Source: Spirochaetia bacterium 38H-sp (GTDB lineage: Bacteria > Spirochaetota > Spirochaetia > Winmispirales > Winmispiraceae). From it: 64,000 nucleotides of DNA. Position 1 is the first letter of the stretch, and each line of letters starts with the position of its first letter. A model generated the notes under the pieces. It searched no databases and had not been told where the DNA came from. It saw only the letters and a program-made list of their open reading frames with translations. The translations under genes and the position numbers were made by a program. The stretch is from positions 186,001-250,000 of the forward strand of contig JBCHKQ010000001.1 in assembly GCA_039023545.1 (NCBI GenBank). Direction: 5' to 3'. Below, piece after piece: positions 1 to 64,000 of this stretch.

Positions 1-2
1 AT

Positions 3-293
3 TCTTTTTCTAGATGCCCTGTATGCCGTTCTCCACTTGCACAAGGAGAAAGGGTAAAGTCTCAGGTGTTCTCGGGAGGTAAGAGCAGCAATCAGATGGG
101 TATAATAGAAAGCATTGCACATATACAGGGCTGTCCACACTGCTATCCTGTACCAAGAGAAGAAAGGAGTTGCCCTGTATGTAAGCAGAGCATTTTGCCA
201 ACAGATTATCTTATAGGCAGAATGTTTGATAACAAAAAAACAGGTAAAAAGCATCTTAGAATACTGGGGTGTAACAGATGCAGGGAGAGATAG
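3..293 (+). CDS. zinc-ribbon protein, C-terminal part (runs off the left edge)
   Basis: The frame is open from the first bases of the window to the TAG at 291-293, so this is the 3' end of a gene that starts outside. The visible 96 residues hold four paired-cysteine knuckles in order: CPVC near the edge, CPHC, CPVC and a final GCNRC just before the end. This pattern implies two structural zinc-binding ribbons. A GTG at 66 could start a 75-residue product, but it would lose the first knuckle, so I read the gene as continuing upstream. No catalytic motif is seen; nucleic-acid or protein binding is only an inference from the fold. The stop lies one base before the ATG of the cation-efflux gene, so the two are probably co-transcribed and translationally coupled. 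Confidence 0.6.
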   Translation, partial: SFSRCPVCRSPLAQGERVKSQVFSGGKSSNQMGIIESIAHIQGCPHCYPVPREERSCPVCKQSILPTDYLIGRMFDNKKTGKKHLRILGCNRCRER

Positions 294-294
294 A

Positions 295-1164
295 ATGAAG
301 GATATGGTAAAAAGAGCCGGCAATATCTCAGTGTCCGGAAATATAATACTTTTTGCTGCAAAACTTGTGGCAGGCATAGCAACAGGCAGCCTAGCAATAG
401 TAGCCGATGCATGGCATACACTTTCGGATAGCATATCCTCCGTCATATTACTTGTAGGAAACAAAAAGGCAAAAAAACCGGCAGACCATGAGCACCCCTT
501 TGGCCATGGCAGAGCAGAACTTGTAAGCTCTGTTATGATAGGTACAATACTGGGAATGGTTGCAATTGACTTTACAATGGAAGCGATAAAAAAACTATTT
601 TCTCCTCATGCTCCCAGATATAGTATCACAGCCATAGCAATAATTGCAGTCTCCATTCTGGCCAAAGAGCTTATGGCACAGTATGCCTTCTATGCGGCAA
701 GGAAAACAGGCAGTGCAGCAGTAAAAGCAGACGGCTGGCATCACAGAAGCGATGCTTTATCATCCCTGATACTTCTTGCAGGCATAATTCTGGCAGGCAG
801 CATACCTTATGCAGACAGCATCCTGGCTCTAATAATATCCGCTCTCATAGCCCTAACGGCCTATCACATACTAAGAGACGCCATATCGCCTCTCATAGGA
901 GAGTCTCCAGAAAGAGAAACAGAAAAAAACATCCAGGATATAGTGGATAAACACCAGGACAGCAAAGAAAAAATACACCATCTGCACATTCACAGATACG
1001 GAGACCATACCGAGGCTACGTTTCACATAGTTCTTGACGGGAAAACCAGCCTGGAAAACGCACACAAGACTGCAAGCGACATAGAAAAGGATATAAGAAA
1101 AGAGCTCAATATAGAGGCTACGATACACGTGGAGCCTTTTGACGATTGGCAGGACGAAAAATAA
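295..1164 (+). CDS. cation diffusion facilitator (CDF) family metal efflux protein
   Basis: A proton-driven divalent-metal exporter of the inner membrane, 289 residues, normal for the family. Metal-site motifs of both key helices are visible: ADAWHTLSD in TM2 and ADGWHHRSD in TM5, together giving the Asp/His set usual for zinc-type CDFs. The HEHPFGHGR loop between TM2 and TM3 is the family signature. The C-terminal cytoplasmic part, with HHLHIHRYGDH, matches the regulatory dimerisation domain. I place the start at 295 rather than the open ATG at 226, because 295 has a GGGAGAG ribosome site, follows the upstream stop by one base, and gives the usual short N-terminus before TM1. Substrate (Zn, Co, Cd, Fe or Mn) cannot be fixed from the sequence. 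Confidence 0.9.
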   Translation: MKDMVKRAGNISVSGNIILFAAKLVAGIATGSLAIVADAWHTLSDSISSVILLVGNKKAKKPADHEHPFGHGRAELVSSVMIGTILGMVAIDFTMEAIKKLFSPHAPRYSITAIAIIAVSILAKELMAQYAFYAARKTGSAAVKADGWHHRSDALSSLILLAGIILAGSIPYADSILALIISALIALTAYHILRDAISPLIGESPERETEKNIQDIVDKHQDSKEKIHHLHIHRYGDHTEATFHIVLDGKTSLENAHKTASDIEKDIRKELNIEATIHVEPFDDWQDEK

Positions 1165-1166
1165 TA

Positions 1167-1317
1167 ATACCGAACGGACTTACCGCAGCTTTTGCTGCAG
1201 TTTTTTTATAGGCTGCGGTAAGTCCTGCCTTAGGCAAATGGTTGGAACAAGCGGCATCCACGTTTTATGCCGCCGGAGGCAGTGAGGGGATGCTCTGCAT
1301 CCCCTCACGTTCGGTAT
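1167..1317. repeat. tagged-hairpin element, full bipartite copy (A)
   Basis: The element begins ATACCGAACG (1167-1176) and ends with its exact inverse CGTTCGGTAT (1308-1317). Inside the left tag, a 13-bp stem (1176-1188 with 1213-1225) is followed by the mini-hairpin tail CCTGCCTTAGGCAAAT. Inside the right tag, on the other strand, an 11-bp stem around 1283-1307 is followed by CTGCCTCCGGC. The left stem contains an alternative GCAGC-tttt-GCTGC hairpin followed by a T run (1185-1207), which could end transcription of the cation-efflux gene. It lies between two genes of the same direction, so two facing terminators are not needed here. Confidence 0.8.
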
Positions 1318-1370
1318 AAAGTAAAAAAGGCTTTATTGCATGTCTGCTTTCTCTGTGTTAAAGTCGGGAT

Positions 1371-3161
1371 ATGAATACACATACACCATTTTCTAACTGG
1401 AAGAGAACTGCTACCTGCGGTGAGCTCAGAGCAAGTCATGCAGGCAGCACGGTAATTCTTAATGGCTGGGTACATAGATACCGTGACCACGGCGGAATAC
1501 ATTTTATCAATCTGCGTGACAGATACGGGATAACACAGGTTGTTGTGGACAATGATAGTCCCCAAGAGGCTCTTAAGATAGCAGAGGCTCTTAAGTCCGA
1601 GTATTGTATAGGAATAAAGGGTATAGTAAGAAAGCGGCCAGATAACATGATAAATCCTAGCATGGAGACAGGCGAGATAGAGGTGCATGCCAAAGAACTT
1701 GTGATTTTTTCTCCCTGCGAGGTTTTGCCTTTTACCATAGATGAGAAGACGGATGCAAGAGAAGATCTCAGGTTGGAGTACAGATATCTTGACCTTCGCT
1801 CTGTACGTATGCAGAGAAATATAGAATTGCGACATAAGGTTGCATGGCATGCAAGGGAATATCTTGTGAGCAGGGGCTTCTACGAGATTGAGACTCCAAC
1901 TTTTATACGTTCCACGCCAGAGGGAGCTCGTGATTTCCTGGTACCATCCAGACTCCATAGAGGCAAGTTTTATGCTCTGCCGCAGTCACCACAGCTTTTT
2001 AAACAGCTGCTCATGGTTTCCGGATTTGATAAGTATTTTCAGATTGCACGGTGCTATAGGGATGAAGACGCAAGGGGTGACAGACAGCCTGAGTTTACTC
2101 AGATAGATATGGAGATGAGTTTTGTTGACCAGGACGATGTCCTCGCAGTAACAGAAGGGCTTATGGCTCACATCATGGGAAAAAGCATGGACGTGCAGCT
2201 CAAAACTCCGTTTCCGCGTATAAGCTATCATGAGGCAATGGAGAAATACGGCTCGGATAAGCCTGATTTGCGCTTTGGGCTAGAAATGCAGGATTTTGCC
2301 CCTTATGCGGAGAACTCCGATTTTGGCGTATTTAAGTCCGTGCTTTCTTCCGGCGGAGCGGTTAGAGCGCTGGTAGTTCCTGGCGGCGCAGCCTTTTCGC
2401 GCAAGGATATAGATGAGCTGGAAAAAGCTGCAAAGACCTATAAAGCAAAGGGACTTGCATGGTTTAAGCTTACAGAAGAGGGACTTGAGGGTGGTATCTC
2501 CAAGTTTTTTGCAGAGCAAAGAAATGCTATTATAAGCGGATTGGGAGCAAAGGCAGGAGATATTGTGTTAATGGTTGCGGACAAATGGCAGGTGTGCTGC
2601 ACAGCTCTGGGAGCAGTAAGAAATGCAGTGGCAAAAAAACTGGAACTTATCCCAGAAGGTTCTTTTGCTTTCTGCTGGATAACTGATTTTCCGCTTTTTG
2701 AGTACAATGAGGACGAGGGACGATGGGAGGCTGCTCACCATATGTTTACCATGCCAAGAGAAGAGCATCTTGAGCTGCTTGAGAAAGATCCTGGAGCAGT
2801 AAGGGCTGCTGCATACGACCTAGTATGTAATGGCTACGAGCTTGCATCTGGCTCCATCAGGGTTCATGACCCTGCAATACAAAAGAGAATTTTTTCTGTT
2901 GTCGGATTCTCGGAGGAAGAGGCTGAGAAAAGATTTGGCTTTTTGCTCAAAGCTTTCCGCTACGGTCCTCCTCCTCATGGGGGCATAGCACCCGGCCTGG
3001 ATAGACTTGTTATGATAATGGCCGGAGAAGACAGCATAAGAGATGTGATAGCATTCCCCAAGAACACCGTAGGAGCTTCCCCCATGGATGAGTCTCCGGC
3101 AGAGGTAGATAAAGCACAGCTTGATGAGTTGGGTATAATAATAAAAAAGGAAGAAGAATAG
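1371..3161 (+). CDS. aspS: aspartyl-tRNA synthetase
   Basis: Class IIb aminoacyl-tRNA synthetase that charges tRNA-Asp (or also tRNA-Asn) in the cytoplasm, 596 residues, the usual bacterial length. An N-terminal OB-fold anticodon-binding domain (about 15-110) is followed by the catalytic core with motif 2 (CYRDEDARGDRQPEFTQID, about residue 230), the bacterial GAD insertion in the middle (about 290-410) and motif 3 (GGIAPGLDRLVMIMAG, about 545). The ATG at 1371 gives the standard N-terminus; the sequence just upstream (AAAGTCGGGAT) offers only a weak ribosome site. The gene stands alone between a bipartite repeat element and its own terminator. Whether it is discriminating or also charges tRNA-Asn cannot be told here. 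Confidence 0.97.
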   Translation: MNTHTPFSNWKRTATCGELRASHAGSTVILNGWVHRYRDHGGIHFINLRDRYGITQVVVDNDSPQEALKIAEALKSEYCIGIKGIVRKRPDNMINPSMETGEIEVHAKELVIFSPCEVLPFTIDEKTDAREDLRLEYRYLDLRSVRMQRNIELRHKVAWHAREYLVSRGFYEIETPTFIRSTPEGARDFLVPSRLHRGKFYALPQSPQLFKQLLMVSGFDKYFQIARCYRDEDARGDRQPEFTQIDMEMSFVDQDDVLAVTEGLMAHIMGKSMDVQLKTPFPRISYHEAMEKYGSDKPDLRFGLEMQDFAPYAENSDFGVFKSVLSSGGAVRALVVPGGAAFSRKDIDELEKAAKTYKAKGLAWFKLTEEGLEGGISKFFAEQRNAIISGLGAKAGDIVLMVADKWQVCCTALGAVRNAVAKKLELIPEGSFAFCWITDFPLFEYNEDEGRWEAAHHMFTMPREEHLELLEKDPGAVRAAAYDLVCNGYELASGSIRVHDPAIQKRIFSVVGFSEEEAEKRFGFLLKAFRYGPPPHGGIAPGLDRLVMIMAGEDSIRDVIAFPKNTVGASPMDESPAEVDKAQLDELGIIIKKEEE

Positions 3162-3163
3162 AT

Positions 3164-3198
3164 AAAAAAGGCTGTCTATATGACAGCCTTTTTATTTT
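3164..3198 (+). terminator. intrinsic terminator of aspS
   Basis: Stem GGCTGTC / GACAGCC with a TATAT loop, flanked by A5 and T5ATTTT, directly after the aspS stop. Unlike many terminators in the window it carries no ACCGAACG tag, which shows that the tag is not a general part of termination here. Confidence 0.9.
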
Positions 3199-3316
3199 GC
3201 TCAAAAAAACATATAGATCAGAAACTTTAATTTTTACAATCTTTATTATAAACAATCATAAATATATTTTTGTATGATACTTAGTGCTGCAATTTAAAAC
3301 ATATTCCCAAACCACA

Positions 3317-4027
3317 TTAAACATCTTCTGTACTTTTTATACGGGAAAGAATATGAGAAAACAGATTTTCTATTCTTACTGCAGCTTTTCTGTTGGCAGA
3401 TGCCCTTGAAACTGCCTTTCTTACAATGAAATCCACTTTATCGTCTCCAAGCCCCTTATAATAACCAAGCTCACGTAAGACCTTTTTTACACTGATACTT
3501 GTTTTTTCTATCTGTTCATCAAGGCGTGGCTTCTGACTTTTTCTCATACTGTTAAAGCTTATTCTCATAAGCTCATACAGTACAAGCATCACAGCCTGTG
3601 CAAGGTTAAGTGAGGGATAATCGCTACTGGAGGGGATGGTGAGAATCATATCACAGAGCATGACTTCTTCTGCAAGCAGTCCGTTACGCTCTCTACCAAA
3701 AATAAAGCCCAACTTTCTAGCTTCTAGGCCCGTCAGGATGTTTCCCAGTTCGGGAAGATATACATCAGGCTGCCTATACTGTCCCTGTCTACGGGTAAGA
3801 GCAAAAGAAATATCACAATCTAGGAGTGCATCTTCCAGAGCAGAAACTATTATGGCATTCTCAAGTATGCCTCTTGCATGCAAAGCATACTTGAGAGAAG
3901 GAGAAGAAAGAATATCACAGGCAGGAGAAACCACATAAAGTTCTTTATGCCCCATATTAGCCATTGCTCTGGCTATCATGCCAAGATTCTCGGGTCCCTC
4001 AGGCTCTACAAGAATTATTCTTACCAT
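3317..4027 (-). CDS. SpoU/TrmH-family RNA 2'-O-methyltransferase, TrmJ-like
   Basis: SAM-dependent ribose methyltransferase of the trefoil-knot (SPOUT) superfamily, 236 residues. The N-terminus ILVEPEGPENLGMIARAM is typical of the TrmJ group, which methylates position 32 of tRNAs. The knot motifs are present: FGRERNGL (about residue 110) and IPSSSDYPSLNLAQAV (about 131-146), with the conserved Asn/Ser/Leu-Asn-Leu residues. The C-terminal extension of about 75 residues also fits TrmJ rather than TrmL. It converges on aspS across about 150 bp of AT-rich DNA. Target nucleotide is inferred from family only. Confidence 0.85.
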   Translation of the reverse strand: MVRIILVEPEGPENLGMIARAMANMGHKELYVVSPACDILSSPSLKYALHARGILENAIIVSALEDALLDCDISFALTRRQGQYRQPDVYLPELGNILTGLEARKLGFIFGRERNGLLAEEVMLCDMILTIPSSSDYPSLNLAQAVMLVLYELMRISFNSMRKSQKPRLDEQIEKTSISVKKVLRELGYYKGLGDDKVDFIVRKAVSRASANRKAAVRIENLFSHILSRIKSTEDV

Positions 4028-4088
4028 AAACAGCCCCTGTATTTATTTCTAGTTTATATAAAATAAAATTATTATTTCTTTTTTTGAA

Positions 4089-4118
4089 GTGACAGGTTAT
4101 TATATTTTGTATTATAAT
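4089..4118 (+). promoter_or_regulatory. sigma-70 type promoter for the LysM gene
   Basis: GTGACA (4089-4094), an 18-bp spacer and a perfect TATAAT (4113-4118), with the predicted start of transcription about ten bases before the ribosome site AGGAAA of the gene at 4136. The -35 box is one base from consensus. Confidence 0.55.
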
Positions 4119-4135
4119 TACAGCAGGAAAAAGCC

Positions 4136-5158
4136 ATGGCAAAAGAAATTATAGGAATAAAACTCGCTGACAACACCCTGTATCCCATACTGGAAACAGG
4201 TAAAAAGGCAAAAAAAAGGCTGGTACTTGAGCCTGCAAAACCAGAGCAAAGAGAAGTACATATAGATATATACTCGGCAAAAGAAGAGCCAACAGAACCT
4301 CAGAAGTATATAGGGACCATAACCATAGAACTGCCAGAAGAAGAGGAGGTAAAGGAAATTGAGCTTGTCATAGGCTTGGATGAGGAAGGACACCTTGAAG
4401 CAAGAGCAAGGGATTTGCATTCTGACAATCAACAGAGTCTTACAATAACCATTGCAGACAATATGCAGGAAGATAGTTTGAGTGACTTTTCCATGGTGGA
4501 GGACGAACCTTTTGACAGCTTAGAAAACGATTTTGACGAATTTCCTCAAGATTCCAACAAGGCAGAGGACTCAGAGCCATACGTCTGGGACGAACCAGAA
4601 GAAGAAAGTGATGAGTTTCAGGATAGCTGGTCAGAGACAAGCAGCAGAGAACAGGAGCTTCTACAGGAAGATTTTGCCAATATAAAAAAAGAAAAACAGG
4701 ATGATAAGAGCTACGAATCTTCCCAATTTACAAGATATGGCAATCAGGAAAAAACAGAGAAAAAGAAAAACAGTCTGCCTGCAGTCATAATCGGTATAGT
4801 TATAGGAATAATTCTCGGTGCAATAGCATTGTTTATGCTCTATCCCATATTTAACCATAACAGTAAAGAAGCCATAAAAACAGAAGAGAGCAGTACCAAA
4901 GAACCCGTAAAAAGCATAGCGCCTAGTCCTATTCCAACTCCTACACAGACACCGGTTGCTGAGAACAAGCAGCAGGAAGAAAGCACAAGTATAATATACA
5001 CTCCAGGATGGGGAGATACTTTGTGGGATTTGGCAAAATCTTTTTATGATAACCCCTGGCTGTATCCGGACATTGCCAAAGAAAACAACATAAAGAACCC
5101 TGACCTGATATATGCAGGTAAGCCTCTTAAGATACCCGGCATAAAAAAAGCAAAGTAA
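4136..5158 (+). CDS. membrane-anchored LysM protein with an N-terminal Hsp70-SBD-like domain
   Basis: 340 residues in four parts. Residues 1-110 resemble the beta-sandwich substrate-binding domain of Hsp70: a run of beta strands ending LVIGLDEEGHLEARARDL, comparable to the DnaK stretch DANGILxVxAxD. A strongly acidic linker rich in Glu, Asp and Ser follows (about 115-205). One membrane helix (AVIIGIVIGIILGAIALFML, about 220-240) and a Pro/Thr-rich spacer lead to a C-terminal LysM domain (WGDTLWDLAKSFYDNPWLYP, to LIYAGKPLKIPG). LysM binds peptidoglycan glycans, so the protein likely spans the inner membrane, with the Hsp70-like domain in the cytoplasm and LysM outside. The ATPase half of Hsp70 is absent. 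The Hsp70 similarity is my reading by eye and is less certain than LysM. Confidence 0.75.
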   Translation: MAKEIIGIKLADNTLYPILETGKKAKKRLVLEPAKPEQREVHIDIYSAKEEPTEPQKYIGTITIELPEEEEVKEIELVIGLDEEGHLEARARDLHSDNQQSLTITIADNMQEDSLSDFSMVEDEPFDSLENDFDEFPQDSNKAEDSEPYVWDEPEEESDEFQDSWSETSSREQELLQEDFANIKKEKQDDKSYESSQFTRYGNQEKTEKKKNSLPAVIIGIVIGIILGAIALFMLYPIFNHNSKEAIKTEESSTKEPVKSIAPSPIPTPTQTPVAENKQQEESTSIIYTPGWGDTLWDLAKSFYDNPWLYPDIAKENNIKNPDLIYAGKPLKIPGIKKAK

Positions 5159-5272
5159 TTATGCATAATGCATTGATAATAAAAATAACAATATCATAGA
5201 AAAAAAAGCAATGTAAATACATATAATAAAAGGATTTTTGTGGAAAGTTTTCGCAAACATTTTTTTAAAAGA

Positions 5273-5288
5273 TGGCATGCTTATTGCA
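5273..5288 (+). promoter_or_regulatory. sigma-54 (RpoN) promoter of the 1602-aa Ig-repeat protein
   Basis: TGGCATG-N4-TTGCA, with the GG at 5274-5275 and the GC at 5286-5287 exactly 12 bases apart, as in -24/-12 promoters. The expected transcript start (about 5299) leaves a short leader holding AAGGAGG before the ATG at 5324. Upstream at 5240-5255 lies a partly palindromic stretch (TGGAAAGTTTTCGCA) that might bind an activator; this last point is speculative. Confidence 0.75.
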
Positions 5289-5323
5289 TGTAAAATATAA
5301 AAAACTTTATGAAGGAGGTTCTG

Positions 5324-8300
5324 ATGAAACCAGAACGTCTGTTGATCATCTTGTGTCTTCTTGTTGCTTTCCTTTTTCCCGCCTTTGCAGGTGGAGAAAC
5401 AGAATGGCAGGAAGTGGACGGAAAAGAAAACTGGAAAAAGAGCATAGACATAAAAGAATCAAAACCAGGCACATACAACGTCATAATAAAAGGCACAGAC
5501 TTTGCAGGAAACGAGTTTATAGAGGGACCCTATAATCTTGTTATAGACCCTGATTCTGACCTTGCCATAAGCAGAGTTATATCTCCGGCTAACAACCAAA
5601 CGATACGCAACAACATAAATATTATAGGAATTGCGGTAGACGATGATGGTATATCCAGAGTAGAGGTAAAAATAGATGAGGGACCATACAGACAAGCAGA
5701 AGGTACGGATTACTGGAACATGTATGTGGATGCCACCACACTCAAAGATGGAGAACACACAATAACTGTAAGGGCAATAGATATCAACGGACTCCCCGGC
5801 ACAGAGTATACAAGTACATTTCTTCTGGACACAGAACCTCCTCAAATGACAATAGACTCCCATAAAAATGGAGCTCTTGTAAGCAAAAAAATAGTAATCA
5901 AGGGAACAGTAAAAGATGCCAATCAGGTAAAAAGCCTTTCGGCCACATTTCCTTCTTATACGGTAAAGAAAAAAGATAAAGAAGAAACCATCCCAGAAAC
6001 AACTCAAAACGTAAAAATAAAATACGACAAGAATGAGAATATATACTCATTCGAACTTCCCATAGAAACACAGAAACTTCCTGACGGCCCCATGGTTCTT
6101 TGGTTTAAGGCTACCGATATGACCGGTACAGAATCTGCAGTACCATTTCTCATATTCATAGATAACAAGGAGCCGGAAATAAGCATAATATCCCCGGAAG
6201 AAGAAAGCCCGGTATACGGTATGGTACAGATAACAGGAACAATCAACGATGCAATAGGCGTAAAACGCATGTGGTATACTTACAATAAAGAAGAAAAAGA
6301 CATCCCTCTTACACCGGGAAACCCATACTGGACAATACAGTTTGATGTAAGTGAAGATACTACAGGTACAATAGAAACTATTATCTTTGCAGAAGATGTA
6401 AGCGGCAATATAACAAATAAAAAAATCAAACTCAAAAACGACAGAGAGGGGGCAAAACCTGCTATAACAATAATAACCCCACAAACAGAAGAAAAAACAG
6501 TTCCTGTCCTAACTAAATACGATGCAATTATAGGAATAACAGAGGGAATCAACCCTCAGGATAAGATAGTAGTGGAGGGACTGGGTGAAGGACCACAGGA
6601 GTTCCCTGCAAAATCGGGATTTTATATTCCTCTGTCCGGATTAAGCCCAGGTAAATACAACATAAATATCACAGCCGTTGACAGTCTTGGATTTGAAAGC
6701 AAACCTCTTAAGTACAGCTTTGAGATAAGTGCTGATAAGCCAATACTTATCCCAACAGAACTTGTCTATCAGGACACACAAGAGAGCCAAAGCTGGAACA
6801 ACGGACTGCTTTATGATGCATCCAGAAAGGCTGTAATAAGAGGTACAATAAAATCGGAAACAAAGCCTTCCGGAGGAAAGCTTTATACAGGTGCAGACAT
6901 ATGGACAGCACTTCCTTCAGATTTATCAGCTCAGCCGGATATACCAAAGACAGCAAGCGAAAGCAGCCTGAAAATAAGTCCTACAGAGGAAGCAAACACC
7001 TATACTTTTGAAGCAAGCCTTCCTCAAAAAGCAGGAAATGGCAGTCTCCCTGCTATATTTGTAATCAATAATGCAGACAAAAGTATATCAGTTTTCCCCC
7101 AGATAATAAGTTATCAGGCTCCACCACCTGCAAAGGGTAAGGAGCAAATTCCTCCAGCCAAGCCCAATCAGCTTCTTATTCTAGACTATAGAATCAATAA
7201 AGGTAATATTCTTCTTACGGATAAGACACCGCTTGGCTTGTACTTCTCAGGAAATAGTATATCGGCAGTAAGCGTGGAACCACAGGAAGCAGAAAATCTG
7301 ATATCTGTGAAGAAAATAGGAAATCATGTTCTGCTAACAGCAAAATCCAGCGGAGAAGTATCCGGATTTAGCATAATAGTCAAAGACAAAAGCGGTAAAG
7401 AATACAAAACACCCACATACAAATTAACAGTGGATTTGGGATTGCCCTCGTTTACAATAAGCTCACCTGTTGCAAATCTCTATACCAATCAGGAAATAAT
7501 ATTGTCAGGTACGGCTCAGGACGATCTGGCAGTAGCGTCGCTGCAATATCGTATAGATGGTCTCGGGAAGTGGAATAGTATAATACTAACCGACAACAGT
7601 TTTGAAACAACAATAAGCTCAAGTGCATTAAAACCGGGCGCACACATACTGGAAGTAAGGGCAATAGATAAAGCTGGCAATATATCTGTAAAAAGACAGT
7701 CTTTCTTCTTTGATGCTACAGCACCAAAAATTGCTTTTATAACTCCAAGAAGCCAGGATAAAATTAACGGAACAATAAGGGTAACAGGAATAGTGAGCTC
7801 AGAAAGTCCTATAGAATCCGTAACATATTCTACAGATGGAGGAGAGACCAAGCAAAATGTTTCTCTTTCAAACAATATGTTTACTCTTCTCATAGACTTT
7901 ACAAGCCTTGCAAGAGAAGAGAAGATTCTTACGTTCACCACACAAGATAAGGCCGGTAACATCCAAGACATAGAACTTAAACCCAATATAGATTTTGCAA
8001 AAGACATTCCTGTTGTACAAATACAGACTCCGGAAGAGGCAAGCACTATAACAACGGATGTGACGGTATCTGGCATGGTATTTGATGATGACGGAATAGA
8101 CAGAATATACTGGAGACTGGATGAAAATCAGTGGCAGGAGATACCTGCAGAACACAACTTTGCAATAAATCTGCCTATCTCAAGCCTAACAGATAACGAA
8201 CATACAATTCAAATCTATGCAAAGGACATATTTGGTATAGAAAGCGAACCCGTTACAAGAACTATACGAGTAAGCCTCAAGGAACCTGAGGCAATACTAA

Positions 8301-10132
8301 CCTCACCTACAGTTGATACTACTATCAAGGGCAGCATAGAACTCAAAGGAACCGCCTTTGATAACAATGGTATGGACTCTATACTATTGTCACTGGATAA
8401 TGGAACCAGCTATAAGAAAGCAGAGCTAAACGTAGAAGGGACAGAATGGACATATCCTCTGGACACAACACTACTCAAAGATGGAACATATGCAATACAG
8501 ATACTTGCACGTGATGCATACGGCATAGAAGCCAGCTACTCAGCACTTATAAATATTGATAACACCCCTCCTGAGCTTAACATAAGCTCACCAGAAGAAG
8601 CTGCAAATGCTGCAGGAAAACTAAAACTATCTGGCAGAGTATCTGACAACATAGACTTACAATCTTTTATTGCTGAGATAGAACCAATAAACAATGCAAA
8701 AGAAACAAAGACAATAGAACTTCCTACAGACAACATAATTAACCAAGAAATAGACCTGTCGAATCTTGAGCCAGGCTGGTATAATATAAGAATAACAGCA
8801 CAAGATAAAGCAGGAAACACAAGCATAACAGATAGGAATCTAAATATAGTAGATCAACTCAACAATTCCTCTGTGAGAATATTATTTCCCGAGCCCGGCA
8901 GCACGGTACACGGACCTGTGACAGTATCCGGTATTGCTGTATCAAGTACTCCCGTAGAAAAAGCACAGCTCTATGTTGGAGACAGATTTATAGATGCCGT
9001 AACCGTTGATACACGAGGATATTTTAGCTACACAATAGATCCCAAAGTGCTTACGGACGGAGAAATAATTATAAAAGCAGCAATAGCCCAAGGAGACAAT
9101 AATAAAACAGAAAGCAATCCGGTAAAAATAATGTACCAAAAGCTGGGACCATATATCAGCATAACAAGCCACAATATGGGAGCACTGCTTTCCAACAGAC
9201 CATGGATAGAAGGAATAGCAGGTTACAACAGCAACCTTGATCCGGAAAATCCGGATGATAAGAAAAAACTCAAAGAACTGGAAGTTAAAAAACTGGAAGT
9301 AAGCCTAGACAACGGAAGAACCTTTACGGAAATAGCTGCAAGAGAAAACTGGAAATACAGAGTAGAAACAGGAATGCTTCAAAACGGACCTTTGCCAATA
9401 ATAATAAAAGCAACATATAAAAATGGAGAAGTAGCAGTAGAAAGAACCCTCTTTATAGTCGATAAGATATATCCTGTTGTAAAGCTACTCAATCCGCAGG
9501 AAGGAAACTACCTTAACACAGAAGCAGAATTTATAGGAACAGCTGAAGACAACTTCGGTATAAAAGATATACAGATAAGCCTCAGAGAAGGTGACAAAGC
9601 AGGATATGAGATACCACAGTTTATACAAGGCATGTATCTAGACGCACACTTCCTTGGAATGACCTACTACAAAGTAGGACTGGGACTTACATTCTTTGAC
9701 AACAACGTCAAGCTGCAGGCAAGTTATGGCATTGGCCCGCAGACAACAGAAGACGGCAAAAGCGCACGCTTATCTGGACAGTTTATAAGCGGCAAACTGC
9801 TAGCAAGCCTTTTCTACCTCCCCTTTGAGTCCATACTTGGCCCGGATTGGGACTGGCTATCTCTCAAGGTGGCCCTAGGCGCAGACTTTAGCTACATAAT
9901 CCTGTACAACCCTATCACAGTAGAAAGTGCGACCGGCACCAATACAATAAACACCGTAGTACTAAGCGCCATAATCGGCCAGCTAGAATTCCCAATAGTA
10001 GAAGTAAAAGGCTTCCAGGCATTCCACACATATAGCCTGTACGCAGAACCGGAAGTATGGTTTATTCCATCCGATGTAGACCCCAAGATAGTACCCAAGA
10101 TAACATTTGGACTCCACACAGTAATCTTCTAA
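5324..10132 (+). CDS. giant secreted Ig-like repeat protein with a barrel-like C-terminus
   Basis: 1602 residues. The ATG at 5324 is chosen because AAGGAGG (5311-5317) sits just upstream; the in-frame ATG at 5309 would put that ribosome site inside the gene. A signal peptide (LLIILCLLVAFLFPAFAGG) is followed by about twelve to fifteen Ig-like domains of roughly 90 residues. They share a pattern such as DDDGISRVEVKID ... DGEHTITVRAIDINGLPG, the type often seen in adhesins. The last 170 residues differ: alternating hydrophobic strands (MTYYKVGLGLTFF, KVALGADFSYIIL) ending in Phe, which looks like an outer-membrane beta-barrel anchor. It is read from a sigma-54 promoter and ends at a tagged terminator. 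Likely a surface adhesin or structural protein; ligand unknown. Confidence 0.8.
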   Translation: MKPERLLIILCLLVAFLFPAFAGGETEWQEVDGKENWKKSIDIKESKPGTYNVIIKGTDFAGNEFIEGPYNLVIDPDSDLAISRVISPANNQTIRNNINIIGIAVDDDGISRVEVKIDEGPYRQAEGTDYWNMYVDATTLKDGEHTITVRAIDINGLPGTEYTSTFLLDTEPPQMTIDSHKNGALVSKKIVIKGTVKDANQVKSLSATFPSYTVKKKDKEETIPETTQNVKIKYDKNENIYSFELPIETQKLPDGPMVLWFKATDMTGTESAVPFLIFIDNKEPEISIISPEEESPVYGMVQITGTINDAIGVKRMWYTYNKEEKDIPLTPGNPYWTIQFDVSEDTTGTIETIIFAEDVSGNITNKKIKLKNDREGAKPAITIITPQTEEKTVPVLTKYDAIIGITEGINPQDKIVVEGLGEGPQEFPAKSGFYIPLSGLSPGKYNINITAVDSLGFESKPLKYSFEISADKPILIPTELVYQDTQESQSWNNGLLYDASRKAVIRGTIKSETKPSGGKLYTGADIWTALPSDLSAQPDIPKTASESSLKISPTEEANTYTFEASLPQKAGNGSLPAIFVINNADKSISVFPQIISYQAPPPAKGKEQIPPAKPNQLLILDYRINKGNILLTDKTPLGLYFSGNSISAVSVEPQEAENLISVKKIGNHVLLTAKSSGEVSGFSIIVKDKSGKEYKTPTYKLTVDLGLPSFTISSPVANLYTNQEIILSGTAQDDLAVASLQYRIDGLGKWNSIILTDNSFETTISSSALKPGAHILEVRAIDKAGNISVKRQSFFFDATAPKIAFITPRSQDKINGTIRVTGIVSSESPIESVTYSTDGGETKQNVSLSNNMFTLLIDFTSLAREEKILTFTTQDKAGNIQDIELKPNIDFAKDIPVVQIQTPEEASTITTDVTVSGMVFDDDGIDRIYWRLDENQWQEIPAEHNFAINLPISSLTDNEHTIQIYAKDIFGIESEPVTRTIRVSLKEPEAILTSPTVDTTIKGSIELKGTAFDNNGMDSILLSLDNGTSYKKAELNVEGTEWTYPLDTTLLKDGTYAIQILARDAYGIEASYSALINIDNTPPELNISSPEEAANAAGKLKLSGRVSDNIDLQSFIAEIEPINNAKETKTIELPTDNIINQEIDLSNLEPGWYNIRITAQDKAGNTSITDRNLNIVDQLNNSSVRILFPEPGSTVHGPVTVSGIAVSSTPVEKAQLYVGDRFIDAVTVDTRGYFSYTIDPKVLTDGEIIIKAAIAQGDNNKTESNPVKIMYQKLGPYISITSHNMGALLSNRPWIEGIAGYNSNLDPENPDDKKKLKELEVKKLEVSLDNGRTFTEIAARENWKYRVETGMLQNGPLPIIIKATYKNGEVAVERTLFIVDKIYPVVKLLNPQEGNYLNTEAEFIGTAEDNFGIKDIQISLREGDKAGYEIPQFIQGMYLDAHFLGMTYYKVGLGLTFFDNNVKLQASYGIGPQTTEDGKSARLSGQFISGKLLASLFYLPFESILGPDWDWLSLKVALGADFSYIILYNPITVESATGTNTINTVVLSAIIGQLEFPIVEVKGFQAFHTYSLYAEPEVWFIPSDVDPKIVPKITFGLHTVIF

Positions 10133-10142
10133 AAAATAAAAA

Positions 10143-10184
10143 ATACCGAACGAGGCCATCTCGAAAAGATGGCCTCTTTTTTTT
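10143..10184 (+). terminator. tagged-hairpin element (B), acting as terminator
   Basis: ATACCGAACG (10143-10152) runs straight into the stem GAGGCCATC / GATGGCCTC (10152-10176) and a T8 run. It is a single-unit copy of the repeat family and the clear terminator of the Ig-repeat gene. No mini-hairpin tail is present. Confidence 0.9.
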
Positions 10185-10212
10185 ATAATTTAAAAATATA
10201 AAGGAGAAAAAT

Positions 10213-11172
10213 ATGAATAAAAAGAAAGTCCCAAAAACAAAAATAAGCTACAAACTATCAATAATACTATTGATATTGGCATTGATCATAGGATTTGCAG
10301 GATACAAGCTTTTCCTCCAACCTGCCTGGTACGTAGAAGATGACCTCATACCACTATGGAGAAAAGTCATAAAAGAAGCCAATCTAAAAAACTATCCCAT
10401 ATACCTTGCAAAACAGACAAAAAAAATAAAACCAGGAATAATAATCACATACTCTACAAAATATGCAGAGAAAGAACCTGCAGACTGGAACTTCTCGGAG
10501 AAGTTTCCCAAATCATACAATCTCTTATTGGAAAAAGGGATTATAGGAAATACAAGCATCCCACTTCTTGCAGACCCATGGTTGATAGCCCGCAAGCTTA
10601 AAACAAAAAGCCTAGGAAGAGAAGATTTTACAGGAGGAAATAAGGAAAAAATTCTTATAGCAGCATTAAAAGAAGAAAAAACATACCAAGCACTTCTTGC
10701 AGAAGCTGCATATTTTTCTGGCACACAGGATATAAACTCAGAGGAAGCAAAAAACACACTCCAACGATGGGAGAAAAATATTCTGATCCAAGGAGCAAAG
10801 ACCTTTAATTCCAACGATGCATGGTCAATATTCTTTAGAGAAGATAAGGAAAGATGGTTGTTTACTTCTCTCAGCTCTGTTTCAGCACAGGATGCTGACA
10901 AAACAGGCCTAATAGCTCTGGATAGATTCCCAGATCCATACAGCGCAAAACAGTATCTCCTTCCTATTAGAATATTATGGGCACATTCAACCAGTAATAA
11001 TACTGGTTTACGCAAGCTTCTTGAAAAACTATCGGAAACAGAAACACAGGAAGTATTGGCAAAACATACTGGCCTTGTCCCTGCAAACATCAAGGCAAAC
11101 CCTGCAAATCCTCCCGCTATGCAGGCAAAAAGAGCATGGCTCTCCTCCACTCACCTGTTTTTGATAGATTAA
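10213..11172 (+). CDS. membrane-anchored protein of unknown function
   Basis: 319 residues with ribosome site AAGGAG. A basic N-terminus and one membrane helix (LSIILLILALIIGFAGYKLF, about 14-35) place the rest outside the inner membrane. The remainder has the alternating alpha/beta look of a periplasmic solute-binding protein, with stretches such as IIITYSTKYAEKEPADW and YLLPIRILWAHSTSNNTGL. I see no decisive motif and no transporter genes beside it. It is enclosed by the two giant Ig-repeat genes and lies between two tagged terminators, so it is transcribed on its own or by read-through. A role linked to the two surface proteins is only suggested by position. Confidence 0.65.
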   Translation: MNKKKVPKTKISYKLSIILLILALIIGFAGYKLFLQPAWYVEDDLIPLWRKVIKEANLKNYPIYLAKQTKKIKPGIIITYSTKYAEKEPADWNFSEKFPKSYNLLLEKGIIGNTSIPLLADPWLIARKLKTKSLGREDFTGGNKEKILIAALKEEKTYQALLAEAAYFSGTQDINSEEAKNTLQRWEKNILIQGAKTFNSNDAWSIFFREDKERWLFTSLSSVSAQDADKTGLIALDRFPDPYSAKQYLLPIRILWAHSTSNNTGLRKLLEKLSETETQEVLAKHTGLVPANIKANPANPPAMQAKRAWLSSTHLFLID

Positions 11173-11221
11173 AAAGCACACAACTTACAAAAACAATAGA
11201 TATTGCAAGCCCTACAAAAAA

Positions 11222-11255
11222 GAGGCGGAGCTTTTCGCTCCGCCTCGTTCGGTAT
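11222..11255 (-). terminator. tagged-hairpin element (C), terminator of the giant lipoprotein gene
   Basis: Read on the minus strand: ATACCGAACG (11255-11246), stem GAGGCGGAGC / GCTCCGCCTC, then T6. It follows the stop of the minus-strand gene by a few bases. The gene at 10213 ends on the other side of the same hairpin, so it may serve both genes. Confidence 0.9.
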
Positions 11256-11263
11256 AATCGTTA

Positions 11264-14200
11264 TTATTTTATGTAGTATGCAACCCTATAATAGTCACTA
11301 GAAGCATATCCTATTGCAGCCCACCATGAATTATTGTTACCAGTATCGTATTCTATACTTAATCTCTTCTGATCTACATCATAATTGAGAGCTGCATACA
11401 TTGTCTCCCAACCGTCTATGGTATCCGGCTCGCCTGCCACATCTCCACTCAATGTTTCCAATGCAGGATCATAGTATGCCATTTTAATAGCATCAAACGT
11501 GTTAACAAGAGCAGAATCAAAGTATGTAATGACAGGCATATCATTATCATCGAGACTTATATCAGCCCACAATCCTACAGAGCCATTACTGTCTATAATG
11601 ACAGAGGGACCAAATGTATATGCAGTGGTTCCATTAGTAGGATTGTTGGTAGATTTGAGATACACTAGGTCTCCCGTACTTACACGGAAGAATACCATAT
11701 GAAGATATCCTGCGGAATCTATTCTCATAGATATGTATTTTCCAGAATATTGATAGTTGGAATCCGATGTAGCAAGAACATCCTGTAATTGCCAATTGTT
11801 TGCATTGGTTGGCGTTGTGCTGTTAGATCTTGCGATACGCACAGTCTGTCTGGAAATATCATAATATGCTATTACCGGATATCCGCTGGGATTTACATCT
11901 ATTGCACTAAATTCTCCCGCTGCACTGACTCTTCCTGTTCCTACGATCTGAGTATCATCACCATCAGAGCCACCATCAAGATTTACCCATTGATGCTCTG
12001 CTGTGCTGGCATCACCACTAAGTATATACTGATATTTTAGAGACTTGGTATCCACATCATAGTAGCTTACATGTATATTATCCCCATCTGCAACAACTCT
12101 CTCATTTATAAACTGCATGAGATAAGAATCATGACTCATATTCTCTCCGGCATAGAAATATTTTGAGTAGGTATTGGAAGGAGCTTGGCTATCCCATACA
12201 TACATTCCACCATAGGTAGAGTTACCATTGTAATAGTTGGCATTATAAGCCACAACAGCTCTGTTACCAAAATCGATATCCGTATGCTCAGGAGGATCGT
12301 AGAGGCTAAATATACTTTGCCTTGCACCATTTATAGGAGCTATAAAAGCACTGGAAGAAGGATAGTATGACCATGATGCATATAATAATCCATTTACAGG
12401 ATCTATAGTCATAGCAGGATGTACGGGTTGATCGCTACCTGTAAAATATCCGGAAGAAGTAGTGCCTGTGCTATTGTCAGACTGCCATACATGTACATAC
12501 CTGTCATCTGTCCAGAGCTCAGAACCGGATATATTGTAATCATATTCTTGATTGTAAGGCTCCGTGTTGTCATTAATATTGTTTATTGCCTGCTGTCCGT
12601 TTACTGTCAAAATTATAGCCCCACTTGTAGCATCAGAAGGTAATGTTACAGTAAAACTTGTAGTAGTTGCTCCACCCGGAAGATTAACTGCGGCACTGCT
12701 GCCAAAGGTTACTGTATCTGTAGTGTTGTTAAATAGGTTGAAACCACTTATAGTAACACTGTCGCCCCTCCTGAGGCTGTACCATCCATGTCTGGAGCGA
12801 TAGGTGTTATAATTAGCAGTATCTCTTTCCACATCAGTAATATATGGGACTATATCAGCACTTACACTTGTAGCACTTGCTGAGGGATTGCCTGCCGCAT
12901 CATATACCTGAAAAATAAATGTCTCATTCTGAACTGCAACACCAGACACCTTGGAACTATCCCATGCAAACTTCCAGTTGAGAACATGCCCGTTGTCGAT
13001 AGTAAGATACTCAGAAGAAGGCTCTACCTCAAATGCCCAGTCTGCGGTTCCTGCTGCAACATCAGCTATGCTTGCACTGTTAGCAGAAACTAGCGTGGAG
13101 CCTGACAAAGTAGCTATATCAAAAGCGTTACCTACGCCGTTTCCTCCGTCATATCCAGGTATCGTTACGCTTATTCTGCTTATATTCTGGTTATCATAGA
13201 CTTTCCCCAGGAAGACTACTTTACCACTTATATCAGCATCAGAGTCGGAACTTGCTGCTGCATACTGTACATAACCATGCTTTACAAGACTTGAGCCGCT
13301 TCCTGTTGTTACTATGTTATCCTCATAAGCACTTACGGTTCCGAGAGTCTTGTTGGCATCATTCTGATCTATAGAATACATATTGCCAAAGTCGGCCACA
13401 TTTATGGTAGGAGCTATTATATCTGTATTCTCTATTGTAAGACCTACTATTACAACATCGGCAAGCTGATCTGCCTCTGCTCCGGGATTTACAGTACTAT
13501 CGTAAACCTTGACAATAAACTTCCTATCATTAGCGCTTGCAGAATCAGGTATTCCTGTAAAATCCGTTATTGTAACTACATTACTGCTCAAAGTACTATT
13601 GAGTTCTGTCGTGGTATAAGATATGGCCGTACCAGTTCCTGTACCGGCCCCCGTTGCAACAAAGGTTACGCCTACTGTATTGGAGGAAGCGCCAACAAGA
13701 GTCCAATCCGTATCTCCAAGAGTTTCTATTGTATAAACATTACCTTGTACAAGAGTCGTAGCAGCTACACCTGTTGTTTGCCCTGTTATATACCTTATGC
13801 CATAATATTTTGTACCGTTTCCTCCGCTTGTAGCGACATTAAACTGAAGTCTATTATTTCTTGCTTTAAAATTACTTGTATCGTAATTAGTAGTATAAAG
13901 GCTCGTTTCTTCCGTAAGGTCACCTACTGTTCCATTTGCATTGAGGTCAGTACCAAGAGTTACTCCGGTTATAACTGGTGCATTATTTCTTATATATAAG
14001 TTCTGAGTATAATGTGTTGCGTTTCCTGCTCTATCTATCACAACATAATGTAACGTTATCGGCCCATCTGCAAAGACTGTCGTATCAAAGGTAGCAAACC
14101 ATTCTTTATAAATACCATTGTCAGAGAAACCTTCTACATACCCATCACCATCAAGATCTGTACCTATCTCATTGTTGTCAATCCATATTCCCGTGCTGGA

Positions 14201-17200
14201 GTTTGCAGGGAAGCTTATGGCTGCTGTTGCACCGCCCTGAGTTTGGTCTTTTACCGTGAGAGTGGTCCATGTTCCCCCTGTATTTCCGCTGAGATCAAGC
14301 ATACTGCTGTTTCTCTCAAAGTACAGGACAATACTATCTATCCCCTGGATACTTCCAGAACCCGTTCCACTATCCCATGCTCTACCCTGTATATTGTATC
14401 CGGACGAAGAAGCATTGGCGTTAGCAAGGTATTCTGCTCCAGGATAGTAGTTATCTATCTGGATATTGAGACTCTGCTGTGTCATATAGGGAGAAGGTGT
14501 TGCATTATCCGTTGCCCTTATATCCAGTCCGTAAAAACCGGACGTTCCTGCATATGCACCGCTGTTTATTGTGGTAGAATCTATCTGCAGGTCAAACTGA
14601 TACACAAAGCTCTGCTTTGCAGGCTCAAAGGCAAAACCTGACCCAGCACCGCTTCCTGTAGCAACAAAGGTAATGCCAGCACTGCTGCTAGATGCCCCTA
14701 CTGTTGTCCAGTCAAATGTTCCTGGCTCGTATATGGTGTAAGAAGTACCTGCAACAAGGTTAGACGGCTGCAAAAGCTCGTAAGCAATGCCGGTACCCGT
14801 TCCTGCACCACTTGCAACAAAGGGTGTTCCTACTTGATTGGCAGAAGCTCCAACAGTAGTCCAGTTGCTAGTTCCCACGGAGAAAATAGCATATGCTTTG
14901 CCTGCCACAAGCTCTGTTATAGAAACTAGAGGAGGCACAATAGCCATATAAGCTCTTCCAGTTCCACTACCTGCTCCGGTTGCAGTAAAGGTGATACCAG
15001 CCGTATTTCCACTTGCTCCTATGGCTGTAAAATCAGTGCTTCCCACGTTTGTAATAAGATATTTTACACCAGGACGGAAATTACCTGCTGTAATCTCCGG
15101 TGGAGGAGTTACTATAGTAGAATCAGACAGTACATTTGTAAAAGAAGTGCTTCCTTCCGGTCTGTACTCTATACTGGATAATCCACCTTCGTCACGTACT
15201 ATTGCCTTTATATCAAATGTTCCAGATGCTCTGACACCTGTAGTATAGGATACCACTTCTCCACTGCTTCTCTGTATCTCAAGATTCTCTATAACAGGAA
15301 CAGAGCTGTCAAATCTGAGAGTAAGAGTTGTGATATCACCAACAACACCATCAGTAGAATAATCCTTGGTATCAACCGCTCTAACATCAACCAGAACCTG
15401 TCTTATGTCTCCAGGAGCAGGATTGAGAGAACCATCCTCGTTTATATTAAGATACCAGTTAACCTGTGTTCCGCTATTTATCAGAGTGGCATCCTGCCAT
15501 GCACCATAAGAAGAACCTGTACCGGTTGGATCTATTCTTACCTCAACTCTGTTTACCCAATCATCATCATTGGCAAATCCTGAGAGTCTTACAGTACCAC
15601 CTACAACCTCATTATCAGCCGGGCTGACAACCGTAACAGTAGGAGTATCCATAGCAGGATCCACCCAGAGCACATATGTTGTCTCTGTTGTTTGATTACC
15701 TGCAACATCTGTAACCCTTATATTAAAAGGCAATGCCCATATGTTTGTTCCCGACTGAGGATTGCCCGTTGCAGGATCGATCTCTGTTGCATCGGTGCTG
15801 TTGGCATAAGAAGTTATATCAGTAAATGTATAGCTCCAGCTGTACAATCCGCCAGACAGACCAGAAGTCTGCCATGTAGAAGCTGCCTTACCAATTCTAT
15901 ATTCTACAAGCTGTACTGCATTGTTATCGGAGCTCGTTCCTCTAACTTCCACTTGTCCGTTTACTCTGCTTTGAGAAAGAGGTTCTATGATACTGATAGT
16001 AGGAGCCACATTATCAAGAGTAAACTGTCTGCTCAGCATACTTGTTCTACCCGCATTGTCAGTTGCAAGAACATAAACCGTATGTTCGCCAGCAGACAAG
16101 CTTCCGGTAGGTACTGTTACTGACCATGTGGCATAATTATCGGAACTAGAAGCTGCTGTTGTTCCGGTAGAAAAATCAGTATCATCAACCTTTATGAGAA
16201 CACTCACTATGGTATTTGAATCGCTTGCAGTACCTGTCAAAGCAAAATCCGAATTTTGAAAAGAAGAAGACAGAGCATTAATAGTAAGAGTGGGTATCTG
16301 ACTGTCTATTTTAAACTCTATTGGTCCAGAAGTTACTGTATTGGACGTATTTTGAGCAAGGTCTGTTGCACGTATAGAAATTCTGTACCAGCCATCTGTT
16401 AATGATAGGGGAGTCAAGTCTTTGTTCCAGATTATTACAGTCTGATTTCCAGTTGCACCCAGAGATGTCCAGTCTTCTATAAGTGACCACGTAGTTGTTG
16501 CATAGTTGTATTTTTCGAGTCTGCTTTCCATAGAGGATATGCCATATGTATCGGATATGCTACCTGTTATTGTGGACGCTGCATTCTGCAGAACAGTACT
16601 GCCGTCTGTTTGGATATTGGAGTACGATACTGTAGGAGACTGCCCATCCTTTACAAATTGCCATATCGTATTGCTTGTTCTGCCAGCATCATCCGTTGCA
16701 CTTATAGTTATGGCATGACTTCCCTCTGCAAGGGAATCAAAAAGTGTCTTACTTACGGAGAATGACCACGAAGTAGTTGTCCCTGAGTTGCTCAGAGAAT
16801 TACCTTCCAAGTCTGCACTTACGGATGCAAGCAGAGCATCAGATGCTGTCCCGCTTATGGTAAATACATTGCCAGAACCTACAGTACCATAAACAGTCCC
16901 GGAAGCAGGAGAACTTATGACAATCGATGGGCTGTTTCTATCTATTCTAAAGGCTACATCCAAAACATCACTGGTATTACCAAGGGAATCTGTAGCCCGT
17001 ATATCTATAGTATGCGCACCATCAGAAAGGCCGCTAACATCAACACGCCATGTGCCTGTCTTACCTGATACTGTTACCGTAGCAGTATTCCACGGATCAG
17101 TATTGGCACCATCCAATCTGTATCTTATTGTGTTGCTAACCGTAGAATATTCATCCGATATGCTTCCACTGACAGCAGGTGTAGCTGATGTAAGTATTGT

Positions 17201-20200
17201 ATTTGCTCCCTCTGTTATGCTTGTAAATACAACAGCAGGACCTGCACCATCCTTGTAAAATACTATCTGGCTTGTACTGGTCTGTCCCACTGTATCTGCA
17301 ACCTCTACCGTGATAGTATGAGGACCATCTGCAAGAGTTGAGAAGACAGAAGACATATCATATGTCCAGGTATAATTGGGAGCAGAACCGGCAGCTGTAA
17401 TGGTCTGCCAAGCTCCACTATCAACCTTGAGCCTTATATAATCCAGATTTTGTTCTGTAACAGTTCCGCTTGCAGTAAAAGAGCTCACAAACGTCTGGTT
17501 TGAAGAAGGAGTAGAAACAGCAAGTACGGGAGATGTAGCATCGTATGTAAAACTTAAAGTAGGTGTTACGGTGCTGACTGCAGAATCGCCCGATATTTTT
17601 GCTGTTATACTATCACTGGCTCTTACCTCCAGCTGCTTTGGGCCATCAGCGCCCAGAGCAGGCAAGGTATAGCTAAAACTTACTGTTTTGCCGCTACCTG
17701 TCACATTAGCCGAAGACCAGGAACTCCAGGAAGAACCGTCATTATATCTTACCTCAACAGAAGAAATATCTACAGCATCATCATCGCTGATAGTACCTCG
17801 TACAACCTGACCAAGTCCAGCATAACCACCGGAAGCAGGCTCGGTAACTGTTATAACAGGTTCATCGGAAGACTGCAGGACTTCCATAGTATAAAGAGCA
17901 GTACCAACATTTCCATTTCTATCCACAGCGAGAAGCCTTACATAATTGGTTCCATCAGAAAGAGAGCGTGTATCAACATTGACATTCCAGCTTTTTTTAT
18001 TGGCAGCAACATATTCCTGCCATCCAGCAGTAAGCCCACCTAGTCCCGTGGCCAGTCCAGAAGAATCTTTATTGACAGTATAAGACGGAACAGTGCTAAC
18101 AGAACCTACATACCAATATAAGTAGGCAATGGGATTATCATCCGTAATTATCCCAGAGAGAGAAACAATACCATTAAATAAGTCGCTGGGTGACGTAACA
18201 GGAGGAGCTATATTGTACTCTACCGATGGAGATTGAGTGTCAAGCAATACCGTCCTGTTAAGCGTTGTAGACCGCCCTGCGACATCGGTTACAGTTATAC
18301 TGTATTCATAAGTACCATCCGTAAGACCTGTTCTGTTTACACTAACTGCCTGACTTGTACCAGAAAGAGGCTGATTATATATTTCTGTCCCGTTTTCTGT
18401 TATCACAACAGAAGCAAGAGCATTGGTATCAGTAGCAGTAAAATCTATGCTAAAATCACCGGAACGATACTGTGTGCCCGATCCAAGGGAAAGAGAAGAT
18501 ATCCCGGGTGTACTTTGATCCACTGTAAATGCAACAACAGTTTCTGCTCCCCATTTTTGTGCCGCATCTTTTGCAATAACATGAAGTTCCTTGTTTCCTT
18601 CGCCCACTGTTGCAAGATCTATGCTTGCCGACCATGAAGAAGTACCTGTAACTGTATTCCATGTGGTATAATCTGCAGGCGGTGTTAAACCACTGTCACC
18701 TATCCAGTATCTAACATCTTCTACAGGACTTACATTGCCTACATCCTGAGCTGTTCCACTAAGGACATATGCGCTTCCCTGCAACAATGCGCCCACAGGA
18801 GGAGCATTTATCGTAACAGTAGGACCTGTAAGATCTATTGTAACCATCCGGGTTATAGAAGTACTCTTACCTGCAATATCAGTAACAACAGCCTGATAGG
18901 TAAAAACTCCGTCACTCAAAGTCTCAGGAGAAGCCGGAAGACCATCTACCTGCCAGCTTGCGCTTGCACCTGTAAGACCATTATCAGTATATATATCGAC
19001 ATAAGCACCGGAGTCTTTCTTCTGCCTTACGACCAAAGAGGCAAGACCATTACTGTCACTTACAGTACCTCCTATAGAGAAGGTAACACCACGCGTTACA
19101 TCTCCACCAAGAAGCGTTTCATTGATAGAAGGCAAGTTCTGATCTATTCCAAAATTGACAGAAACAGGGCTGCTTATATTACCCACATTATCTTTTGCTC
19201 TAACATAAAGGGTATTGCTACCCTCAGAAAGAACTGCAAGGTTAATGGTACCATACCAGGAAGAACCATTGAGAGAAGCAGGAGACCAATTGCTGCCATC
19301 GGTAGATACCTCTACAAGAGCAACACCACTCGGGCTATCACTTACACTACCTGTCGCCTGATAGCTTGCACCTACAAGCCAATCCGTAGAAACAGGGTTT
19401 GTAATAAAGACGGTGGGAGCACTTGCATCTCTTATTATATATTTTGATATAGTCTCGGCTGTAATTCCTGCTGTAGCAGTTACATGTATCGCAAGAGCCC
19501 CCTCATAAGTAGCAACACCCGGATCAAGAGCAGTAAGGTCAGCCACATTTATACGCCATCCATCGCTGCCAAGCCCTGCTGCAGGATATTCTGCAAGCTG
19601 GTCCTGTACTATATATGTTCCCGTACTACCATACTCTATGCTGTATTTTACATTATCCACACTTCCTGCCGCATAGCTGACAGTACCTTCTATGGTAAAA
19701 GAATTCTTAACATAAGAAGGATAGGAAGTGAGTGTGATACTGGGTTTTCCTGCACTTACACTATAATCATACTGATAAGAAACGGAAGTGCCATTTATAT
19801 CCTGAGCCTGCACATGAATTCTATAATTACCCTGGACACCACCCATATCATACTTTAACTCGATATTTTTGTTTCCCTCTGTAGTATCAGCAGTAACACT
19901 GATTACACCAACAGGAACAGACTCAGGAGAAGTCCATCCGTAAACCTGAGTAAAAGAACCAGTAAAGGGAACACTTGCTTGCGAGGTATCCGGCTTTTCC
20001 AGCATAACTTGTATTGTAGCATCATCGATGCTGTCATCATCTCTTAGTCTAAGCTTTAACACATCGGAAGGAAGCATGGTAGGAACTGCAGTACCGGTAG
20101 CAGTGGGAGTTACCGGCTCTATCCATGGATTATCACCGTCCTCATCACAATAAAACGTTATAGGCGAAGCAGAAGCAGTATCCGTATCATAAACAAAAGC

Positions 20201-21103
20201 CACAGCCTGTATCTCAGAAGGAGTAGATGTAACATCAGTAGGAGGATTGCCGGCAAGAGCCTGTGAAAGCTGCTCTACAGTAAGGTTCTTTCCTGTTAAT
20301 GCGGTAATATCCTCAGTGTGATAAAAATTAGATGACACATTACCAGCTGCATCTTCTGCCCATACTACAAAATGAAAATATCTTTGCCTGTTTACAGTAG
20401 TATAAGGAGTTGAATCAAATGTATACTGCCATGGAGAAGAAGATTGAGACTGAGTTACAGGATAACCGGACAGATGCTCCCAAGAGGAAACAGGATCGCC
20501 TGCGTTTGCACTTGCCCACACATCTATACCATAAGAAGATATTGGCGAATAATCGGAAGCATGAACACTAAAAGGTAAAGACTGGTTAAAAGAGCTTATT
20601 CCCTTGGAAGGAGAAGTAACCAGTAGCACCGGAGGCTGATTATCTACGATAAAAACAAACTCATCACTAGTATACTTATGGTTGGCAGAATCAAAACTCC
20701 TCAAGACAACATAGTATCTCCCATCAGAAAGAGACGAAGTGTCCCATGTGTAGCTCCATGTATATTGATCTCCTTTTTTCTGGACATCGGAAACCTTCTC
20801 AAAAGTTGTTCCCCTGTCAAAAGAAATTTCTATAGAGGCTATCCCCGTATCGTCCACAGCAGTACCAGACAGGACGACCTGCCCACTGACATACTCTCCG
20901 GACAAATGACTGGATAAGGCCACTGTAGGCTTATCTATATCAACCTGTTCTCCCAATCCTACATTACATGAAGAAAAGATAAGCATAAGCAGGCCTAAGA
21001 AAGCCAGAAAGAATACTCCCCAATTGTTTTTTTCGTTGCGTTTCATAGACGCCCCCTTCCTATGGGATTTTTTATATTTTTTAGAAGCATAAGCTGCTTT
21101 CAT
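11264..21103 (-). CDS. giant Ig-like repeat lipoprotein with IPT/TIG and propeller-like C-terminal regions
   Basis: About 3280 residues. A lipoprotein signal (FFLAFLGLLMLIFSSC) gives an acylated Cys. Roughly twenty Ig-like domains follow (typical phrase: GTASDSNTIVSVLIKVDD ... LSAGEHTVYVLATDNAGRTS). The last part holds an IPT/TIG domain (SLRRGDSVTISGFNLFNNTT) and then about 300 residues with repeated short phrases like VSYYDVDTKSLKYQY and PVIAYYDISRQTVRIARS, suggesting a beta-propeller. Two starts are possible. ATG 21103 has AGGAG at ideal spacing and lies about 28 bases after the predicted sigma-54 transcript start. ATG 21046 has GGAAGGGGG and gives a shorter signal peptide. Four phage-type cassettes interrupt the Ig array. 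Probably a surface adhesin; ligand unknown. Confidence 0.8.
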   Translation of the reverse strand: MKAAYASKKYKKSHRKGASMKRNEKNNWGVFFLAFLGLLMLIFSSCNVGLGEQVDIDKPTVALSSHLSGEYVSGQVVLSGTAVDDTGIASIEISFDRGTTFEKVSDVQKKGDQYTWSYTWDTSSLSDGRYYVVLRSFDSANHKYTSDEFVFIVDNQPPVLLVTSPSKGISSFNQSLPFSVHASDYSPISSYGIDVWASANAGDPVSSWEHLSGYPVTQSQSSSPWQYTFDSTPYTTVNRQRYFHFVVWAEDAAGNVSSNFYHTEDITALTGKNLTVEQLSQALAGNPPTDVTSTPSEIQAVAFVYDTDTASASPITFYCDEDGDNPWIEPVTPTATGTAVPTMLPSDVLKLRLRDDDSIDDATIQVMLEKPDTSQASVPFTGSFTQVYGWTSPESVPVGVISVTADTTEGNKNIELKYDMGGVQGNYRIHVQAQDINGTSVSYQYDYSVSAGKPSITLTSYPSYVKNSFTIEGTVSYAAGSVDNVKYSIEYGSTGTYIVQDQLAEYPAAGLGSDGWRINVADLTALDPGVATYEGALAIHVTATAGITAETISKYIIRDASAPTVFITNPVSTDWLVGASYQATGSVSDSPSGVALVEVSTDGSNWSPASLNGSSWYGTINLAVLSEGSNTLYVRAKDNVGNISSPVSVNFGIDQNLPSINETLLGGDVTRGVTFSIGGTVSDSNGLASLVVRQKKDSGAYVDIYTDNGLTGASASWQVDGLPASPETLSDGVFTYQAVVTDIAGKSTSITRMVTIDLTGPTVTINAPPVGALLQGSAYVLSGTAQDVGNVSPVEDVRYWIGDSGLTPPADYTTWNTVTGTSSWSASIDLATVGEGNKELHVIAKDAAQKWGAETVVAFTVDQSTPGISSLSLGSGTQYRSGDFSIDFTATDTNALASVVITENGTEIYNQPLSGTSQAVSVNRTGLTDGTYEYSITVTDVAGRSTTLNRTVLLDTQSPSVEYNIAPPVTSPSDLFNGIVSLSGIITDDNPIAYLYWYVGSVSTVPSYTVNKDSSGLATGLGGLTAGWQEYVAANKKSWNVNVDTRSLSDGTNYVRLLAVDRNGNVGTALYTMEVLQSSDEPVITVTEPASGGYAGLGQVVRGTISDDDAVDISSVEVRYNDGSSWSSWSSANVTGSGKTVSFSYTLPALGADGPKQLEVRASDSITAKISGDSAVSTVTPTLSFTYDATSPVLAVSTPSSNQTFVSSFTASGTVTEQNLDYIRLKVDSGAWQTITAAGSAPNYTWTYDMSSVFSTLADGPHTITVEVADTVGQTSTSQIVFYKDGAGPAVVFTSITEGANTILTSATPAVSGSISDEYSTVSNTIRYRLDGANTDPWNTATVTVSGKTGTWRVDVSGLSDGAHTIDIRATDSLGNTSDVLDVAFRIDRNSPSIVISSPASGTVYGTVGSGNVFTISGTASDALLASVSADLEGNSLSNSGTTTSWSFSVSKTLFDSLAEGSHAITISATDDAGRTSNTIWQFVKDGQSPTVSYSNIQTDGSTVLQNAASTITGSISDTYGISSMESRLEKYNYATTTWSLIEDWTSLGATGNQTVIIWNKDLTPLSLTDGWYRISIRATDLAQNTSNTVTSGPIEFKIDSQIPTLTINALSSSFQNSDFALTGTASDSNTIVSVLIKVDDTDFSTGTTAASSSDNYATWSVTVPTGSLSAGEHTVYVLATDNAGRTSMLSRQFTLDNVAPTISIIEPLSQSRVNGQVEVRGTSSDNNAVQLVEYRIGKAASTWQTSGLSGGLYSWSYTFTDITSYANSTDATEIDPATGNPQSGTNIWALPFNIRVTDVAGNQTTETTYVLWVDPAMDTPTVTVVSPADNEVVGGTVRLSGFANDDDWVNRVEVRIDPTGTGSSYGAWQDATLINSGTQVNWYLNINEDGSLNPAPGDIRQVLVDVRAVDTKDYSTDGVVGDITTLTLRFDSSVPVIENLEIQRSSGEVVSYTTGVRASGTFDIKAIVRDEGGLSSIEYRPEGSTSFTNVLSDSTIVTPPPEITAGNFRPGVKYLITNVGSTDFTAIGASGNTAGITFTATGAGSGTGRAYMAIVPPLVSITELVAGKAYAIFSVGTSNWTTVGASANQVGTPFVASGAGTGTGIAYELLQPSNLVAGTSYTIYEPGTFDWTTVGASSSSAGITFVATGSGAGSGFAFEPAKQSFVYQFDLQIDSTTINSGAYAGTSGFYGLDIRATDNATPSPYMTQQSLNIQIDNYYPGAEYLANANASSSGYNIQGRAWDSGTGSGSIQGIDSIVLYFERNSSMLDLSGNTGGTWTTLTVKDQTQGGATAAISFPANSSTGIWIDNNEIGTDLDGDGYVEGFSDNGIYKEWFATFDTTVFADGPITLHYVVIDRAGNATHYTQNLYIRNNAPVITGVTLGTDLNANGTVGDLTEETSLYTTNYDTSNFKARNNRLQFNVATSGGNGTKYYGIRYITGQTTGVAATTLVQGNVYTIETLGDTDWTLVGASSNTVGVTFVATGAGTGTGTAISYTTTELNSTLSSNVVTITDFTGIPDSASANDRKFIVKVYDSTVNPGAEADQLADVVIVGLTIENTDIIAPTINVADFGNMYSIDQNDANKTLGTVSAYEDNIVTTGSGSSLVKHGYVQYAAASSDSDADISGKVVFLGKVYDNQNISRISVTIPGYDGGNGVGNAFDIATLSGSTLVSANSASIADVAAGTADWAFEVEPSSEYLTIDNGHVLNWKFAWDSSKVSGVAVQNETFIFQVYDAAGNPSASATSVSADIVPYITDVERDTANYNTYRSRHGWYSLRRGDSVTISGFNLFNNTTDTVTFGSSAAVNLPGGATTTSFTVTLPSDATSGAIILTVNGQQAINNINDNTEPYNQEYDYNISGSELWTDDRYVHVWQSDNSTGTTSSGYFTGSDQPVHPAMTIDPVNGLLYASWSYYPSSSAFIAPINGARQSIFSLYDPPEHTDIDFGNRAVVAYNANYYNGNSTYGGMYVWDSQAPSNTYSKYFYAGENMSHDSYLMQFINERVVADGDNIHVSYYDVDTKSLKYQYILSGDASTAEHQWVNLDGGSDGDDTQIVGTGRVSAAGEFSAIDVNPSGYPVIAYYDISRQTVRIARSNSTTPTNANNWQLQDVLATSDSNYQYSGKYISMRIDSAGYLHMVFFRVSTGDLVYLKSTNNPTNGTTAYTFGPSVIIDSNGSVGLWADISLDDNDMPVITYFDSALVNTFDAIKMAYYDPALETLSGDVAGEPDTIDGWETMYAALNYDVDQKRLSIEYDTGNNNSWWAAIGYASSDYYRVAYYIK
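13615..13750 (-). repeat. single phage-type 40-residue cassette inside the giant lipoprotein
   Basis: Encodes Y-T-I-E-T-L-G-D-T-D-W-T followed by VGASSNTVGVTFVATGAGTG. It is a fourth copy of the cassette found in tandem at 14.6-15.1 kb, separated from them by about 0.9 kb of ordinary domain sequence. The surrounding Ig-like domain reads on normally on both sides. Confidence 0.75.
14620..15095 (-). repeat. three tandem phage-type cassettes inside the giant lipoprotein
   Basis: Three units of about 50 residues share the pattern Y-x-I-x-x-x-G-x-x-[DN]-[WF]-T-x-[VI]-G-A-S-x-x-x-x-G, then F-x-A-[TS]-G-x-G-x-G-x-G-x-A. This cassette type is familiar to me from phage and virus structural proteins. 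The array splits one Ig-like domain between SSIEYRPEGSTSFTNVL and FVYQFDLQIDSTTINSG. Confidence 0.75.
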
Positions 21104-21141
21104 AATATATCTCCTATGCACAGTATTAGCGTATATATGCA

Positions 21142-21157
21142 TGCAATAACCGTGCCA
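21142..21157 (-). promoter_or_regulatory. sigma-54 (RpoN) promoter of the giant lipoprotein
   Basis: On the minus strand the sequence is TGGCACG-GTTA-TTGCA, an exact match to the sigma-54 consensus with correct -24/-12 spacing. The predicted transcript start near 21131 rules out the more upstream in-frame ATG at 21172 and favours 21103 or 21046. Confidence 0.8.
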
Positions 21158-21362
21158 CGACAACAGACACATCCCTCAACAAGTTATTGAAGCAAAAGCC
21201 CTTACAAAATAAATTCACACAACAAAATAAATTCCACATAAGATGCGCTTAAAATCTTGCAAATTTCATAATACCTATTCAAAACGCATAATTAACAATT
21301 TTAACATAAAACAACATGTTACAGTTAACATAACGACATTTCATATGGTTTAACTTGAGGTA

Positions 21363-21391
21363 TTGACTTTTTTTTTGTAAAAAATTATCCT
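21363..21391 (+). promoter_or_regulatory. sigma-70 promoter of rex-serC-serA
   Basis: TTGACT (21363-21368), a 17-bp spacer and TATCCT (21386-21391). The expected start of transcription, about 21398, falls only a few bases before the GTG start of rex, so the message would be leaderless or nearly so. Confidence 0.65.
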
Positions 21392-21398
21392 AAGTTTA

Positions 21399-21416
21399 TT
21401 GTGACAAATTTCACAG
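21399..21416 (+). promoter_or_regulatory. Rex operator overlapping the rex start codon
   Basis: TTGTGACAAATTTCACAG fits the known Rex site TTGTGA-N6-TCACAA with one mismatch at the last base. It lies on the predicted transcript start and includes the GTG start codon at 21401, so Rex bound here would block its own operon. NADH releases Rex from such sites in other bacteria. Confidence 0.8.
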
Positions 21417-22054
21417 AAAAAACAATCCCTATTCCTACTCTAGAAAGACTCTCAGCTTTATACGGCATGCTCGAGAAAGCAGAAAAAGAGGGCGCTGTTT
21501 TTATATCTTCCAGAACACTTGGGGAAAACCTCGGACACAGCCCAGATATTATAAGAAAAGACCTTAGTCTGGTTCTAAGACACAAAAACAATATTGAGGA
21601 CAAAATATCGAGCGGTAACAGAGGATACAATATAAAACAACTAAAAACTCTACTGATAGAGGTATTAAATATAAAAAACCAGCACAGGACATGCATTGTA
21701 GGGCTGGGAAGTCTTGGCTCAGCAATTTTAAAATACAGCGAGATAACCGTGCCAGAATACAGGATAGTGGCAGGGTTTGACAGCAACATAAACAAGCTAG
21801 AACTAATACAAACGGAAACAGAGCTGTTTCCATCTTATATGATTACAGAAAAGATAAGCCAACTGCATATAGAAATTGCAATTCTGGCAGTTCCACCCAG
21901 AGCAGTGGAAGACAGCGTATACAGACTAAAAAAGGGTGGAATAAAAGGAATAATCAATTTTACACCAGTAACATTGGCAGAGGATGCCATAGGCATCCCT
22001 GTACGCAATGTATCTCTTAGAAACGAGATACGCATATTATCAGCCAGGCTGTAA
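21401..22054 (+). CDS. rex: redox-sensing transcriptional repressor Rex
   Basis: 217-residue dimeric repressor that reads the NADH/NAD+ ratio. The N-terminal winged helix (about 12-70) has the family phrases IPTLERLSALYGML and LGHSPDIIRKDLSLV. The Rossmann domain begins with CIVGLGSLGSAIL (about 97-109), the glycine-rich dinucleotide loop, and a C-terminal helix swaps between subunits. The start is a GTG with no clear ribosome site; it lies inside the Rex operator and just after the predicted transcript start. The next Met (in YGML) would cut into the DNA-binding domain. The gene is followed after 19 bases by serC and then serA, so redox state and serine synthesis appear to share control. Confidence 0.92.
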   Translation: MTNFTEKTIPIPTLERLSALYGMLEKAEKEGAVFISSRTLGENLGHSPDIIRKDLSLVLRHKNNIEDKISSGNRGYNIKQLKTLLIEVLNIKNQHRTCIVGLGSLGSAILKYSEITVPEYRIVAGFDSNINKLELIQTETELFPSYMITEKISQLHIEIAILAVPPRAVEDSVYRLKKGGIKGIINFTPVTLAEDAIGIPVRNVSLRNEIRILSARL

Positions 22055-22073
22055 GCCTGATAAGGAGAAAGAA

Positions 22074-23150
22074 ATGGAAAGAGTTTACAATTTTTCCGCA
22101 GGACCTTCCGCACTTCCGGAAGAGGTACTAAAGCAGGCAGCAGAAGAAATGCTCAACTACCAGGGCTCTGGGATGTCAGTAATGGAGATGAGCCACCGCT
22201 CTCCTGTTTATGATAAAATTATAAAGGAAACAGAAGAAAATCTGAGAAAGCTAATGAACATCCCCGAGAACTATGCAGTCCTGTTTTTGCAGGGAGGAGC
22301 ATCTCTCCAATTTTCCATGGTTCCCATAAACCTTCTTACAAGAGACAAGAAGGCAGCTTATATAGACACAGGTGTATGGTCAACAAAAGCAATAAAAGAA
22401 GCACAAAAAATAGGTGAGACACTTATTCTTGCAAGCTCCAGGGATAAAAAATATAGCTATATTCCAGAAGTACAGAATATCCCACAAGATATAGAATATC
22501 TGCACATAACAACCAATAACACAATATACGGGACAAGATATACCTCTCTTCCCAAAACCGACGCTGCAATAGTAGCAGATGCATCCTCCAACATACTCTC
22601 AGAACCTGTGGATATAAACAAATTTGGCATATATTATGCCGGAGCACAAAAAAATCTGGGTCCCGCCGGTGTTACGATAGTCATAATCAGAAAAGATCTC
22701 ATAGGAAGAGAACCAGAGAACACTCCCACAATGCTTGCCTATAAGACACATGCAGAAAAGAACTCACTCTTTAACACACCTCCATGCTATAATATCTACA
22801 TGGTAGGGCTTGTTTTAAAGTGGCTTCAAAAACAGGGCGGAGTGGAAGCAATATACCAGAGAAATCTAGAAAAAGCTTCTATAATCTATGATTTTCTTGA
22901 CAACTCCGAACTTTTTACAACAATGGCAGAAAAAAAAGACCGCTCCATCATGAATGTCGTATTTTTTCTACCCACAGAAGAACTTACAAAAAAGTTTCTT
23001 GACGAAGCAGCCAAAAATGGTCTAGTAAATCTCAAAGGACACAGGGACATAGGAGGACTTAGAGCAAGTATATACAATGCAATGCCTGTAGAAGGCGTAA
23101 AAAAGCTTGTCGAATTTATGAAAAAATTCGAAAAGGAAAACAGGAGATAA
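22074..23150 (+). CDS. serC: phosphoserine aminotransferase
   Basis: PLP enzyme that converts 3-phosphohydroxypyruvate and glutamate to phosphoserine, the second step of serine synthesis; it may also serve pyridoxal phosphate synthesis. 358 residues, normal length. The N-terminus VYNFSAGPSALPEEVL is diagnostic, and the PLP lysine lies in YYAGAQKNLGPAGV (about residue 195). The ATG at 22074 is preceded by AAGGAG. The open frame reaches further back into rex, but the extra residues do not belong to the family. Second gene of the rex operon, two bases before serA. Confidence 0.97.
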   Translation: MERVYNFSAGPSALPEEVLKQAAEEMLNYQGSGMSVMEMSHRSPVYDKIIKETEENLRKLMNIPENYAVLFLQGGASLQFSMVPINLLTRDKKAAYIDTGVWSTKAIKEAQKIGETLILASSRDKKYSYIPEVQNIPQDIEYLHITTNNTIYGTRYTSLPKTDAAIVADASSNILSEPVDINKFGIYYAGAQKNLGPAGVTIVIIRKDLIGREPENTPTMLAYKTHAEKNSLFNTPPCYNIYMVGLVLKWLQKQGGVEAIYQRNLEKASIIYDFLDNSELFTTMAEKKDRSIMNVVFFLPTEELTKKFLDEAAKNGLVNLKGHRDIGGLRASIYNAMPVEGVKKLVEFMKKFEKENRR

Positions 23151-23152
23151 AT

Positions 23153-24331
23153 ATGTATAAAATACAAACCCTCAATAAAATAGCAACAAAAGGTCTGGAT
23201 ATCTTTCCCAGAGATAAATATGAAATTGCATCGGAATTTTCCAATCCTGATGCGATACTTGTAAGAAGTGCCAAGATGCATGACATGCCTATGGGTGATA
23301 GACTTTTGGCAATAGCAAGAGCAGGTGCGGGAACCAATAACATACCCGTGGAAAAATGCACAGAGAGAGGGATAGTAGTATTCAATACCCCTGGAGCCAA
23401 TGCCAACAGCGTAAAAGAGCTGGTTATAGCTGGACTGCTCATATCCTCCAGAAAAATAATTCGCTCTATAGAATGGGTACGTTCCATAGCTGACAGGGGC
23501 GATGAAATACCAGCTCTTGTGGAAAAAGAAAAATCTAAGTTTGCAGGTCCGGAACTCAAGGGAAAGACCCTTGGAATAATAGGACTCGGAGCAATAGGAG
23601 TAATGGTTGCAAATGCGGCCATAGCTTTAGAGATGGATGTAGTGGGATACGACCCATACATATCGGTAGAAGCTGCATGGGGATTATCTAGCAAGGTCAG
23701 GAGAGCAGGAACTCTGGAAAAACTAATAAGAGAAGCAGACTATATTAGCCTCCATGTCCCCCTTACGGACGACACACGCGGACTCCTTAACTACGAAAAA
23801 TTCAAATTGATGAAAAAAGGAGTAAAAATACTCAACTTTGCAAGAGGAGGTCTTGTAAATAACCAGGATATACTCAAAGCAATAGAAGAAGGATTAGTTG
23901 ACAGGTACGTAACAGATTTCCCAGACGAAACACTACTCAAGTGTGAGCAAGTCATTCCCATCCCACATCTGGGAGCATCCACACCAGAAGCAGAAGAAAA
24001 CTGTGCGGTAATGGCAGTAAAACAACTCCGAGACTTCCTGGAAAAAGGAAACATCCGCAATTCTGTCAATTTTCCCAACTGCGAAATGGACATAAGCGGA
24101 AACACCCGTCTTGTCATAGCCAACAAAAATATACCGGACATGGTGAGAAAAATCACAGCAGTACTCGGAGAATCCAATATAAACATAAGTGACATGCTAA
24201 ACAAACATAGAAACAGCATAGCATACAATATAATAGACGTAGACGGAGATATCCCTGATACCCTTATGCACAGACTAAGACAGATAGAAGGGGTAATAAT
24301 GGTAAGATGCATAAAACCAGAAAACAATTGA
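23153..24331 (+). CDS. serA: D-3-phosphoglycerate dehydrogenase
   Basis: First enzyme of serine synthesis, oxidising 3-phosphoglycerate with NAD+. 392 residues: a substrate domain (1-95 and 285-310) surrounds the NAD-binding domain with GLGAIGVMVANAA (about 143-155). The catalytic Arg lies in ARGG (about 227-230), a Glu in DETLLKCEQVI, and the catalytic His in IPHLGAST. A C-terminal ACT domain (about 318-392) would allow feedback by serine. It lies two bases after serC and ends at a hairpin terminator. Control by Rex is expected, because this step makes NADH. Confidence 0.96.
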   Translation: MYKIQTLNKIATKGLDIFPRDKYEIASEFSNPDAILVRSAKMHDMPMGDRLLAIARAGAGTNNIPVEKCTERGIVVFNTPGANANSVKELVIAGLLISSRKIIRSIEWVRSIADRGDEIPALVEKEKSKFAGPELKGKTLGIIGLGAIGVMVANAAIALEMDVVGYDPYISVEAAWGLSSKVRRAGTLEKLIREADYISLHVPLTDDTRGLLNYEKFKLMKKGVKILNFARGGLVNNQDILKAIEEGLVDRYVTDFPDETLLKCEQVIPIPHLGASTPEAEENCAVMAVKQLRDFLEKGNIRNSVNFPNCEMDISGNTRLVIANKNIPDMVRKITAVLGESNINISDMLNKHRNSIAYNIIDVDGDIPDTLMHRLRQIEGVIMVRCIKPENN

Positions 24332-24342
24332 TAACAAAAAAA

Positions 24343-24378
24343 ATCGAACAGCCGGATACTCTCGTATCCGGCTTTTTT
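24343..24378 (+). terminator. terminator of the rex-serC-serA operon with a decayed tag (L)
   Basis: ATCGAACA, a degenerate form of the ACCGAACG tag, is followed directly by the stem GCCGGATAC / GTATCCGGC with loop TCTC and a T6 run. Confidence 0.85.
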
Positions 24379-24574
24379 CTTAATCAAGATAAGTAGATTT
24401 CCCAACCTAATCTTAAGCTTTAAAAAAGGTAGTCAGGCAGATTGTCCTTTTTGTCCATACCAATATTGCGTTTTATAAGCTCCGCCAGCTAAAAAAAGAT
24501 AAACAAGTCCTCAAAATAGGGGTTTACAACAGAAAAGTTTTTGAGAGAGAGTGAGACTGTTGTTCGCAATAGCT

Positions 24575-24920
24575 AACAAAAGAAGGCAGAGCCAAATATA
24601 TTCTGCTGTCCTTAAGAGAAATATTGACTTATTTTTATTTTTCAGCAAAGAATTTAGCTTTTCCACAAGATAGGCAGAAAACAATACGCCTTGCTTACTG
24701 CTCGTTATTGGAATACACAACATAATGTTTCTCAAAACACCTGTCTTCAAACCACACGACAGCACCAAGCTTTGTATTCTTATTCTGAATAATGCTGACA
24801 AACTTTTTTCTCGGCATTCTCTCTGCAATATCTGCGAGCAAGAATGTCCTGCCGGAAAAGATAGTCTCACAATTTGCAGCAAAAACAAGTACCCACGGAA
24901 AAATGTAAGACATACAGGGC
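24575..24920 (-). pseudogene. decayed 3' remnant of a DUF3137-family gene
   Basis: On the minus strand one frame gives FPWVLVFAANCETIFSGRTF, then LLADIAER, and later WFEDRCFEKHYVVYSNNEQ before a TAA at 24695. DUF3137 proteins typically read GLFFVAxFNxxFxGRTxVLPD ... LEDPxFEKxFVVYSxDQxEARY here, so the TAA replaces the expected Glu codon. The homology goes on as ARRIVF in the same frame, shifts frame for YLVEKLNSLLKNKNK, then shifts back for ISLKDSRIYLALPSF. One nonsense change and two frameshifts, with no N-terminal half, make this a dead gene. The overlapping 148-codon open frame (24511-24957) is a by-product of the shift. The family call is from memory of its motifs. Confidence 0.65.
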
Positions 24921-25016
24921 TATAAAAATAGTTTTCCAAGTCTGACATCGTCTTCATACAATCCTAATTTGTTTTTTAATATTTCCGGATAAGCGTAAAA
25001 ATATGAGCCAAATTTT

Positions 25017-25168
25017 ATACCGAACGTCGCCCCGCGCCATATATGTCCATAATGATAAGAAAGGCTCGGGGCTCCTGCCTTTGGCAAATGTAGGACATTG
25101 TCTCATAATGCGTTTCTTCTGCCGGAGGCAGTACGGGAGGAGCGGAGCGAGTCCCGTGCGTTCGGTAT
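25017..25168. repeat. tagged-hairpin element, full bipartite copy (D)
   Basis: ATACCGAACG at 25017-25026 and CGTTCGGTAT at 25159-25168. Left stem GCCCCG.GCC pairs with GGC.CGGGGC, followed by tail CCTGCCTTTGGCAAATG (25074-25090). On the other strand the right stem CGGGA / TCCCG is followed by CTGCCTCCGGCAGAAG (25131-25116). It lies between the DUF3137 remnant and galU, upstream of a gene rather than between two 3' ends. Confidence 0.8.
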
Positions 25169-25241
25169 GAAATTTATTTTTTTCTTTTGTCCCCAAATGT
25201 TTTGTATTGAAATTATGGGCTGTGCCTGTTATAAGAAGGGC

Positions 25242-26087
25242 ATGAAGGGTGTGATTATTGCTGCGGGTTACGGGACGCGTTTCTTGCCTGTAACAAAAAC
25301 GGTGCCCAAAGAGATGCTGCCTCTTGTAGATGTGCCGTCTATAAAGTTTATCATAGATGAGTTTGTATCGTCCGGCATACGGGATATCCTTGTGATAAGT
25401 TCCAGAAGAAAGAAGGTTTTAGAGGATTTCCTGGACAGAGAAGTAGAGCTAGAGGCTGCACTTAAGGCTGAAGGTAAAGATGCACTGCTGGAAAAGATTG
25501 TGCCACCGGATGTCAATGTGTTTTTTATGCGGCAGCGCGAAATGCTGGGGACAGGACATGCGCTTATGTTGGCAGAGAGTTTTACAGGTAATGAGCCTTT
25601 TGTTGTGGCTTATCCAGATGATTTGCACTTTGGAAAAAAGCCGCTTGCAGGACAGCTCATAGAGCGTTATAAAAAGACGGGCTGCTGCGTAATGGCAAGC
25701 ATATATAATCCTCCCAATCTATCCAGATACGGGGTTCTAAAGATAGAGAACAACCGGGTTGTAGATATGGTAGAAAAGCCTGCTGCAGGTACTGAGCCGG
25801 GCAGGGATGCATCCATAGGAAGGTATCTTTATACTCCAGATATTTTTCCGCTGCTGCGTGAGGGATGGGAGAAGCATACTGGAGGTGAGTATTATCATCT
25901 CTATGCGCTCAAGAAGCTTATGACAGCAGGCAGGGTCGTAAATCACAGTATAGAGGGAGAGAGAATAGATACGGGCGAGCCGTCGGGATATCTGCTTGCT
26001 ATTCTAAAGTATGCGGAAACAAGAAAAGAGCTGCTCCCCATACTCAAAGACTGGGCAGAGACTTTTCTTGACTCACATGGCACGTGA
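25242..26087 (+). CDS. galU: UTP-glucose-1-phosphate uridylyltransferase
   Basis: Makes UDP-glucose from UTP and glucose-1-phosphate, for glycolipid and polysaccharide synthesis. 281 residues, normal. The nucleotide-binding motif GVIIAAGYGTRFLPVTKTVP and the KEMLPLVD segment open the protein; VEKPAAGTEPGRDASIGRY (about 180-198) is the second signature. The ATG at 25242 has GAAGGG upstream and gives the exact family N-terminus; earlier in-frame ATGs run back into the repeat element and are rejected. Its last 15 bases overlap the end of the convergent glycosyltransferase gene. Confidence 0.93.
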   Translation: MKGVIIAAGYGTRFLPVTKTVPKEMLPLVDVPSIKFIIDEFVSSGIRDILVISSRRKKVLEDFLDREVELEAALKAEGKDALLEKIVPPDVNVFFMRQREMLGTGHALMLAESFTGNEPFVVAYPDDLHFGKKPLAGQLIERYKKTGCCVMASIYNPPNLSRYGVLKIENNRVVDMVEKPAAGTEPGRDASIGRYLYTPDIFPLLREGWEKHTGGEYYHLYALKKLMTAGRVVNHSIEGERIDTGEPSGYLLAILKYAETRKELLPILKDWAETFLDSHGT

Positions 26088-26927
26088 GGTAAGTCTTTTT
26101 TTATAGAAATTGACTTTTTCTCTGTATTCCGATGCGAGTTCCTTTTTCCCGCGTTTTTCTGCTCCTGTTGCGTATATTTCTAGTTTTCTTATAAGCTCCA
26201 GGGTTGCAAGATATTGATTTTTTTCTGTAAAAAAAGAGGCATCAACCAGAGGCTGCAATGCCTGGATTCTAAATATTTCTATCTGTCCGTATTTTTCGGA
26301 GAGTTGTTCCCAGTTTCCTGCCCTTTTGATTGTGAGTGGCTCATCCACATAGTCTACATCGTATCTATCTGTAAGCCGCAACCATAATTCATAGTCTTCT
26401 GCTACCTCAAGGTCTTCTCTAAATCCTCCCAGCTCTATAAAAACTTCTTTGCTAATCATCGTGGTAGAAGGGCCTATTATGCATTTTACAAGTGCATCCG
26501 GAAATATATTGCCTTCTCTTTTATGTCTTTGTTTGCTCTGAGATAGTTCTCTTCCATCCCTCATCCATTTTTCTCTCGTGTGTACAAGAGGAACGCCTTT
26601 TTCCATTGCTTTTTCAAATACTGAAAGCTGGACAGCAATTTTACAGGACTCCCAAATATCATCGGAGTCAAGAAAAGCAATCACATCTCCGGAAGACTTC
26701 TCAACGCCTATGTTTCTCACTTTTCCCGGCATACCACAGTGGTTTATGCGTATATGCTTTGCACCGTATTGTTCTGCAAGCTCGCCAGAACCATCTGTAG
26801 AGCCATCATCTGCTACTATGACTTCTATGTGTACATTATCCGGCTTATCTTGAGCATAGACAGAAGATAGAGCTTCTGTCAAAAGCTCTCTTCTGTTATA
26901 TACAGGTATTACAACTGATACTGTCAT
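26073..26927 (-). CDS. family 2 glycosyltransferase
   Basis: 284 residues, GT-A fold. It opens TVSVVIPVYNRRELLTEALS and has the nucleotide-sugar site VIVADDGSTDGSGE (about 37-50) and the metal-binding DSDD in VIAFLDSDDIWESC (about 86-99). A probable catalytic-loop Glu-Asp lies in DLEVAEDYELWLRL. There is no membrane segment, so it acts in the cytoplasm or at the inner face of the membrane. Donor and acceptor cannot be told; galU next door could supply UDP-glucose. It begins 7 bases after the chemoreceptor gene with a weak ribosome site, so it is probably translated from the same message. Confidence 0.88.
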   Translation of the reverse strand: MTVSVVIPVYNRRELLTEALSSVYAQDKPDNVHIEVIVADDGSTDGSGELAEQYGAKHIRINHCGMPGKVRNIGVEKSSGDVIAFLDSDDIWESCKIAVQLSVFEKAMEKGVPLVHTREKWMRDGRELSQSKQRHKREGNIFPDALVKCIIGPSTTMISKEVFIELGGFREDLEVAEDYELWLRLTDRYDVDYVDEPLTIKRAGNWEQLSEKYGQIEIFRIQALQPLVDASFFTEKNQYLATLELIRKLEIYATGAEKRGKKELASEYREKVNFYKKRLTSRAM

Positions 26928-26934
26928 AAGGTAA

Positions 26935-28800
26935 TCAGGCTGTTTCCTCTTCTTTTACTTTAAAGGAATCAACAAGGCCGGAAAGTTCGGAGACTTTTTC
27001 TCTAGTTTCCTCGGCAAGGTTGCTTATGGATGATACCGTGCGCACTATTTCTTTGGAACCTGTTTCTATCTCTTCCAGTCCTTTTTTAACCTCATAATTT
27101 ACTTTCCTAACTTCTTCTGCAGATTTATATATGTTTTCTATTCCCTGTACTATGCCTGTCACGCTTTCTGCAAGGTTTTTGTTTACATCCACAACACTTT
27201 GCGCACTATTGAGTACAACCATACTGCCACCAGAGAGTTCTTGAGTATTCTGCTTGATATCTTCCAACGCTTTTACAAAGTTATCCACTTCTTTTGTTAT
27301 ATGCTCAAAGGCAGCAGAACTCTCATCGCTTACCTGAAGGGTTTCCTGTATGCGCTCAACAACCCGTCTCAGAGCAACACCTATCCTGTCTGAGTGCTCT
27401 CCTGTTGTCTCCGCAAGCTTTCTTATCTCCTCCGCAACAACAGCAAATCCGCGTCCAGCATCCCCTGCATGCGCGCTTTCTATTGCTGCATTCATGGAGA
27501 GAAGGTTTGTTTGATCTGCAACAGTCTCTATTATTTCTATTGCTTCCATTACATTTTCTATTTCATGGAAAACCGCCTGTATGAGGTCATGAGATGTTGC
27601 AAATTTTTCTCCACTGGAATGTACAAGCTCCCTGAGAGTTTCTGCTCCCTTGCTTCTTTCTTCTACCAGTCTGCTTACATTCTGTACTGCTGCAGTCATC
27701 TCTTCTATAGAGCTAGTAGCCTCATTTATGCTATGTGTCTGATTGTCCATCATACTGTGCATTGCGTTTACATTGAGAGAAATATCTTTAATTCCAGAGC
27801 TCATATTATCTATTGTATCAGACAATCTGATAAAAACACCCTTTATCATTTCTATGTTTTTATCTATCTCTGTTACCGCTGCTGCGGATTGGCCTGCTCC
27901 TGAGGCAAGGGACTCCTTTAGCATATCCATTTGCTTTACTGCATTTTTTATTGAAGCAGTAAACCCTGTTATTATATCCAGAACTCCGTTTATATGGCTT
28001 GCGAGTTCTCCTATCTCATCGCTTCCTGTATCCTTTGCTCTTGCTCTTAGGTCCTTCTTCTCAAGAGTGGACATAACGCTCTCAAGGTGGACTATTCTCC
28101 CTGCAAGAGCAGATGTTATACGGAAAATAAGAAAAGAAACCACAGTTATTACTATAAGAAGAAACATAATTAGAAAGAGCCTAACAGAGGATATAAAGGA
28201 TTCGGATTCTTTGGATATCTGAGCAATTATCACAGCAACAGAATCCGTGGAAAAATTGCGTGCATTTTGGACTTGATTACCTACTCTGGTTGCAATACTT
28301 GCAACATATCTGAAAAAATCCTCTCCGCCTATATTATTTTGCTCGACATAATTTCTCATTGCAATCAGACCTGATTTTTGATGAGTTGGTATACGCGTAT
28401 CCTTTGCAAGCTTATCCATATCCTCATATATCTCATCAAAGGTAGTAGAAACCTTTTGCCAGTTTTCATATGCTGCATCTATCTTTTGGTTAAGACTGTC
28501 ATTCATATAACCTCTGGCAGGATGTTTTACAAATGCCTCAAAGGCATTCTCGGTATCCTTTTTGTTAAGACTCCATAAGTTAAGATATGCCGAAAATTTT
28601 ACACTACTTGTTTCTTTTACAAGAAGCTGCTGAGAAAAATCTATAAACCTAAACAAAGATATCAATGTATCTCTACCCTTACTCTCAAGAGAAGATATGG
28701 AAGAGGACACAGAGTCCACATATAAAAAGCTTCCTGCCGTAAGTGCAAAGCCTACTACAATGATAACCATAACAAGAAGGAGTCTGGTTTTGATCTTCAT
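26935..28800 (-). CDS. methyl-accepting chemotaxis protein
   Basis: 621-residue chemoreceptor. TM1 ([20 protein letters not shown]), a mostly helical ligand region (about 30-200), TM2 ([19 protein letters not shown]), a HAMP domain (about 225-280) and the long signalling coiled coil follow in order. The conserved hairpin tip reads [20 protein letters not shown] and goes on [18 protein letters not shown], as needed to bind CheA and CheW. There is no C-terminal NWETF-type tether; it ends [10 protein letters not shown]. The ligand is unknown. The helical sensor region suggests a four-helix-bundle type rather than dCache. AGGAAAG lies upstream of the ATG. Confidence 0.95.
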
Positions 28801-28996
28801 AATTCTCTTTCCTCCAGAGTTTAAGTATAAGATATTTTATATGTAGAGTAAATAAAACACGTTAAAAATCTTATTTAGTAGATATAGAGAATACTTTTTA
28901 ATATTCAAATTAAGAAAATACAAAACTTATAATACATTAAAATAAAAATTGTTGGGATTTAATATATCTCTAATTATATGCTAAATAAAAATAAAA

Positions 28997-29707
28997 TCAT
29001 TCTAATTCAAATCTTATGCTGATAGAATAAACAGTATATATTTTTTTATCTGAATATACAGCAGGGTAAAACTCAAATTTTCTAGCTGCCTCTACTGCCG
29101 CTCTATCTAAAAATCTGCTCCCGGAACTATTTATTATAGATACATCCACAACTTGTCCCCCCGGACTCACTTTTAAAAGAAGTTCTACTATGCCTTCTTC
29201 TCCTTTACGTCTGGCAAGAGGTGGATACTCCGGTTTCTCATATCTACGTAACACTGGTTTTTTATATAAACCATCATTATTAATGTAATAAAAAGGCGTG
29301 AAATTAGTTAACAAACCAGTATTTTTATTCTTCCTATTCTTATTATCATTACTATTATTGTTAGATAAATATTTTTTTTGTATTTCATTAGAATCCAGGT
29401 TGTTTTTTTTTTGCTTTTTATTAATTTCTTCTGTTTTTCTCTTCTCTGTGGCATTAATAACATTCTTCTCGTCTTTTGCAGATACAGCAACTGTATCTTT
29501 CACTTGGGTATTAACATTAAGAGAAAGATAAAAATTATTATCCGTATAAAAATTCATATCGAATGGCAGAAGGAAGATAAAAACAAAATACCAGAATAAA
29601 ACATTGATTATAAAACTAAAAAAGATAACAAGAATAATTCTGCGGCATCTACTATATTCTAAATCATAAAATTGGATAAGATGCCGCAGATAATTAATAA
29701 TATTCAA
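28997..29707 (-). CDS. TonB-family energy transducer
   Basis: 236 residues. One N-terminal membrane helix (IILVIFFSFIINVLFWYFVFIF, about 24-45) is followed by a low-complexity Lys/Asn/Glu-rich periplasmic stretch (about 70-130) in place of the usual Pro-rich one. The C-terminal TonB domain reads YPPLARRKGEEGIVELLLKV and AAVEAARKFEFYPAVYSDKK, to the end. It passes inner-membrane energy to outer-membrane receptors, normally with ExbB and ExbD, which are not in the window. Its ATG overlaps the receptor stop by 4 bases (ATGA), so it is coupled to that receptor and lies under the same riboswitch. Confidence 0.88.
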   Translation of the reverse strand: MNIINYLRHLIQFYDLEYSRCRRIILVIFFSFIINVLFWYFVFIFLLPFDMNFYTDNNFYLSLNVNTQVKDTVAVSAKDEKNVINATEKRKTEEINKKQKKNNLDSNEIQKKYLSNNNSNDNKNRKNKNTGLLTNFTPFYYINNDGLYKKPVLRRYEKPEYPPLARRKGEEGIVELLLKVSPGGQVVDVSIINSSGSRFLDRAAVEAARKFEFYPAVYSDKKIYTVYSISIRFELE

Positions 29708-31632
29708 AAACTATACCCGCAACTTAATTCAATGGATATTGGTTCTGTCGGATAATCTTCTATGGTTTGATAAACTGTATTGAAAATATTGTTGATAATA
29801 AAATCAAAGATAAGACCAGAATCAAATTTATATCCGGAACCAATATTTACGACAGTCCATCCATCAAGAAATGAAGTATTCTCCTTATCTGTATAAACCG
29901 CGCTCTGACCCAAAAGAGAAGAAAACAATGAAAATGCTCCATTATTATAAGAAAATTTCACACCATATTTATGTTCAGGAGTATAAATAAGTTCTGGAGC
30001 ATTATTTATACTGTAGTTAGAATTAGAATCTTTTAACACAAACGATTTTAAGAAAGAGTAGTTTATTTCTACATATAGATTATCAAGAAAACTAAAATCA
30101 GAGGAAATCTCCACACCAGAGATAAGAGATGCTCCCAAATTTTGAGGAATCCAACTGGAATCTAAAATGATATCGTCTTTAGTATATCTGGTAAAGGCAG
30201 AAAAACTGATACTATAATCATTATCTTTCATATATTTATATACCAGTTCTCCGTCCCACGATCTTTCTGGAAGCAAATCAGAATTGGAATAACCAGGCCA
30301 ATACAGGTCTATAAGAGATGGAATCCTATAGGAAGTACCTGTTTTTAATCCAAGTGTAGAATTTCCAGAAATATAAAACAAGGTTCCCACATCTCCGGCA
30401 AAGGATAAGGGGAAGTCATTGGAGTTATCAATCCTGATATTCCCATTGATATTAAATCTTTCAGTCGCTTTATATGTGGAAGAGAAAAAAAAGCCACCGG
30501 AACTCCTATTTTTCTTTATCTTAGTGGAATCAACAACATCATATTTAAGAAAAGCTCCATATAAAAACTTGGCAGTATTAAACGATGTTGTACCCTGTTG
30601 AAGATCTATAAAATAAGAATGAATTTTATGAACATCTATGGAGGAAGAGCTATCATAAGCATATTCTATATTTTTAAAACTATAACCGGTTTTAACTGAA
30701 AGATTAAGAAAATCGACATATGATTTTTCCATTGTAAGTGAAGAAGAAATGGAAAAATCCGTATCATTTTGATACGATTCCGGAGTCGGCCAAGAAAGAG
30801 AGCCAGGCAATTCCTTATTATTCTTTGCTCCAATAGCCTGTACGTTTATAAAAGCATTATCAAGAACAAGACCTATATTCCCTCCTGCTTTATAACCAAG
30901 AAAAGCATTATTCTCCTGTCCTCTCATCCCATTTAAAGACTCATCATACCATATCCAGCCATTATTTGCTCTAGTAATATCTAGCCAGAAACCACACCCT
31001 GTTCCATCTGAGTAGAATGGAATAGAAGTTTCAATCATAAGATTTTGAGCATCAACTAGACTAGTATAATCAGCTCTCGCTTTTACCGTCTCAGTGCTTC
31101 TTTTTATATAGTATTCATCAGGCAAATAGGATAAATTCTTTAAATTAATGCTAAAACTTTTTTTATCTGCTTTTTTGGTAATTATGTTTATTACTCCACC
31201 AACAGCATTGGGACCATACTGCCCACCCATTGTACCCGGTAAAATCTCTATCCTGTCAATACTAGAAATAGGTAGAAAGTTGATACTTGCTTCTCCATCC
31301 CATGCTGTATTTAAGGGTATTCCATCTAGAAGTATCAAAACATCAGAAGAGGAAGAGCCTCTTATTGATAGCGATTTTTTGCTACCTAATGCACCATAAC
31401 TTTTAATGGATATAGAGGGTATGTTTCTAAATAAATCTTCCACTGTAGTGGGGTTTATAGCAATAATATCATCGCTATCTATTACATACACAGAAGATGG
31501 TATATCCATAAGGTCTTCATTTAATCTGGATGCTTTTACTGTTATTTCTACTGACTCTTCAGCATAAAGACTAATATAATAAGCAGTAAATAATAGGGTA
31601 AGACCAAGATAATAAAAAAATCCTCTCTTCAT
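29704..31632 (-). CDS. TonB-dependent outer-membrane receptor, probably for cobalamin (BtuB-like)
   Basis: 642 residues: signal peptide (LGLTLLFTAYYISLYAEE), a TonB-box-like strand (SVEITVKASRL), a plug domain (about 40-150, with SLSIRGSSSSDVLILLDGIP and GQYGPNAVGGVINIITKK), then a 22-strand-type barrel ending in Phe (CGYSF). The length and short plug fit BtuB-like receptors. The cobalamin riboswitch in its leader makes vitamin B12 or a related corrinoid the best substrate guess. No BtuCDF importer is in the window. GGAGG lies before the ATG within a possible hairpin. Confidence 0.9.
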   Translation of the reverse strand: MKRGFFYYLGLTLLFTAYYISLYAEESVEITVKASRLNEDLMDIPSSVYVIDSDDIIAINPTTVEDLFRNIPSISIKSYGALGSKKSLSIRGSSSSDVLILLDGIPLNTAWDGEASINFLPISSIDRIEILPGTMGGQYGPNAVGGVINIITKKADKKSFSINLKNLSYLPDEYYIKRSTETVKARADYTSLVDAQNLMIETSIPFYSDGTGCGFWLDITRANNGWIWYDESLNGMRGQENNAFLGYKAGGNIGLVLDNAFINVQAIGAKNNKELPGSLSWPTPESYQNDTDFSISSSLTMEKSYVDFLNLSVKTGYSFKNIEYAYDSSSSIDVHKIHSYFIDLQQGTTSFNTAKFLYGAFLKYDVVDSTKIKKNRSSGGFFFSSTYKATERFNINGNIRIDNSNDFPLSFAGDVGTLFYISGNSTLGLKTGTSYRIPSLIDLYWPGYSNSDLLPERSWDGELVYKYMKDNDYSISFSAFTRYTKDDIILDSSWIPQNLGASLISGVEISSDFSFLDNLYVEINYSFLKSFVLKDSNSNYSINNAPELIYTPEHKYGVKFSYNNGAFSLFSSLLGQSAVYTDKENTSFLDGWTVVNIGSGYKFDSGLIFDFIINNIFNTVYQTIEDYPTEPISIELSCGYSF

Positions 31633-31636
31633 AAAA

Positions 31637-31664
31637 CCTCCAAAACTCTAATAACGAGAGGAGG
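31637..31664 (-). promoter_or_regulatory. hairpin that can hide the ribosome site of the receptor gene
   Basis: On the minus strand CCTCCTCT can pair with AGAG and GAGG (with a short bulge), taking the GGAGG ribosome site (31641-31637) into a stem. Together with the riboswitch this suggests control of translation rather than termination; no terminator with a T run is seen between riboswitch and gene. Confidence 0.4.
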
Positions 31665-31761
31665 AGAGAACAAGTTAATTTATTATCCCTATACAAACGA
31701 AAAATAAACGGGAGAAGAATTAACTAGTTCACTCTCCACCCTTCCTCGAAGGTGTCAAGTA

Positions 31762-31905
31762 AATAAAGGGAATCGTCTCCTGGCTCTTGGCAAATGGAAT
31801 GACGCCTTCTCACCAATAGGCAATGGCATTTGTCATTCCTTATATAGCCAATTACAGTGGCGGGACCGCCGCAGATTTTCACTGCGTTCCGTTATTCCCT
31901 TTATT
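31762..31905 (-). ncRNA. cobalamin (AdoCbl-type) riboswitch
   Basis: Read on the minus strand, a perfect 12-bp P1 stem (AATAAAGGGAAT with ATTCCCTTTATT) closes an element with the class's conserved core. Near the 5' side are GTGAAAATCTGCGGCGG and CCCGCCACTGT; near the 3' side is GCCAAGAGCCAGGAGAC, the B12 box. It sits in the leader of the TonB-dependent receptor, where this riboswitch class normally represses uptake genes when cobalamin is plentiful. Confidence 0.93.
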
Positions 31906-31917
31906 ATTGCTGGTCTA

Positions 31918-31945
31918 ATATTACCAATTTTATTATAAATTGCAA
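31918..31945 (-). promoter_or_regulatory. promoter of the riboswitch-receptor-tonB operon
   Basis: On the minus strand TTGCAA (31945-31940), a 16-bp spacer and TAATAT (31923-31918). The predicted transcript start lies a few bases before the P1 stem of the riboswitch. Confidence 0.5.
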
Positions 31946-31994
31946 TAGAAAATAGAGTATAGGAGTATAAAAATCACATAACACAATGATAACT

Positions 31995-32058
31995 CTATAA
32001 TCATATGATAATTATAGTATTAAACAGTATTGTTTAGACACTTATAAGAGAGTATATT
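31995..32058 (+). promoter_or_regulatory. promoter and two palindromes upstream of the peroxiredoxin gene
   Basis: CTATAAT-N9-ATTATAG (31995-32017) is followed by TAAACA-GTAT-TGTTTA (32021-32036). The second palindrome overlaps the -35 box of a likely promoter, TTGTTT-N17-TATATT (32030-32035 and 32053-32058). The first resembles Fur/PerR-type AT-rich boxes only loosely. Two palindromes at a peroxidase promoter suggest control by a redox or metal regulator. Confidence 0.45.
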
Positions 32059-32076
32059 TCTAAGTAAGGAGTTTTT

Positions 32077-32538
32077 ATGCTTAATATAGGTGATAGTGCA
32101 CCTGATTTTTGTCTTGTTGATGACAATGGTGTACATAGACGCCTCTCTGATTTTGAAGGTAAGAAGAAGGTTATATATTTTTATCCCAGAGATAACACTC
32201 CTGGATGTACAACAGAAGCTTGTTCTTTTAGAGATAATTATGAGACAATCCTTGCTACTGGAGCTGTTGTAATAGGGATAAGCGGGGATTCTGTAAAAAG
32301 TCATGCCAATTTTAAGACAAAATACGACCTCCCCTTTTATCTGCTGAGTGATCCTAATAAAGAGGTGATAAAGGCATATCAGGCATGGGGAAAAAAGAAG
32401 ATGTACGGCAGAGAATATGAAGGGATAATGCGTTGCACATATATTACAGATGAAAATAATAGGATAATAGCTGTTTTTCCCAAGGTTAAGCCTTCTTCTC
32501 ATGTAAAAGAGATATTAGATTTCTTATCAAATAAATAG
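32077..32538 (+). CDS. bcp: Bcp/PrxQ-type thiol peroxidase
   Basis: 153-residue thioredoxin-fold peroxiredoxin that reduces hydrogen peroxide and organic peroxides in the cytoplasm using thioredoxin. The active site is YPRDNTPGCTTEACSFRD (about 36-53), with the peroxidatic Cys in GCTTEAC and the second Cys five residues on, the atypical 2-Cys layout of Bcp/PrxQ. Full length, with the C-terminal segment VKPSSHVKEILDFL. AAGGAG lies seven bases before the ATG. A lipoprotein gene follows after 15 bases. Confidence 0.95.
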   Translation: MLNIGDSAPDFCLVDDNGVHRRLSDFEGKKKVIYFYPRDNTPGCTTEACSFRDNYETILATGAVVIGISGDSVKSHANFKTKYDLPFYLLSDPNKEVIKAYQAWGKKKMYGREYEGIMRCTYITDENNRIIAVFPKVKPSSHVKEILDFLSNK

Positions 32539-32553
32539 TATACTTATATTGCA

Positions 32554-33654
32554 ATGAAAAATTTTTTTCTTGTGTTTATTTTATCCGGCATTTTCTTATC
32601 CTGTCAAATTCAGGATTTTCTTTCTGAATACAGAGGAGTCAATCTTATAGAGAATTTTCCTTTCTCATCTGCCAACTGGCAGGCAGATGATTCTACTGCA
32701 ACATATATGCTATGGGAGGAAGAATCTTCTGTTCAATACAACGGGGTAAATGCTTACAGATTACGGACTGTCAATCTCATGTCCAACGGGGATTTTGAGA
32801 CAGGGGCCATTACCGGATGGGCTGGTACAGGTACAGCTGCCTTAACGGACGAGACAGGTTCTCCTCTCAGAGGAACACATTCTCTGAAGATAGATTTATC
32901 AGACAATGGCTCCAATCTTGCATATTTTGATATGAGTAATCTTACGGATGCTGCCAATTATCCCGACAGTGCAAGCATGTCTGTACGATTTGTTTATAAG
33001 CCAGAGACTGTTTCTGCGACAATTCCTATGGAATACAGGGCAGGGCTCACTAATACGGATGAAAAGGCTTATGGTATCAGTCTAAGTGCGGATAGTAATA
33101 TTACTCTTGTTTTTCCTTCTGATTCTTCCGCCTCCAATGGCTTTTTGTGGAACTTAGGGTTTGCCTCACAATATCTTATTTTTAATTCGCCTGCTTCTCC
33201 TGTCACTAATATGGTTTTTTTAATAGATGATGTAAGGATAACAAGGACAGATGCTCCTATATGGGTGAGGCTCAGGTTGAGAAAAGAAGGGGATACGCCT
33301 CAACCGCTCCTTACCGGTACTTACAGGCTTAGTTTTATGGTAAGGCAGGATACTGTTTCTGCAAATAATGTTTTTGATGCTTCTCGTATTTCTGTAAGAA
33401 TAAATACTTATTATGATAGTGCTGTAGACTCTTTTATTGATAATGGCGGTATATACGGGATAAATGCGGAGTCTTCCTGGTCATCGGGATGGCAGTCTGT
33501 AAGTACGGATATTCCTGTTGTTATTTCCGCAGAGAGTTCTGCTTCGGATCCTGTTATGGAGATTTGTATTTCCGCATCCGATCCGTCTTCTGTCTTTTAT
33601 ATGGATGCGGGAAGCATTCTTGTGGCTTCTCCTTCTCTTGAACTTATAGAATAA
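32554..33654 (+). CDS. lipoprotein with a carbohydrate-binding-module-like fold
   Basis: 366 residues with a lipoprotein signal, NFFLVFILSGIFLSC, the Cys being the acylation site. The body is rich in beta strands. MSNGDFETGAITGWAGTGTA (about residue 73) is a phrase common at the start of carbohydrate-binding modules of jelly-roll type, and a second similar region follows (about 200-366, with GTYRLSFMVRQDTVSANNVF). There is no catalytic motif. Likely a surface lipoprotein binding glycans or another polymer; ligand unknown. It has a poor ribosome site and starts just after bcp, so it may depend on that transcript. Confidence 0.7.
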   Translation: MKNFFLVFILSGIFLSCQIQDFLSEYRGVNLIENFPFSSANWQADDSTATYMLWEEESSVQYNGVNAYRLRTVNLMSNGDFETGAITGWAGTGTAALTDETGSPLRGTHSLKIDLSDNGSNLAYFDMSNLTDAANYPDSASMSVRFVYKPETVSATIPMEYRAGLTNTDEKAYGISLSADSNITLVFPSDSSASNGFLWNLGFASQYLIFNSPASPVTNMVFLIDDVRITRTDAPIWVRLRLRKEGDTPQPLLTGTYRLSFMVRQDTVSANNVFDASRISVRINTYYDSAVDSFIDNGGIYGINAESSWSSGWQSVSTDIPVVISAESSASDPVMEICISASDPSSVFYMDAGSILVASPSLELIE

Positions 33655-33702
33655 TCACAGGGTTCCTTTATCAAATTTTATGGGGGAGTACAGTCATAGA
33701 AA

Positions 33703-33740
33703 AGGGCGGACTGCAATAAAGCAGTCCGACCGTTCGGTCT
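33703..33740 (-). terminator. tagged-hairpin element (E), terminator of the 2776-aa protein gene
   Basis: On the minus strand AGACCGAACG, then stem CGGACTGC / GCAGTCCG with a TTTATT loop, then CCCTTTTC. Single unit, no mini-hairpin tail. Confidence 0.8.
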
Positions 33741-33750
33741 ATTATTAGTT

Positions 33751-36700
33751 TTATTTTACTATCATTACTTTTCTGTACTCGTCTATGTCCGGTCCCACTA
33801 CTCTTATAAAGTAGAGTCCCCGGGCTACTATGGTGCCTCCCATGTTTCTGCCGTCCCAGGCTACTGTGTATGTGCCTTTCCCTTGTACTTCGCGCTTGAG
33901 TGTTCTTACCAGAGAGCCGTCCAAAGAGAATACTTGTATTGTTACCATACCTGTAGCAGCGAGTGTGTAGCTTATGACAGTGACTTCGTTGTTGACAGGG
34001 TTGATTACGTTATTGAGTATTGTAACGCCGCTTCTCTGGCGTACTATGTCAGTAAGGTTAAATGACCATGGGGCAAGGCTCGTAAGGTCGCTTGTATCCA
34101 TGAGTCTAGCACAGTATAGGTTGGATATGTAAAATATAAACTCCAGAGTTTTTCCAGCCTGCATTTCCGGATCACTGCCAGGGATAAGAAAGTTTCTAAG
34201 TGCACCTGTGCTTGAGAAGGGAGAAAGGCTTCTTGCTTCTGTATTGGCTTTTGTGTTTACTCCGTTAAACAGTGTTGGAAACCACATGTCGGGGAATGTT
34301 GTTCGGTTGTACTGGTCAGTTGTTGCATAATAGCTGTCCTGCGGGTCTATGTCGTATAGAAGATAGAGCTGGGAGGATTGTATGCTGCTTGCAAGTATGC
34401 GTGCCTGTAGGGTTATATCACCGGGCATTAGGTTGCCGCTCCCGTTAAAGGTTTTGAGGCTTTCAAAGCCGCCGCCTGCTATATCCGTATGAATGCTATC
34501 ACTTGCCCATAAGGGTTCTACTATACCAAGGCCTATGTCTGTTACATTGTGTATGTCCGAAGCAAGCATGTAATTACCAGAGGCATCATAAACTGTATTA
34601 TCCGCAACAACGCTTACAGTGCCAGATACTATCTCATCCTCTGTCAATGTATCATCAAGCATAAGGTAGGCTTCCCAAGCACCTATGTTATCGCTGGCTG
34701 CCTTGATTATATTTATACTGCTTATATTGGCTGTTATGCCTCCTAGTGTAAAATCAGAAGGTGTTATCTGAGTGGTATGGTTTATATCTCCGTATGCCGG
34801 CTCGGAAAAGCGCAGATAGATCCTGTTGTCGCCTGCTGCTGCAAGAGTAAACTCTATTCTGGGTGGCACTCTTTCTATCATCCTTAGCGGGCCAAAATCT
34901 TCCATAAGGTTGCCAGCAAGGTCAGTAAGATATGCCTGCGTATGATCATAGCTTATATCCAGCTGGACGTTTAACACTCCCCAAGGGGCTCCGCTCAGTG
35001 TGAGGCGCATATATGTATCATCTGCTACAGATACGGATGTAAATAGATTGTTGCTCACACCTGTTACAAGACTGCTATTGTAGGTGTTGGTAAGGCTACC
35101 TCCAGAGAGTCCTATATAAAAAGCCTGATAAACGTTATCAGCCGGATATGCTGTAAAGTAATCACGTATTCCCATGCTTGATGCCTGTGGATGGTCCGTA
35201 GATGAATCCCATGGAGAGGATGGATCATCTAGGAAATGCAGGTCTATAGAATCAGCCCGGCCATTGATATCAAGGTCAAGAACAAGGGCCTCGTATGTTC
35301 CTGCAACAGTAGTATATGGAGCCAAGGTAGGAGCATCTACATCCCAAAGCCCAATCCATGCCCCTCCGGTAGAATCAGCAGCAAGAGAGGGTATGACCGT
35401 GGTATCAAGAGAATTGGCATTGGCCGAATTGTCAGTTATCTGACCTCCAAGGTCAAAAACAGCAGATATTATACCTCCCGCCGGATTGGGTACGTTTTTG
35501 TGCCAGCCGGGCCAGGATATGCCATCGTTATATCCGGAGAGGAATATAACCAGCTCGTGATCAGGACTTGTTATAAGCCCTGCAAGTGTTCTGTATATAC
35601 TGTTGGAACTTGTAACTCCAACAGATTCTCCCTTCTCTCCTCTTTCCATGGGACTTGGATAAGAGGCTGGCTGAAGACGAAAATAACCGTCAACAAGTAT
35701 ATATGTGCCGGAGTCGTCACGGATATCTCCTCCCACTGTTGCTGCCGTATTTTCTGTACGGATGTTTTGATCAGTTGTGTTTATACTTCCTATTGTCACA
35801 GGCTCAGAATAATAGAGATGAAAGAAATTATGCGCATGATAATTGGTCCCAGAGGTTGAAGCGGGATCTGCCCTACCGTATTCTACTCTGTACAGTACAG
35901 GAGAAGCTTTATCAGTTGTTGCCGTATATGCAGGATAAGTTACCGATGGATTTCCGTTTATACCATATGCTTTTATAGGGTTTTTTGCTGTATCAAACAA
36001 CGACCCTTTTTCTATATATATAGAAGGGGTAGTTGTTCTGTGTGTTCCACTTCTATCCGTAGAAGTTGATGCTCCTGCAGAAGCACCTGTTGCATCCGTA
36101 TTCCATTTGTCACCTGCTCCTGTTGCAACAAGATAAAACTCATTGGTATCGCTATTGGGAAGAGGAGTAGTAAGTGATGCATCGCTGTAAACTTCATCAA
36201 AGGCATACGTCCCAGAACTGTCACTAAAGCGTAGTAGTCCAGCGCTTACTGCTGCTGTTATTTCTCCGTTGGAATTTTCTATGTTCTCAGAAAAAGTAAT
36301 ATGTATCGCATTGTCCGAGATAGTTTCTACAGTTACTCCTATATCGGGAGACGTAAAATCCCAACCGAAGTTGCCACCGCCATCAATATTGCCGTTTTCC
36401 GTACTTGCGGAAATCAGACCAGTTCCCGCATTGCAATTGGAAACCGTAGAATTATAGGCAACCGCATATGTACCGGCTCCAGTACCATAGGCTCCACCAG
36501 GGACAGGATAGGCTATTAGCTGCGAAGAAGAATTATCCGGTACGTTCAGTGTCCAGGCTCCTGTTGCACTCATATTTATGCCATTAGCATAGAAGTTTCT
36601 TCCTGTTATTACAGAACTTCCTGTAAGACTTACACTATCAAAAGCGCCTGAGTAGGGTGCCCCCGGATCATATATGGATGTAAGAGTTGCAGCTCCCGGA

Positions 36701-39700
36701 TAGGCAAAATTACTGTCTATAGGTGATGTATTGGTATCATCCACAGCATACCCAGCTCCTAAGAATACCATATCGCCTGTGGTACTCTCTAATGTATTCC
36801 CTGAGGGATATAACGTCCCACTGTAGAGGACTATATTCTGCGCCTTTATACTTGCCGTAAGATTTATAGCATTACCGGCCCCTACATCAAACATGATGTA
36901 TGCGGGTTCTGTTGTCGCGCCTATGGAAGACAGGATAAGACTGACTGAAGAGAGAAAGATAAGATTATGTGCACCTAGTGCATTGTCATCTATCGCACCT
37001 GTTATATTTATGCTACCTGTACCTGAAGTAAAACTAATACTTGCAGAAGAAGATGCAAGAATAATTGCCGGACTTATACTTATATTGGAATTGCCTGTTG
37101 TTATGTTTCCTCCGCAACTTACAACATTGCCACTCGTTATGTTGAGTGCCCCAATAGGTGTTGTAGAGCCAAGGTTATCAGAAAAAACGATATCTCCACT
37201 TCCTCCATTTATGGTAAGATTAAATGCGCCATCTATAGTAGAAGAAAAACTTATATCCCCTGCTCCAGAAGAACTATCCAAAATTACATTAGCTGATAAA
37301 CTTGCTGCATCCAATATTGATATACCGTTTCCTCCTGTAAGATTAGCTCCGAGAACCACGGGAGTAGCCCCCCCTGCTCCATCAAGGCTTATTCTCCCCG
37401 TCCCTGCATCCACTACCTGATTTATGCTTATTGATCCACCTGCTGTTATAGTTATATCATTATTCCCGCTGGTTATGCCGCTGGTCGTTCCTACGGTACC
37501 TATAGCTACTCCATCCGCATCTCTGTAGCTTATGCTACCTGCAATATTTGCAGATAAAGTCGATACATTGTTGCTTGTATTGGTAAGCACAACATTCCCA
37601 CTACCTGTGATCTCAAGCCCACTGCAAGATATACTTGCACTCTGGCTTATTCCTCCTCCCTCAGAAAGGCTTATGTTCCCCGTACCTGCATCCACTGTCT
37701 GGTTTATGCTTATTGCTCCACCTGCTGTTATACTTATATCATTATTCCCGCTGGTTATACCGCTGGTCGTTCCTACCGTACCTATAGCTACTCCATCCGT
37801 ATCCGTAAAAACAAAGGTTCCCACAGCATCGGAAGCTAGAGTGTCCACATCATTTGCAGCCTGAGTCAGCGATACAGCACCTCCATGTGTTACAAGAGAA
37901 GGTCCTGCTATTGTCCCTCCAGTCTGATTTATTGCCGTAACACCTGTAAGACTTATTATTCCCGTAGCACTTGCTATGTTGTGTCCGAGTCCAAGTGTCG
38001 TAGCCGCTACGAGACTTATATCTCCACTGCTACTACTCAAGCTGCCTGCCGTGCTCAGTATGCTCCCACTCTCAAGATACAAGTCACTATTTCCTGTATC
38101 AATTGCCTGTGCCGGCAAATCAAGCTGTCCTGTAGCTCTTATCCATAACGGAGCATCTACTCCCAGAGAAGCAGAAGCCACCGTCAGCGCTCCAGTATGA
38201 TTAATATATGCTCCTGTAAGGCTGCTTGCATTGCCTACAGTTAAGGTAGTGGCACCGCTCGTACTTAGAGGATTACCGATGCTTCCTATTACACCGCTCC
38301 CGCTTACTGTCTGCATATTTATTGCAGCGGCACCTATAGTTGCTGTCCCGCTTATGTTGCCTATACCGCCCGTATCAAGAGTCACTGTAGCACTGCCTGC
38401 ATCCACTGTCTGGTTTATGCTTATTGCTCCACCTGCTGTTATAGTTATATCATTATTCCCGCTGGTTATGCCGCTGGTTGTTCCTACCGTACCTACAGCT
38501 ACTCCATCCGTATCTCTGTAGCTTATGCTGCCAGTCCTGTTTACAGCAAGTGTCGTTATATTATTGGACACATTAGTAAGAGTGGTATTACCTATTCCCA
38601 AAAGCTCAAGACCAGAAGCAGTAAGCTGGGCAGTCTGAGTTATGTCCCCGCTTGTATCTAGAGTAACAGTACCTGATACATTAATAAGCGGTAAAGAAAA
38701 GGCTGCAGCATTTGTGGTTGTCACAGAAAGGGAAGACAGGCTCTGTACGCCCCCTACACCACTGCCAAGCCCCACAGTACCATTGCCTGCCGTAATAATG
38801 AGAGACTGTGCACCGGAAGAACTATTAATAGTAGAAGAAAAACCTACATTCCCGTTGGCACTGCTTGTATCAATAGTAACACTTGATGCAAGCACAACAG
38901 GACCAGAAAAAGAAACATTCCCAGCAACAGTGATATCATTATTTAACGTAATCTGTCCTGTAGTAGTTATGCTGAGAGCTCCTGGAGGCTGTGTTACACC
39001 TACTCCTGCAAGACTTACAGCCCCGCTTCCGGAAGAAAGAGATATGGTCTCTACACCGGATACAGAATCAAGATTACCAGCAATTGCTATAGTCCCGTTA
39101 CTAGTACTTGTATCCAAAGTTATGTTCCCACCCGCAACAACGGGTACAGAAGCAGGCACGTCTAAGTTACCACCTGTTACGGTAACATTGGAATCAAAGC
39201 GCAATGTTCCAGCAGAAGTAACAGTAATACTATCAATAGACAATAAATCAAGAAATCTGACAGAAGTGCCAGCACCTCCAGTATTGGCAATAACAAGGGA
39301 AGATGCTACAGCTCCTCCCATGCTTATACTTTGATTTCCCGCCCCATCAAGAATAAGCACAGAGCTAGTAAGAGTCAGAACCCCGGTATTGGTGAGGTCT
39401 CCCTCAAGATTAAGATTTACAGAAGACACATCAAGGATGCCTGTTACAGAAAGATTACCATTTACATCAAGGTCATAAGAAACAGCAGAAAGATTACCCA
39501 ATACATCTAAGTTGCCTATAAGAGAAAGAGCAGATCCCTGAGAGACAGATGCACCAGCAGAAATATTGAGATTCCCCAGAGAGGCAGAAGACGTTATGCT
39601 TGCGGGATTACCACTCATAATGATGGTTGACTGGGCAGAGGGATCTGTAAATGTACCGCTTATACTAATATTTCCGCTTACATTTACAGTATTTATGGCA

Positions 39701-42081
39701 GAAGAAGTAAAACTCCCAGATGCCCCCATAGAAAAATCACTACAGTTTATAGTACCGGAAGAAGTAACAGTACCAGCAAAAGACAATATTCCTGTAGTAA
39801 GCGTCCCTCCGGAGGACAGAGTAAGTGTTCCTCCGGAATTTACTGTGGTGTCCGCAGAAACAAGTGATGCAGCACCTGTTACGATAACTCCGGATATGTA
39901 AAGGCCGCCCGTCACACTTAAGTTGTTTCCCCCCATATCAAGAGAGGCATTGGTCTCTACAGATAATGCTCCTGCGACATCTATAGAAGATAACATAGAA
40001 AAAGAAGCAGCAGAAGCGGGTAAAAACTCAAGATTATAATAATCCGTTGTTCCATAATCTGTTATAACACCTCCGGAAGAAGAGCTATATCTCACTGTAC
40101 CACTGTCCGTATCCATAACATTGGTTCTGCCACTTCCAGAGAGTATGATAGTACCATTATTGCTCAGAGTTCCGTTTACAGTAAGGTTATAATCGGAAAG
40201 ATCCATACTGGCAGAAGTATTGATATCAAGATTATTTATACTCCAATTGGCAGACAAGACAGGATAAAAACTGCATCCATTGGGAATTATTATATTCTCT
40301 GTACCATCATTGAGGCTTGGAGCAGTACCCCCCGCCCAGTTATTACCATCTGCCCAGGAAGTGCTCGTATCGCCATCCCATACATATGTAGGATTGGGAT
40401 CAAGTATCTGTATGATTTTATCATCTACAGATGTCCATGTTGTACCACCATCAACAGACATTTCAAGACTGCCGGAAGAAACAGAAAAAGGACTAGTAAG
40501 CTGCAATCCGCTTATTGTAAGAGTATCCGTTACGGCAAAATCACTTGTAACATCTATTACAAGGACACCTCCAGAATAAGAAACCGTAGGAGATACAGCA
40601 CCACTGCCAGAAACAGTCAAACCGGGACTAGTAACAGAAGTATCAAACCCAGCTCCCAATCCTGTAGGAATTCTTATGCGAATATCATTTGCAGCAGTAA
40701 TATCAGCAGTCCCGCTGTCAGATATATTTATGTCTGGAAGAGCTTGCGGAGAAGCAGCCGATGAGTAAAAAGAAGTGTTCGCAGCAGAAGATATTATAGG
40801 AGAAGGGTTGGCAACAAAATCAATACTAACAGTATCAAAAGAAGATGTACCAAAGCTATCGCTACCACCAGAGCCATCCCAGTAAACAGTAACAGTAACA
40901 GTCTCCACAGAAGCATCGCTTACAGAAAAACTAGCAATACCATCAGAAGAAGTTGTTATCAGCTCCGTCTGAAGAGTAGCATTATTATCAGGAGATATCT
41001 GAGCACTGCCATTGACAGCAACATAAATATCCCGCTGATATGGTACGGGATTACCGGAAGAATCTACAATCTGCAAAGACACAGTAGCAGAATCACCAGA
41101 AGCAACAGTCTGGGAAGACGGTGCTACAGAAACATGATCCGGAGATGGTGGAGTATAGGAAGCAGAATATATCTTAAGAGGAACCTCCGTAGCATCATAG
41201 GTAGTATCATTGATGGTAAACCAGAAAAGACTTGTGTTTATAGGAGGCTCAGTCCCGCTTCCTTCTGTTATCTGCAATCTCCAAGTTGTATTGACATAAG
41301 ATACATTACCAATAGTATAGGAAGTTATTGCAGCCACATTGTTTCCTGATCCGGAAGGTGCAACAAGAGGAGTCCCAGAAGGGTCATAAGCTGCAAGAGA
41401 TTCTCCACCATCCATGTCCCAATTCTTATAATCTATCGTATCGGTAGTGGATGCAGTATCCGGTACAAATGGATAAAGGTTCCAAGTATTAGTGTTCAGA
41501 AGAGCCAATGACATGACATAGGCAAAGGCTCTTATATTGGTATCTCCTGTGGGTGTACCGGAATTTATATAGGAAACATCACACCTAAAGGCGTTTTTGT
41601 TATTGTTTGCCGCCTCTGCAACAATTCTAAAATAATATTTATTTCCTATATGCTCACCCTGAGAAGGTAAAACACCTGGGAAATAAAGCCAACCTGTCTC
41701 TGTAGTGGCGCTTATCTGTCCTAGTACAGTACCCGACCCCTGAGCCTCCGATAAACTGGCATAAGTCATTTGCCTTGCCGTAGAATCTGAAAATGCACCA
41801 CTGCCACCTATGAGATAGAAATTCCATGTACCTCCTGTACCTTGATCAGGACTGGCACCGCTTAAACCCGGATGTTCTATTGCAAAATAAAGTGTGGAGC
41901 TTATAGTATCTGGAACTTCATAAAAAACGACCTGATATGCATCCGTATCCCCGTTGGCAGCACTTCCTGTTACCTGAAGATAATTGGTAGAAGAACCGGG
42001 AATAGCACTTTGAGCAGAAATTCTGAAGACAAAAAAAACAGAAAAGATAAAAACTATAAACAGACCCTTTTTTAAGGTCAT
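33751..42081 (-). CDS. 2776-residue secreted beta-repeat surface protein with a FlgD-like C-terminal Ig domain
   Basis: Signal peptide (KKGLFIVFIFSVFFVFRISA) with GGAGGAG before the ATG. Residues about 290-410 form an invasin-type Ig domain (SSQTVASGDSATVSLQIVDS). From about 590 to 1750 lies a long array of short strands rich in Ser, Gly, Asn and Thr (NLSVTGILDVSSVNLNLEGD), the parallel beta-helix type known from haemagglutinin-like proteins. Three nearly identical units lie in the middle of it. Several Ig-like or calcium-dependent-looking domains follow. The end (YTVAWDGRNMGGTIVARGLY) is a FlgD-type Ig domain, often found at the C-terminus of secreted proteins. Probably an adhesin or sheath protein. 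No transport partner (TpsB-type or barrel) is encoded beside it. Confidence 0.8.
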   Translation of the reverse strand: MTLKKGLFIVFIFSVFFVFRISAQSAIPGSSTNYLQVTGSAANGDTDAYQVVFYEVPDTISSTLYFAIEHPGLSGASPDQGTGGTWNFYLIGGSGAFSDSTARQMTYASLSEAQGSGTVLGQISATTETGWLYFPGVLPSQGEHIGNKYYFRIVAEAANNNKNAFRCDVSYINSGTPTGDTNIRAFAYVMSLALLNTNTWNLYPFVPDTASTTDTIDYKNWDMDGGESLAAYDPSGTPLVAPSGSGNNVAAITSYTIGNVSYVNTTWRLQITEGSGTEPPINTSLFWFTINDTTYDATEVPLKIYSASYTPPSPDHVSVAPSSQTVASGDSATVSLQIVDSSGNPVPYQRDIYVAVNGSAQISPDNNATLQTELITTSSDGIASFSVSDASVETVTVTVYWDGSGGSDSFGTSSFDTVSIDFVANPSPIISSAANTSFYSSAASPQALPDINISDSGTADITAANDIRIRIPTGLGAGFDTSVTSPGLTVSGSGAVSPTVSYSGGVLVIDVTSDFAVTDTLTISGLQLTSPFSVSSGSLEMSVDGGTTWTSVDDKIIQILDPNPTYVWDGDTSTSWADGNNWAGGTAPSLNDGTENIIIPNGCSFYPVLSANWSINNLDINTSASMDLSDYNLTVNGTLSNNGTIILSGSGRTNVMDTDSGTVRYSSSSGGVITDYGTTDYYNLEFLPASAASFSMLSSIDVAGALSVETNASLDMGGNNLSVTGGLYISGVIVTGAASLVSADTTVNSGGTLTLSSGGTLTTGILSFAGTVTSSGTINCSDFSMGASGSFTSSAINTVNVSGNISISGTFTDPSAQSTIIMSGNPASITSSASLGNLNISAGASVSQGSALSLIGNLDVLGNLSAVSYDLDVNGNLSVTGILDVSSVNLNLEGDLTNTGVLTLTSSVLILDGAGNQSISMGGAVASSLVIANTGGAGTSVRFLDLLSIDSITVTSAGTLRFDSNVTVTGGNLDVPASVPVVAGGNITLDTSTSNGTIAIAGNLDSVSGVETISLSSGSGAVSLAGVGVTQPPGALSITTTGQITLNNDITVAGNVSFSGPVVLASSVTIDTSSANGNVGFSSTINSSSGAQSLIITAGNGTVGLGSGVGGVQSLSSLSVTTTNAAAFSLPLINVSGTVTLDTSGDITQTAQLTASGLELLGIGNTTLTNVSNNITTLAVNRTGSISYRDTDGVAVGTVGTTSGITSGNNDITITAGGAISINQTVDAGSATVTLDTGGIGNISGTATIGAAAINMQTVSGSGVIGSIGNPLSTSGATTLTVGNASSLTGAYINHTGALTVASASLGVDAPLWIRATGQLDLPAQAIDTGNSDLYLESGSILSTAGSLSSSSGDISLVAATTLGLGHNIASATGIISLTGVTAINQTGGTIAGPSLVTHGGAVSLTQAANDVDTLASDAVGTFVFTDTDGVAIGTVGTTSGITSGNNDISITAGGAISINQTVDAGTGNISLSEGGGISQSASISCSGLEITGSGNVVLTNTSNNVSTLSANIAGSISYRDADGVAIGTVGTTSGITSGNNDITITAGGSISINQVVDAGTGRISLDGAGGATPVVLGANLTGGNGISILDAASLSANVILDSSSGAGDISFSSTIDGAFNLTINGGSGDIVFSDNLGSTTPIGALNITSGNVVSCGGNITTGNSNISISPAIILASSSASISFTSGTGSINITGAIDDNALGAHNLIFLSSVSLILSSIGATTEPAYIMFDVGAGNAINLTASIKAQNIVLYSGTLYPSGNTLESTTGDMVFLGAGYAVDDTNTSPIDSNFAYPGAATLTSIYDPGAPYSGAFDSVSLTGSSVITGRNFYANGINMSATGAWTLNVPDNSSSQLIAYPVPGGAYGTGAGTYAVAYNSTVSNCNAGTGLISASTENGNIDGGGNFGWDFTSPDIGVTVETISDNAIHITFSENIENSNGEITAAVSAGLLRFSDSSGTYAFDEVYSDASLTTPLPNSDTNEFYLVATGAGDKWNTDATGASAGASTSTDRSGTHRTTTPSIYIEKGSLFDTAKNPIKAYGINGNPSVTYPAYTATTDKASPVLYRVEYGRADPASTSGTNYHAHNFFHLYYSEPVTIGSINTTDQNIRTENTAATVGGDIRDDSGTYILVDGYFRLQPASYPSPMERGEKGESVGVTSSNSIYRTLAGLITSPDHELVIFLSGYNDGISWPGWHKNVPNPAGGIISAVFDLGGQITDNSANANSLDTTVIPSLAADSTGGAWIGLWDVDAPTLAPYTTVAGTYEALVLDLDINGRADSIDLHFLDDPSSPWDSSTDHPQASSMGIRDYFTAYPADNVYQAFYIGLSGGSLTNTYNSSLVTGVSNNLFTSVSVADDTYMRLTLSGAPWGVLNVQLDISYDHTQAYLTDLAGNLMEDFGPLRMIERVPPRIEFTLAAAGDNRIYLRFSEPAYGDINHTTQITPSDFTLGGITANISSINIIKAASDNIGAWEAYLMLDDTLTEDEIVSGTVSVVADNTVYDASGNYMLASDIHNVTDIGLGIVEPLWASDSIHTDIAGGGFESLKTFNGSGNLMPGDITLQARILASSIQSSQLYLLYDIDPQDSYYATTDQYNRTTFPDMWFPTLFNGVNTKANTEARSLSPFSSTGALRNFLIPGSDPEMQAGKTLEFIFYISNLYCARLMDTSDLTSLAPWSFNLTDIVRQRSGVTILNNVINPVNNEVTVISYTLAATGMVTIQVFSLDGSLVRTLKREVQGKGTYTVAWDGRNMGGTIVARGLYFIRVVGPDIDEYRKVMIVK
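37404..37531 (-). repeat. near-identical internal repeat, copy 1
   Basis: About 125 bp almost identical in DNA to copies at 37687-37811 and 38398-38525. It encodes DGVAIGTVGTTSGITSGNND followed by ITITAGGSISINQVVDAG. Confidence 0.8.
37687..37811 (-). repeat. near-identical internal repeat, copy 2
   Basis: Same unit with SITAGGAISINQTVDAG. Differences from the other copies are a handful of single bases, so the copies are recent or kept alike by gene conversion. Confidence 0.8.
38398..38525 (-). repeat. near-identical internal repeat, copy 3
   Basis: Same unit, encoding DGVAVGTVGTTSGITSGNND; the gap to copy 2 is longer (about 590 bp) than that between copies 1 and 2 (about 155 bp). Confidence 0.8.
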
Positions 42082-42220
42082 ATCTCCTCCAAATAGTCAT
42101 ATAAAAGGAAAAAAATTAAAATAACCCAATATAAATATACTATATATTGACAGGCATTTCCTTATTTTTTCAATCGTGAGCTTGAAAAAAAGACAAGAAA
42201 GGTATAAAGTATGATTATAT

Positions 42221-42230
42221 AAACCGGTTT
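42221..42230 (+). promoter_or_regulatory. LacI-type operator in front of the epimerase gene
   Basis: AAACCGGTTT, a perfect 10-bp palindrome with a central CG as LacI-family regulators prefer. It follows a possible -10 box TATGAT (42210-42215) and lies about 20 bases before the ATG, where bound repressor would block transcription. The same palindrome occurs twice at the other mannan operon. Confidence 0.75.
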
Positions 42231-42248
42231 CTGTAATAGGAGATGATA

Positions 42249-43466
42249 ATGTCAAATAGAATAAAACAAGAGCTTGAGAAACTCCAGACCCAACTCAAAA
42301 AAGAAGTACAAGAGAACATATTGCCTTTCTGGTTAGACAAAAAAGACACCAATAACGGGGGATTCTTTGGCCTTATAAAAGAAAACACGGATAAAACAGC
42401 AAAAAAGGGACTCGTAATGAGTGCAAGACACATGTGGAGCTTTTCCTGTGCGTACAAAAATTTTGCTAATAGTGAATACAAGGATGCTGCAGATCATGCT
42501 TATGACTTTATGATAAAAAGTTTGTACGATAGAGAACACAAAGGCTTTTTTTGGTCATGCGACTACAGGGGAGAAAAAGAAGAAAGTATAAAAAAGGTGT
42601 ATGGCAATGCCTTCGCCATATATGCACTTGCAGAATACTATGAAATAAGCAAGAATAAACAGGCCATAACGATTGCATGGGAAACCTACGATATACTTGA
42701 GACAATATGCAAAGATAAAAAGCATAATGGCTACTATGAGGCCTTTGACAGAGAATGGGCTACACCCATACCTGAGCCTCTCGGAGAAGAAGACCTCGGA
42801 TGTCCCAAAAGTATGAACACTCATCTTCATATACTGGAAGCATACAGCACCTTATACAGGATAACAGGAGACAAAAAAGTAGCGGAAGCCATTGAAAATC
42901 TTCTGAAGATTCTTACATCGCATATACTTAAAGATAAGGTACATCTGGGACTATATTTTTCGGAAGACTGGAAGAGACTGGATAAGATAATCTCCTACGG
43001 ACACGATATAGAAGCAAGTTGGCTTCTTACAGAGGCAGCAGAACTTCTGTGGCAGGACAAGCTGCCTGAGGATTTTAAAAAGCTGATAAGTGCAATAACG
43101 GAGTTTTATCTAGACTATCTTACAGAAAACAACTACAGCCTTCCAAACGAAAGAAGAGAAGATAACAGCATGGACGAAGAAAGAGTCTGGTGGGTACAGG
43201 CAGAGGCCTTTGTGGGAATGCTCAATGCATATCAGCTTTTTAAAAGAAAAGAATATCTTACAACAGCAATAAAAGTATGGGAATTTATAGAAAACTATAT
43301 ATCCGACAAAGATAAGGGCGAGTGGTACTGGTCAGTAACCAAGGAGGGAATTCCCGTACAAGGACACCCCAAGGGCGGTATGTGGAAATCAAGCTATCAT
43401 AATACACGTGCATGTATAGAAGGAATAAACAGAATAAATCACATAATAGAAACGGAGGAAATATGA
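42249..43466 (+). CDS. AGE-family epimerase, probably cellobiose/mannobiose 2-epimerase
   Basis: 405 residues, (alpha/alpha)6 barrel. It turns the reducing-end mannose of beta-1,4-mannobiose into glucose, giving the substrate of mannosylglucose phosphorylase; that specificity is inferred from the neighbours. Family marks include [16 protein letters not shown] (about 57-72), [10 protein letters not shown], and conserved His residues in [12 protein letters not shown] and [13 protein letters not shown] further His lies in [15 protein letters not shown] near the end. The ATG at 42249 is chosen over 42243 because AGGAG is correctly spaced only for it. The stop overlaps the start of the GH130 gene (ATGA). 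Simple N-acylglucosamine epimerases share the fold but would not fit this context. Confidence 0.88.
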
Positions 43467-44629
43467 ACATCTTTAAAGCAAGAAAAAAACAGATAGAGAC
43501 AGCATATAAAAAACTCATAAATAAAAAAAACAAGCCTGTTTTTCCTGACAATGGGATTTACACAAGATATAGCTATCCCATACTCACGGCAGATCACATT
43601 CCTCCACATTGGAGATATGACTACAATCCAAAGACCAATCCCTTTTTTATGGAAAGAATGGGGATAGAAGCCGTATTTAACGCAGGTGCGATAAAAATAG
43701 ATGAACGATACATCTTAGTATGCAGGGTAGAAGGCTCAGATAGAAAGAGTTTTTTTGCCATTGCAGAAAGCAAAGACGGAATACATTTTGAGTTCAAAGG
43801 AGAACCTATACTCATACCGGACATAAGTGGTGAGACCAATCTCTACGATATGAGATTAACACTCCATGAGGACGGCTGGATATACGGTATTTTCTGTGCC
43901 GAAAGTAAAGATCCGACAGCGCCCATCTCCGACACATCCAGTGCTGTTGCAGCTGCAGGCATAGTGAGAACAAAGGATCTATTGGACTGGGAAAGATTAC
44001 CTAACCTCACAACCCCGTCTCCTCAGCAGAGAAACGTTGTTCTGCATCCAGAGCTTGTCAATGGTAAATACATGTTTTACACCCGTCCTCAAGATGGTTT
44101 TATAGATACGGGCTCCGGAGGCGGGATTTGCTACGGCTTCTGCAAATCCATAGAAAATCCTGTAATAGAAACAGAATACCTCCTCGATCCCAAAATATAT
44201 CACACGATAAAAGAAGTAAAAAACGGTGCGGGAGCTCCACCTATAAGAACAGAAAAAGGGTGGCTGCATATAGCACATGGAGTGAGGGCAACAGCCGGTG
44301 GGCTAAGATATGTGCTCTACTCTTTTCTTACGGATCTCAAGGAACCATACAAAGTGATAGCAAGGCCAGGAGGACATCTTATGGCACCAAAAGAAGAGGA
44401 ATACATAGGAGACGTCCCCAATGTCCTTTTCTGTAACGGTGCAATAGCAGATGATAACAACAGACTACTCATATACTATGCATCATCTGATACGCGATTA
44501 CATGTTGCAGAAAGCAGCATAGACAGAATGATTGACTACTGTCTCAACACCCCAGAAGACGGATTGAGGACATATGAGACAGTAAATCAAAGACTCAATC
44601 TGATAAAAAACAATAAAAACCTTTTCTGA
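43463..44629 (+). CDS. GH130 phosphorylase, probably 4-O-beta-D-mannosyl-D-glucose phosphorylase
   Basis: 388 residues, five-bladed propeller. It splits mannosyl-glucose with phosphate to mannose-1-phosphate and glucose. The N-terminal ITxDHIPP-like segment ([20 protein letters not shown]) and the length match the GH130_1 subfamily. The Asp of [20 protein letters not shown] lies where the catalytic acid is expected, and PLxPHGVR-like features appear as [17 protein letters not shown]. The start at 43463 has GGAGG and overlaps the epimerase stop, so product and substrate enzymes are made together. The assignment to subfamily 1 rests on length and motifs by eye. Confidence 0.88.
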
Positions 44630-44651
44630 TACATGTAACCATATAAAAGTC

Positions 44652-44706
44652 TTTACATTTTTTAAAAATAAGCTACAATGGAAACTGGAAATTCTTTCCG
44701 GTTTCC
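44652..44706 (+). promoter_or_regulatory. promoter and self-regulatory palindrome of the LacI-type gene
   Basis: TTTACA (44652-44657), a 16-bp spacer and TACAAT (44674-44679) form the promoter. Just after it, GGAAACTGGAAA (44680-44691) and TTTCCGGTTTCC (44695-44706) are inverted repeats with one mismatch around a 3-base centre. The right arm ends CCGGTTTCC, like the locus operator. It covers the transcript start, so self-repression is likely. Confidence 0.6.
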
Positions 44707-44728
44707 ATAATATATCCAGGAGAAAAAA

Positions 44729-45745
44729 GTGAAACTTACAATCAACGAGATAGCACGGCTTGCCAATGTATCCAAGTCCACAGTATCCAAGGTGCTCAAC
44801 AATTATCCGGGTATAAACAAAAACACAAGAGAAAAAGTCTTAAAGATAGTAAAAGAAACCCAGTACGAACCAAACATAATAGCAAGAGCCCTGTCATCAA
44901 AAAAAACGGGTAACATAGGCCTGTTAATACCTCATAGTCCGGAGCATACTATAAGCGGAGCATACTGGACTACCTTTATATCTCGCATAACAATAGAGCT
45001 ATCTGCTCACGATTATAACCTTCTGCTCCTTCTGCCTCATGAAGAAGGAAAACTAGAAGACATATTCCGACTCGTACTCAAGAGAGGTATTGTAGACGGT
45101 CTTATAATAGGCTCAGAATGCCTAGACAGGCACTGGCTTAGTGAGCTTAAAAACAACAACATCCCCTTTGTCATGCTGGGAAAAAATCCCGATTTTACTC
45201 ACTACAGCGTGGATATAGATAACGAAGATGCTGCATGTAAAGCAACAGAACATCTTATAGAACAGGGATACAGACGCATAGCCCTGATAGCAGGTCCTAT
45301 AAATTTTTACTACAACTCAGAACGCGCAAAAGGATATAGAAAAGCAATAACAACACACTCCCTAGAATATTCAAGAGAGCTCTACCTGCCATACGACAAT
45401 TATCAGCGCTTAAGAGAAGAGGTAGAGAGCATAATAACAGGAGCCGCCCCTGCTGACGCACTACTTGTAACAGCAGGCGGAGACTTTATGCTGGAAGTCC
45501 TGGACAGCATAAAAAAAACAGGCCGCAAGCCCCCGCAAACAGGATTCGTAAGCTTTGACGACTATCGCTATCTTGACCACATAAACCCGCCAGTAAGCGC
45601 AGTAAGCCAGCCCATGGTAGAAATGAGCAAGGCTTCAGTTGACATACTTGTAAAACTATTAAAGAAACAAGAACCGGAAGAAAAAGAAGTATTTTTTAAG
45701 GCAAAACTCAACATAAGAAAATCCTCTCTAAAAAACAGAAACTAG
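44729..45745 (+). CDS. LacI-family transcriptional regulator of the mannan locus
   Basis: 338 residues. The N-terminal helix-turn-helix and hinge are clear: TINEIARLANVSKSTVSKVL, then YEPNIIARALSSKKTGNIGL with the minor-groove-binding hinge. The rest is a periplasmic-binding-protein-like sensor (about 60-330) ending in a typical FKAKLNIRKSS. The start is a GTG with AGGAGAAAA upstream. Its place between the two mannan operons and the palindromes AAACCGGTTT beside them point to a local repressor; the inducer is probably a manno-oligosaccharide, mannosyl-glucose or a product of them. The stop codon TAG is part of the following repeat-element tag. Confidence 0.92.
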   Translation: MKLTINEIARLANVSKSTVSKVLNNYPGINKNTREKVLKIVKETQYEPNIIARALSSKKTGNIGLLIPHSPEHTISGAYWTTFISRITIELSAHDYNLLLLLPHEEGKLEDIFRLVLKRGIVDGLIIGSECLDRHWLSELKNNNIPFVMLGKNPDFTHYSVDIDNEDAACKATEHLIEQGYRRIALIAGPINFYYNSERAKGYRKAITTHSLEYSRELYLPYDNYQRLREEVESIITGAAPADALLVTAGGDFMLEVLDSIKKTGRKPPQTGFVSFDDYRYLDHINPPVSAVSQPMVEMSKASVDILVKLLKKQEPEEKEVFFKAKLNIRKSSLKNRN

Positions 45746-45909
45746 ACCGAACGTCGTGCCAGCACCCCCAAGAGCACATCCAAGGGAAAAGGGTACTGGC
45801 AGTCCTGCCTTTGGCAAAAAGAAAGAAGCCTCCGAAGAAGAATCAAAAAGTCCTATAATTCTTCTGCCGGAGGCAGCAGGGTACGCATTGCGGACCCTGC
45901 GTTCGATAT
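45744..45909. repeat. tagged-hairpin element, full bipartite copy (F)
   Basis: AGACCGAACG at 45744-45753, starting inside the TAG stop of the lacI-type gene, and CGTTCGATAT at 45900-45909. The left stem (GCCAGCACCC with GGGTACTGGC) is followed by CCTGCCTTTGGCAAAA. On the other strand the right stem (CAGGGT.CGC with GCG.ACCCTG) is followed by CTGCCTCCGGCAGAAG. It fills the space between two convergent genes and can act as a two-way terminator. Confidence 0.85.
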
Positions 45910-45925
45910 AAAATAAGGATGAAGC

Positions 45926-47755
45926 TTACTTTATTCTTTCTCCATATACTTCCATTTCCCATAGAGAAAAGCCCCACTCTGTACCTCTCAATATCCCGTG
46001 CATCCTCACATAAGAAGCCTCCACAGGTTCAAACTCAAGCTCATCAGTATCTCCTTTTCCATTGCGCACTTCTTTGATGACAAACCAGCTTTTGCCGTCC
46101 TGAGAACCAAGCAAATCATAATCCTTTGCACGGGCGACTTCCCAGTGCAAAACAGCCTTGTCAATCCTAAACTTACCTTCCAGATTTATCTCGATGTATT
46201 GATCATCCTTGTAAAGGCTAGACCATCTTGTCTTAAGAGAACCATCGTTTACATACTCTTTAATATTAGGTTCCTCTATGCTGCTGGCCTTTGTCGGCTT
46301 AAATAGAGCTATATTACCTCTGTCAGGATCCAAGACATATACAGTAAAAAGAAGTGCTGCCTCATTATCCGCAGAATCAGTAGCTGTTATCATTATATTG
46401 CTGCTGTCTATCTGTTTTTTCTTAAGGCTGATGTAGGCTTTGTTGTCCTTTATCTCCACAGAGATTAGTTCTGGCTTTTCAAGTTTGGCAACAGAGTATT
46501 TGAGATTATCTCCGTCTTCTTTGTCTTCAAAAGCCTCCGATAGGTCTATGACCTGTGCTTCATCCGGCTTGTTTACAGAGAGAATCATATGCTCTATGGG
46601 AGTCGTTACACCGGGACTCTCGTCAAGCCCTTCTTTATTGAGCCTTACATACTCGGGATAGGTAAAGGCAACCGCTGATATGCCCGGAGATGCATCATAT
46701 ATGCTACCAAACCCATCATGAGCCGTCCATGTCCAAGACAAAGCTCCAGCATAACCGTTCTCTGCCAGATATAGGTAAGCTTCTTCTGTAGAAAGAGAAG
46801 TCTTGGGTCTAAAGCCAAAGCCTATATCCTTTATTCCTTTTGCCGGAAACTCTGCAACAACAATAGGTTTATCAAGCTTCCAATAAGATGCAGGATGATG
46901 AAAGGGAGATATTGCTTCGCTCATATGCTGAGGATAGTAGTGTACGCTGTAGAAATCTAGTGTTCCGTCAGGATCGCCGCCGGCTGCTATCAATCTGTCA
47001 TCACGATAATAGTTAATCATCCCATTGATATCGGTCTGATATGCCATCCCACTACCGTTTGTAACAAGAGCACCTGGTGATTCTCTGTGTATTACTCCTG
47101 CAACAAGATTTATAAAACGCTGCACATACTGCATCTCTGTGCGTCTTGGTGTCCAGCCTCCTCCAGGGAGCATCCCCTCCGGCTCATTAAAAACCTCCCA
47201 TGCAATTATGCCGGGATGATTTTTAACCTTTCTTACCATGGGTATGAGAGCGTTTTCTATATAAGAACGGGTAACATCCTCATCTTCTAGAAGCTTGAGA
47301 TTTCTAGACTGATTGACCCCCGTTTGCGGTTGCAACATATCAAACGACCATAAGCATAAGACAAGCCCCACTCCACGGGAAAAAGAAATATCCAGAGCCT
47401 TCTTAAGATTTATTAGCGCTTCATCAGGCATCCCCTTGACCATGCCATTTTCATCAAACATAGGAGTTTTGCTTCCGTTGACATGCAGCCACCATCTTAT
47501 GGCATTTCCTCCAGAGCTAGCTATGTCTTCAACAGCCTGTGTAAACCTTGCCTCATCAAACCTCGTAAGATCATTGGCAAAACTAATCCATGCAAGGTTC
47601 ATACCGTTGAGAAAAACCTTTTTGCCGTTATGGGGTATCAATACCTTGGGGTCGGGACCTTTGCTGACTGATGATGCAGAGCCAGCACAGGATATTACAA
47701 AAAAAAGCAGTAAAAAAACCGTAAAAAATATTATAAGTTTTTTGTTAATATTCAT
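45926..47755 (-). CDS. GH5-family lipoprotein glycosidase (probable beta-mannanase) with a C-terminal F5/8-type domain
   Basis: 609 residues. Lipoprotein signal (IIFFTVFLLLFFVISC) places it on the cell surface or in the periplasm. The (beta/alpha)8 catalytic part (about 45-340) has the acid/base in GIIAWEVFNEPEG (Glu after Asn) and the nucleophile in KPIVVAEFPAKG, the GH5 (clan GH-A) pair. A linker domain of Ig type (about 385-465) and a discoidin/CBM32-like domain (NIALFKPTKASSIEE, to the end) follow. The mannanase guess rests on the GH130 and epimerase genes in the locus; other beta-glycan activity is possible. Last gene of the minus-strand operon. Confidence 0.85.
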   Translation of the reverse strand: MNINKKLIIFFTVFLLLFFVISCAGSASSVSKGPDPKVLIPHNGKKVFLNGMNLAWISFANDLTRFDEARFTQAVEDIASSGGNAIRWWLHVNGSKTPMFDENGMVKGMPDEALINLKKALDISFSRGVGLVLCLWSFDMLQPQTGVNQSRNLKLLEDEDVTRSYIENALIPMVRKVKNHPGIIAWEVFNEPEGMLPGGGWTPRRTEMQYVQRFINLVAGVIHRESPGALVTNGSGMAYQTDINGMINYYRDDRLIAAGGDPDGTLDFYSVHYYPQHMSEAISPFHHPASYWKLDKPIVVAEFPAKGIKDIGFGFRPKTSLSTEEAYLYLAENGYAGALSWTWTAHDGFGSIYDASPGISAVAFTYPEYVRLNKEGLDESPGVTTPIEHMILSVNKPDEAQVIDLSEAFEDKEDGDNLKYSVAKLEKPELISVEIKDNKAYISLKKKQIDSSNIMITATDSADNEAALLFTVYVLDPDRGNIALFKPTKASSIEEPNIKEYVNDGSLKTRWSSLYKDDQYIEINLEGKFRIDKAVLHWEVARAKDYDLLGSQDGKSWFVIKEVRNGKGDTDELEFEPVEASYVRMHGILRGTEWGFSLWEMEVYGERIK

Positions 47756-47823
47756 ATATTCTCCTATAAGAATAATACCGGGGGGATTTATACTGCCCGG
47801 TATTATTGTTTTTGCTATGCAAC

Positions 47824-48435
47824 TTACTCCAGCCTCAGATTGTCTATAATCACAGAACCCTCAAGACCTGCATCAGCAAAGAATTTAAAAGCAACTCTGC
47901 GTATGGAGTTGAGATTCTCAACTTGTGCCGTATACTGCCAGTCGCTCGCAGCACATTTAAAACCACCTGAGGAAAGAGAAAAATAGATATCTCTGTTCTC
48001 TCCGGGGGTAAGAATAACCGTAGGACTTTCAAACCAAGTCCAGTCAGCCCCGGTAGAAAGAGCAAGAGCAACCTCTATATCTCTGTCAGTAGTGTTGATA
48101 AAATCAACAACAAGAGACTTCTTCCCGGACCAGTCATTATCAACAGGCTCCTCTGTATGAAAAGTTGCACCATTAAGACCGTTCATCTTAAACTCACACT
48201 CAAGAGAAGCCTTACCTTCTGTTACCTGTTCTTTGTTCCACTTGGCTTCCACGGAAGAATCATTATCATTCCAGGAATTTCCAACTGCAAACCAAAAAGG
48301 CCTCTGCTCAAAACCTTCCCAAAGATTGGCAGAAGTAGCATCAACAATGACAGCTCCAGAATCACTTGCCTTGCTACTTACACAGCCTGCAAGCAGCAGC
48401 ATAAAAATGGCAAAAAAAATAACAGCTTTTTTCAT
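47824..48435 (-). CDS. lipoprotein with a carbohydrate-binding-like domain
   Basis: 203 residues. Lipoprotein signal KKAVIFFAIFMLLLAGC. The remainder looks like a jelly-roll glycan-binding module (NLWEGFEQRPFWFAVGNSWN, TDRDIEVALALSTGADWTWF, IRRVAFKFFADAGLEGSVII). The ATG at 48435 has GGAGGG in front. It sits between the transporter genes and the GH5 gene, so it is likely a surface mannan-binding helper of the hydrolase. No catalytic residues are seen. Confidence 0.7.
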   Translation of the reverse strand: MKKAVIFFAIFMLLLAGCVSSKASDSGAVIVDATSANLWEGFEQRPFWFAVGNSWNDNDSSVEAKWNKEQVTEGKASLECEFKMNGLNGATFHTEEPVDNDWSGKKSLVVDFINTTDRDIEVALALSTGADWTWFESPTVILTPGENRDIYFSLSSGGFKCAASDWQYTAQVENLNSIRRVAFKFFADAGLEGSVIIDNLRLE

Positions 48436-48451
48436 AACACCCTCCAAAAAA

Positions 48452-49315
48452 TTATTTTAGTTCTCCTATATTTATTCCCTGCTCAAAATACTTCTGCCCT
48501 ATTGCAAAGATTATGAGCGTAGGAATAAGCGCCACAACAACAGCAGCAAGCTGCACTGTGTATTGGACCTCTGTAGGGCTTTCAAAAAACATTATCCCCA
48601 GAGGCAGCGTATAAAGTTCCTTCTTGTTGAGATAGATAAGAGGCCCAAGAAAATCCTTCCAGCTCCAGAGAAAGGAATTAAGACCTGCAACAAAAAGAGC
48701 AGGAGTCACCTGGGGTACAACTATGGAATACCAAATTCTAAAAGTACCCGCACCATCCATAAAGGCAGCTTCATCCATTTCTTTTGGAATACCAACCATA
48801 AGCTGCCTTATAAGAAAGATACTCCATGCGGCGCCAAAAAGATTGGGCACGATAAGAGGGTTATAACTATTAGTCCAGCCTATTGTCTTATAGAAAATAA
48901 ACAAAGGAATCATTGTAACCTCAGTGGGAAGAAGCATGGTACAAAGAAGAATTAAAAAAAGAATATTTCTACCCCTAAAGTTAAAACGAGCAAATCCATA
49001 TGCAACAAAGCTGGAAGAAACAAGTTGAAGAGATGTCTGCAGAGAACCCAGCCATAGGCTGTTAAACACATACCTCAAAAGCGGTACATAAGTAAAGGCC
49101 TTATAGTAATTCTCCCAGTGCAAAGGATGTGGAAACCATATGGTTTTAAAATCAGTAGAAAAGTATTGCCCCATATCCTTGAGAGAAGTCACAAAAAGCC
49201 ATACAAAAGGGGTCAGAATCATAACTGAGAACAGTGCAAGAAAGATAAAACCGCCCCATTTTATAATATTTCGCTCGGTCCAAACTCTATCCTGTCTTAT
49301 AACAATATCACTCAT
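48452..49315 (-). CDS. sugar ABC transporter permease, MalG/CUT1 type
   Basis: 287 residues, six membrane segments. The cytoplasmic EAA loop reads PKEMDEAAFMDGAGTFRIWY (about 190-209), contacting the ATPase. The N-terminal signal-like helix (IFLALFSVMILTPFVWLFVT) is followed by a periplasmic loop typical of MalG-like proteins. Pairs with the permease next door to import oligosaccharides delivered by the binding protein. No ATPase gene is in the operon; CUT1 systems often share one encoded elsewhere. Confidence 0.93.
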   Translation of the reverse strand: MSDIVIRQDRVWTERNIIKWGGFIFLALFSVMILTPFVWLFVTSLKDMGQYFSTDFKTIWFPHPLHWENYYKAFTYVPLLRYVFNSLWLGSLQTSLQLVSSSFVAYGFARFNFRGRNILFLILLCTMLLPTEVTMIPLFIFYKTIGWTNSYNPLIVPNLFGAAWSIFLIRQLMVGIPKEMDEAAFMDGAGTFRIWYSIVVPQVTPALFVAGLNSFLWSWKDFLGPLIYLNKKELYTLPLGIMFFESPTEVQYTVQLAAVVVALIPTLIIFAIGQKYFEQGINIGELK

Positions 49316-49325
49316 GAATAACTCC

Positions 49326-50246
49326 TTACACAGCCTCAGAGCTCTTTCTCATCTGCCTGATAATAAGCAGAGTAAGAATGAGACCTGTGACAAAAACAAA
49401 CCAACCTATAGCAGATGCCGACCCCATTTCCCAGTATCTAAAGGCCTTTGTATATAGATAAAAAACAAGAAAGGACAGACTATTATTCTTACCCATTGTC
49501 ACATGTCGGGAACCACCTATATTGGCAAGGGCAGCAGGTAGATCAAAAATTCTCAGACCGTATATCAGACCACTTATAAGTTGAAAAAAGATAACAGGTG
49601 AAAGAAGAGGAACTGTTATCTTAAAAAACCTCGTCCACCAGCCAGCACCATCCATTGCAGCAGCTTCATAATAAGAACGTGGAAGATTGCTTATACCAGC
49701 AAGAAAAATTATCATACTAGCTCCCACTGTCCAAAAATTGACAATAATAACTGTCCATATTCCCATTCTTGTGTCACCAAGCCATTCTATGGCAGGCAGC
49801 CCCAGTTTCTTTAATATGAGGTTTATAAGACCATAATTTTCTGTACCAAAAATTGGAGCCATCATAAGGCCCAGTGCAACAGGCATAACAAGAGAAGGCA
49901 AATAGAAAACAACTCTAAAAACACGTCTTGCCGGTAAAAAGGGTTCGCTTATGAGGCTGGCAATAAAAAGAGCAAGAAACAGTCCGAGCCCAACTGCAAA
50001 AAGCATAAACAGAAGATTGTTTCTTATTGCCAGGAAAAAAACCTCGTCATTCAATAACTCGGTGTAATTATTAAGCCCCACAAACTCGGGAGTACCAAGC
50101 AAGTCCCACTTGTTTAAACTGATAAAAAAAGAATAAGCAATAGGGAAAAGCTGCAAGAGGATAAAACCTGCAACCCATGGCAAGATGTAAAATATTCCTT
50201 TTCTATTCCTATTCTTTAGTAATGTAGATACATTTGTCTGTTTCAT
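49326..50246 (-). CDS. sugar ABC transporter permease, MalF/CUT1 type
   Basis: 306 residues with six membrane segments. EAA loop SYYEAAAMDGAGWWTRFFKI (about 214-233). The first helix FYILPWVAGFILLQLFPIAY and the conserved PSLVMPVALGLMMAPIFG segment are typical. Ten bases separate it from the MalG-type gene downstream. Partner and substrate as for that gene: probably manno-oligosaccharides from the GH5 enzyme. Confidence 0.93.
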   Translation of the reverse strand: MKQTNVSTLLKNRNRKGIFYILPWVAGFILLQLFPIAYSFFISLNKWDLLGTPEFVGLNNYTELLNDEVFFLAIRNNLLFMLFAVGLGLFLALFIASLISEPFLPARRVFRVVFYLPSLVMPVALGLMMAPIFGTENYGLINLILKKLGLPAIEWLGDTRMGIWTVIIVNFWTVGASMIIFLAGISNLPRSYYEAAAMDGAGWWTRFFKITVPLLSPVIFFQLISGLIYGLRIFDLPAALANIGGSRHVTMGKNNSLSFLVFYLYTKAFRYWEMGSASAIGWFVFVTGLILTLLIIRQMRKSSEAV

Positions 50247-50275
50247 GTTATTTTTCCTAGTTATAATGGGACATA

Positions 50276-50292
50276 AGGGGGCTCTGCCCCCT
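50276..50292 (-). other. intercistronic hairpin between binding protein and permease genes
   Basis: AGGGGGC-TCT-GCCCCCT, a 7-bp very GC-rich stem without a T run, in the 57-base gap after the binding-protein gene. Such hairpins often protect the upstream message and lower expression of the permeases relative to the binding protein. Confidence 0.6.
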
Positions 50293-50303
50293 CATGCAAA
50301 AAA

Positions 50304-51569
50304 TCAGCCAAAAATTTTCTTAATAATCTTATTGCCTTCCTCTTCTATAAGCTGTGCAGCTTCTTCCGCACTAATCCTATCCTGAAGAAAATCAGTAAGA
50401 GTGGACTCTGTAAGAGAAGTAAACTCATCCGTAGGAAGCATAGGTCCTGTTATGGCATATGGGAGATCAGAGAAAAATGCCTTGAGCTTTTCATCAGAAG
50501 AAGCCTTGATCTTTTCCAGATAATCAGAATTAGCAGGCAAATCCCCTGTCTTGGTGAACTCGGGCTGTCCCTCTCCTGCCATCCAAGAAATAAAAGCCCA
50601 TGCAGCATCTGTATTCTTACTCCCTCTATATATAGAAAGGAAGTTAATATATCCTATTGTTGCTCTTTTCCCGCCCTTTTCATAGGGGAAAGGAGCAGTG
50701 CCAAAATCTATCCCAGCATCCTTAATAGGACCAAAGCCCCAAGGACCAGTCTGCATAAAGGCAACCTTACCAGTAGCTACAGCAGAATCAGGAGTTCCCC
50801 AAGGCCCTGCCCACTCGGTAGAATAAGGAGGCTCAAGCCCCTCATCTATAAAAGACTTCATAGCCTTGAGAGCTTTGATACCCTCAGGAGAATTTAAAAG
50901 AACCTTTGTAGGACGTGTAAGGTCGTCAACTATCTTACCACCAAACTGTTCAACAAAAGCCTGCCATACCTGCATCCAGTGAAAGTGTACTGCTACCTGT
51001 TGATATTCATCACCCTTCTTTATCGAAAGCTTTGCATAAGTCTTTTTAAACTCATCCCATGTCATAGGCTTCTCAGAATCCGGATATGGAAGACCAGCCT
51101 TATCAAGCATAGCTTTGTTGTAGATAAGAGATCGCACCCCCACACCAATTGGCATACCATATATTTTGCCATTATACATAACAGCCGGTTTAGTACCCGG
51201 TTGCATCCTATCAAAAAGCTCCTTTGCACCGGGAATTTCATCAAGAGCAAGAAAAGCCCCCTTGGTAACATATGGAGAAGACATAATATGAGAAAGAGAA
51301 ATAACATCAGCAGCATCTCCGCTGACCACAGTTGTCCTTACCTTTTCCCAATAAGCACCCCATGGTAAAAACTCTGTCTCAATATTGACACCCGGATGAG
51401 CCTCCATATAAGCATCTACAAGGGCCTGAAAATCCCTTGCTTCCTGAGTACCTGCCCAGCGCGTATACCTTATAGTGCCACCGGAAGACTTATCCTCAGT
51501 CCTCCCCTCTGCAAAAGCAAGAGAACCAACAAAACAAACAATAAGGAAAACAAGCAATAACCTATTCAT
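50304..51569 (-). CDS. extracellular sugar-binding protein of the ABC importer
   Basis: 421 residues, family 1 solute-binding protein (CUT1). Signal peptide RLLLVFLIVCFVGSLAFAEG; the lack of a Cys at the cut site suggests a soluble periplasmic protein. Typical lines are IRYTRWAGTQEARDFQALVD near the start and GKIYGMPIGVGVRSLIYNKA (about 136-155). The ATG at 51569 has GGAG upstream; the earlier in-frame start reaches back to the end of the GH130 gene and adds residues before the signal peptide. Ligand inferred to be a manno-oligosaccharide. Confidence 0.92.
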   Translation of the reverse strand: MNRLLLVFLIVCFVGSLAFAEGRTEDKSSGGTIRYTRWAGTQEARDFQALVDAYMEAHPGVNIETEFLPWGAYWEKVRTTVVSGDAADVISLSHIMSSPYVTKGAFLALDEIPGAKELFDRMQPGTKPAVMYNGKIYGMPIGVGVRSLIYNKAMLDKAGLPYPDSEKPMTWDEFKKTYAKLSIKKGDEYQQVAVHFHWMQVWQAFVEQFGGKIVDDLTRPTKVLLNSPEGIKALKAMKSFIDEGLEPPYSTEWAGPWGTPDSAVATGKVAFMQTGPWGFGPIKDAGIDFGTAPFPYEKGGKRATIGYINFLSIYRGSKNTDAAWAFISWMAGEGQPEFTKTGDLPANSDYLEKIKASSDEKLKAFFSDLPYAITGPMLPTDEFTSLTESTLTDFLQDRISAEEAAQLIEEEGNKIIKKIFG

Positions 51570-51600
51570 TCCTAACTCCTTTAAAAATAATTTCTCCAAG

Positions 51601-52602
51601 CTAAGCCTGGAGGTTAGTTTTTTTTACAAAATCTATAATTTCATCCACGTAGCCAAATGCAAGAGCAACTACCGTATCAGCAGCACCGTAATAGATAGCC
51701 AGTCTTCCAGTATCAGCATCACAGAGAGTTGCACATGGAAAAACAACATTGGGAACATCACCTACACACTCGTAATACTCTTGAGGAGAAAGAAGATAAC
51801 TACTTGATCTGTAAAGGACCTTCCACGGCTTTTCCAAGTCCAGAAGAGCAGCACCCATGCTATAGACAAAACCATTACAGGAAGTTAAAACACCATGGTA
51901 AATAAGAAGCCATCCCTCGCTAGTCTCTATGGGAGCAGGTCCCGCACCTATCTTGGTGCTCTGCCATGCACTGTCGGAAGACCTTGTACCCATAACAAAA
52001 CGATGTTTGCCCCAATAACGCAAATCAGGAGACTCGCTATAAAAAATATTCCCAAAAGCAGTATGTCCCGCATCACTCGGCCTATGGAGCATTGCAAAAT
52101 TTCCCTCAATCTTTCTGGGAAACAGGACACCATTCCTGTTATAAGGCATAAAAGGACTTTCCATCTGATAAAAAGTCTCAAAATCATCCGTATATCCTAG
52201 CCCTATACCCGGCCCGTTGTAGCCGTTGCACCAAACCACATAATACCTGTCATCTATCTTAACAACACGCGCATCATACTTATACTCGGATAGAGGAAGC
52301 TCATCGTGCTCCGGTACAAAATCTATGGGAGTATCCGCAATCTTCCAATTTATACCATCTGGAGAAAAGCCACGCCTTAGATTCATTCTGCGGGAAGTAT
52401 CATCCACTCTAAAAACCCCCGCAAAACCATCCTTATAGGGAACAACAGCACTATTAAAAATACTGTTAGCAAACTTAGCATCCGCTCTTGTTACCACAGG
52501 ATTTTTAGAATAACGCCATACAGGCCACTCAAGCCCAGCCGGTCTATCCTGCCACGGCATATTGGAAAGCGAAGCACCCTTTATCTCATATTTTACGCTC
52601 AT
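51601..52602 (-). CDS. GH130 phosphorylase, probably beta-1,4-manno-oligosaccharide phosphorylase
   Basis: 333 residues, shorter than the GH130 enzyme at 43463 and of the GH130_2 type. It removes mannose from the non-reducing end of manno-oligosaccharides as mannose-1-phosphate. Key stretches are [20 protein letters not shown], with the expected catalytic-acid region in [20 protein letters not shown] (about 55-74), and [19 protein letters not shown]. The ATG at 52602 has AGGAG seven bases upstream; the more upstream in-frame ATG at 52680 would lie on the promoter. First gene of the operon, directly under two operators. Confidence 0.88.
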
Positions 52603-52613
52603 CAAAACTCCTG

Positions 52614-52623
52614 AAACCGGTTT
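52614..52623 (-). promoter_or_regulatory. downstream LacI-type operator of the GH130-ABC-GH5 operon
   Basis: AAACCGGTTT within the 12-bp palindrome GAAACCGGTTTC (52613-52624), in the untranslated leader just before the ribosome site. Confidence 0.8.
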
Positions 52624-52660
52624 CTTTAAAATACACGCAACAACGTTGCTTTCGCTTATT

Positions 52661-52688
52661 ATGATATCACATATCCCCATATTGTCAA
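52661..52688 (-). promoter_or_regulatory. promoter of the GH130-ABC-GH5 operon
   Basis: Minus strand TTGACA (52688-52683), a 16-bp spacer and TATCAT (52666-52661). It lies between the two operators. Confidence 0.75.
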
Positions 52689-52697
52689 GAAAAATAT

Positions 52698-52707
52698 AAA
52701 CCGGTTT
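52698..52707 (-). promoter_or_regulatory. upstream LacI-type operator of the GH130-ABC-GH5 operon
   Basis: AAACCGGTTT ten bases upstream of the -35 box. Its centre is 84 bp from the centre of the downstream operator, very close to eight helical turns, a layout that allows DNA looping. Confidence 0.8.
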
Positions 52708-52803
52708 TTATAAATTTTCTATTTTTTTATTTTTTTTATAAAAGAAACTTACAACAAAAGAAACTCATTAGCACATAAATCCATGATACTGATTTCATAA
52801 AAC

Positions 52804-52961
52804 ATGCCGAACGGCCGGAGTGCGACATCTACTGCCAAATACCCTAAAAAAGGACTGCACTCCGGCCTGCCTACGGCAAATATCACCAATAGCATGGCAG
52901 TCTCGCGCTTCTTCTGCCAAAAAACAGCAGGGGATGCCGGAGAATCCCCTGCGTTCGGTCT
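52804..52961. repeat. tagged-hairpin element, full bipartite copy (G)
   Basis: ATGCCGAACG at 52804-52813 and CGTTCGGTCT at 52952-52961. Left stem GCCGGAGTGC / GCACTCCGGC, tail CCTGCCTACGGCAAAT. The right unit on the other strand has stem CAGGGGAT / ATCCCCTG and a decayed tail CTGTTTTTTGGCAGAAG. The right unit follows the stop of the NlpC-like gene; between 52710 and 52803 only AT-rich DNA with no evident signal is seen. Confidence 0.8.
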
Positions 52962-52964
52962 TTT

Positions 52965-53834
52965 CTATTTGTATTTATATGCTTGTGCAAAGTCTCTAGT
53001 AAGCTGGCTTGCTAGCCATTTTCCCTGCGCACGCGGATCGCCTTTTCTACGCATAGGGCTATTGATTATGAGTGTTTTTCCATCTTTTTCTATTGTATAT
53101 GTATCGGGGTCATTGAGGTTCATCTGCTCCAAGACGATGCCTTTTCTCAGGTGATGATGGATATAGATTATTGTGCCATCCGGCCTGGTCTCCATAACCA
53201 TGCCCACATGGGTCAGATAGTCGTCAAAACGCCCGTTGCCATTGGCATCGTATGTATTATCCCAGAATATAAGGTCCCCCGGCTGCGGATACCGGGTTGT
53301 ATACAACAGATTGCGGTCTTTTAAGATCTCATACAACCGTTTTACGCCATTGCCGCTGTAGTTAGGAAACTCAGCAGAAAGGTCTATTCCTGCTCCGTAA
53401 TAGATTCCCAAAACCACACCAGTACAGTCTAGATTAAAGTGTCTACCACGCACATCCACAGTGTTTTTGCCAAGAAGCTTCTTTGCTTCTTCTAATAGTT
53501 TTCTCTGAATATCCGTAGTGGGTGACGGAAACTCCTGAAAGCTAGCCTTCTTATTACTAAAATGCGATATAATGCTGTTATCCTGTGCGGTTTTACTGTT
53601 CTGAGGCGCTATTACGCAAACAGGTTCTTTTGTAGAAACTTGGGACTGGTCAGGCCATTGCCATCCTGCCTTGGAGATGCTTGTACAGGAAGAAAATAAA
53701 AGAAGCATAAGAAGAACTATAAGAACTCTGATTTCTCCTTTATAACCCATAAACCTGGCACAGAACCATTGAACTTGTTTTTTTCCAAAAAAGATTTTAC
53801 TCAATGGCTCTCTTCTCGCTGTTTTTTTCTTCAT
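52965..53834 (-). CDS. NlpC/P60-like (cysteine amidase/peptidase) lipoprotein
   Basis: 289 residues from the ATG at 53834 (GGGGA upstream). The ATG at 53750 would give a standard short lipoprotein signal, GEIRVLIVLLMLLLFSSC, so the exact start is open. After a variable stretch the C-terminal 160 residues look like a papain-like cell-wall enzyme: Cys in FNLDCTGVVLGIYYGAG, then PQPGDLIFWDN, and the His in DYLTHVGMVMETRPDG. This is the Cys-His order of NlpC/P60 and CHAP domains. It probably trims peptidoglycan peptides. An extra IHHH stretch and DANGNGRFDD (calcium-site-like) are unusual. Confidence 0.7.
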   Translation of the reverse strand: MKKKTARREPLSKIFFGKKQVQWFCARFMGYKGEIRVLIVLLMLLLFSSCTSISKAGWQWPDQSQVSTKEPVCVIAPQNSKTAQDNSIISHFSNKKASFQEFPSPTTDIQRKLLEEAKKLLGKNTVDVRGRHFNLDCTGVVLGIYYGAGIDLSAEFPNYSGNGVKRLYEILKDRNLLYTTRYPQPGDLIFWDNTYDANGNGRFDDYLTHVGMVMETRPDGTIIYIHHHLRKGIVLEQMNLNDPDTYTIEKDGKTLIINSPMRRKGDPRAQGKWLASQLTRDFAQAYKYK

Positions 53835-53988
53835 ATAGCCGTCCCCTTTACAGTATCGGCAAAAACTATGTTGATTTCCACACTTGTACAATACATCTGC
53901 TTTATCCCAATACGCAAAATATAGCACCAAAAAGCAAAAAAAGCCTCTTCCTCTTAACACTGCGCCTATAATATGATATACAAAGCCC

Positions 53989-54591
53989 ATGCATATAGTA
54001 TGTCTTGACTTGGAAGGGGTGCTTTTCCCTGAGGTATGGATTGCCTTTGCGGAAAAAACCCGGATAGAAGAGCTGCGACTTACAACACGCGATATAAGTG
54101 ATTATAGCGTGCTTATGCAGCACAGAATCAAGGTGCTAAGAGAACACAACCTAAAACTAACAGACATACAGGACGTCATATCCTGTATGAAACCACTGGA
54201 AGGCGCTGTGGATTTTCTCAACACCCTCAGAGAAAAAACACAGGTTATAATTCTCTCTGACACATTTACACAGTTTGCAAAGCCAATAATGGAGATGCTA
54301 GGCTGGCCCACAATATTTTGCAACGAGCTTGAGATAGACCATGACGGTTACGTATGCGGTTTTAAACTAAGACAAGAAGATGGCAAAAAACAGGCTGTCC
54401 GTGCATTAAAAAGCCTCAACTACAAAGTCTATGCCTCCGGCGATTCTTACAATGATACCACAATGCTTGCGGAAGCAGACAGAGGCTTCTTCTTCCGACC
54501 TCCAGAGAAAATAATAAGCGAGTTTCCAGACTTTCCTGTCGCAAGAGAATACGACGAGCTCCTCAACCTACTAAAACCATACATATCATAG
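53989..54591 (+). CDS. thrH: ThrH-type phosphoserine phosphatase / homoserine phosphotransferase
   Basis: 200 residues, HAD superfamily. The start CLDLEGVLFPEVWIAFAEKT is the characteristic ThrH N-terminus, with the nucleophile Asp in DLEG. IILSDTFTQFAKP is HAD motif II and ASGDSYNDTTMLAEAD is motif III/IV. ThrH removes the phosphate of phosphoserine and can pass it to homoserine. With serA and serC at 22-24 kb it would complete serine synthesis, since no SerB-type gene is present in the window. The ATG at 53989 has only a weak ribosome site; it lies divergent from the NlpC-like gene. Confidence 0.93.
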   Translation: MHIVCLDLEGVLFPEVWIAFAEKTRIEELRLTTRDISDYSVLMQHRIKVLREHNLKLTDIQDVISCMKPLEGAVDFLNTLREKTQVIILSDTFTQFAKPIMEMLGWPTIFCNELEIDHDGYVCGFKLRQEDGKKQAVRALKSLNYKVYASGDSYNDTTMLAEADRGFFFRPPEKIISEFPDFPVAREYDELLNLLKPYIS

Positions 54592-54597
54592 ATACCT

Positions 54598-54638
54598 ATA
54601 CCGAACGCAGGCTGAGCTGAGCATCAGCCTGCTTTTTT
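54598..54638 (+). terminator. tagged-hairpin element (H), terminator of thrH
   Basis: ATACCGAACG (54598-54607), then stem GCAGGCTGA / TCAGCCTGC (54607-54632) and T6. Single unit, no tail. Confidence 0.9.
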
Positions 54639-54642
54639 AATC

Positions 54643-55389
54643 TTAGCTCAAGTAAATTCTTTTTTTTATCTCTGCCCATAAGTCATAAAAAGATCTGCTT
54701 GCAGGATGGACAGTAGAATAAGCTGGGAGAGGCTTTTTCCTATGGCTCATTTTTTCTATCACGGACGACTCCGGGATATATACAGAAAGAAACTCACCCT
54801 GAGCATGATATTCTCTGATAATATCCCTGTGCATCTTTTTTCTGGTATCAACCATTGAGAAAAAAGGTATCAGTTTGCCTGCTTCAAAATTCCCTTCGGA
54901 GAAGTAAGCACTTATCTGCATATAACTCCTTAGAGACAAATACGTAGGAATCATAGGAAGAAGTATATAGTCACAGCCAAGAAAAAGATTCTCGGCAAGA
55001 AGAGAAAGCCCAGGTGGAGAATCTATAAAAACAACATCATAATTTGCAGCCCCTGATGCTATCTGCTTTTCTATCATATGTCTGGAGTTTTTTAGCTCAT
55101 CTAGGAGAACATCCAGATTCCTGAGAGAAAAATCCGCTGGAATAATATCCAGATTATCATATCCCGTGACAGTTATAGAGCTATCAAAAGCCTCTCTATG
55201 AGAAACAGACTCAGCAGAATCGCTGTCAACCTTGCCGTCCACATCCAGGAAGAAAGAAGCTGCCCCTTGAGGATCAAGATCCCACAATAATGTTTTTAAT
55301 CCCTCCTTTGCAGAAAGAAAAGCAAGATTTACGGCAATAGTGGATTTTCCCACACCACCCTTAGAATTGTAAAGTGCACAAACCTTCAT
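54643..55389 (-). CDS. ParA-family ATPase
   Basis: 248 residues, deviant Walker-type ATPase. KGGVGKSTIAVNLAFL (about 10-25) is the deviant Walker A with the signature Lys, LLWDLDPQGAASFF the A' motif, and YDVVFIDSPPGLSLLAEN the Walker B. There is no N-terminal DNA-binding extension, as in chromosomal or orphan ParA/MinD-like proteins. No parB is beside it; instead the gene follows a 321-residue protein after 11 bases. It may place a cargo such as a protein cluster rather than the chromosome. GGGGGAG lies before the ATG. Confidence 0.9.
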   Translation of the reverse strand: MKVCALYNSKGGVGKSTIAVNLAFLSAKEGLKTLLWDLDPQGAASFFLDVDGKVDSDSAESVSHREAFDSSITVTGYDNLDIIPADFSLRNLDVLLDELKNSRHMIEKQIASGAANYDVVFIDSPPGLSLLAENLFLGCDYILLPMIPTYLSLRSYMQISAYFSEGNFEAGKLIPFFSMVDTRKKMHRDIIREYHAQGEFLSVYIPESSVIEKMSHRKKPLPAYSTVHPASRSFYDLWAEIKKRIYLS

Positions 55390-55400
55390 ACATCTCCCCC

Positions 55401-56366
55401 TTACTTTAATATAAAATGTGATTTTACATGCAGAATAAACTCTCTCGCCTCTTTATAACTTAACTTTTCGCAAAGATTGTAAAGATTGCCTTCTTTTATC
55501 GTATGCTTCTTATCTCCTGGATCCTGATAAGTCACTATGGGCTGGGTTACCATACCCATAATCTCCTCTCTGCTCATACCTGCCTCCAGCAAGAACCTGG
55601 CAAAAGAGATATCCTCAAGGTCAAACTGTAGATCCTTTTCCTTATACAGATACCCAGCTGCATCAAGTATCTGCTCCAATGGCCCTTTGGTTATATGTAT
55701 AAGCCTGCTTAGAGCCATACCTTTTCTGAGAAAACCGGCTTGATGCATTTTTTCCTTCATATCCTCTGCAAGCTTAAAAAGCCGCTCAGGATCCAACGTA
55801 GTCCTAAACATAAGAACAGCTATATCTGTATTTCTGTTGTTCTTATGCATAAGAGCGGGAATATCGTAGTTTACTATATAAGTATCCATGTACTTTTTTA
55901 TTGTTTGCCCGTGTACAGACAGAACATCCTCCATAGGGACCCAAATGTTAAAGAGTTCCTCCGGCTCCATTTTAAAATATCTCAATGCTTCAAAAGCCCC
56001 TATTACATTTGCCTCGTCCGCATTAATCCCAAAATGTTTTTTAAACATGATTTTCATATGAGGAGTAAAATATTTCTTGCCATGTGTAGCAAATATAAGC
56101 TTGGTTCTATAATGACGCTCTACTATATGTCTTTCTACTATAAACTCACCCGGAATATTTGCCATATAAATAAGCTTGAGATTCTCTTTATACTCCGGCA
56201 CAGAATTAATCATCTTAAGAGCCATGCTCTCTATGGTAACACCGTTGGATTCCGGTCTAAGATAAAAGAAAAAATCATAATCATCAGGATTAAAAGAAGG
56301 ACCTTTATAGGGTATCAATACAGACGGATACGAGGAGGTAAAAAGTTCTTTGGCCTCTATGTTCAT
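55401..56366 (-). CDS. unknown protein paired with the ParA-like ATPase
   Basis: 321 residues, no signal peptide or membrane segment. I do not recognise a known domain. Visible features are an alpha/beta start (SYPSVLIPYKGPSFNPDDYD), a mixed basic middle (KYFTPHMKIMFKKHFGINAD) and a helical C-terminal half (LLEAGMSREEIMGMV). The second half may hold a small helix-turn-helix-like stretch, but this is weak. Position 11 bases before the ParA gene suggests it is the partner or cargo adaptor of that ATPase, a role that ParB would play elsewhere. AGGGGGA lies before the ATG. Confidence 0.65.
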   Translation of the reverse strand: MNIEAKELFTSSYPSVLIPYKGPSFNPDDYDFFFYLRPESNGVTIESMALKMINSVPEYKENLKLIYMANIPGEFIVERHIVERHYRTKLIFATHGKKYFTPHMKIMFKKHFGINADEANVIGAFEALRYFKMEPEELFNIWVPMEDVLSVHGQTIKKYMDTYIVNYDIPALMHKNNRNTDIAVLMFRTTLDPERLFKLAEDMKEKMHQAGFLRKGMALSRLIHITKGPLEQILDAAGYLYKEKDLQFDLEDISFARFLLEAGMSREEIMGMVTQPIVTYQDPGDKKHTIKEGNLYNLCEKLSYKEAREFILHVKSHFILK

Positions 56367-56548
56367 GTTGTTCCCCCTTTCTATTATAAGTTATAACTAT
56401 TTTTTATTACCAGTTAATTTTTATTTTGCTTGCTTTTTTATTGACTTATTCTATATAAGGGTTGATACTGTTTACATAGCAGTGTTTTGCGGAGTCTCTG
56501 CAGATAAGTACTGTAATCTTTTCTATAATAAGGAAAAAAGGAGTTATC

Positions 56549-56953
56549 ATGAGCGAATCCATGGTTGATTTTTCTGCTGACAACATAATGGAGGTTTTTA
56601 CAGGTCTAGGATACAACTGCGCCCCACAAGAAGGCGGATTTCTTGCAACTCAAAAGGGCCAGTGGAATCTTCTGGCACTAATTGCAGCACAATACGATGA
56701 GCTTCAGCTTGTAACATATTTTACTTCCAAAAAGGGTAATGACAGAACAAAACTTATAAATGCAGTAAATGAATACAACAGAAAAACCACTCTCACCACC
56801 TGCAAGGTAGATAATGAAGGCAATGTCTATGTTTCTAGAACACTCCCTTGCAGAGGAGGCGTACCACGGACACAACTTATCCAACTTATAAAAGAAGGGG
56901 ATTCCGAGGTTAACACCTTTGGCCCTCCGATTCTCGGAGAATTTGTAGAATAG
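56549..56953 (+). CDS. YbjN-domain protein
   Basis: 134 residues, no signal peptide. The order of strands and helices (VDFSADNIMEVFTGLGYNCA, LVTYFTSKKGNDRTKLINAV, YNRKTTLTTCKVDNEGNVYV) matches the YbjN / type III chaperone-like fold, whose members have been linked to stress and motility control in other bacteria. Ribosome site GGAG, ATG at 56549. Function in this organism is not known. Confidence 0.65.
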   Translation: MSESMVDFSADNIMEVFTGLGYNCAPQEGGFLATQKGQWNLLALIAAQYDELQLVTYFTSKKGNDRTKLINAVNEYNRKTTLTTCKVDNEGNVYVSRTLPCRGGVPRTQLIQLIKEGDSEVNTFGPPILGEFVE

Positions 56954-57007
56954 GTCTTGTGTATTTTTGATTACTCCGGCTAGAATCATCTAAACGGAGG
57001 TGTTGCT

Positions 57008-57445
57008 GTGAAAAAGCTTGTTTATCTCTTTGTTCTCTTATGCTTAGGTGTATTTTCTGCATTTGCAAAACCTATGGGAGAAAAAAAAGAAGAAGCCTAT
57101 AGCATGGAAAATCCTGTTAGCATAGATGTTGCAATAGGCAGTAACGATGACAAATCTGTAGAGATATTTCTCGTAAACAAAACGGATTATATTATGCTCT
57201 ACATGTACATCAAGACTTCTTCCGATACCGATTGGGGTAGTGATATTTTTGATGGAAATATTGCACTCAAAGCCAGACATATCGCATACATCAATCTCAA
57301 GGGAATAGAAAGCGGAGTTTTTGATTTTAAGGCAGTGGACCAGCATGGTAGTGTTTATATAATAAAAAATGTAAAACTGCCTACCGAGAATGATGAGCCT
57401 GTTATACTTGATATGTTTGCCTTTGAACCAGAAGAAAGTCCATAA
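57008..57445 (+). CDS. small secreted protein of unknown function
   Basis: 145 residues with a GTG start preceded by CGGAGG. Signal peptide KKLVYLFVLLCLGVFSAFAK with an Ala-x-Ala-like cut. The mature part is one beta-rich domain (VSIDVAIGSNDDKSVEIFLV, IALKARHIAYINLKGIESGV) of Ig-like look. No Cys, so it is soluble in the periplasm or exported. No motif recognised. Confidence 0.65.
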   Translation: MKKLVYLFVLLCLGVFSAFAKPMGEKKEEAYSMENPVSIDVAIGSNDDKSVEIFLVNKTDYIMLYMYIKTSSDTDWGSDIFDGNIALKARHIAYINLKGIESGVFDFKAVDQHGSVYIIKNVKLPTENDEPVILDMFAFEPEESP

Positions 57446-57498
57446 GCTTTTTATTTTTTCTTATGGTTTTTTTTAAAACTTTTGTCTAATATGTCTGT

Positions 57499-58377
57499 AT
57501 GGATAAGAGAAGACTCGGAGGACTTTTTGCAATAGTTTTTGCTGTTGTCTTATGGGGTGTTTCCTTTGTATCCACTAAGATTGTGCTTTCTTACATGGGC
57601 CCGTTGTTTCTCGCTTTCTTGCGTTTTGCAGTAGGACTTGTTGTTATTTTCCCTTTTCTTCTTTTAAAGCGTTTAAGCATCAGAGTTTCCTCAAAGGATA
57701 TGCTTTTTCTTGCCATGGGAGGAATAACAGGTGTCACTCTTTATTTTTACTTTGAGAATACCGGGCTTGTTTATATGCCAGCCTCAGATGCTTCTCTTAT
57801 CGTGGCTTTTATTCCTGTGATATCGGCTATTATCGAGTCTCTTGTCTATAAGAAAAAGTTATATCCGTCCGACAATGCGGGCATCATTCTCTCCATGTGG
57901 GGTGTTTACTTTGTAGTGCGAGAGGGACTTAGGCTGACGAGTTCTCCTATTGGTTATGTCCTCATGGTTCTTGCTGCTCTGAGCTGGATTGCTTACAGCT
58001 TTCTTTCTCGTCCATTTTCCGGAAAAATCAATGGTCTTGTGATGGTGTTTTGGCATTTTTTCTGGGGTACTCTTGCATTTTTGCCTTTTTTGCATTTTGA
58101 GCCTTTGAAAATTATGAATTTTTCTTTTTCTTTCTGGTTTAATTTTTTGTTTTTATCTGTGGGCTGTTCTGCTCTTGCTTATATTGCCTATCAACATGCT
58201 CTTTCTGTTCTCGGTGTTACGGTCAGCAATGTTTTTATCAATCTAATTCCTTTTATTACTGTTCTTACAGCTGTGATTTTTCTTGAGGAGTCTTTTACTG
58301 TTATGAAAGCCATAGGCGGTGTTCTTATTATTACGGGTCTTTATCTAACTACAGGCTACAAAAAGAAAAAATATTGA
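57499..58377 (+). CDS. EamA/DMT-family transporter
   Basis: 292 residues with ten membrane segments in two EamA halves (about 8-140 and 150-287). Typical lines are VFAVVLWGVSFVSTKIVLSY near the start, and the second-half opening VLMVLAALSWIAYSFLSRPF. Such proteins export amino acids or other metabolites; substrate unknown. The coding strand is very T-rich, as expected for a membrane protein. No clear ribosome site before the ATG. Confidence 0.88.
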   Translation: MDKRRLGGLFAIVFAVVLWGVSFVSTKIVLSYMGPLFLAFLRFAVGLVVIFPFLLLKRLSIRVSSKDMLFLAMGGITGVTLYFYFENTGLVYMPASDASLIVAFIPVISAIIESLVYKKKLYPSDNAGIILSMWGVYFVVREGLRLTSSPIGYVLMVLAALSWIAYSFLSRPFSGKINGLVMVFWHFFWGTLAFLPFLHFEPLKIMNFSFSFWFNFLFLSVGCSALAYIAYQHALSVLGVTVSNVFINLIPFITVLTAVIFLEESFTVMKAIGGVLIITGLYLTTGYKKKKY

Positions 58378-58399
58378 GCTTTTATTGTTTTGCTTTTTA

Positions 58400-58470
58400 A
58401 TTGCCGCAGGCAGGTAGAGACCGCACCTTTCTTTCTGCTTCTCTTTATGGCGCGGTCTCTACCGTTCGGT
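58400..58470 (-). terminator. tagged-hairpin element (I) after pheT
   Basis: On the minus strand the TAG stop of pheT runs into ACCGAACG (58470-58463), followed by an 11-bp stem GTAGAGACCGC / GCGGTCTCTAC (58462-58414, AG-rich loop) and the tail CTGCCTGCGGCAAT. It ends pheT and also lies at the end of the convergent EamA gene. Confidence 0.85.
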
Positions 58471-60171
58471 CTAATTTTTGTTTATAATGTCCAGGTTTAT
58501 TTCACAGGCAGTACATGGCATGCTTATGCCCCAATTTTCTAAAACTTGCGGGTGGATTTCTCCCATTATGCCTATGTTTGCATTTCCTGCTTTTATGATG
58601 GCACAGCGGCCCGGAATAAAGCGCGGGTCCGTATACTCCTCGAGTCTGTAGTCTATGCTAAGATAAAAAAGCAGGGCAGAAACTTGTGAGCTAACCAGGT
58701 TAAAATCCGCTTTTGCGTCCGCGCTGAGAAAGCCAAGGCTGTTGATAGTGATGCTACCATATGGATCCTCTGCGTTTTTTACAGCTGTTTTGCCTGTTTC
58801 AAATATGTTGTGAGGATAGACTGCGTTGCCGCTTGCAGCCTCTGCCGCAAGCAGGCTCGGAAGTATGGATGGACGTACAAACTCATAGTTCTCGGACATG
58901 GGGTTGGCTACCTGGATGACGTTCTTGTCATCCGTACACATTTTTTCTATGTAGTCTTTTCTGGAACCAAGGTAGTTAAATATCATCTCCTGAAATCCAA
59001 GGCCTATCATGATTTTTTTTACCTGTCTGTTATATTCTTCTGCTTCCGACAGGCGTCCAACTGTAAAATCACGTGGCATCTCGGGAACAAAGTTGTTAAT
59101 CCCGTATCCAATCATGATGTCTTCCGCTATATCCACAGGATGCAGAAAATCGTTTCTGTATACGGGCGGTTTTACTGTTATCAGGTCTTTTTCTATCTTG
59201 TATTCAAGCCCCATTTTTTCCAGAGATTCCCCAATCTCCGGTGTCTTAAACTCCTGTCCCAGCAGTTTTTTAACACTGCCTATATCTATGGATATTTCCT
59301 CCTGAAAATAACACGGAGTGCTTACTTCTCTTCCCAGAGGTGTATCATAAGGATATTTTACAGTAACCGGAAGAATCTCAAATCCTGCATCATGCAAATC
59401 GCAGGCAACTATATTACATGCCAAAGCAAGGGTTTTGATATCGAGTCCCGTAAGCTCTATAAAAAGATTGCTGTCTCCTATCTCTACCGCTCCCAATCTG
59501 GCACTGTTTATGATTGGCGGGAAGCTTAAGACTTCTCCCTGGCTGTCCGTAAGGAATGGATATTTTTTAAAGCCATCCAATATCCAGCCAAAATCCTGCC
59601 CTTTGGGATGCTCCTCAAGTATTTTTTTGAGACTAAGTTTTTTATCCATGCCAAGAGGAACAAACTGCGTGGCATCTGGATCTGCTGCAATGTATTTTAC
59701 GGGATAGCGCAGCATATCCGCACGATATACGCCCATTGCTATGCTCTTTCTCTTCTGTCCGTAGTTCCAGCACAATTTTTCCTGCATCTGGATTATCTCA
59801 CGGAGCATATCATCATCTATGGGCTCACCTTTGATAACAAAGCCAGCTATATAGGGTCTTATATTTTTTAGCTCTTCTGAGACCTCTATAACTCGTTCTC
59901 CTGTATCCTGCTTCTCGTTATACGGCTTAATAAAATCGTATTTACTGCTTGTTTTTGTCCAATAAGAAAGAATTTGTCTTGCAAGACCATAGGTAGACCA
60001 CAGATCAGGCCTATTGGTATCGTTGAGTTCTATCTTTAAAAGCCCTTCTTCTTCATCCAATCCATCCAGCTCTGCCTTGGCAACTGTAAGTATATCTTCC
60101 AACTCCGTGAGGCTGAGTTTTTTTCCCAGTTCGGAGTAAAGTTTTTTCTGCGATATCTCTATCTTAGGCAT
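58471..60171 (-). CDS. pheT: phenylalanyl-tRNA synthetase beta subunit, archaeal/eukaryotic type
   Basis: 566 residues, far shorter than the roughly 800 of typical bacterial PheT. It lacks the N-terminal EMAP/OB domain and the C-terminal anticodon-binding domain. It opens PKIEISQKKLYSELGKKLSL and has B3/B4-like editing and B5 regions. FEILPVTVKYPYDTPLGREV and YGINNFVPEMPRDFTVGRL are of the archaeal type. Spirochaetes are known to carry this form, thought to be acquired by transfer. The ATG shares one base with the pheS stop (TAATG). Confidence 0.93.
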   Translation of the reverse strand: MPKIEISQKKLYSELGKKLSLTELEDILTVAKAELDGLDEEEGLLKIELNDTNRPDLWSTYGLARQILSYWTKTSSKYDFIKPYNEKQDTGERVIEVSEELKNIRPYIAGFVIKGEPIDDDMLREIIQMQEKLCWNYGQKRKSIAMGVYRADMLRYPVKYIAADPDATQFVPLGMDKKLSLKKILEEHPKGQDFGWILDGFKKYPFLTDSQGEVLSFPPIINSARLGAVEIGDSNLFIELTGLDIKTLALACNIVACDLHDAGFEILPVTVKYPYDTPLGREVSTPCYFQEEISIDIGSVKKLLGQEFKTPEIGESLEKMGLEYKIEKDLITVKPPVYRNDFLHPVDIAEDIMIGYGINNFVPEMPRDFTVGRLSEAEEYNRQVKKIMIGLGFQEMIFNYLGSRKDYIEKMCTDDKNVIQVANPMSENYEFVRPSILPSLLAAEAASGNAVYPHNIFETGKTAVKNAEDPYGSITINSLGFLSADAKADFNLVSSQVSALLFYLSIDYRLEEYTDPRFIPGRCAIIKAGNANIGIMGEIHPQVLENWGISMPCTACEINLDIINKN

Positions 60172-61718
60172 TATTTGCTCCTTCTTCTCATGCGTACGTT
60201 TTCTATATTGTAGGAAAAAAGCTCACGCAAATCGTTGAGACCAAGATGCATAAGAGCCATCCTGTCTATACCCAGCCCCCAAGCAAGAACAGGCACATCT
60301 ATGCCAAGAGGCTTAGTAACCTCCGGACGAAATATTCCGGAGCCGCCAAGTTCAAACCACCCGAGAACAGGATGTTTGATATGAACCTCCACAGAAGGTT
60401 CTGTAAAAGGAAAATAGCCAGGTACATACTTTACCTCAGTAGCACCAGCCACCTCCTCAGCAAACATCTTAAGAAGCCCTAAAAGATTGCGGAAATTCAC
60501 CTGCTCACCTACTACAATACCCTCTGTCTGATAGAAATCGGACAAGTGAGTTGCATCCACTTGATCGTGGCGGAAACATCTGACAATACCGAAGTATTTG
60601 CCCGGTACCTTTGCTTTGGGAAGCTGTTTAGCAGAAAGAACAGTTCCCTGGCTTCTTAAAATCAGCCTGCGAGTAAAATCCCTGTCAAAATCATAATCCC
60701 AACCGCGGCTTCCTGTCTCCCAACCATTCTTATGTGTCTCGGCAACATTAGTGAGATATGGCTCAGGTAGCTCCGACGCATGCTGAGGGTCCTTGATATA
60801 ATAGACATCATGGATATCTCTTGCAGCATGAAACTGCGGCATAAAAAGTGCATCGGAATTCCAGAACTCTGTCTCCACGAGAGGACCATCAAACTCCTCA
60901 AAACCGAGACCAACCATCTTATCCTTGACCCATGCAAGATAATCACAATAAGGATTGCTCCTGCCAGGGATAACCCTCTTGGGAGGAATCTGCACATTAT
61001 ATGGGCGGAACGACTTACCCTTCCAAGCACCTGTCTTAAGGAGCTCCGGCGTAAGAGTACCAAGTTCCTCACCGCTTATACCCTGCTTCTCAATCTCCTT
61101 CTTAACATCCTCTGCAAGCGGCGTAAGCTCGTGCAGCACAATCTCCTTCTCTACAATCTTAAAAGCCGCATTGGCCGCGCCGCGCTTCTTACTTATCTGA
61201 CGGATAAGAGAAAGTTCCTCATCACTAAGCTCATCCGCATCCAACGTATTGCTAGATGCGCTCGCCTTATCAACAAGAAACTGCAACTTCTCCACCCTAT
61301 CCGTAGCAGAAACATCCGCAAGGACAACACGATTCTTATCGTCCATAGAAAGCACACCCTCCTTGCGCAGCTGACCAAAAGCGGATCCTACATCCTTCTG
61401 CTCAAGATTGAGTGCCTTACAAATATCGGAAAGAGAATGAGGACCTCTCTCCTCCACAAACTCGATAATCCGTTTCTCAGGAATCCCCTCACTGGCAAAA
61501 ACACAGCCTAGCTCCGTGAGCTCATATATAGTCTTAGTCCGCCTACTCTTTTCCCTTGCAAGCGACTTAGCAACAAGCCAATTGACAGCCTGATTATACT
61601 GACCAACATTAAAACCCAGCCTCTCCTCTGCAGAATCCGGAGACAAAACCTCACCGACCTTAAAAGCCCTAAGCAACCTGACCTCAAGAGGATGAAGCTG
61701 TTTGATATCGATTTCCAT
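60171..61718 (-). CDS. pheS: phenylalanyl-tRNA synthetase alpha subunit, archaeal/eukaryotic type
   Basis: 515 residues. The N-terminal half has winged-helix-like domains (about 5-190; LHPLEVRLLRAFKVGEVLSP), as in archaeal and cytosolic PheRS. The class II catalytic part has motif 1 around NPYCDYLAWVKDKMVGLGFE, motif 2 around KYFGIVRCFRHDQVDATHLS and motif 3 LAWGLGIDRMALMHLGLNDL. The ATG at 61718 has GGAG at correct spacing; the longer open frames at 61730 and 61799 lack one. Co-transcribed with pheT. Coding-strand bases are G/T-rich, in contrast to pheT beside it. Confidence 0.95.
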   Translation of the reverse strand: MEIDIKQLHPLEVRLLRAFKVGEVLSPDSAEERLGFNVGQYNQAVNWLVAKSLAREKSRRTKTIYELTELGCVFASEGIPEKRIIEFVEERGPHSLSDICKALNLEQKDVGSAFGQLRKEGVLSMDDKNRVVLADVSATDRVEKLQFLVDKASASSNTLDADELSDEELSLIRQISKKRGAANAAFKIVEKEIVLHELTPLAEDVKKEIEKQGISGEELGTLTPELLKTGAWKGKSFRPYNVQIPPKRVIPGRSNPYCDYLAWVKDKMVGLGFEEFDGPLVETEFWNSDALFMPQFHAARDIHDVYYIKDPQHASELPEPYLTNVAETHKNGWETGSRGWDYDFDRDFTRRLILRSQGTVLSAKQLPKAKVPGKYFGIVRCFRHDQVDATHLSDFYQTEGIVVGEQVNFRNLLGLLKMFAEEVAGATEVKYVPGYFPFTEPSVEVHIKHPVLGWFELGGSGIFRPEVTKPLGIDVPVLAWGLGIDRMALMHLGLNDLRELFSYNIENVRMRRRSK

Positions 61719-61831
61719 GCGCTGCTCCATAAAAAAGGGATAAAATATATCAATATAAGAATATGAACTATTGTTACCCTCTATAAGGCTATAGGTCAAG
61801 GTATTAACATAGAAACAAAATACATAAAAAA

Positions 61832-61904
61832 ATACCGAACGGTTTTACCGCAGACATCAAGCTAAGAAAAAAGTAAGCTGCGGTAAAACCTGCCTTTGGC
61901 AAAT
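61832..61904 (+). repeat. tagged-hairpin element (J), single unit with tail
   Basis: ATACCGAACG (61832-61841), stem GGTTTTACCGCAG / CTGCGGTAAAACC (61841-61853, 61878-61890) and tail CCTGCCTTTGGCAAAT (61889-61904). The stem is close in sequence to that of copy A. No plus-strand gene ends here; it lies upstream of pheS and just after the end of the minus-strand gene at 61917, with its tag facing the wrong way to be that gene's terminator. Confidence 0.8.
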
Positions 61905-61916
61905 AAAAAGCAAAAA

Positions 61917-62588
61917 TCAATCAAACCTGTATTCTTTGACGGATTTGATCTCCAAGACAACATCGACCTGAGCCCTGTACCTATCTCCATAAAAACGTAT
62001 AACAGGAACAGAACGCAGAGCCACAGTCCCGCTTATAAGCCTAGGTTTATTAAAAACCCTTGCACGCTCATGCTCGCGAACAGCCTGCTTGACAGCCTCC
62101 TCAACAGCCTTTTTCCTTGCAGCATACCCCTCAAAAGCAGGAGCAGTACCTATGCCAGATGCAACCTCCAAGTTAGCAGACTGCCAATGCTCATACCAGT
62201 GCAGAAAACGCTCTGGCACAGTGTAAGAAATCATAGCATAAAAAACCTTATCCTCAGTCCAAGTCTGCATAACAGAGAGGAAAGGGTCACCCCACTTTAT
62301 CTCCGCAATAGGCTCTAGGGAAAAAACCTCTTCTATTTTGCGAGTCTTATCATAAGGAACATAGGAAAAAGAAAACCCAAAAACCATACCAGAATAAACC
62401 CAGCGTGCCTCCTCCAGAAGAAGCGTGGCTAGCTCCTTCTCCGACATAGAATCAGATGATTCATTGGGAGGAGAAAGAGGAAAAAAACCTACAGAGAACT
62501 TACCCTGCAAAAAAATATCTTTTGCAAAGACAGAAAAAGAAACAAACAGTATAAAGACAATATAAAGTATTCTAATGGAAATACTCAT
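61917..62588 (-). CDS. secreted protein of unknown function
   Basis: 223 residues. Signal peptide ILYIVFILFVSFSVFAKD. The mature part has a helical stretch rich in Ala, Glu and Arg (ARKKAVEEAVKQAVREHERA, about 160-179) and a beta C-terminus (SVPVIRFYGDRYRAQVDVVL), resembling LPP20/FlgT-N-like envelope proteins, but this is weak. It overlaps the end of the rhomboid gene by 17 bases, so the two are coupled. Confidence 0.65.
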   Translation of the reverse strand: MSISIRILYIVFILFVSFSVFAKDIFLQGKFSVGFFPLSPPNESSDSMSEKELATLLLEEARWVYSGMVFGFSFSYVPYDKTRKIEEVFSLEPIAEIKWGDPFLSVMQTWTEDKVFYAMISYTVPERFLHWYEHWQSANLEVASGIGTAPAFEGYAARKKAVEEAVKQAVREHERARVFNKPRLISGTVALRSVPVIRFYGDRYRAQVDVVLEIKSVKEYRFD

Positions 62589-63210
62589 CCCTAAAAACCT
62601 TTATCGGATTGATTCCGTGTCTTATAAGCAGATAAAGATAAGCAACAAGGAATCCTGCTACATGAGTATAGTGAGCTACATTGCCACCTGTACCGGAAAA
62701 AGCATAAAAAAGCTCAAGAGCAGTATAAAGCAAAACAAGAACAGGAGCAGGCACGGGAAGTATGAAAAACACAAGAATCTGGGATCTTGGGAAAAAGGTT
62801 GCAAAAGCAAGCATAACACCAAACAGTGCTCCTGAAGCACCAAGAAGAATAACACCATAATAACCCAAAGCAATAAAATAAAAAAATGATAGAAGACCTG
62901 ATAAAAAGCCGGTAAGCAGATAAAAAAGCAAAAACTCTCTGCTCCCCATAGCTCTCTCTACCTGATATCCAAAAAGAAGAACACCGAGCATATTAAAAAA
63001 AATATGATTAAAATTGGCATGCTCAAACATATAAGTAAAGAACTGCCACACATAGCCTTTGAGCACTGCTCCCGGAATAAGAGAAAGATAAAATTTAGAA
63101 ACAGGAACAATATTGCCAATAAAATAAAACATCAGGTTAAACCCGATGATATACAACGTTGCATTAAAAAACTCGTACTTAAAAGGTCTGCGCAAAAAAC
63201 GTAAATTCAT
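62572..63210 (-). CDS. rhomboid-family intramembrane serine protease
   Basis: About 212 residues, six membrane segments. The active-site Ser is in ILLGASGALFGVMLAF (GASG motif) and the His in YTHVAGFLVAYLY; the HANFNHIFFNMLGVLLFG loop with Asn and His is also typical. It cuts single-pass membrane proteins within the bilayer. The start at ATG 63210 gives a short basic N-terminus; an upstream TTG (63246) is possible. Substrate unknown; the secreted protein that overlaps its 3' end could be functionally linked. Confidence 0.88.
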   Translation of the reverse strand: MNLRFLRRPFKYEFFNATLYIIGFNLMFYFIGNIVPVSKFYLSLIPGAVLKGYVWQFFTYMFEHANFNHIFFNMLGVLLFGYQVERAMGSREFLLFYLLTGFLSGLLSFFYFIALGYYGVILLGASGALFGVMLAFATFFPRSQILVFFILPVPAPVLVLLYTALELFYAFSGTGGNVAHYTHVAGFLVAYLYLLIRHGINPIKVFRDEYFH

Positions 63211-63285
63211 GAATAGAAATGTAAGACTAAGAAGTCCTTTGGTCAATGGTTTACACGCTTAAAGAATACCTATAAGAATATAGTC

Positions 63286-63867
63286 ATGAAATGGGACGAT
63301 GATTACTACACACAAAAAGCAAAAAAAGATGGCTATCCCGCACGCTCTGTATACAAGCTCATGGAGATAGATAAAAAGTATAAGATTATAAAACAGGGAT
63401 ATACAGTGCTGGACATAGGGGCTGCGCCGGGAAGCTGGAGCAAATACATCCTTACAAAAATAGGAAAAAGCGGAAGGCTTCTGTCTATAGACCTCAACAG
63501 GCTGGAAATAAAAGAAGACAGCAGAATGGAAGCCCTGCAAGGAGATATATACAGTAAGGAGATACAGGATAGGATAGCAGAATACGGTCAGTTTGACCTT
63601 GTTGTAAGCGACATAGCCCCAACAACAAGTGGCAACCGCAATCTAGATACAGCACGATCAGAAGCACTTGTGGAAGAGGTCATAGGATTTGCAGAAAAAT
63701 ATCTAAAGACAGGAGGAGATTTTGTTGCCAAGCTTTTTCAGGGTCCGGGAAGACAGGCAATCATGGATCGTATCAGGGCAAACTGGACAAGCGCACATTT
63801 TTTTAAGCCACAGGCAACGAGAAAACAGTCTTTTGAAGTATTTATAATAGGCATAGGTAAAAAATAG
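63286..63867 (+). CDS. rlmE: 23S rRNA 2'-O-ribose U2552 methyltransferase (RlmE/FtsJ family)
   Basis: 193 residues, full length. DYYTQKAKKDGYPARSVYKL carries the first catalytic Lys (in RSVYKL), VLDIGAAPGSWSKYIL binds SAM, VVSDIAPTTSGNRNLD has the catalytic Asp, and GGDFVAKLFQGPG the second Lys, with a Glu in RKQSFEVFIIG: the K-D-K-E set. In spirochaetes more than one FtsJ-like protein can occur, so the exact target is inferred. Confidence 0.92.
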   Translation: MKWDDDYYTQKAKKDGYPARSVYKLMEIDKKYKIIKQGYTVLDIGAAPGSWSKYILTKIGKSGRLLSIDLNRLEIKEDSRMEALQGDIYSKEIQDRIAEYGQFDLVVSDIAPTTSGNRNLDTARSEALVEEVIGFAEKYLKTGGDFVAKLFQGPGRQAIMDRIRANWTSAHFFKPQATRKQSFEVFIIGIGKK

Positions 63868-63910
63868 ATTTTTAATTTTATGACAGAGGCTTTACTCATC
63901 TTTTCCCCAC

Positions 63911-63954
63911 ATGGAAGCAGTACGGGATGAGCTGGCGAATCCCGTACGTTCAGT
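63911..63954 (-). repeat. tagged-hairpin element (K), decayed single unit
   Basis: On the minus strand ACTGAACG (one base off the tag), stem GTACGGGAT / ATCCCGTAC and the altered tail CTGCTTCCATGTGG. It lies after rlmE; no minus-strand gene is visible up to the right edge. Confidence 0.7.
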
Positions 63955-64000
63955 TAAAAAATAAATAGGTTTAACAGGGATTTTCTTTTTGTCAACTTGT

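Follow-up and report, generated by a model that had tools for sequence, protein, structure and literature searches.

Tagged palindromes are usually studied with a near-constant stem, which makes it hard to identify the functional strand and to separate what is read by sequence from what is read by shape. The closest described systems are the GTAG- and CGTC-tagged REPs, which occur across many phyla and carry a 4-nt tag on palindromes found after genes, with head-to-head dimers and structured spacers among their known features (PMC3733652; PMC3116915). CGTC families include spirochaetes among their hosts, and no transposase is known for them (PMC3733652). REPINs or BIMEs are extragenic inverted doublets that use a RAYT (TnpA-REP) and are recognised as single-stranded hairpin plus tag, with GTAG preceding the hairpin on the strand that is bound (PMC3116915, PMC8266576). 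Single-stranded DNA transposases act on the lagging-strand template (PMC6006769).

A family of tagged hairpins in Spirochaetia bacterium 38H-sp, encountered in a 64,000-nucleotide stretch of its genome (hereafter the window; GCA_039023545.1, contig JBCHKQ010000001.1, positions 186,001 to 250,000), resembles the tagged REPs in having a short intergenic palindrome with a constant, unpaired tag at one of its feet, in its hundreds of copies, mostly after genes, and in head-to-head dimers, with structured spacers in some; the statement of the initial annotation that no family with this design had been described is therefore too strong. The family departs from the REPs in its 10-nt tag (ANACCGAACG), which does not provide a GTAG or CGTC foot, in stems that are nearly all different but covarying whereas those of REPs are more uniform (PMC3733652), and in its long-loop and short-loop halves with a TGCC(GNA)GGCA core. 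Unlike in GTAG REPs and REPINs, the tag is located 3′ of the hairpin on the functional strand, a placement that is new here. Bacterial MITEs (Correia, ERIC, RUP) are likewise intergenic, non-coding elements of about 150 bp with inverted ends, but here a search for multicopy insertion sequences yielded none with matching ends, stem mismatches show a single-strand wobble asymmetry, and solitary halves occur.

The window contains 12 exact copies of ACCGAACG, where 0.37 are expected and 100 shuffles gave at most 2, and the whole genome of 2.31 Mb contains 487, of which 453 lie outside called genes by gene calls that are approximate. The proposed tag-hairpin family is real and genome-wide. The complete tag is A-N-ACCGAACG. 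A strand bias of ATACCGAACG across the genome was considered and rejected, as the pattern is found 164 times on one strand and 163 on the other; the reversed pattern is found 5 and 4 times.

The majority of copies fall into a family built of two modules, each module reading 5′-[TGCC(GNA)GGCAG]-variable hairpin-CGTTCGGTNT-3′ on the complement of the tag strand, here called F. T-type copies (88 of 453 tags) lack the bracketed part and consist of a GC hairpin and a T-run in the direction of the gene; C-type copies have no T-run. T-type and short-loop modules are of REP size (20-40 nt extragenic palindromes in high copy), and long-loop modules measure about 70-80 nt. Modules are often joined head-to-head into units of about 150 bp, and 85 of 88 tag pairs less than 400 bp apart have this orientation, an over-representation of inverted doublets like that of REPINs. 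The design first proposed, a tag leading into a hairpin, needs correcting in that many copies are halves of such pairs. The modules of the window are as follows.

1163..1321 (unstranded): head-to-head composite, long-loop tag 1169-1176 (+) facing short-loop tag 1308-1315 (-); covariance-model matches of 46.4 and 50.6 bits
10139..10178 (+): single T-type module 12 nt past a stop at 10132, with tag 10145-10152, hairpin AGGCCATC/GATGGCCT and T-run
11213..11259 (-): single T-type module 10 nt past the stop of a 3302-aa ORF, with tag 11246-11253 (-)
24343..24375 (+): T-type hairpin with decayed tag ATCGAACA, placed by alignment and also in the terminator list
25013..25172 (unstranded): composite, long-loop tag 25019-25026 (+), short-loop tag 25159-25166 (-)
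33699..33744 (-): single T-type module 12 nt past the stop of a 2776-aa ORF, with tag 33731-33738 (-)
45740..45913 (unstranded): composite, long-loop tag 45746-45753 (+) abutting a TAG stop at 45745, 57.1 bits
45863-45913: short-loop partner in the preceding composite, decayed tag CGTTCGATAT, 24.8 bits
52800..52965 (unstranded): composite, short-loop tag 52952-52959 (-), the tag of the long-loop partner decayed to ATGCCGAACG
54594..54635 (+): single T-type module 8 nt past a stop at 54591, with tag 54600-54607
58400..58476 (-): single long-loop module, tag 58463-58470 (-) abutting the pheT stop codon
61828..61903 (+): single long-loop module in the gap that separates the 5′ end of pheS (61799, -) from the gene after it, with tag 61834-61841
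63910..63960 (-): hairpin module whose tag, CGTTCAGT on the + strand, has one mismatch

Nine of the twelve sites listed in the initial annotation carry the exact tag; the other three (24343, 52804 and 63911) have decayed tags. That list lacked three inverted partners with exact tags, at 1308, 25159 and 52952, and a fourth, decayed one at 45863-45913. The composite at 1163..1321 sits between two plus-strand genes, upstream of aspS.

Tag and hairpin go together throughout the genome: under strict scoring that allowed no gaps, about 76% of the tags between genes precede a stem that exceeds the 95th percentile for random intergenic positions, and by-eye inspection found imperfect stems in most of the rest. 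The stems are independently paired, as had been supposed, rather than copies of a few sequences. The ten-mers 3′ of the tag are distinct in 377 of 452 cases and the strong T-type 9-mers in 75 of 75, and shared ancestry is visible among C-type stems. Stem covariation is 0.556 versus 0.162 in shuffled sets (sd 0.018) and at most 0.156 at slid registers, with 10 of 11 main-stem pairs altered on both sides. A preference for GNA triloops is absent from the main hairpins and present in the mini-hairpin only. When tag cores were scored without using the tag, 272 of about 341 were perfect, one change was found in 56, and the GAAC part was nearly invariant. Tag and fold have been retained as the remaining positions diverged, and the combination of one constant tag with hundreds of differing stems separates the sequence-read from the shape-read parts within one genome.

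Single mismatches in the stems, read on the tag strand, comprise 14 G·T and 80 A·C over all classes (p = 2e-12), with ratios of 5:28 in short-loop, 9:37 in long-loop and 0:15 in T-type modules. Since the bias has the same direction on both replication strands (7:30 and 7:48) and the A·C excess is present in C-type modules of all gene contexts, it is set by the element itself. Untagged terminators found by a Watson-Crick-only search lean the opposite way (19 G·T, 9 A·C), and tagged terminators in the same design gave 0 G·T and 5 A·C, both being small numbers. The large excess of A·C over G·T on the tag strand shows its complement to be the constrained strand, and F (5′-hairpin-CGTTCGGTNT-3′) is therefore the strand whose fold selection acts on in all classes. 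The original suggestion of selection on single-strand structure was right, but it was made from the tag strand, and the constraint lies on the other. The A·C/G·T asymmetry identifies the functional strand without experiment and could be used for any repeat family.

Relative to replication, with strands assigned approximately from the GC skew of a draft assembly, long-loop modules are oriented 127:59 (p = 7e-7), those in convergent and divergent gaps, in which the effect of gene direction is removed, 59:23 (p = 9e-5), and paired long-loop modules 56:16. C-type copies follow the direction of replication, not that of genes. The orientation of the 150-bp unit thus tracks replication, the long-loop F strand being preferentially on the lagging-strand template.

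On these grounds the tagged hairpins look like mobile repeats recognised in single-stranded form, not simply terminators. The reading that we favour, with about even confidence, is that they are lineage-specific REP/REPIN-like miniature elements, recognised as single strands, with a new tag and reversed polarity. An enzyme or other protein would bind F in its single-stranded state, for which replication forks are the simplest setting, and would recognise the hairpin through its shape and the 3′ tag (core GTTCG) through its sequence; past copying by a single-stranded DNA route would have spread modules into intergenic DNA, especially right after stop codons. The roughly 90 T-run copies after stop codons probably also terminate transcription and would double as terminators of the upstream gene, in keeping with the earlier statement that some copies end transcription and others do not. 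The best composite pairs are about 78-79% identical across about 160 bp and near-identical copies are few, and mobility is therefore proposed for the past only. The strong conservation of the tag in old copies runs against the neutral decay expected after insertion. The enzyme may be of an unrecognised kind or may have been lost. Unlike hosts of REPINs, this 99.9% complete genome has no match to PF01797 for a Y1 HUH transposase (RAYT/IS200), a search whose control was positive in five genomes; searches of the genome found no relaxase, no reverse transcriptase and, among multicopy elements, no insertion sequence, including any MITE source with matching ends. The search for Y2 HUH enzymes carries no weight, its controls having been silent, and a HUH-motif screen returned 36 small proteins, of which ten were tested and none was a HUH nuclease. 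The question posed is what preserves the tag in hundreds of old copies without the REP, integron and retro-type enzymes that were searched for.

Among the genomes searched, no relative carries the family. Tag counts in 395 Spirochaetia genomes revealed no second carrier; the covariance model, applied to 297 genomes, found only three isolated weak matches outside its own; and a gapped pattern run against 84,980 species genomes and against viral contigs gave only scattered single matches, one per contig, in line with chance. The tag is not present in number in the two nearest relatives (G001 and G002), 400 kb of G001 contain no comparable intergenic k-mer, a PheS query against genome contigs found no relative, and a literature search on the tag sequence gave incidental matches only.

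That the modules are ordinary intrinsic terminators whose tag is bound in mRNA by a termination or 3′-end factor is very unlikely. T-type copies do have a T-run, and 69 of the 88 lie past a gene on the same strand, in most cases 0-18 nt from its stop. T-type copies are, however, only about one fifth of tags, 142 of the 177 intrinsic terminators found (about 80%) are untagged, and the G·U wobble tolerance expected on the RNA strand of intrinsic terminators is missing from T-type stems, which have A·C and no G·T on the mRNA strand. C-type copies are equally common in divergent gaps: occupancy of 200-400 bp gaps is 0.58 for codirectional, 0.59 for convergent and 0.56 for divergent. As a general explanation of the tagged hairpins, termination is largely refuted. 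Wobble tolerance on F would also result from selection on RNA, and functional F-strand transcripts with hairpin-CGUUCGGU at the end, whether small RNAs or 3′ structures, might be transcribed outwards from the composite centre, which would put both halves in the F sense. Against this quite unlikely scheme, about 400 loci would each need a promoter, on a strand that bears no relation to the neighbouring genes, inspection of the module flanks by eye revealed no common promoter-like motif, module orientation tracks replication, and the modules of the window have no Rfam match.

Known uptake sequences are motifs of about 10 nt in hundreds of copies, common within genes, and those of Neisseria and Pasteurellaceae are in some cases at terminators. 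The short fixed tag, strongly conserved and present in hundreds of copies, resembles them, and the genome encodes ComEC; nevertheless, spread of a DNA uptake sequence through biased natural transformation, a role raised in the initial annotation, is highly improbable. The tag is scarcely enriched in coding DNA: by the approximate gene calls only 34 tags lie in genes against 13.6 expected from codon shuffling, and 18 of the 34 have strong stems; the tag stands outside the stem and nearly always has a hairpin, and double-strand uptake does not explain the single-strand wobble asymmetry. Integron attC sites are recognised by structure on one strand, with a structure-only variable stem and conserved boxes, right after stop codons (PMC2727003), and the modules likewise have one structured strand and a variable stem, 23 tags directly abutting a TAA or TAG stop. 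The proposal that genes and islands were gained between direct copies of such structure-recognised sites, as in integrons, is nonetheless unlikely, as the box ACCGAAC fits RYYRAAC and breaks the fourth position of RYYYAAC (attC boxes being RYYYAAC/GTTRRRY), each unit has two hairpins, and the modules are scattered in both orientations rather than in a one-way cassette array. The genome has no integron integrase; the only recombinases found are XerC/XerD-like, encoded near hslVU and near ftsZ/dprA, besides one broken fragment. A broader possibility, rather unlikely, is that the modules are chromosome-wide hairpin and 3′-tag sites of an undescribed single-stranded DNA enzyme, self-spreading at forks and serving as entry points for genes and islands, including a CRISPR-Cas locus; if true, such a system would be of a new type, akin to integrons or REPs. 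In favour of the attC-like proposal, the closest copies tend to be direct repeats next to each other: four loci among the 65 module pairs of highest similarity are same-orientation neighbours where about 0.3 are expected, although local duplication could likewise produce neighbouring direct repeats. A type III CRISPR-Cas locus beside fumC has an identical 42-bp module on either side, and one 743-aa gene lies between two modules of about 83 nt that are 97% identical.

The genome of Spirochaetia bacterium 38H-sp (G000; a 2.35-Mb draft, 40% GC, 99.9% complete) contains a family of modules in which a fixed tag, ACCGAACG, adjoins a hairpin of variable stem. The PheRS is archaeal-type; this and the relatives agree with the class Spirochaetia. 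The window (contig 1, 186001-250000) has 12 copies of the tag (0.37 expected), and the scanned 2.31 Mb of the genome has 487; in intergenic DNA, where 452 copies compare with 1.0 expected from trinucleotides, it is the most over-represented of all 8-mers. Genes were called with a simple custom codon-usage caller, so that gene ends are approximate. The second position 5′ of ACCGAACG is A in ~96% of copies, and the full tag is therefore A-N-ACCGAACG. When modules were located via the downstream core CTGCCNNNGGC, leaving the tag itself unused, 272 tags were perfect, 56 had one change and 13 had two, the remainder resembling chance; changes are concentrated in the first half of the tag, and GAAC is nearly invariant.

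Three main classes were distinguished among intergenic copies, those outside them being unclassified:
T-type (88 copies): short loop and T-run
Short-loop C-type (141 copies): short loop, then CTGCCTNCGGCA
Long-loop C-type (187 copies): loop of ~25 nt, then CTGCCTNCGGCA as in the short-loop class

The two C-types are commonly halves of one composite unit of ~135-175 bp with tags at its outer ends, and of the 88 pairs of closely spaced tags, 85 are head-to-head; the remaining C-type modules are single, some retaining a decayed partner. The stems are diverse: 377 of 452 ten-mers 3′ of the tag are distinct, T-type stems are just slightly more similar than chance, and C-type stems are mutually related yet diverged. 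Covariation, scored in 29 short-loop copies without gaps, reaches 0.556, versus 0.162 when shuffled and at most 0.156 in slid registers; in these copies, 94% of cells are paired, and both partners vary in ten of the 11 main-stem pairs.

Isolated stem mismatches indicate which strand folds. With only Watson-Crick pairs credited, which puts G·T and A·C on an equal footing, the tag strand has 80 A·C and 14 G·T mismatches in the three main classes. A·C on the tag strand is G·T on its complement; it is thus the complement whose fold is maintained, with the tag 3′ of the hairpin. Were the A·C excess due to a mutation bias linked to replication or transcription, its sign would depend on the strand. 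This source was rejected, because the excess keeps its sign in every class and on either replication strand and, for C-type modules, whatever the gene context. Untagged terminators of the same genome lean the opposite way (19 G·T to 9 A·C). On the functional strand, the mini-hairpin TGCC(NNN)GGCA has a GNA loop, which is very stable in DNA, in 195 of 289 copies.

The functional strand could act as RNA or as single-stranded DNA. The halves of a composite carry it on opposite DNA strands, so that a single transcript cannot serve both; composites are oriented with the direction of replication; and occupancy of 200-400 bp gaps is independent of gene direction. The functional strand of long-loop modules is on the lagging-strand template by 127:59 overall, by 59:23 in gaps between convergent or divergent genes, and by 56:16 within pairs. 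Single-stranded DNA is therefore favoured as the acting form, and RNA is less favoured.

Near-identical module copies are rare; where present, their identity ends at the tag. Contig C3 positions 219054 and 221469 have ~83 nt in common (97% identity), and C1 positions 103067 and 115863 have 42 identical nt; both are neighbouring direct repeats. Between the two C1 copies lies a type III CRISPR-Cas locus beside the fumarase gene fumC (stretch L036, G000:C1:100001-120000, positions 3026-15863), with Cas6, Cas10, RAMP, Cas1, Cas2 and an array of ~73-bp period. A second array (stretch L246, G000:C2:323993-326220) has a ~65-bp period and a repeat that includes CTTTAAATCCCATATTTGGTGGCTAAAAC. When module pairs are ranked by similarity, four among the top 65 are of neighbouring loci, each with its two modules in one orientation, against ~0.3 expected. 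This pattern suggests insertion at, or jointly with, a module; local duplication could also have produced the neighbouring direct repeats. No Y1 transposase, reverse transcriptase, relaxase or extra intact tyrosine recombinase was found in the genome, nor a multicopy IS, the only self-similar DNA longer than 150 bp being the tagged elements, CRISPR arrays and a small number of repeated genes; an IS91-type search carries no weight here, as none of its controls gave a match. Rhs/YD-repeat gene fragments with duplicated stretches (stretch L323 of contig C8, 2146-4416) each come with a similar tagged module of the long-loop class.

Among described elements, tagged REP palindromes and their inverted doublets come closest, being alike in overall design (PMC3733652, PMC3116915, PMC8266576). 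In contrast to GTAG/RAYT REPs, the tag, its polarity and the stem diversity differ here and RAYT is missing; the elements are filed here as working like a REP but falling outside the GTAG/RAYT family. The puzzle is that tags are intact in copies strongly diverged at other positions. The family is absent from every other genome examined, in collections that may omit same-species records; two other genomes of the taxonomic family were compared, with 62% GC at the locus read.

Tags near stop codons are common in every class, and 23 directly abut a stop. A same-strand gene is upstream of 69 of the 88 T-type modules, its stop usually at most 18 nt away. In the window, two giant ORFs each end at most 12 nt from a T-type tagged hairpin:
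11264-21172, minus strand, ORF of 3302 aa
33751-42081, minus strand, ORF of 2776 aa, its sole domain an FlgD Ig-like domain close to the C-terminus

A cobalamin riboswitch (71.1 bits; 31752-31943, minus strand) is located upstream of a TonB-dependent receptor gene.
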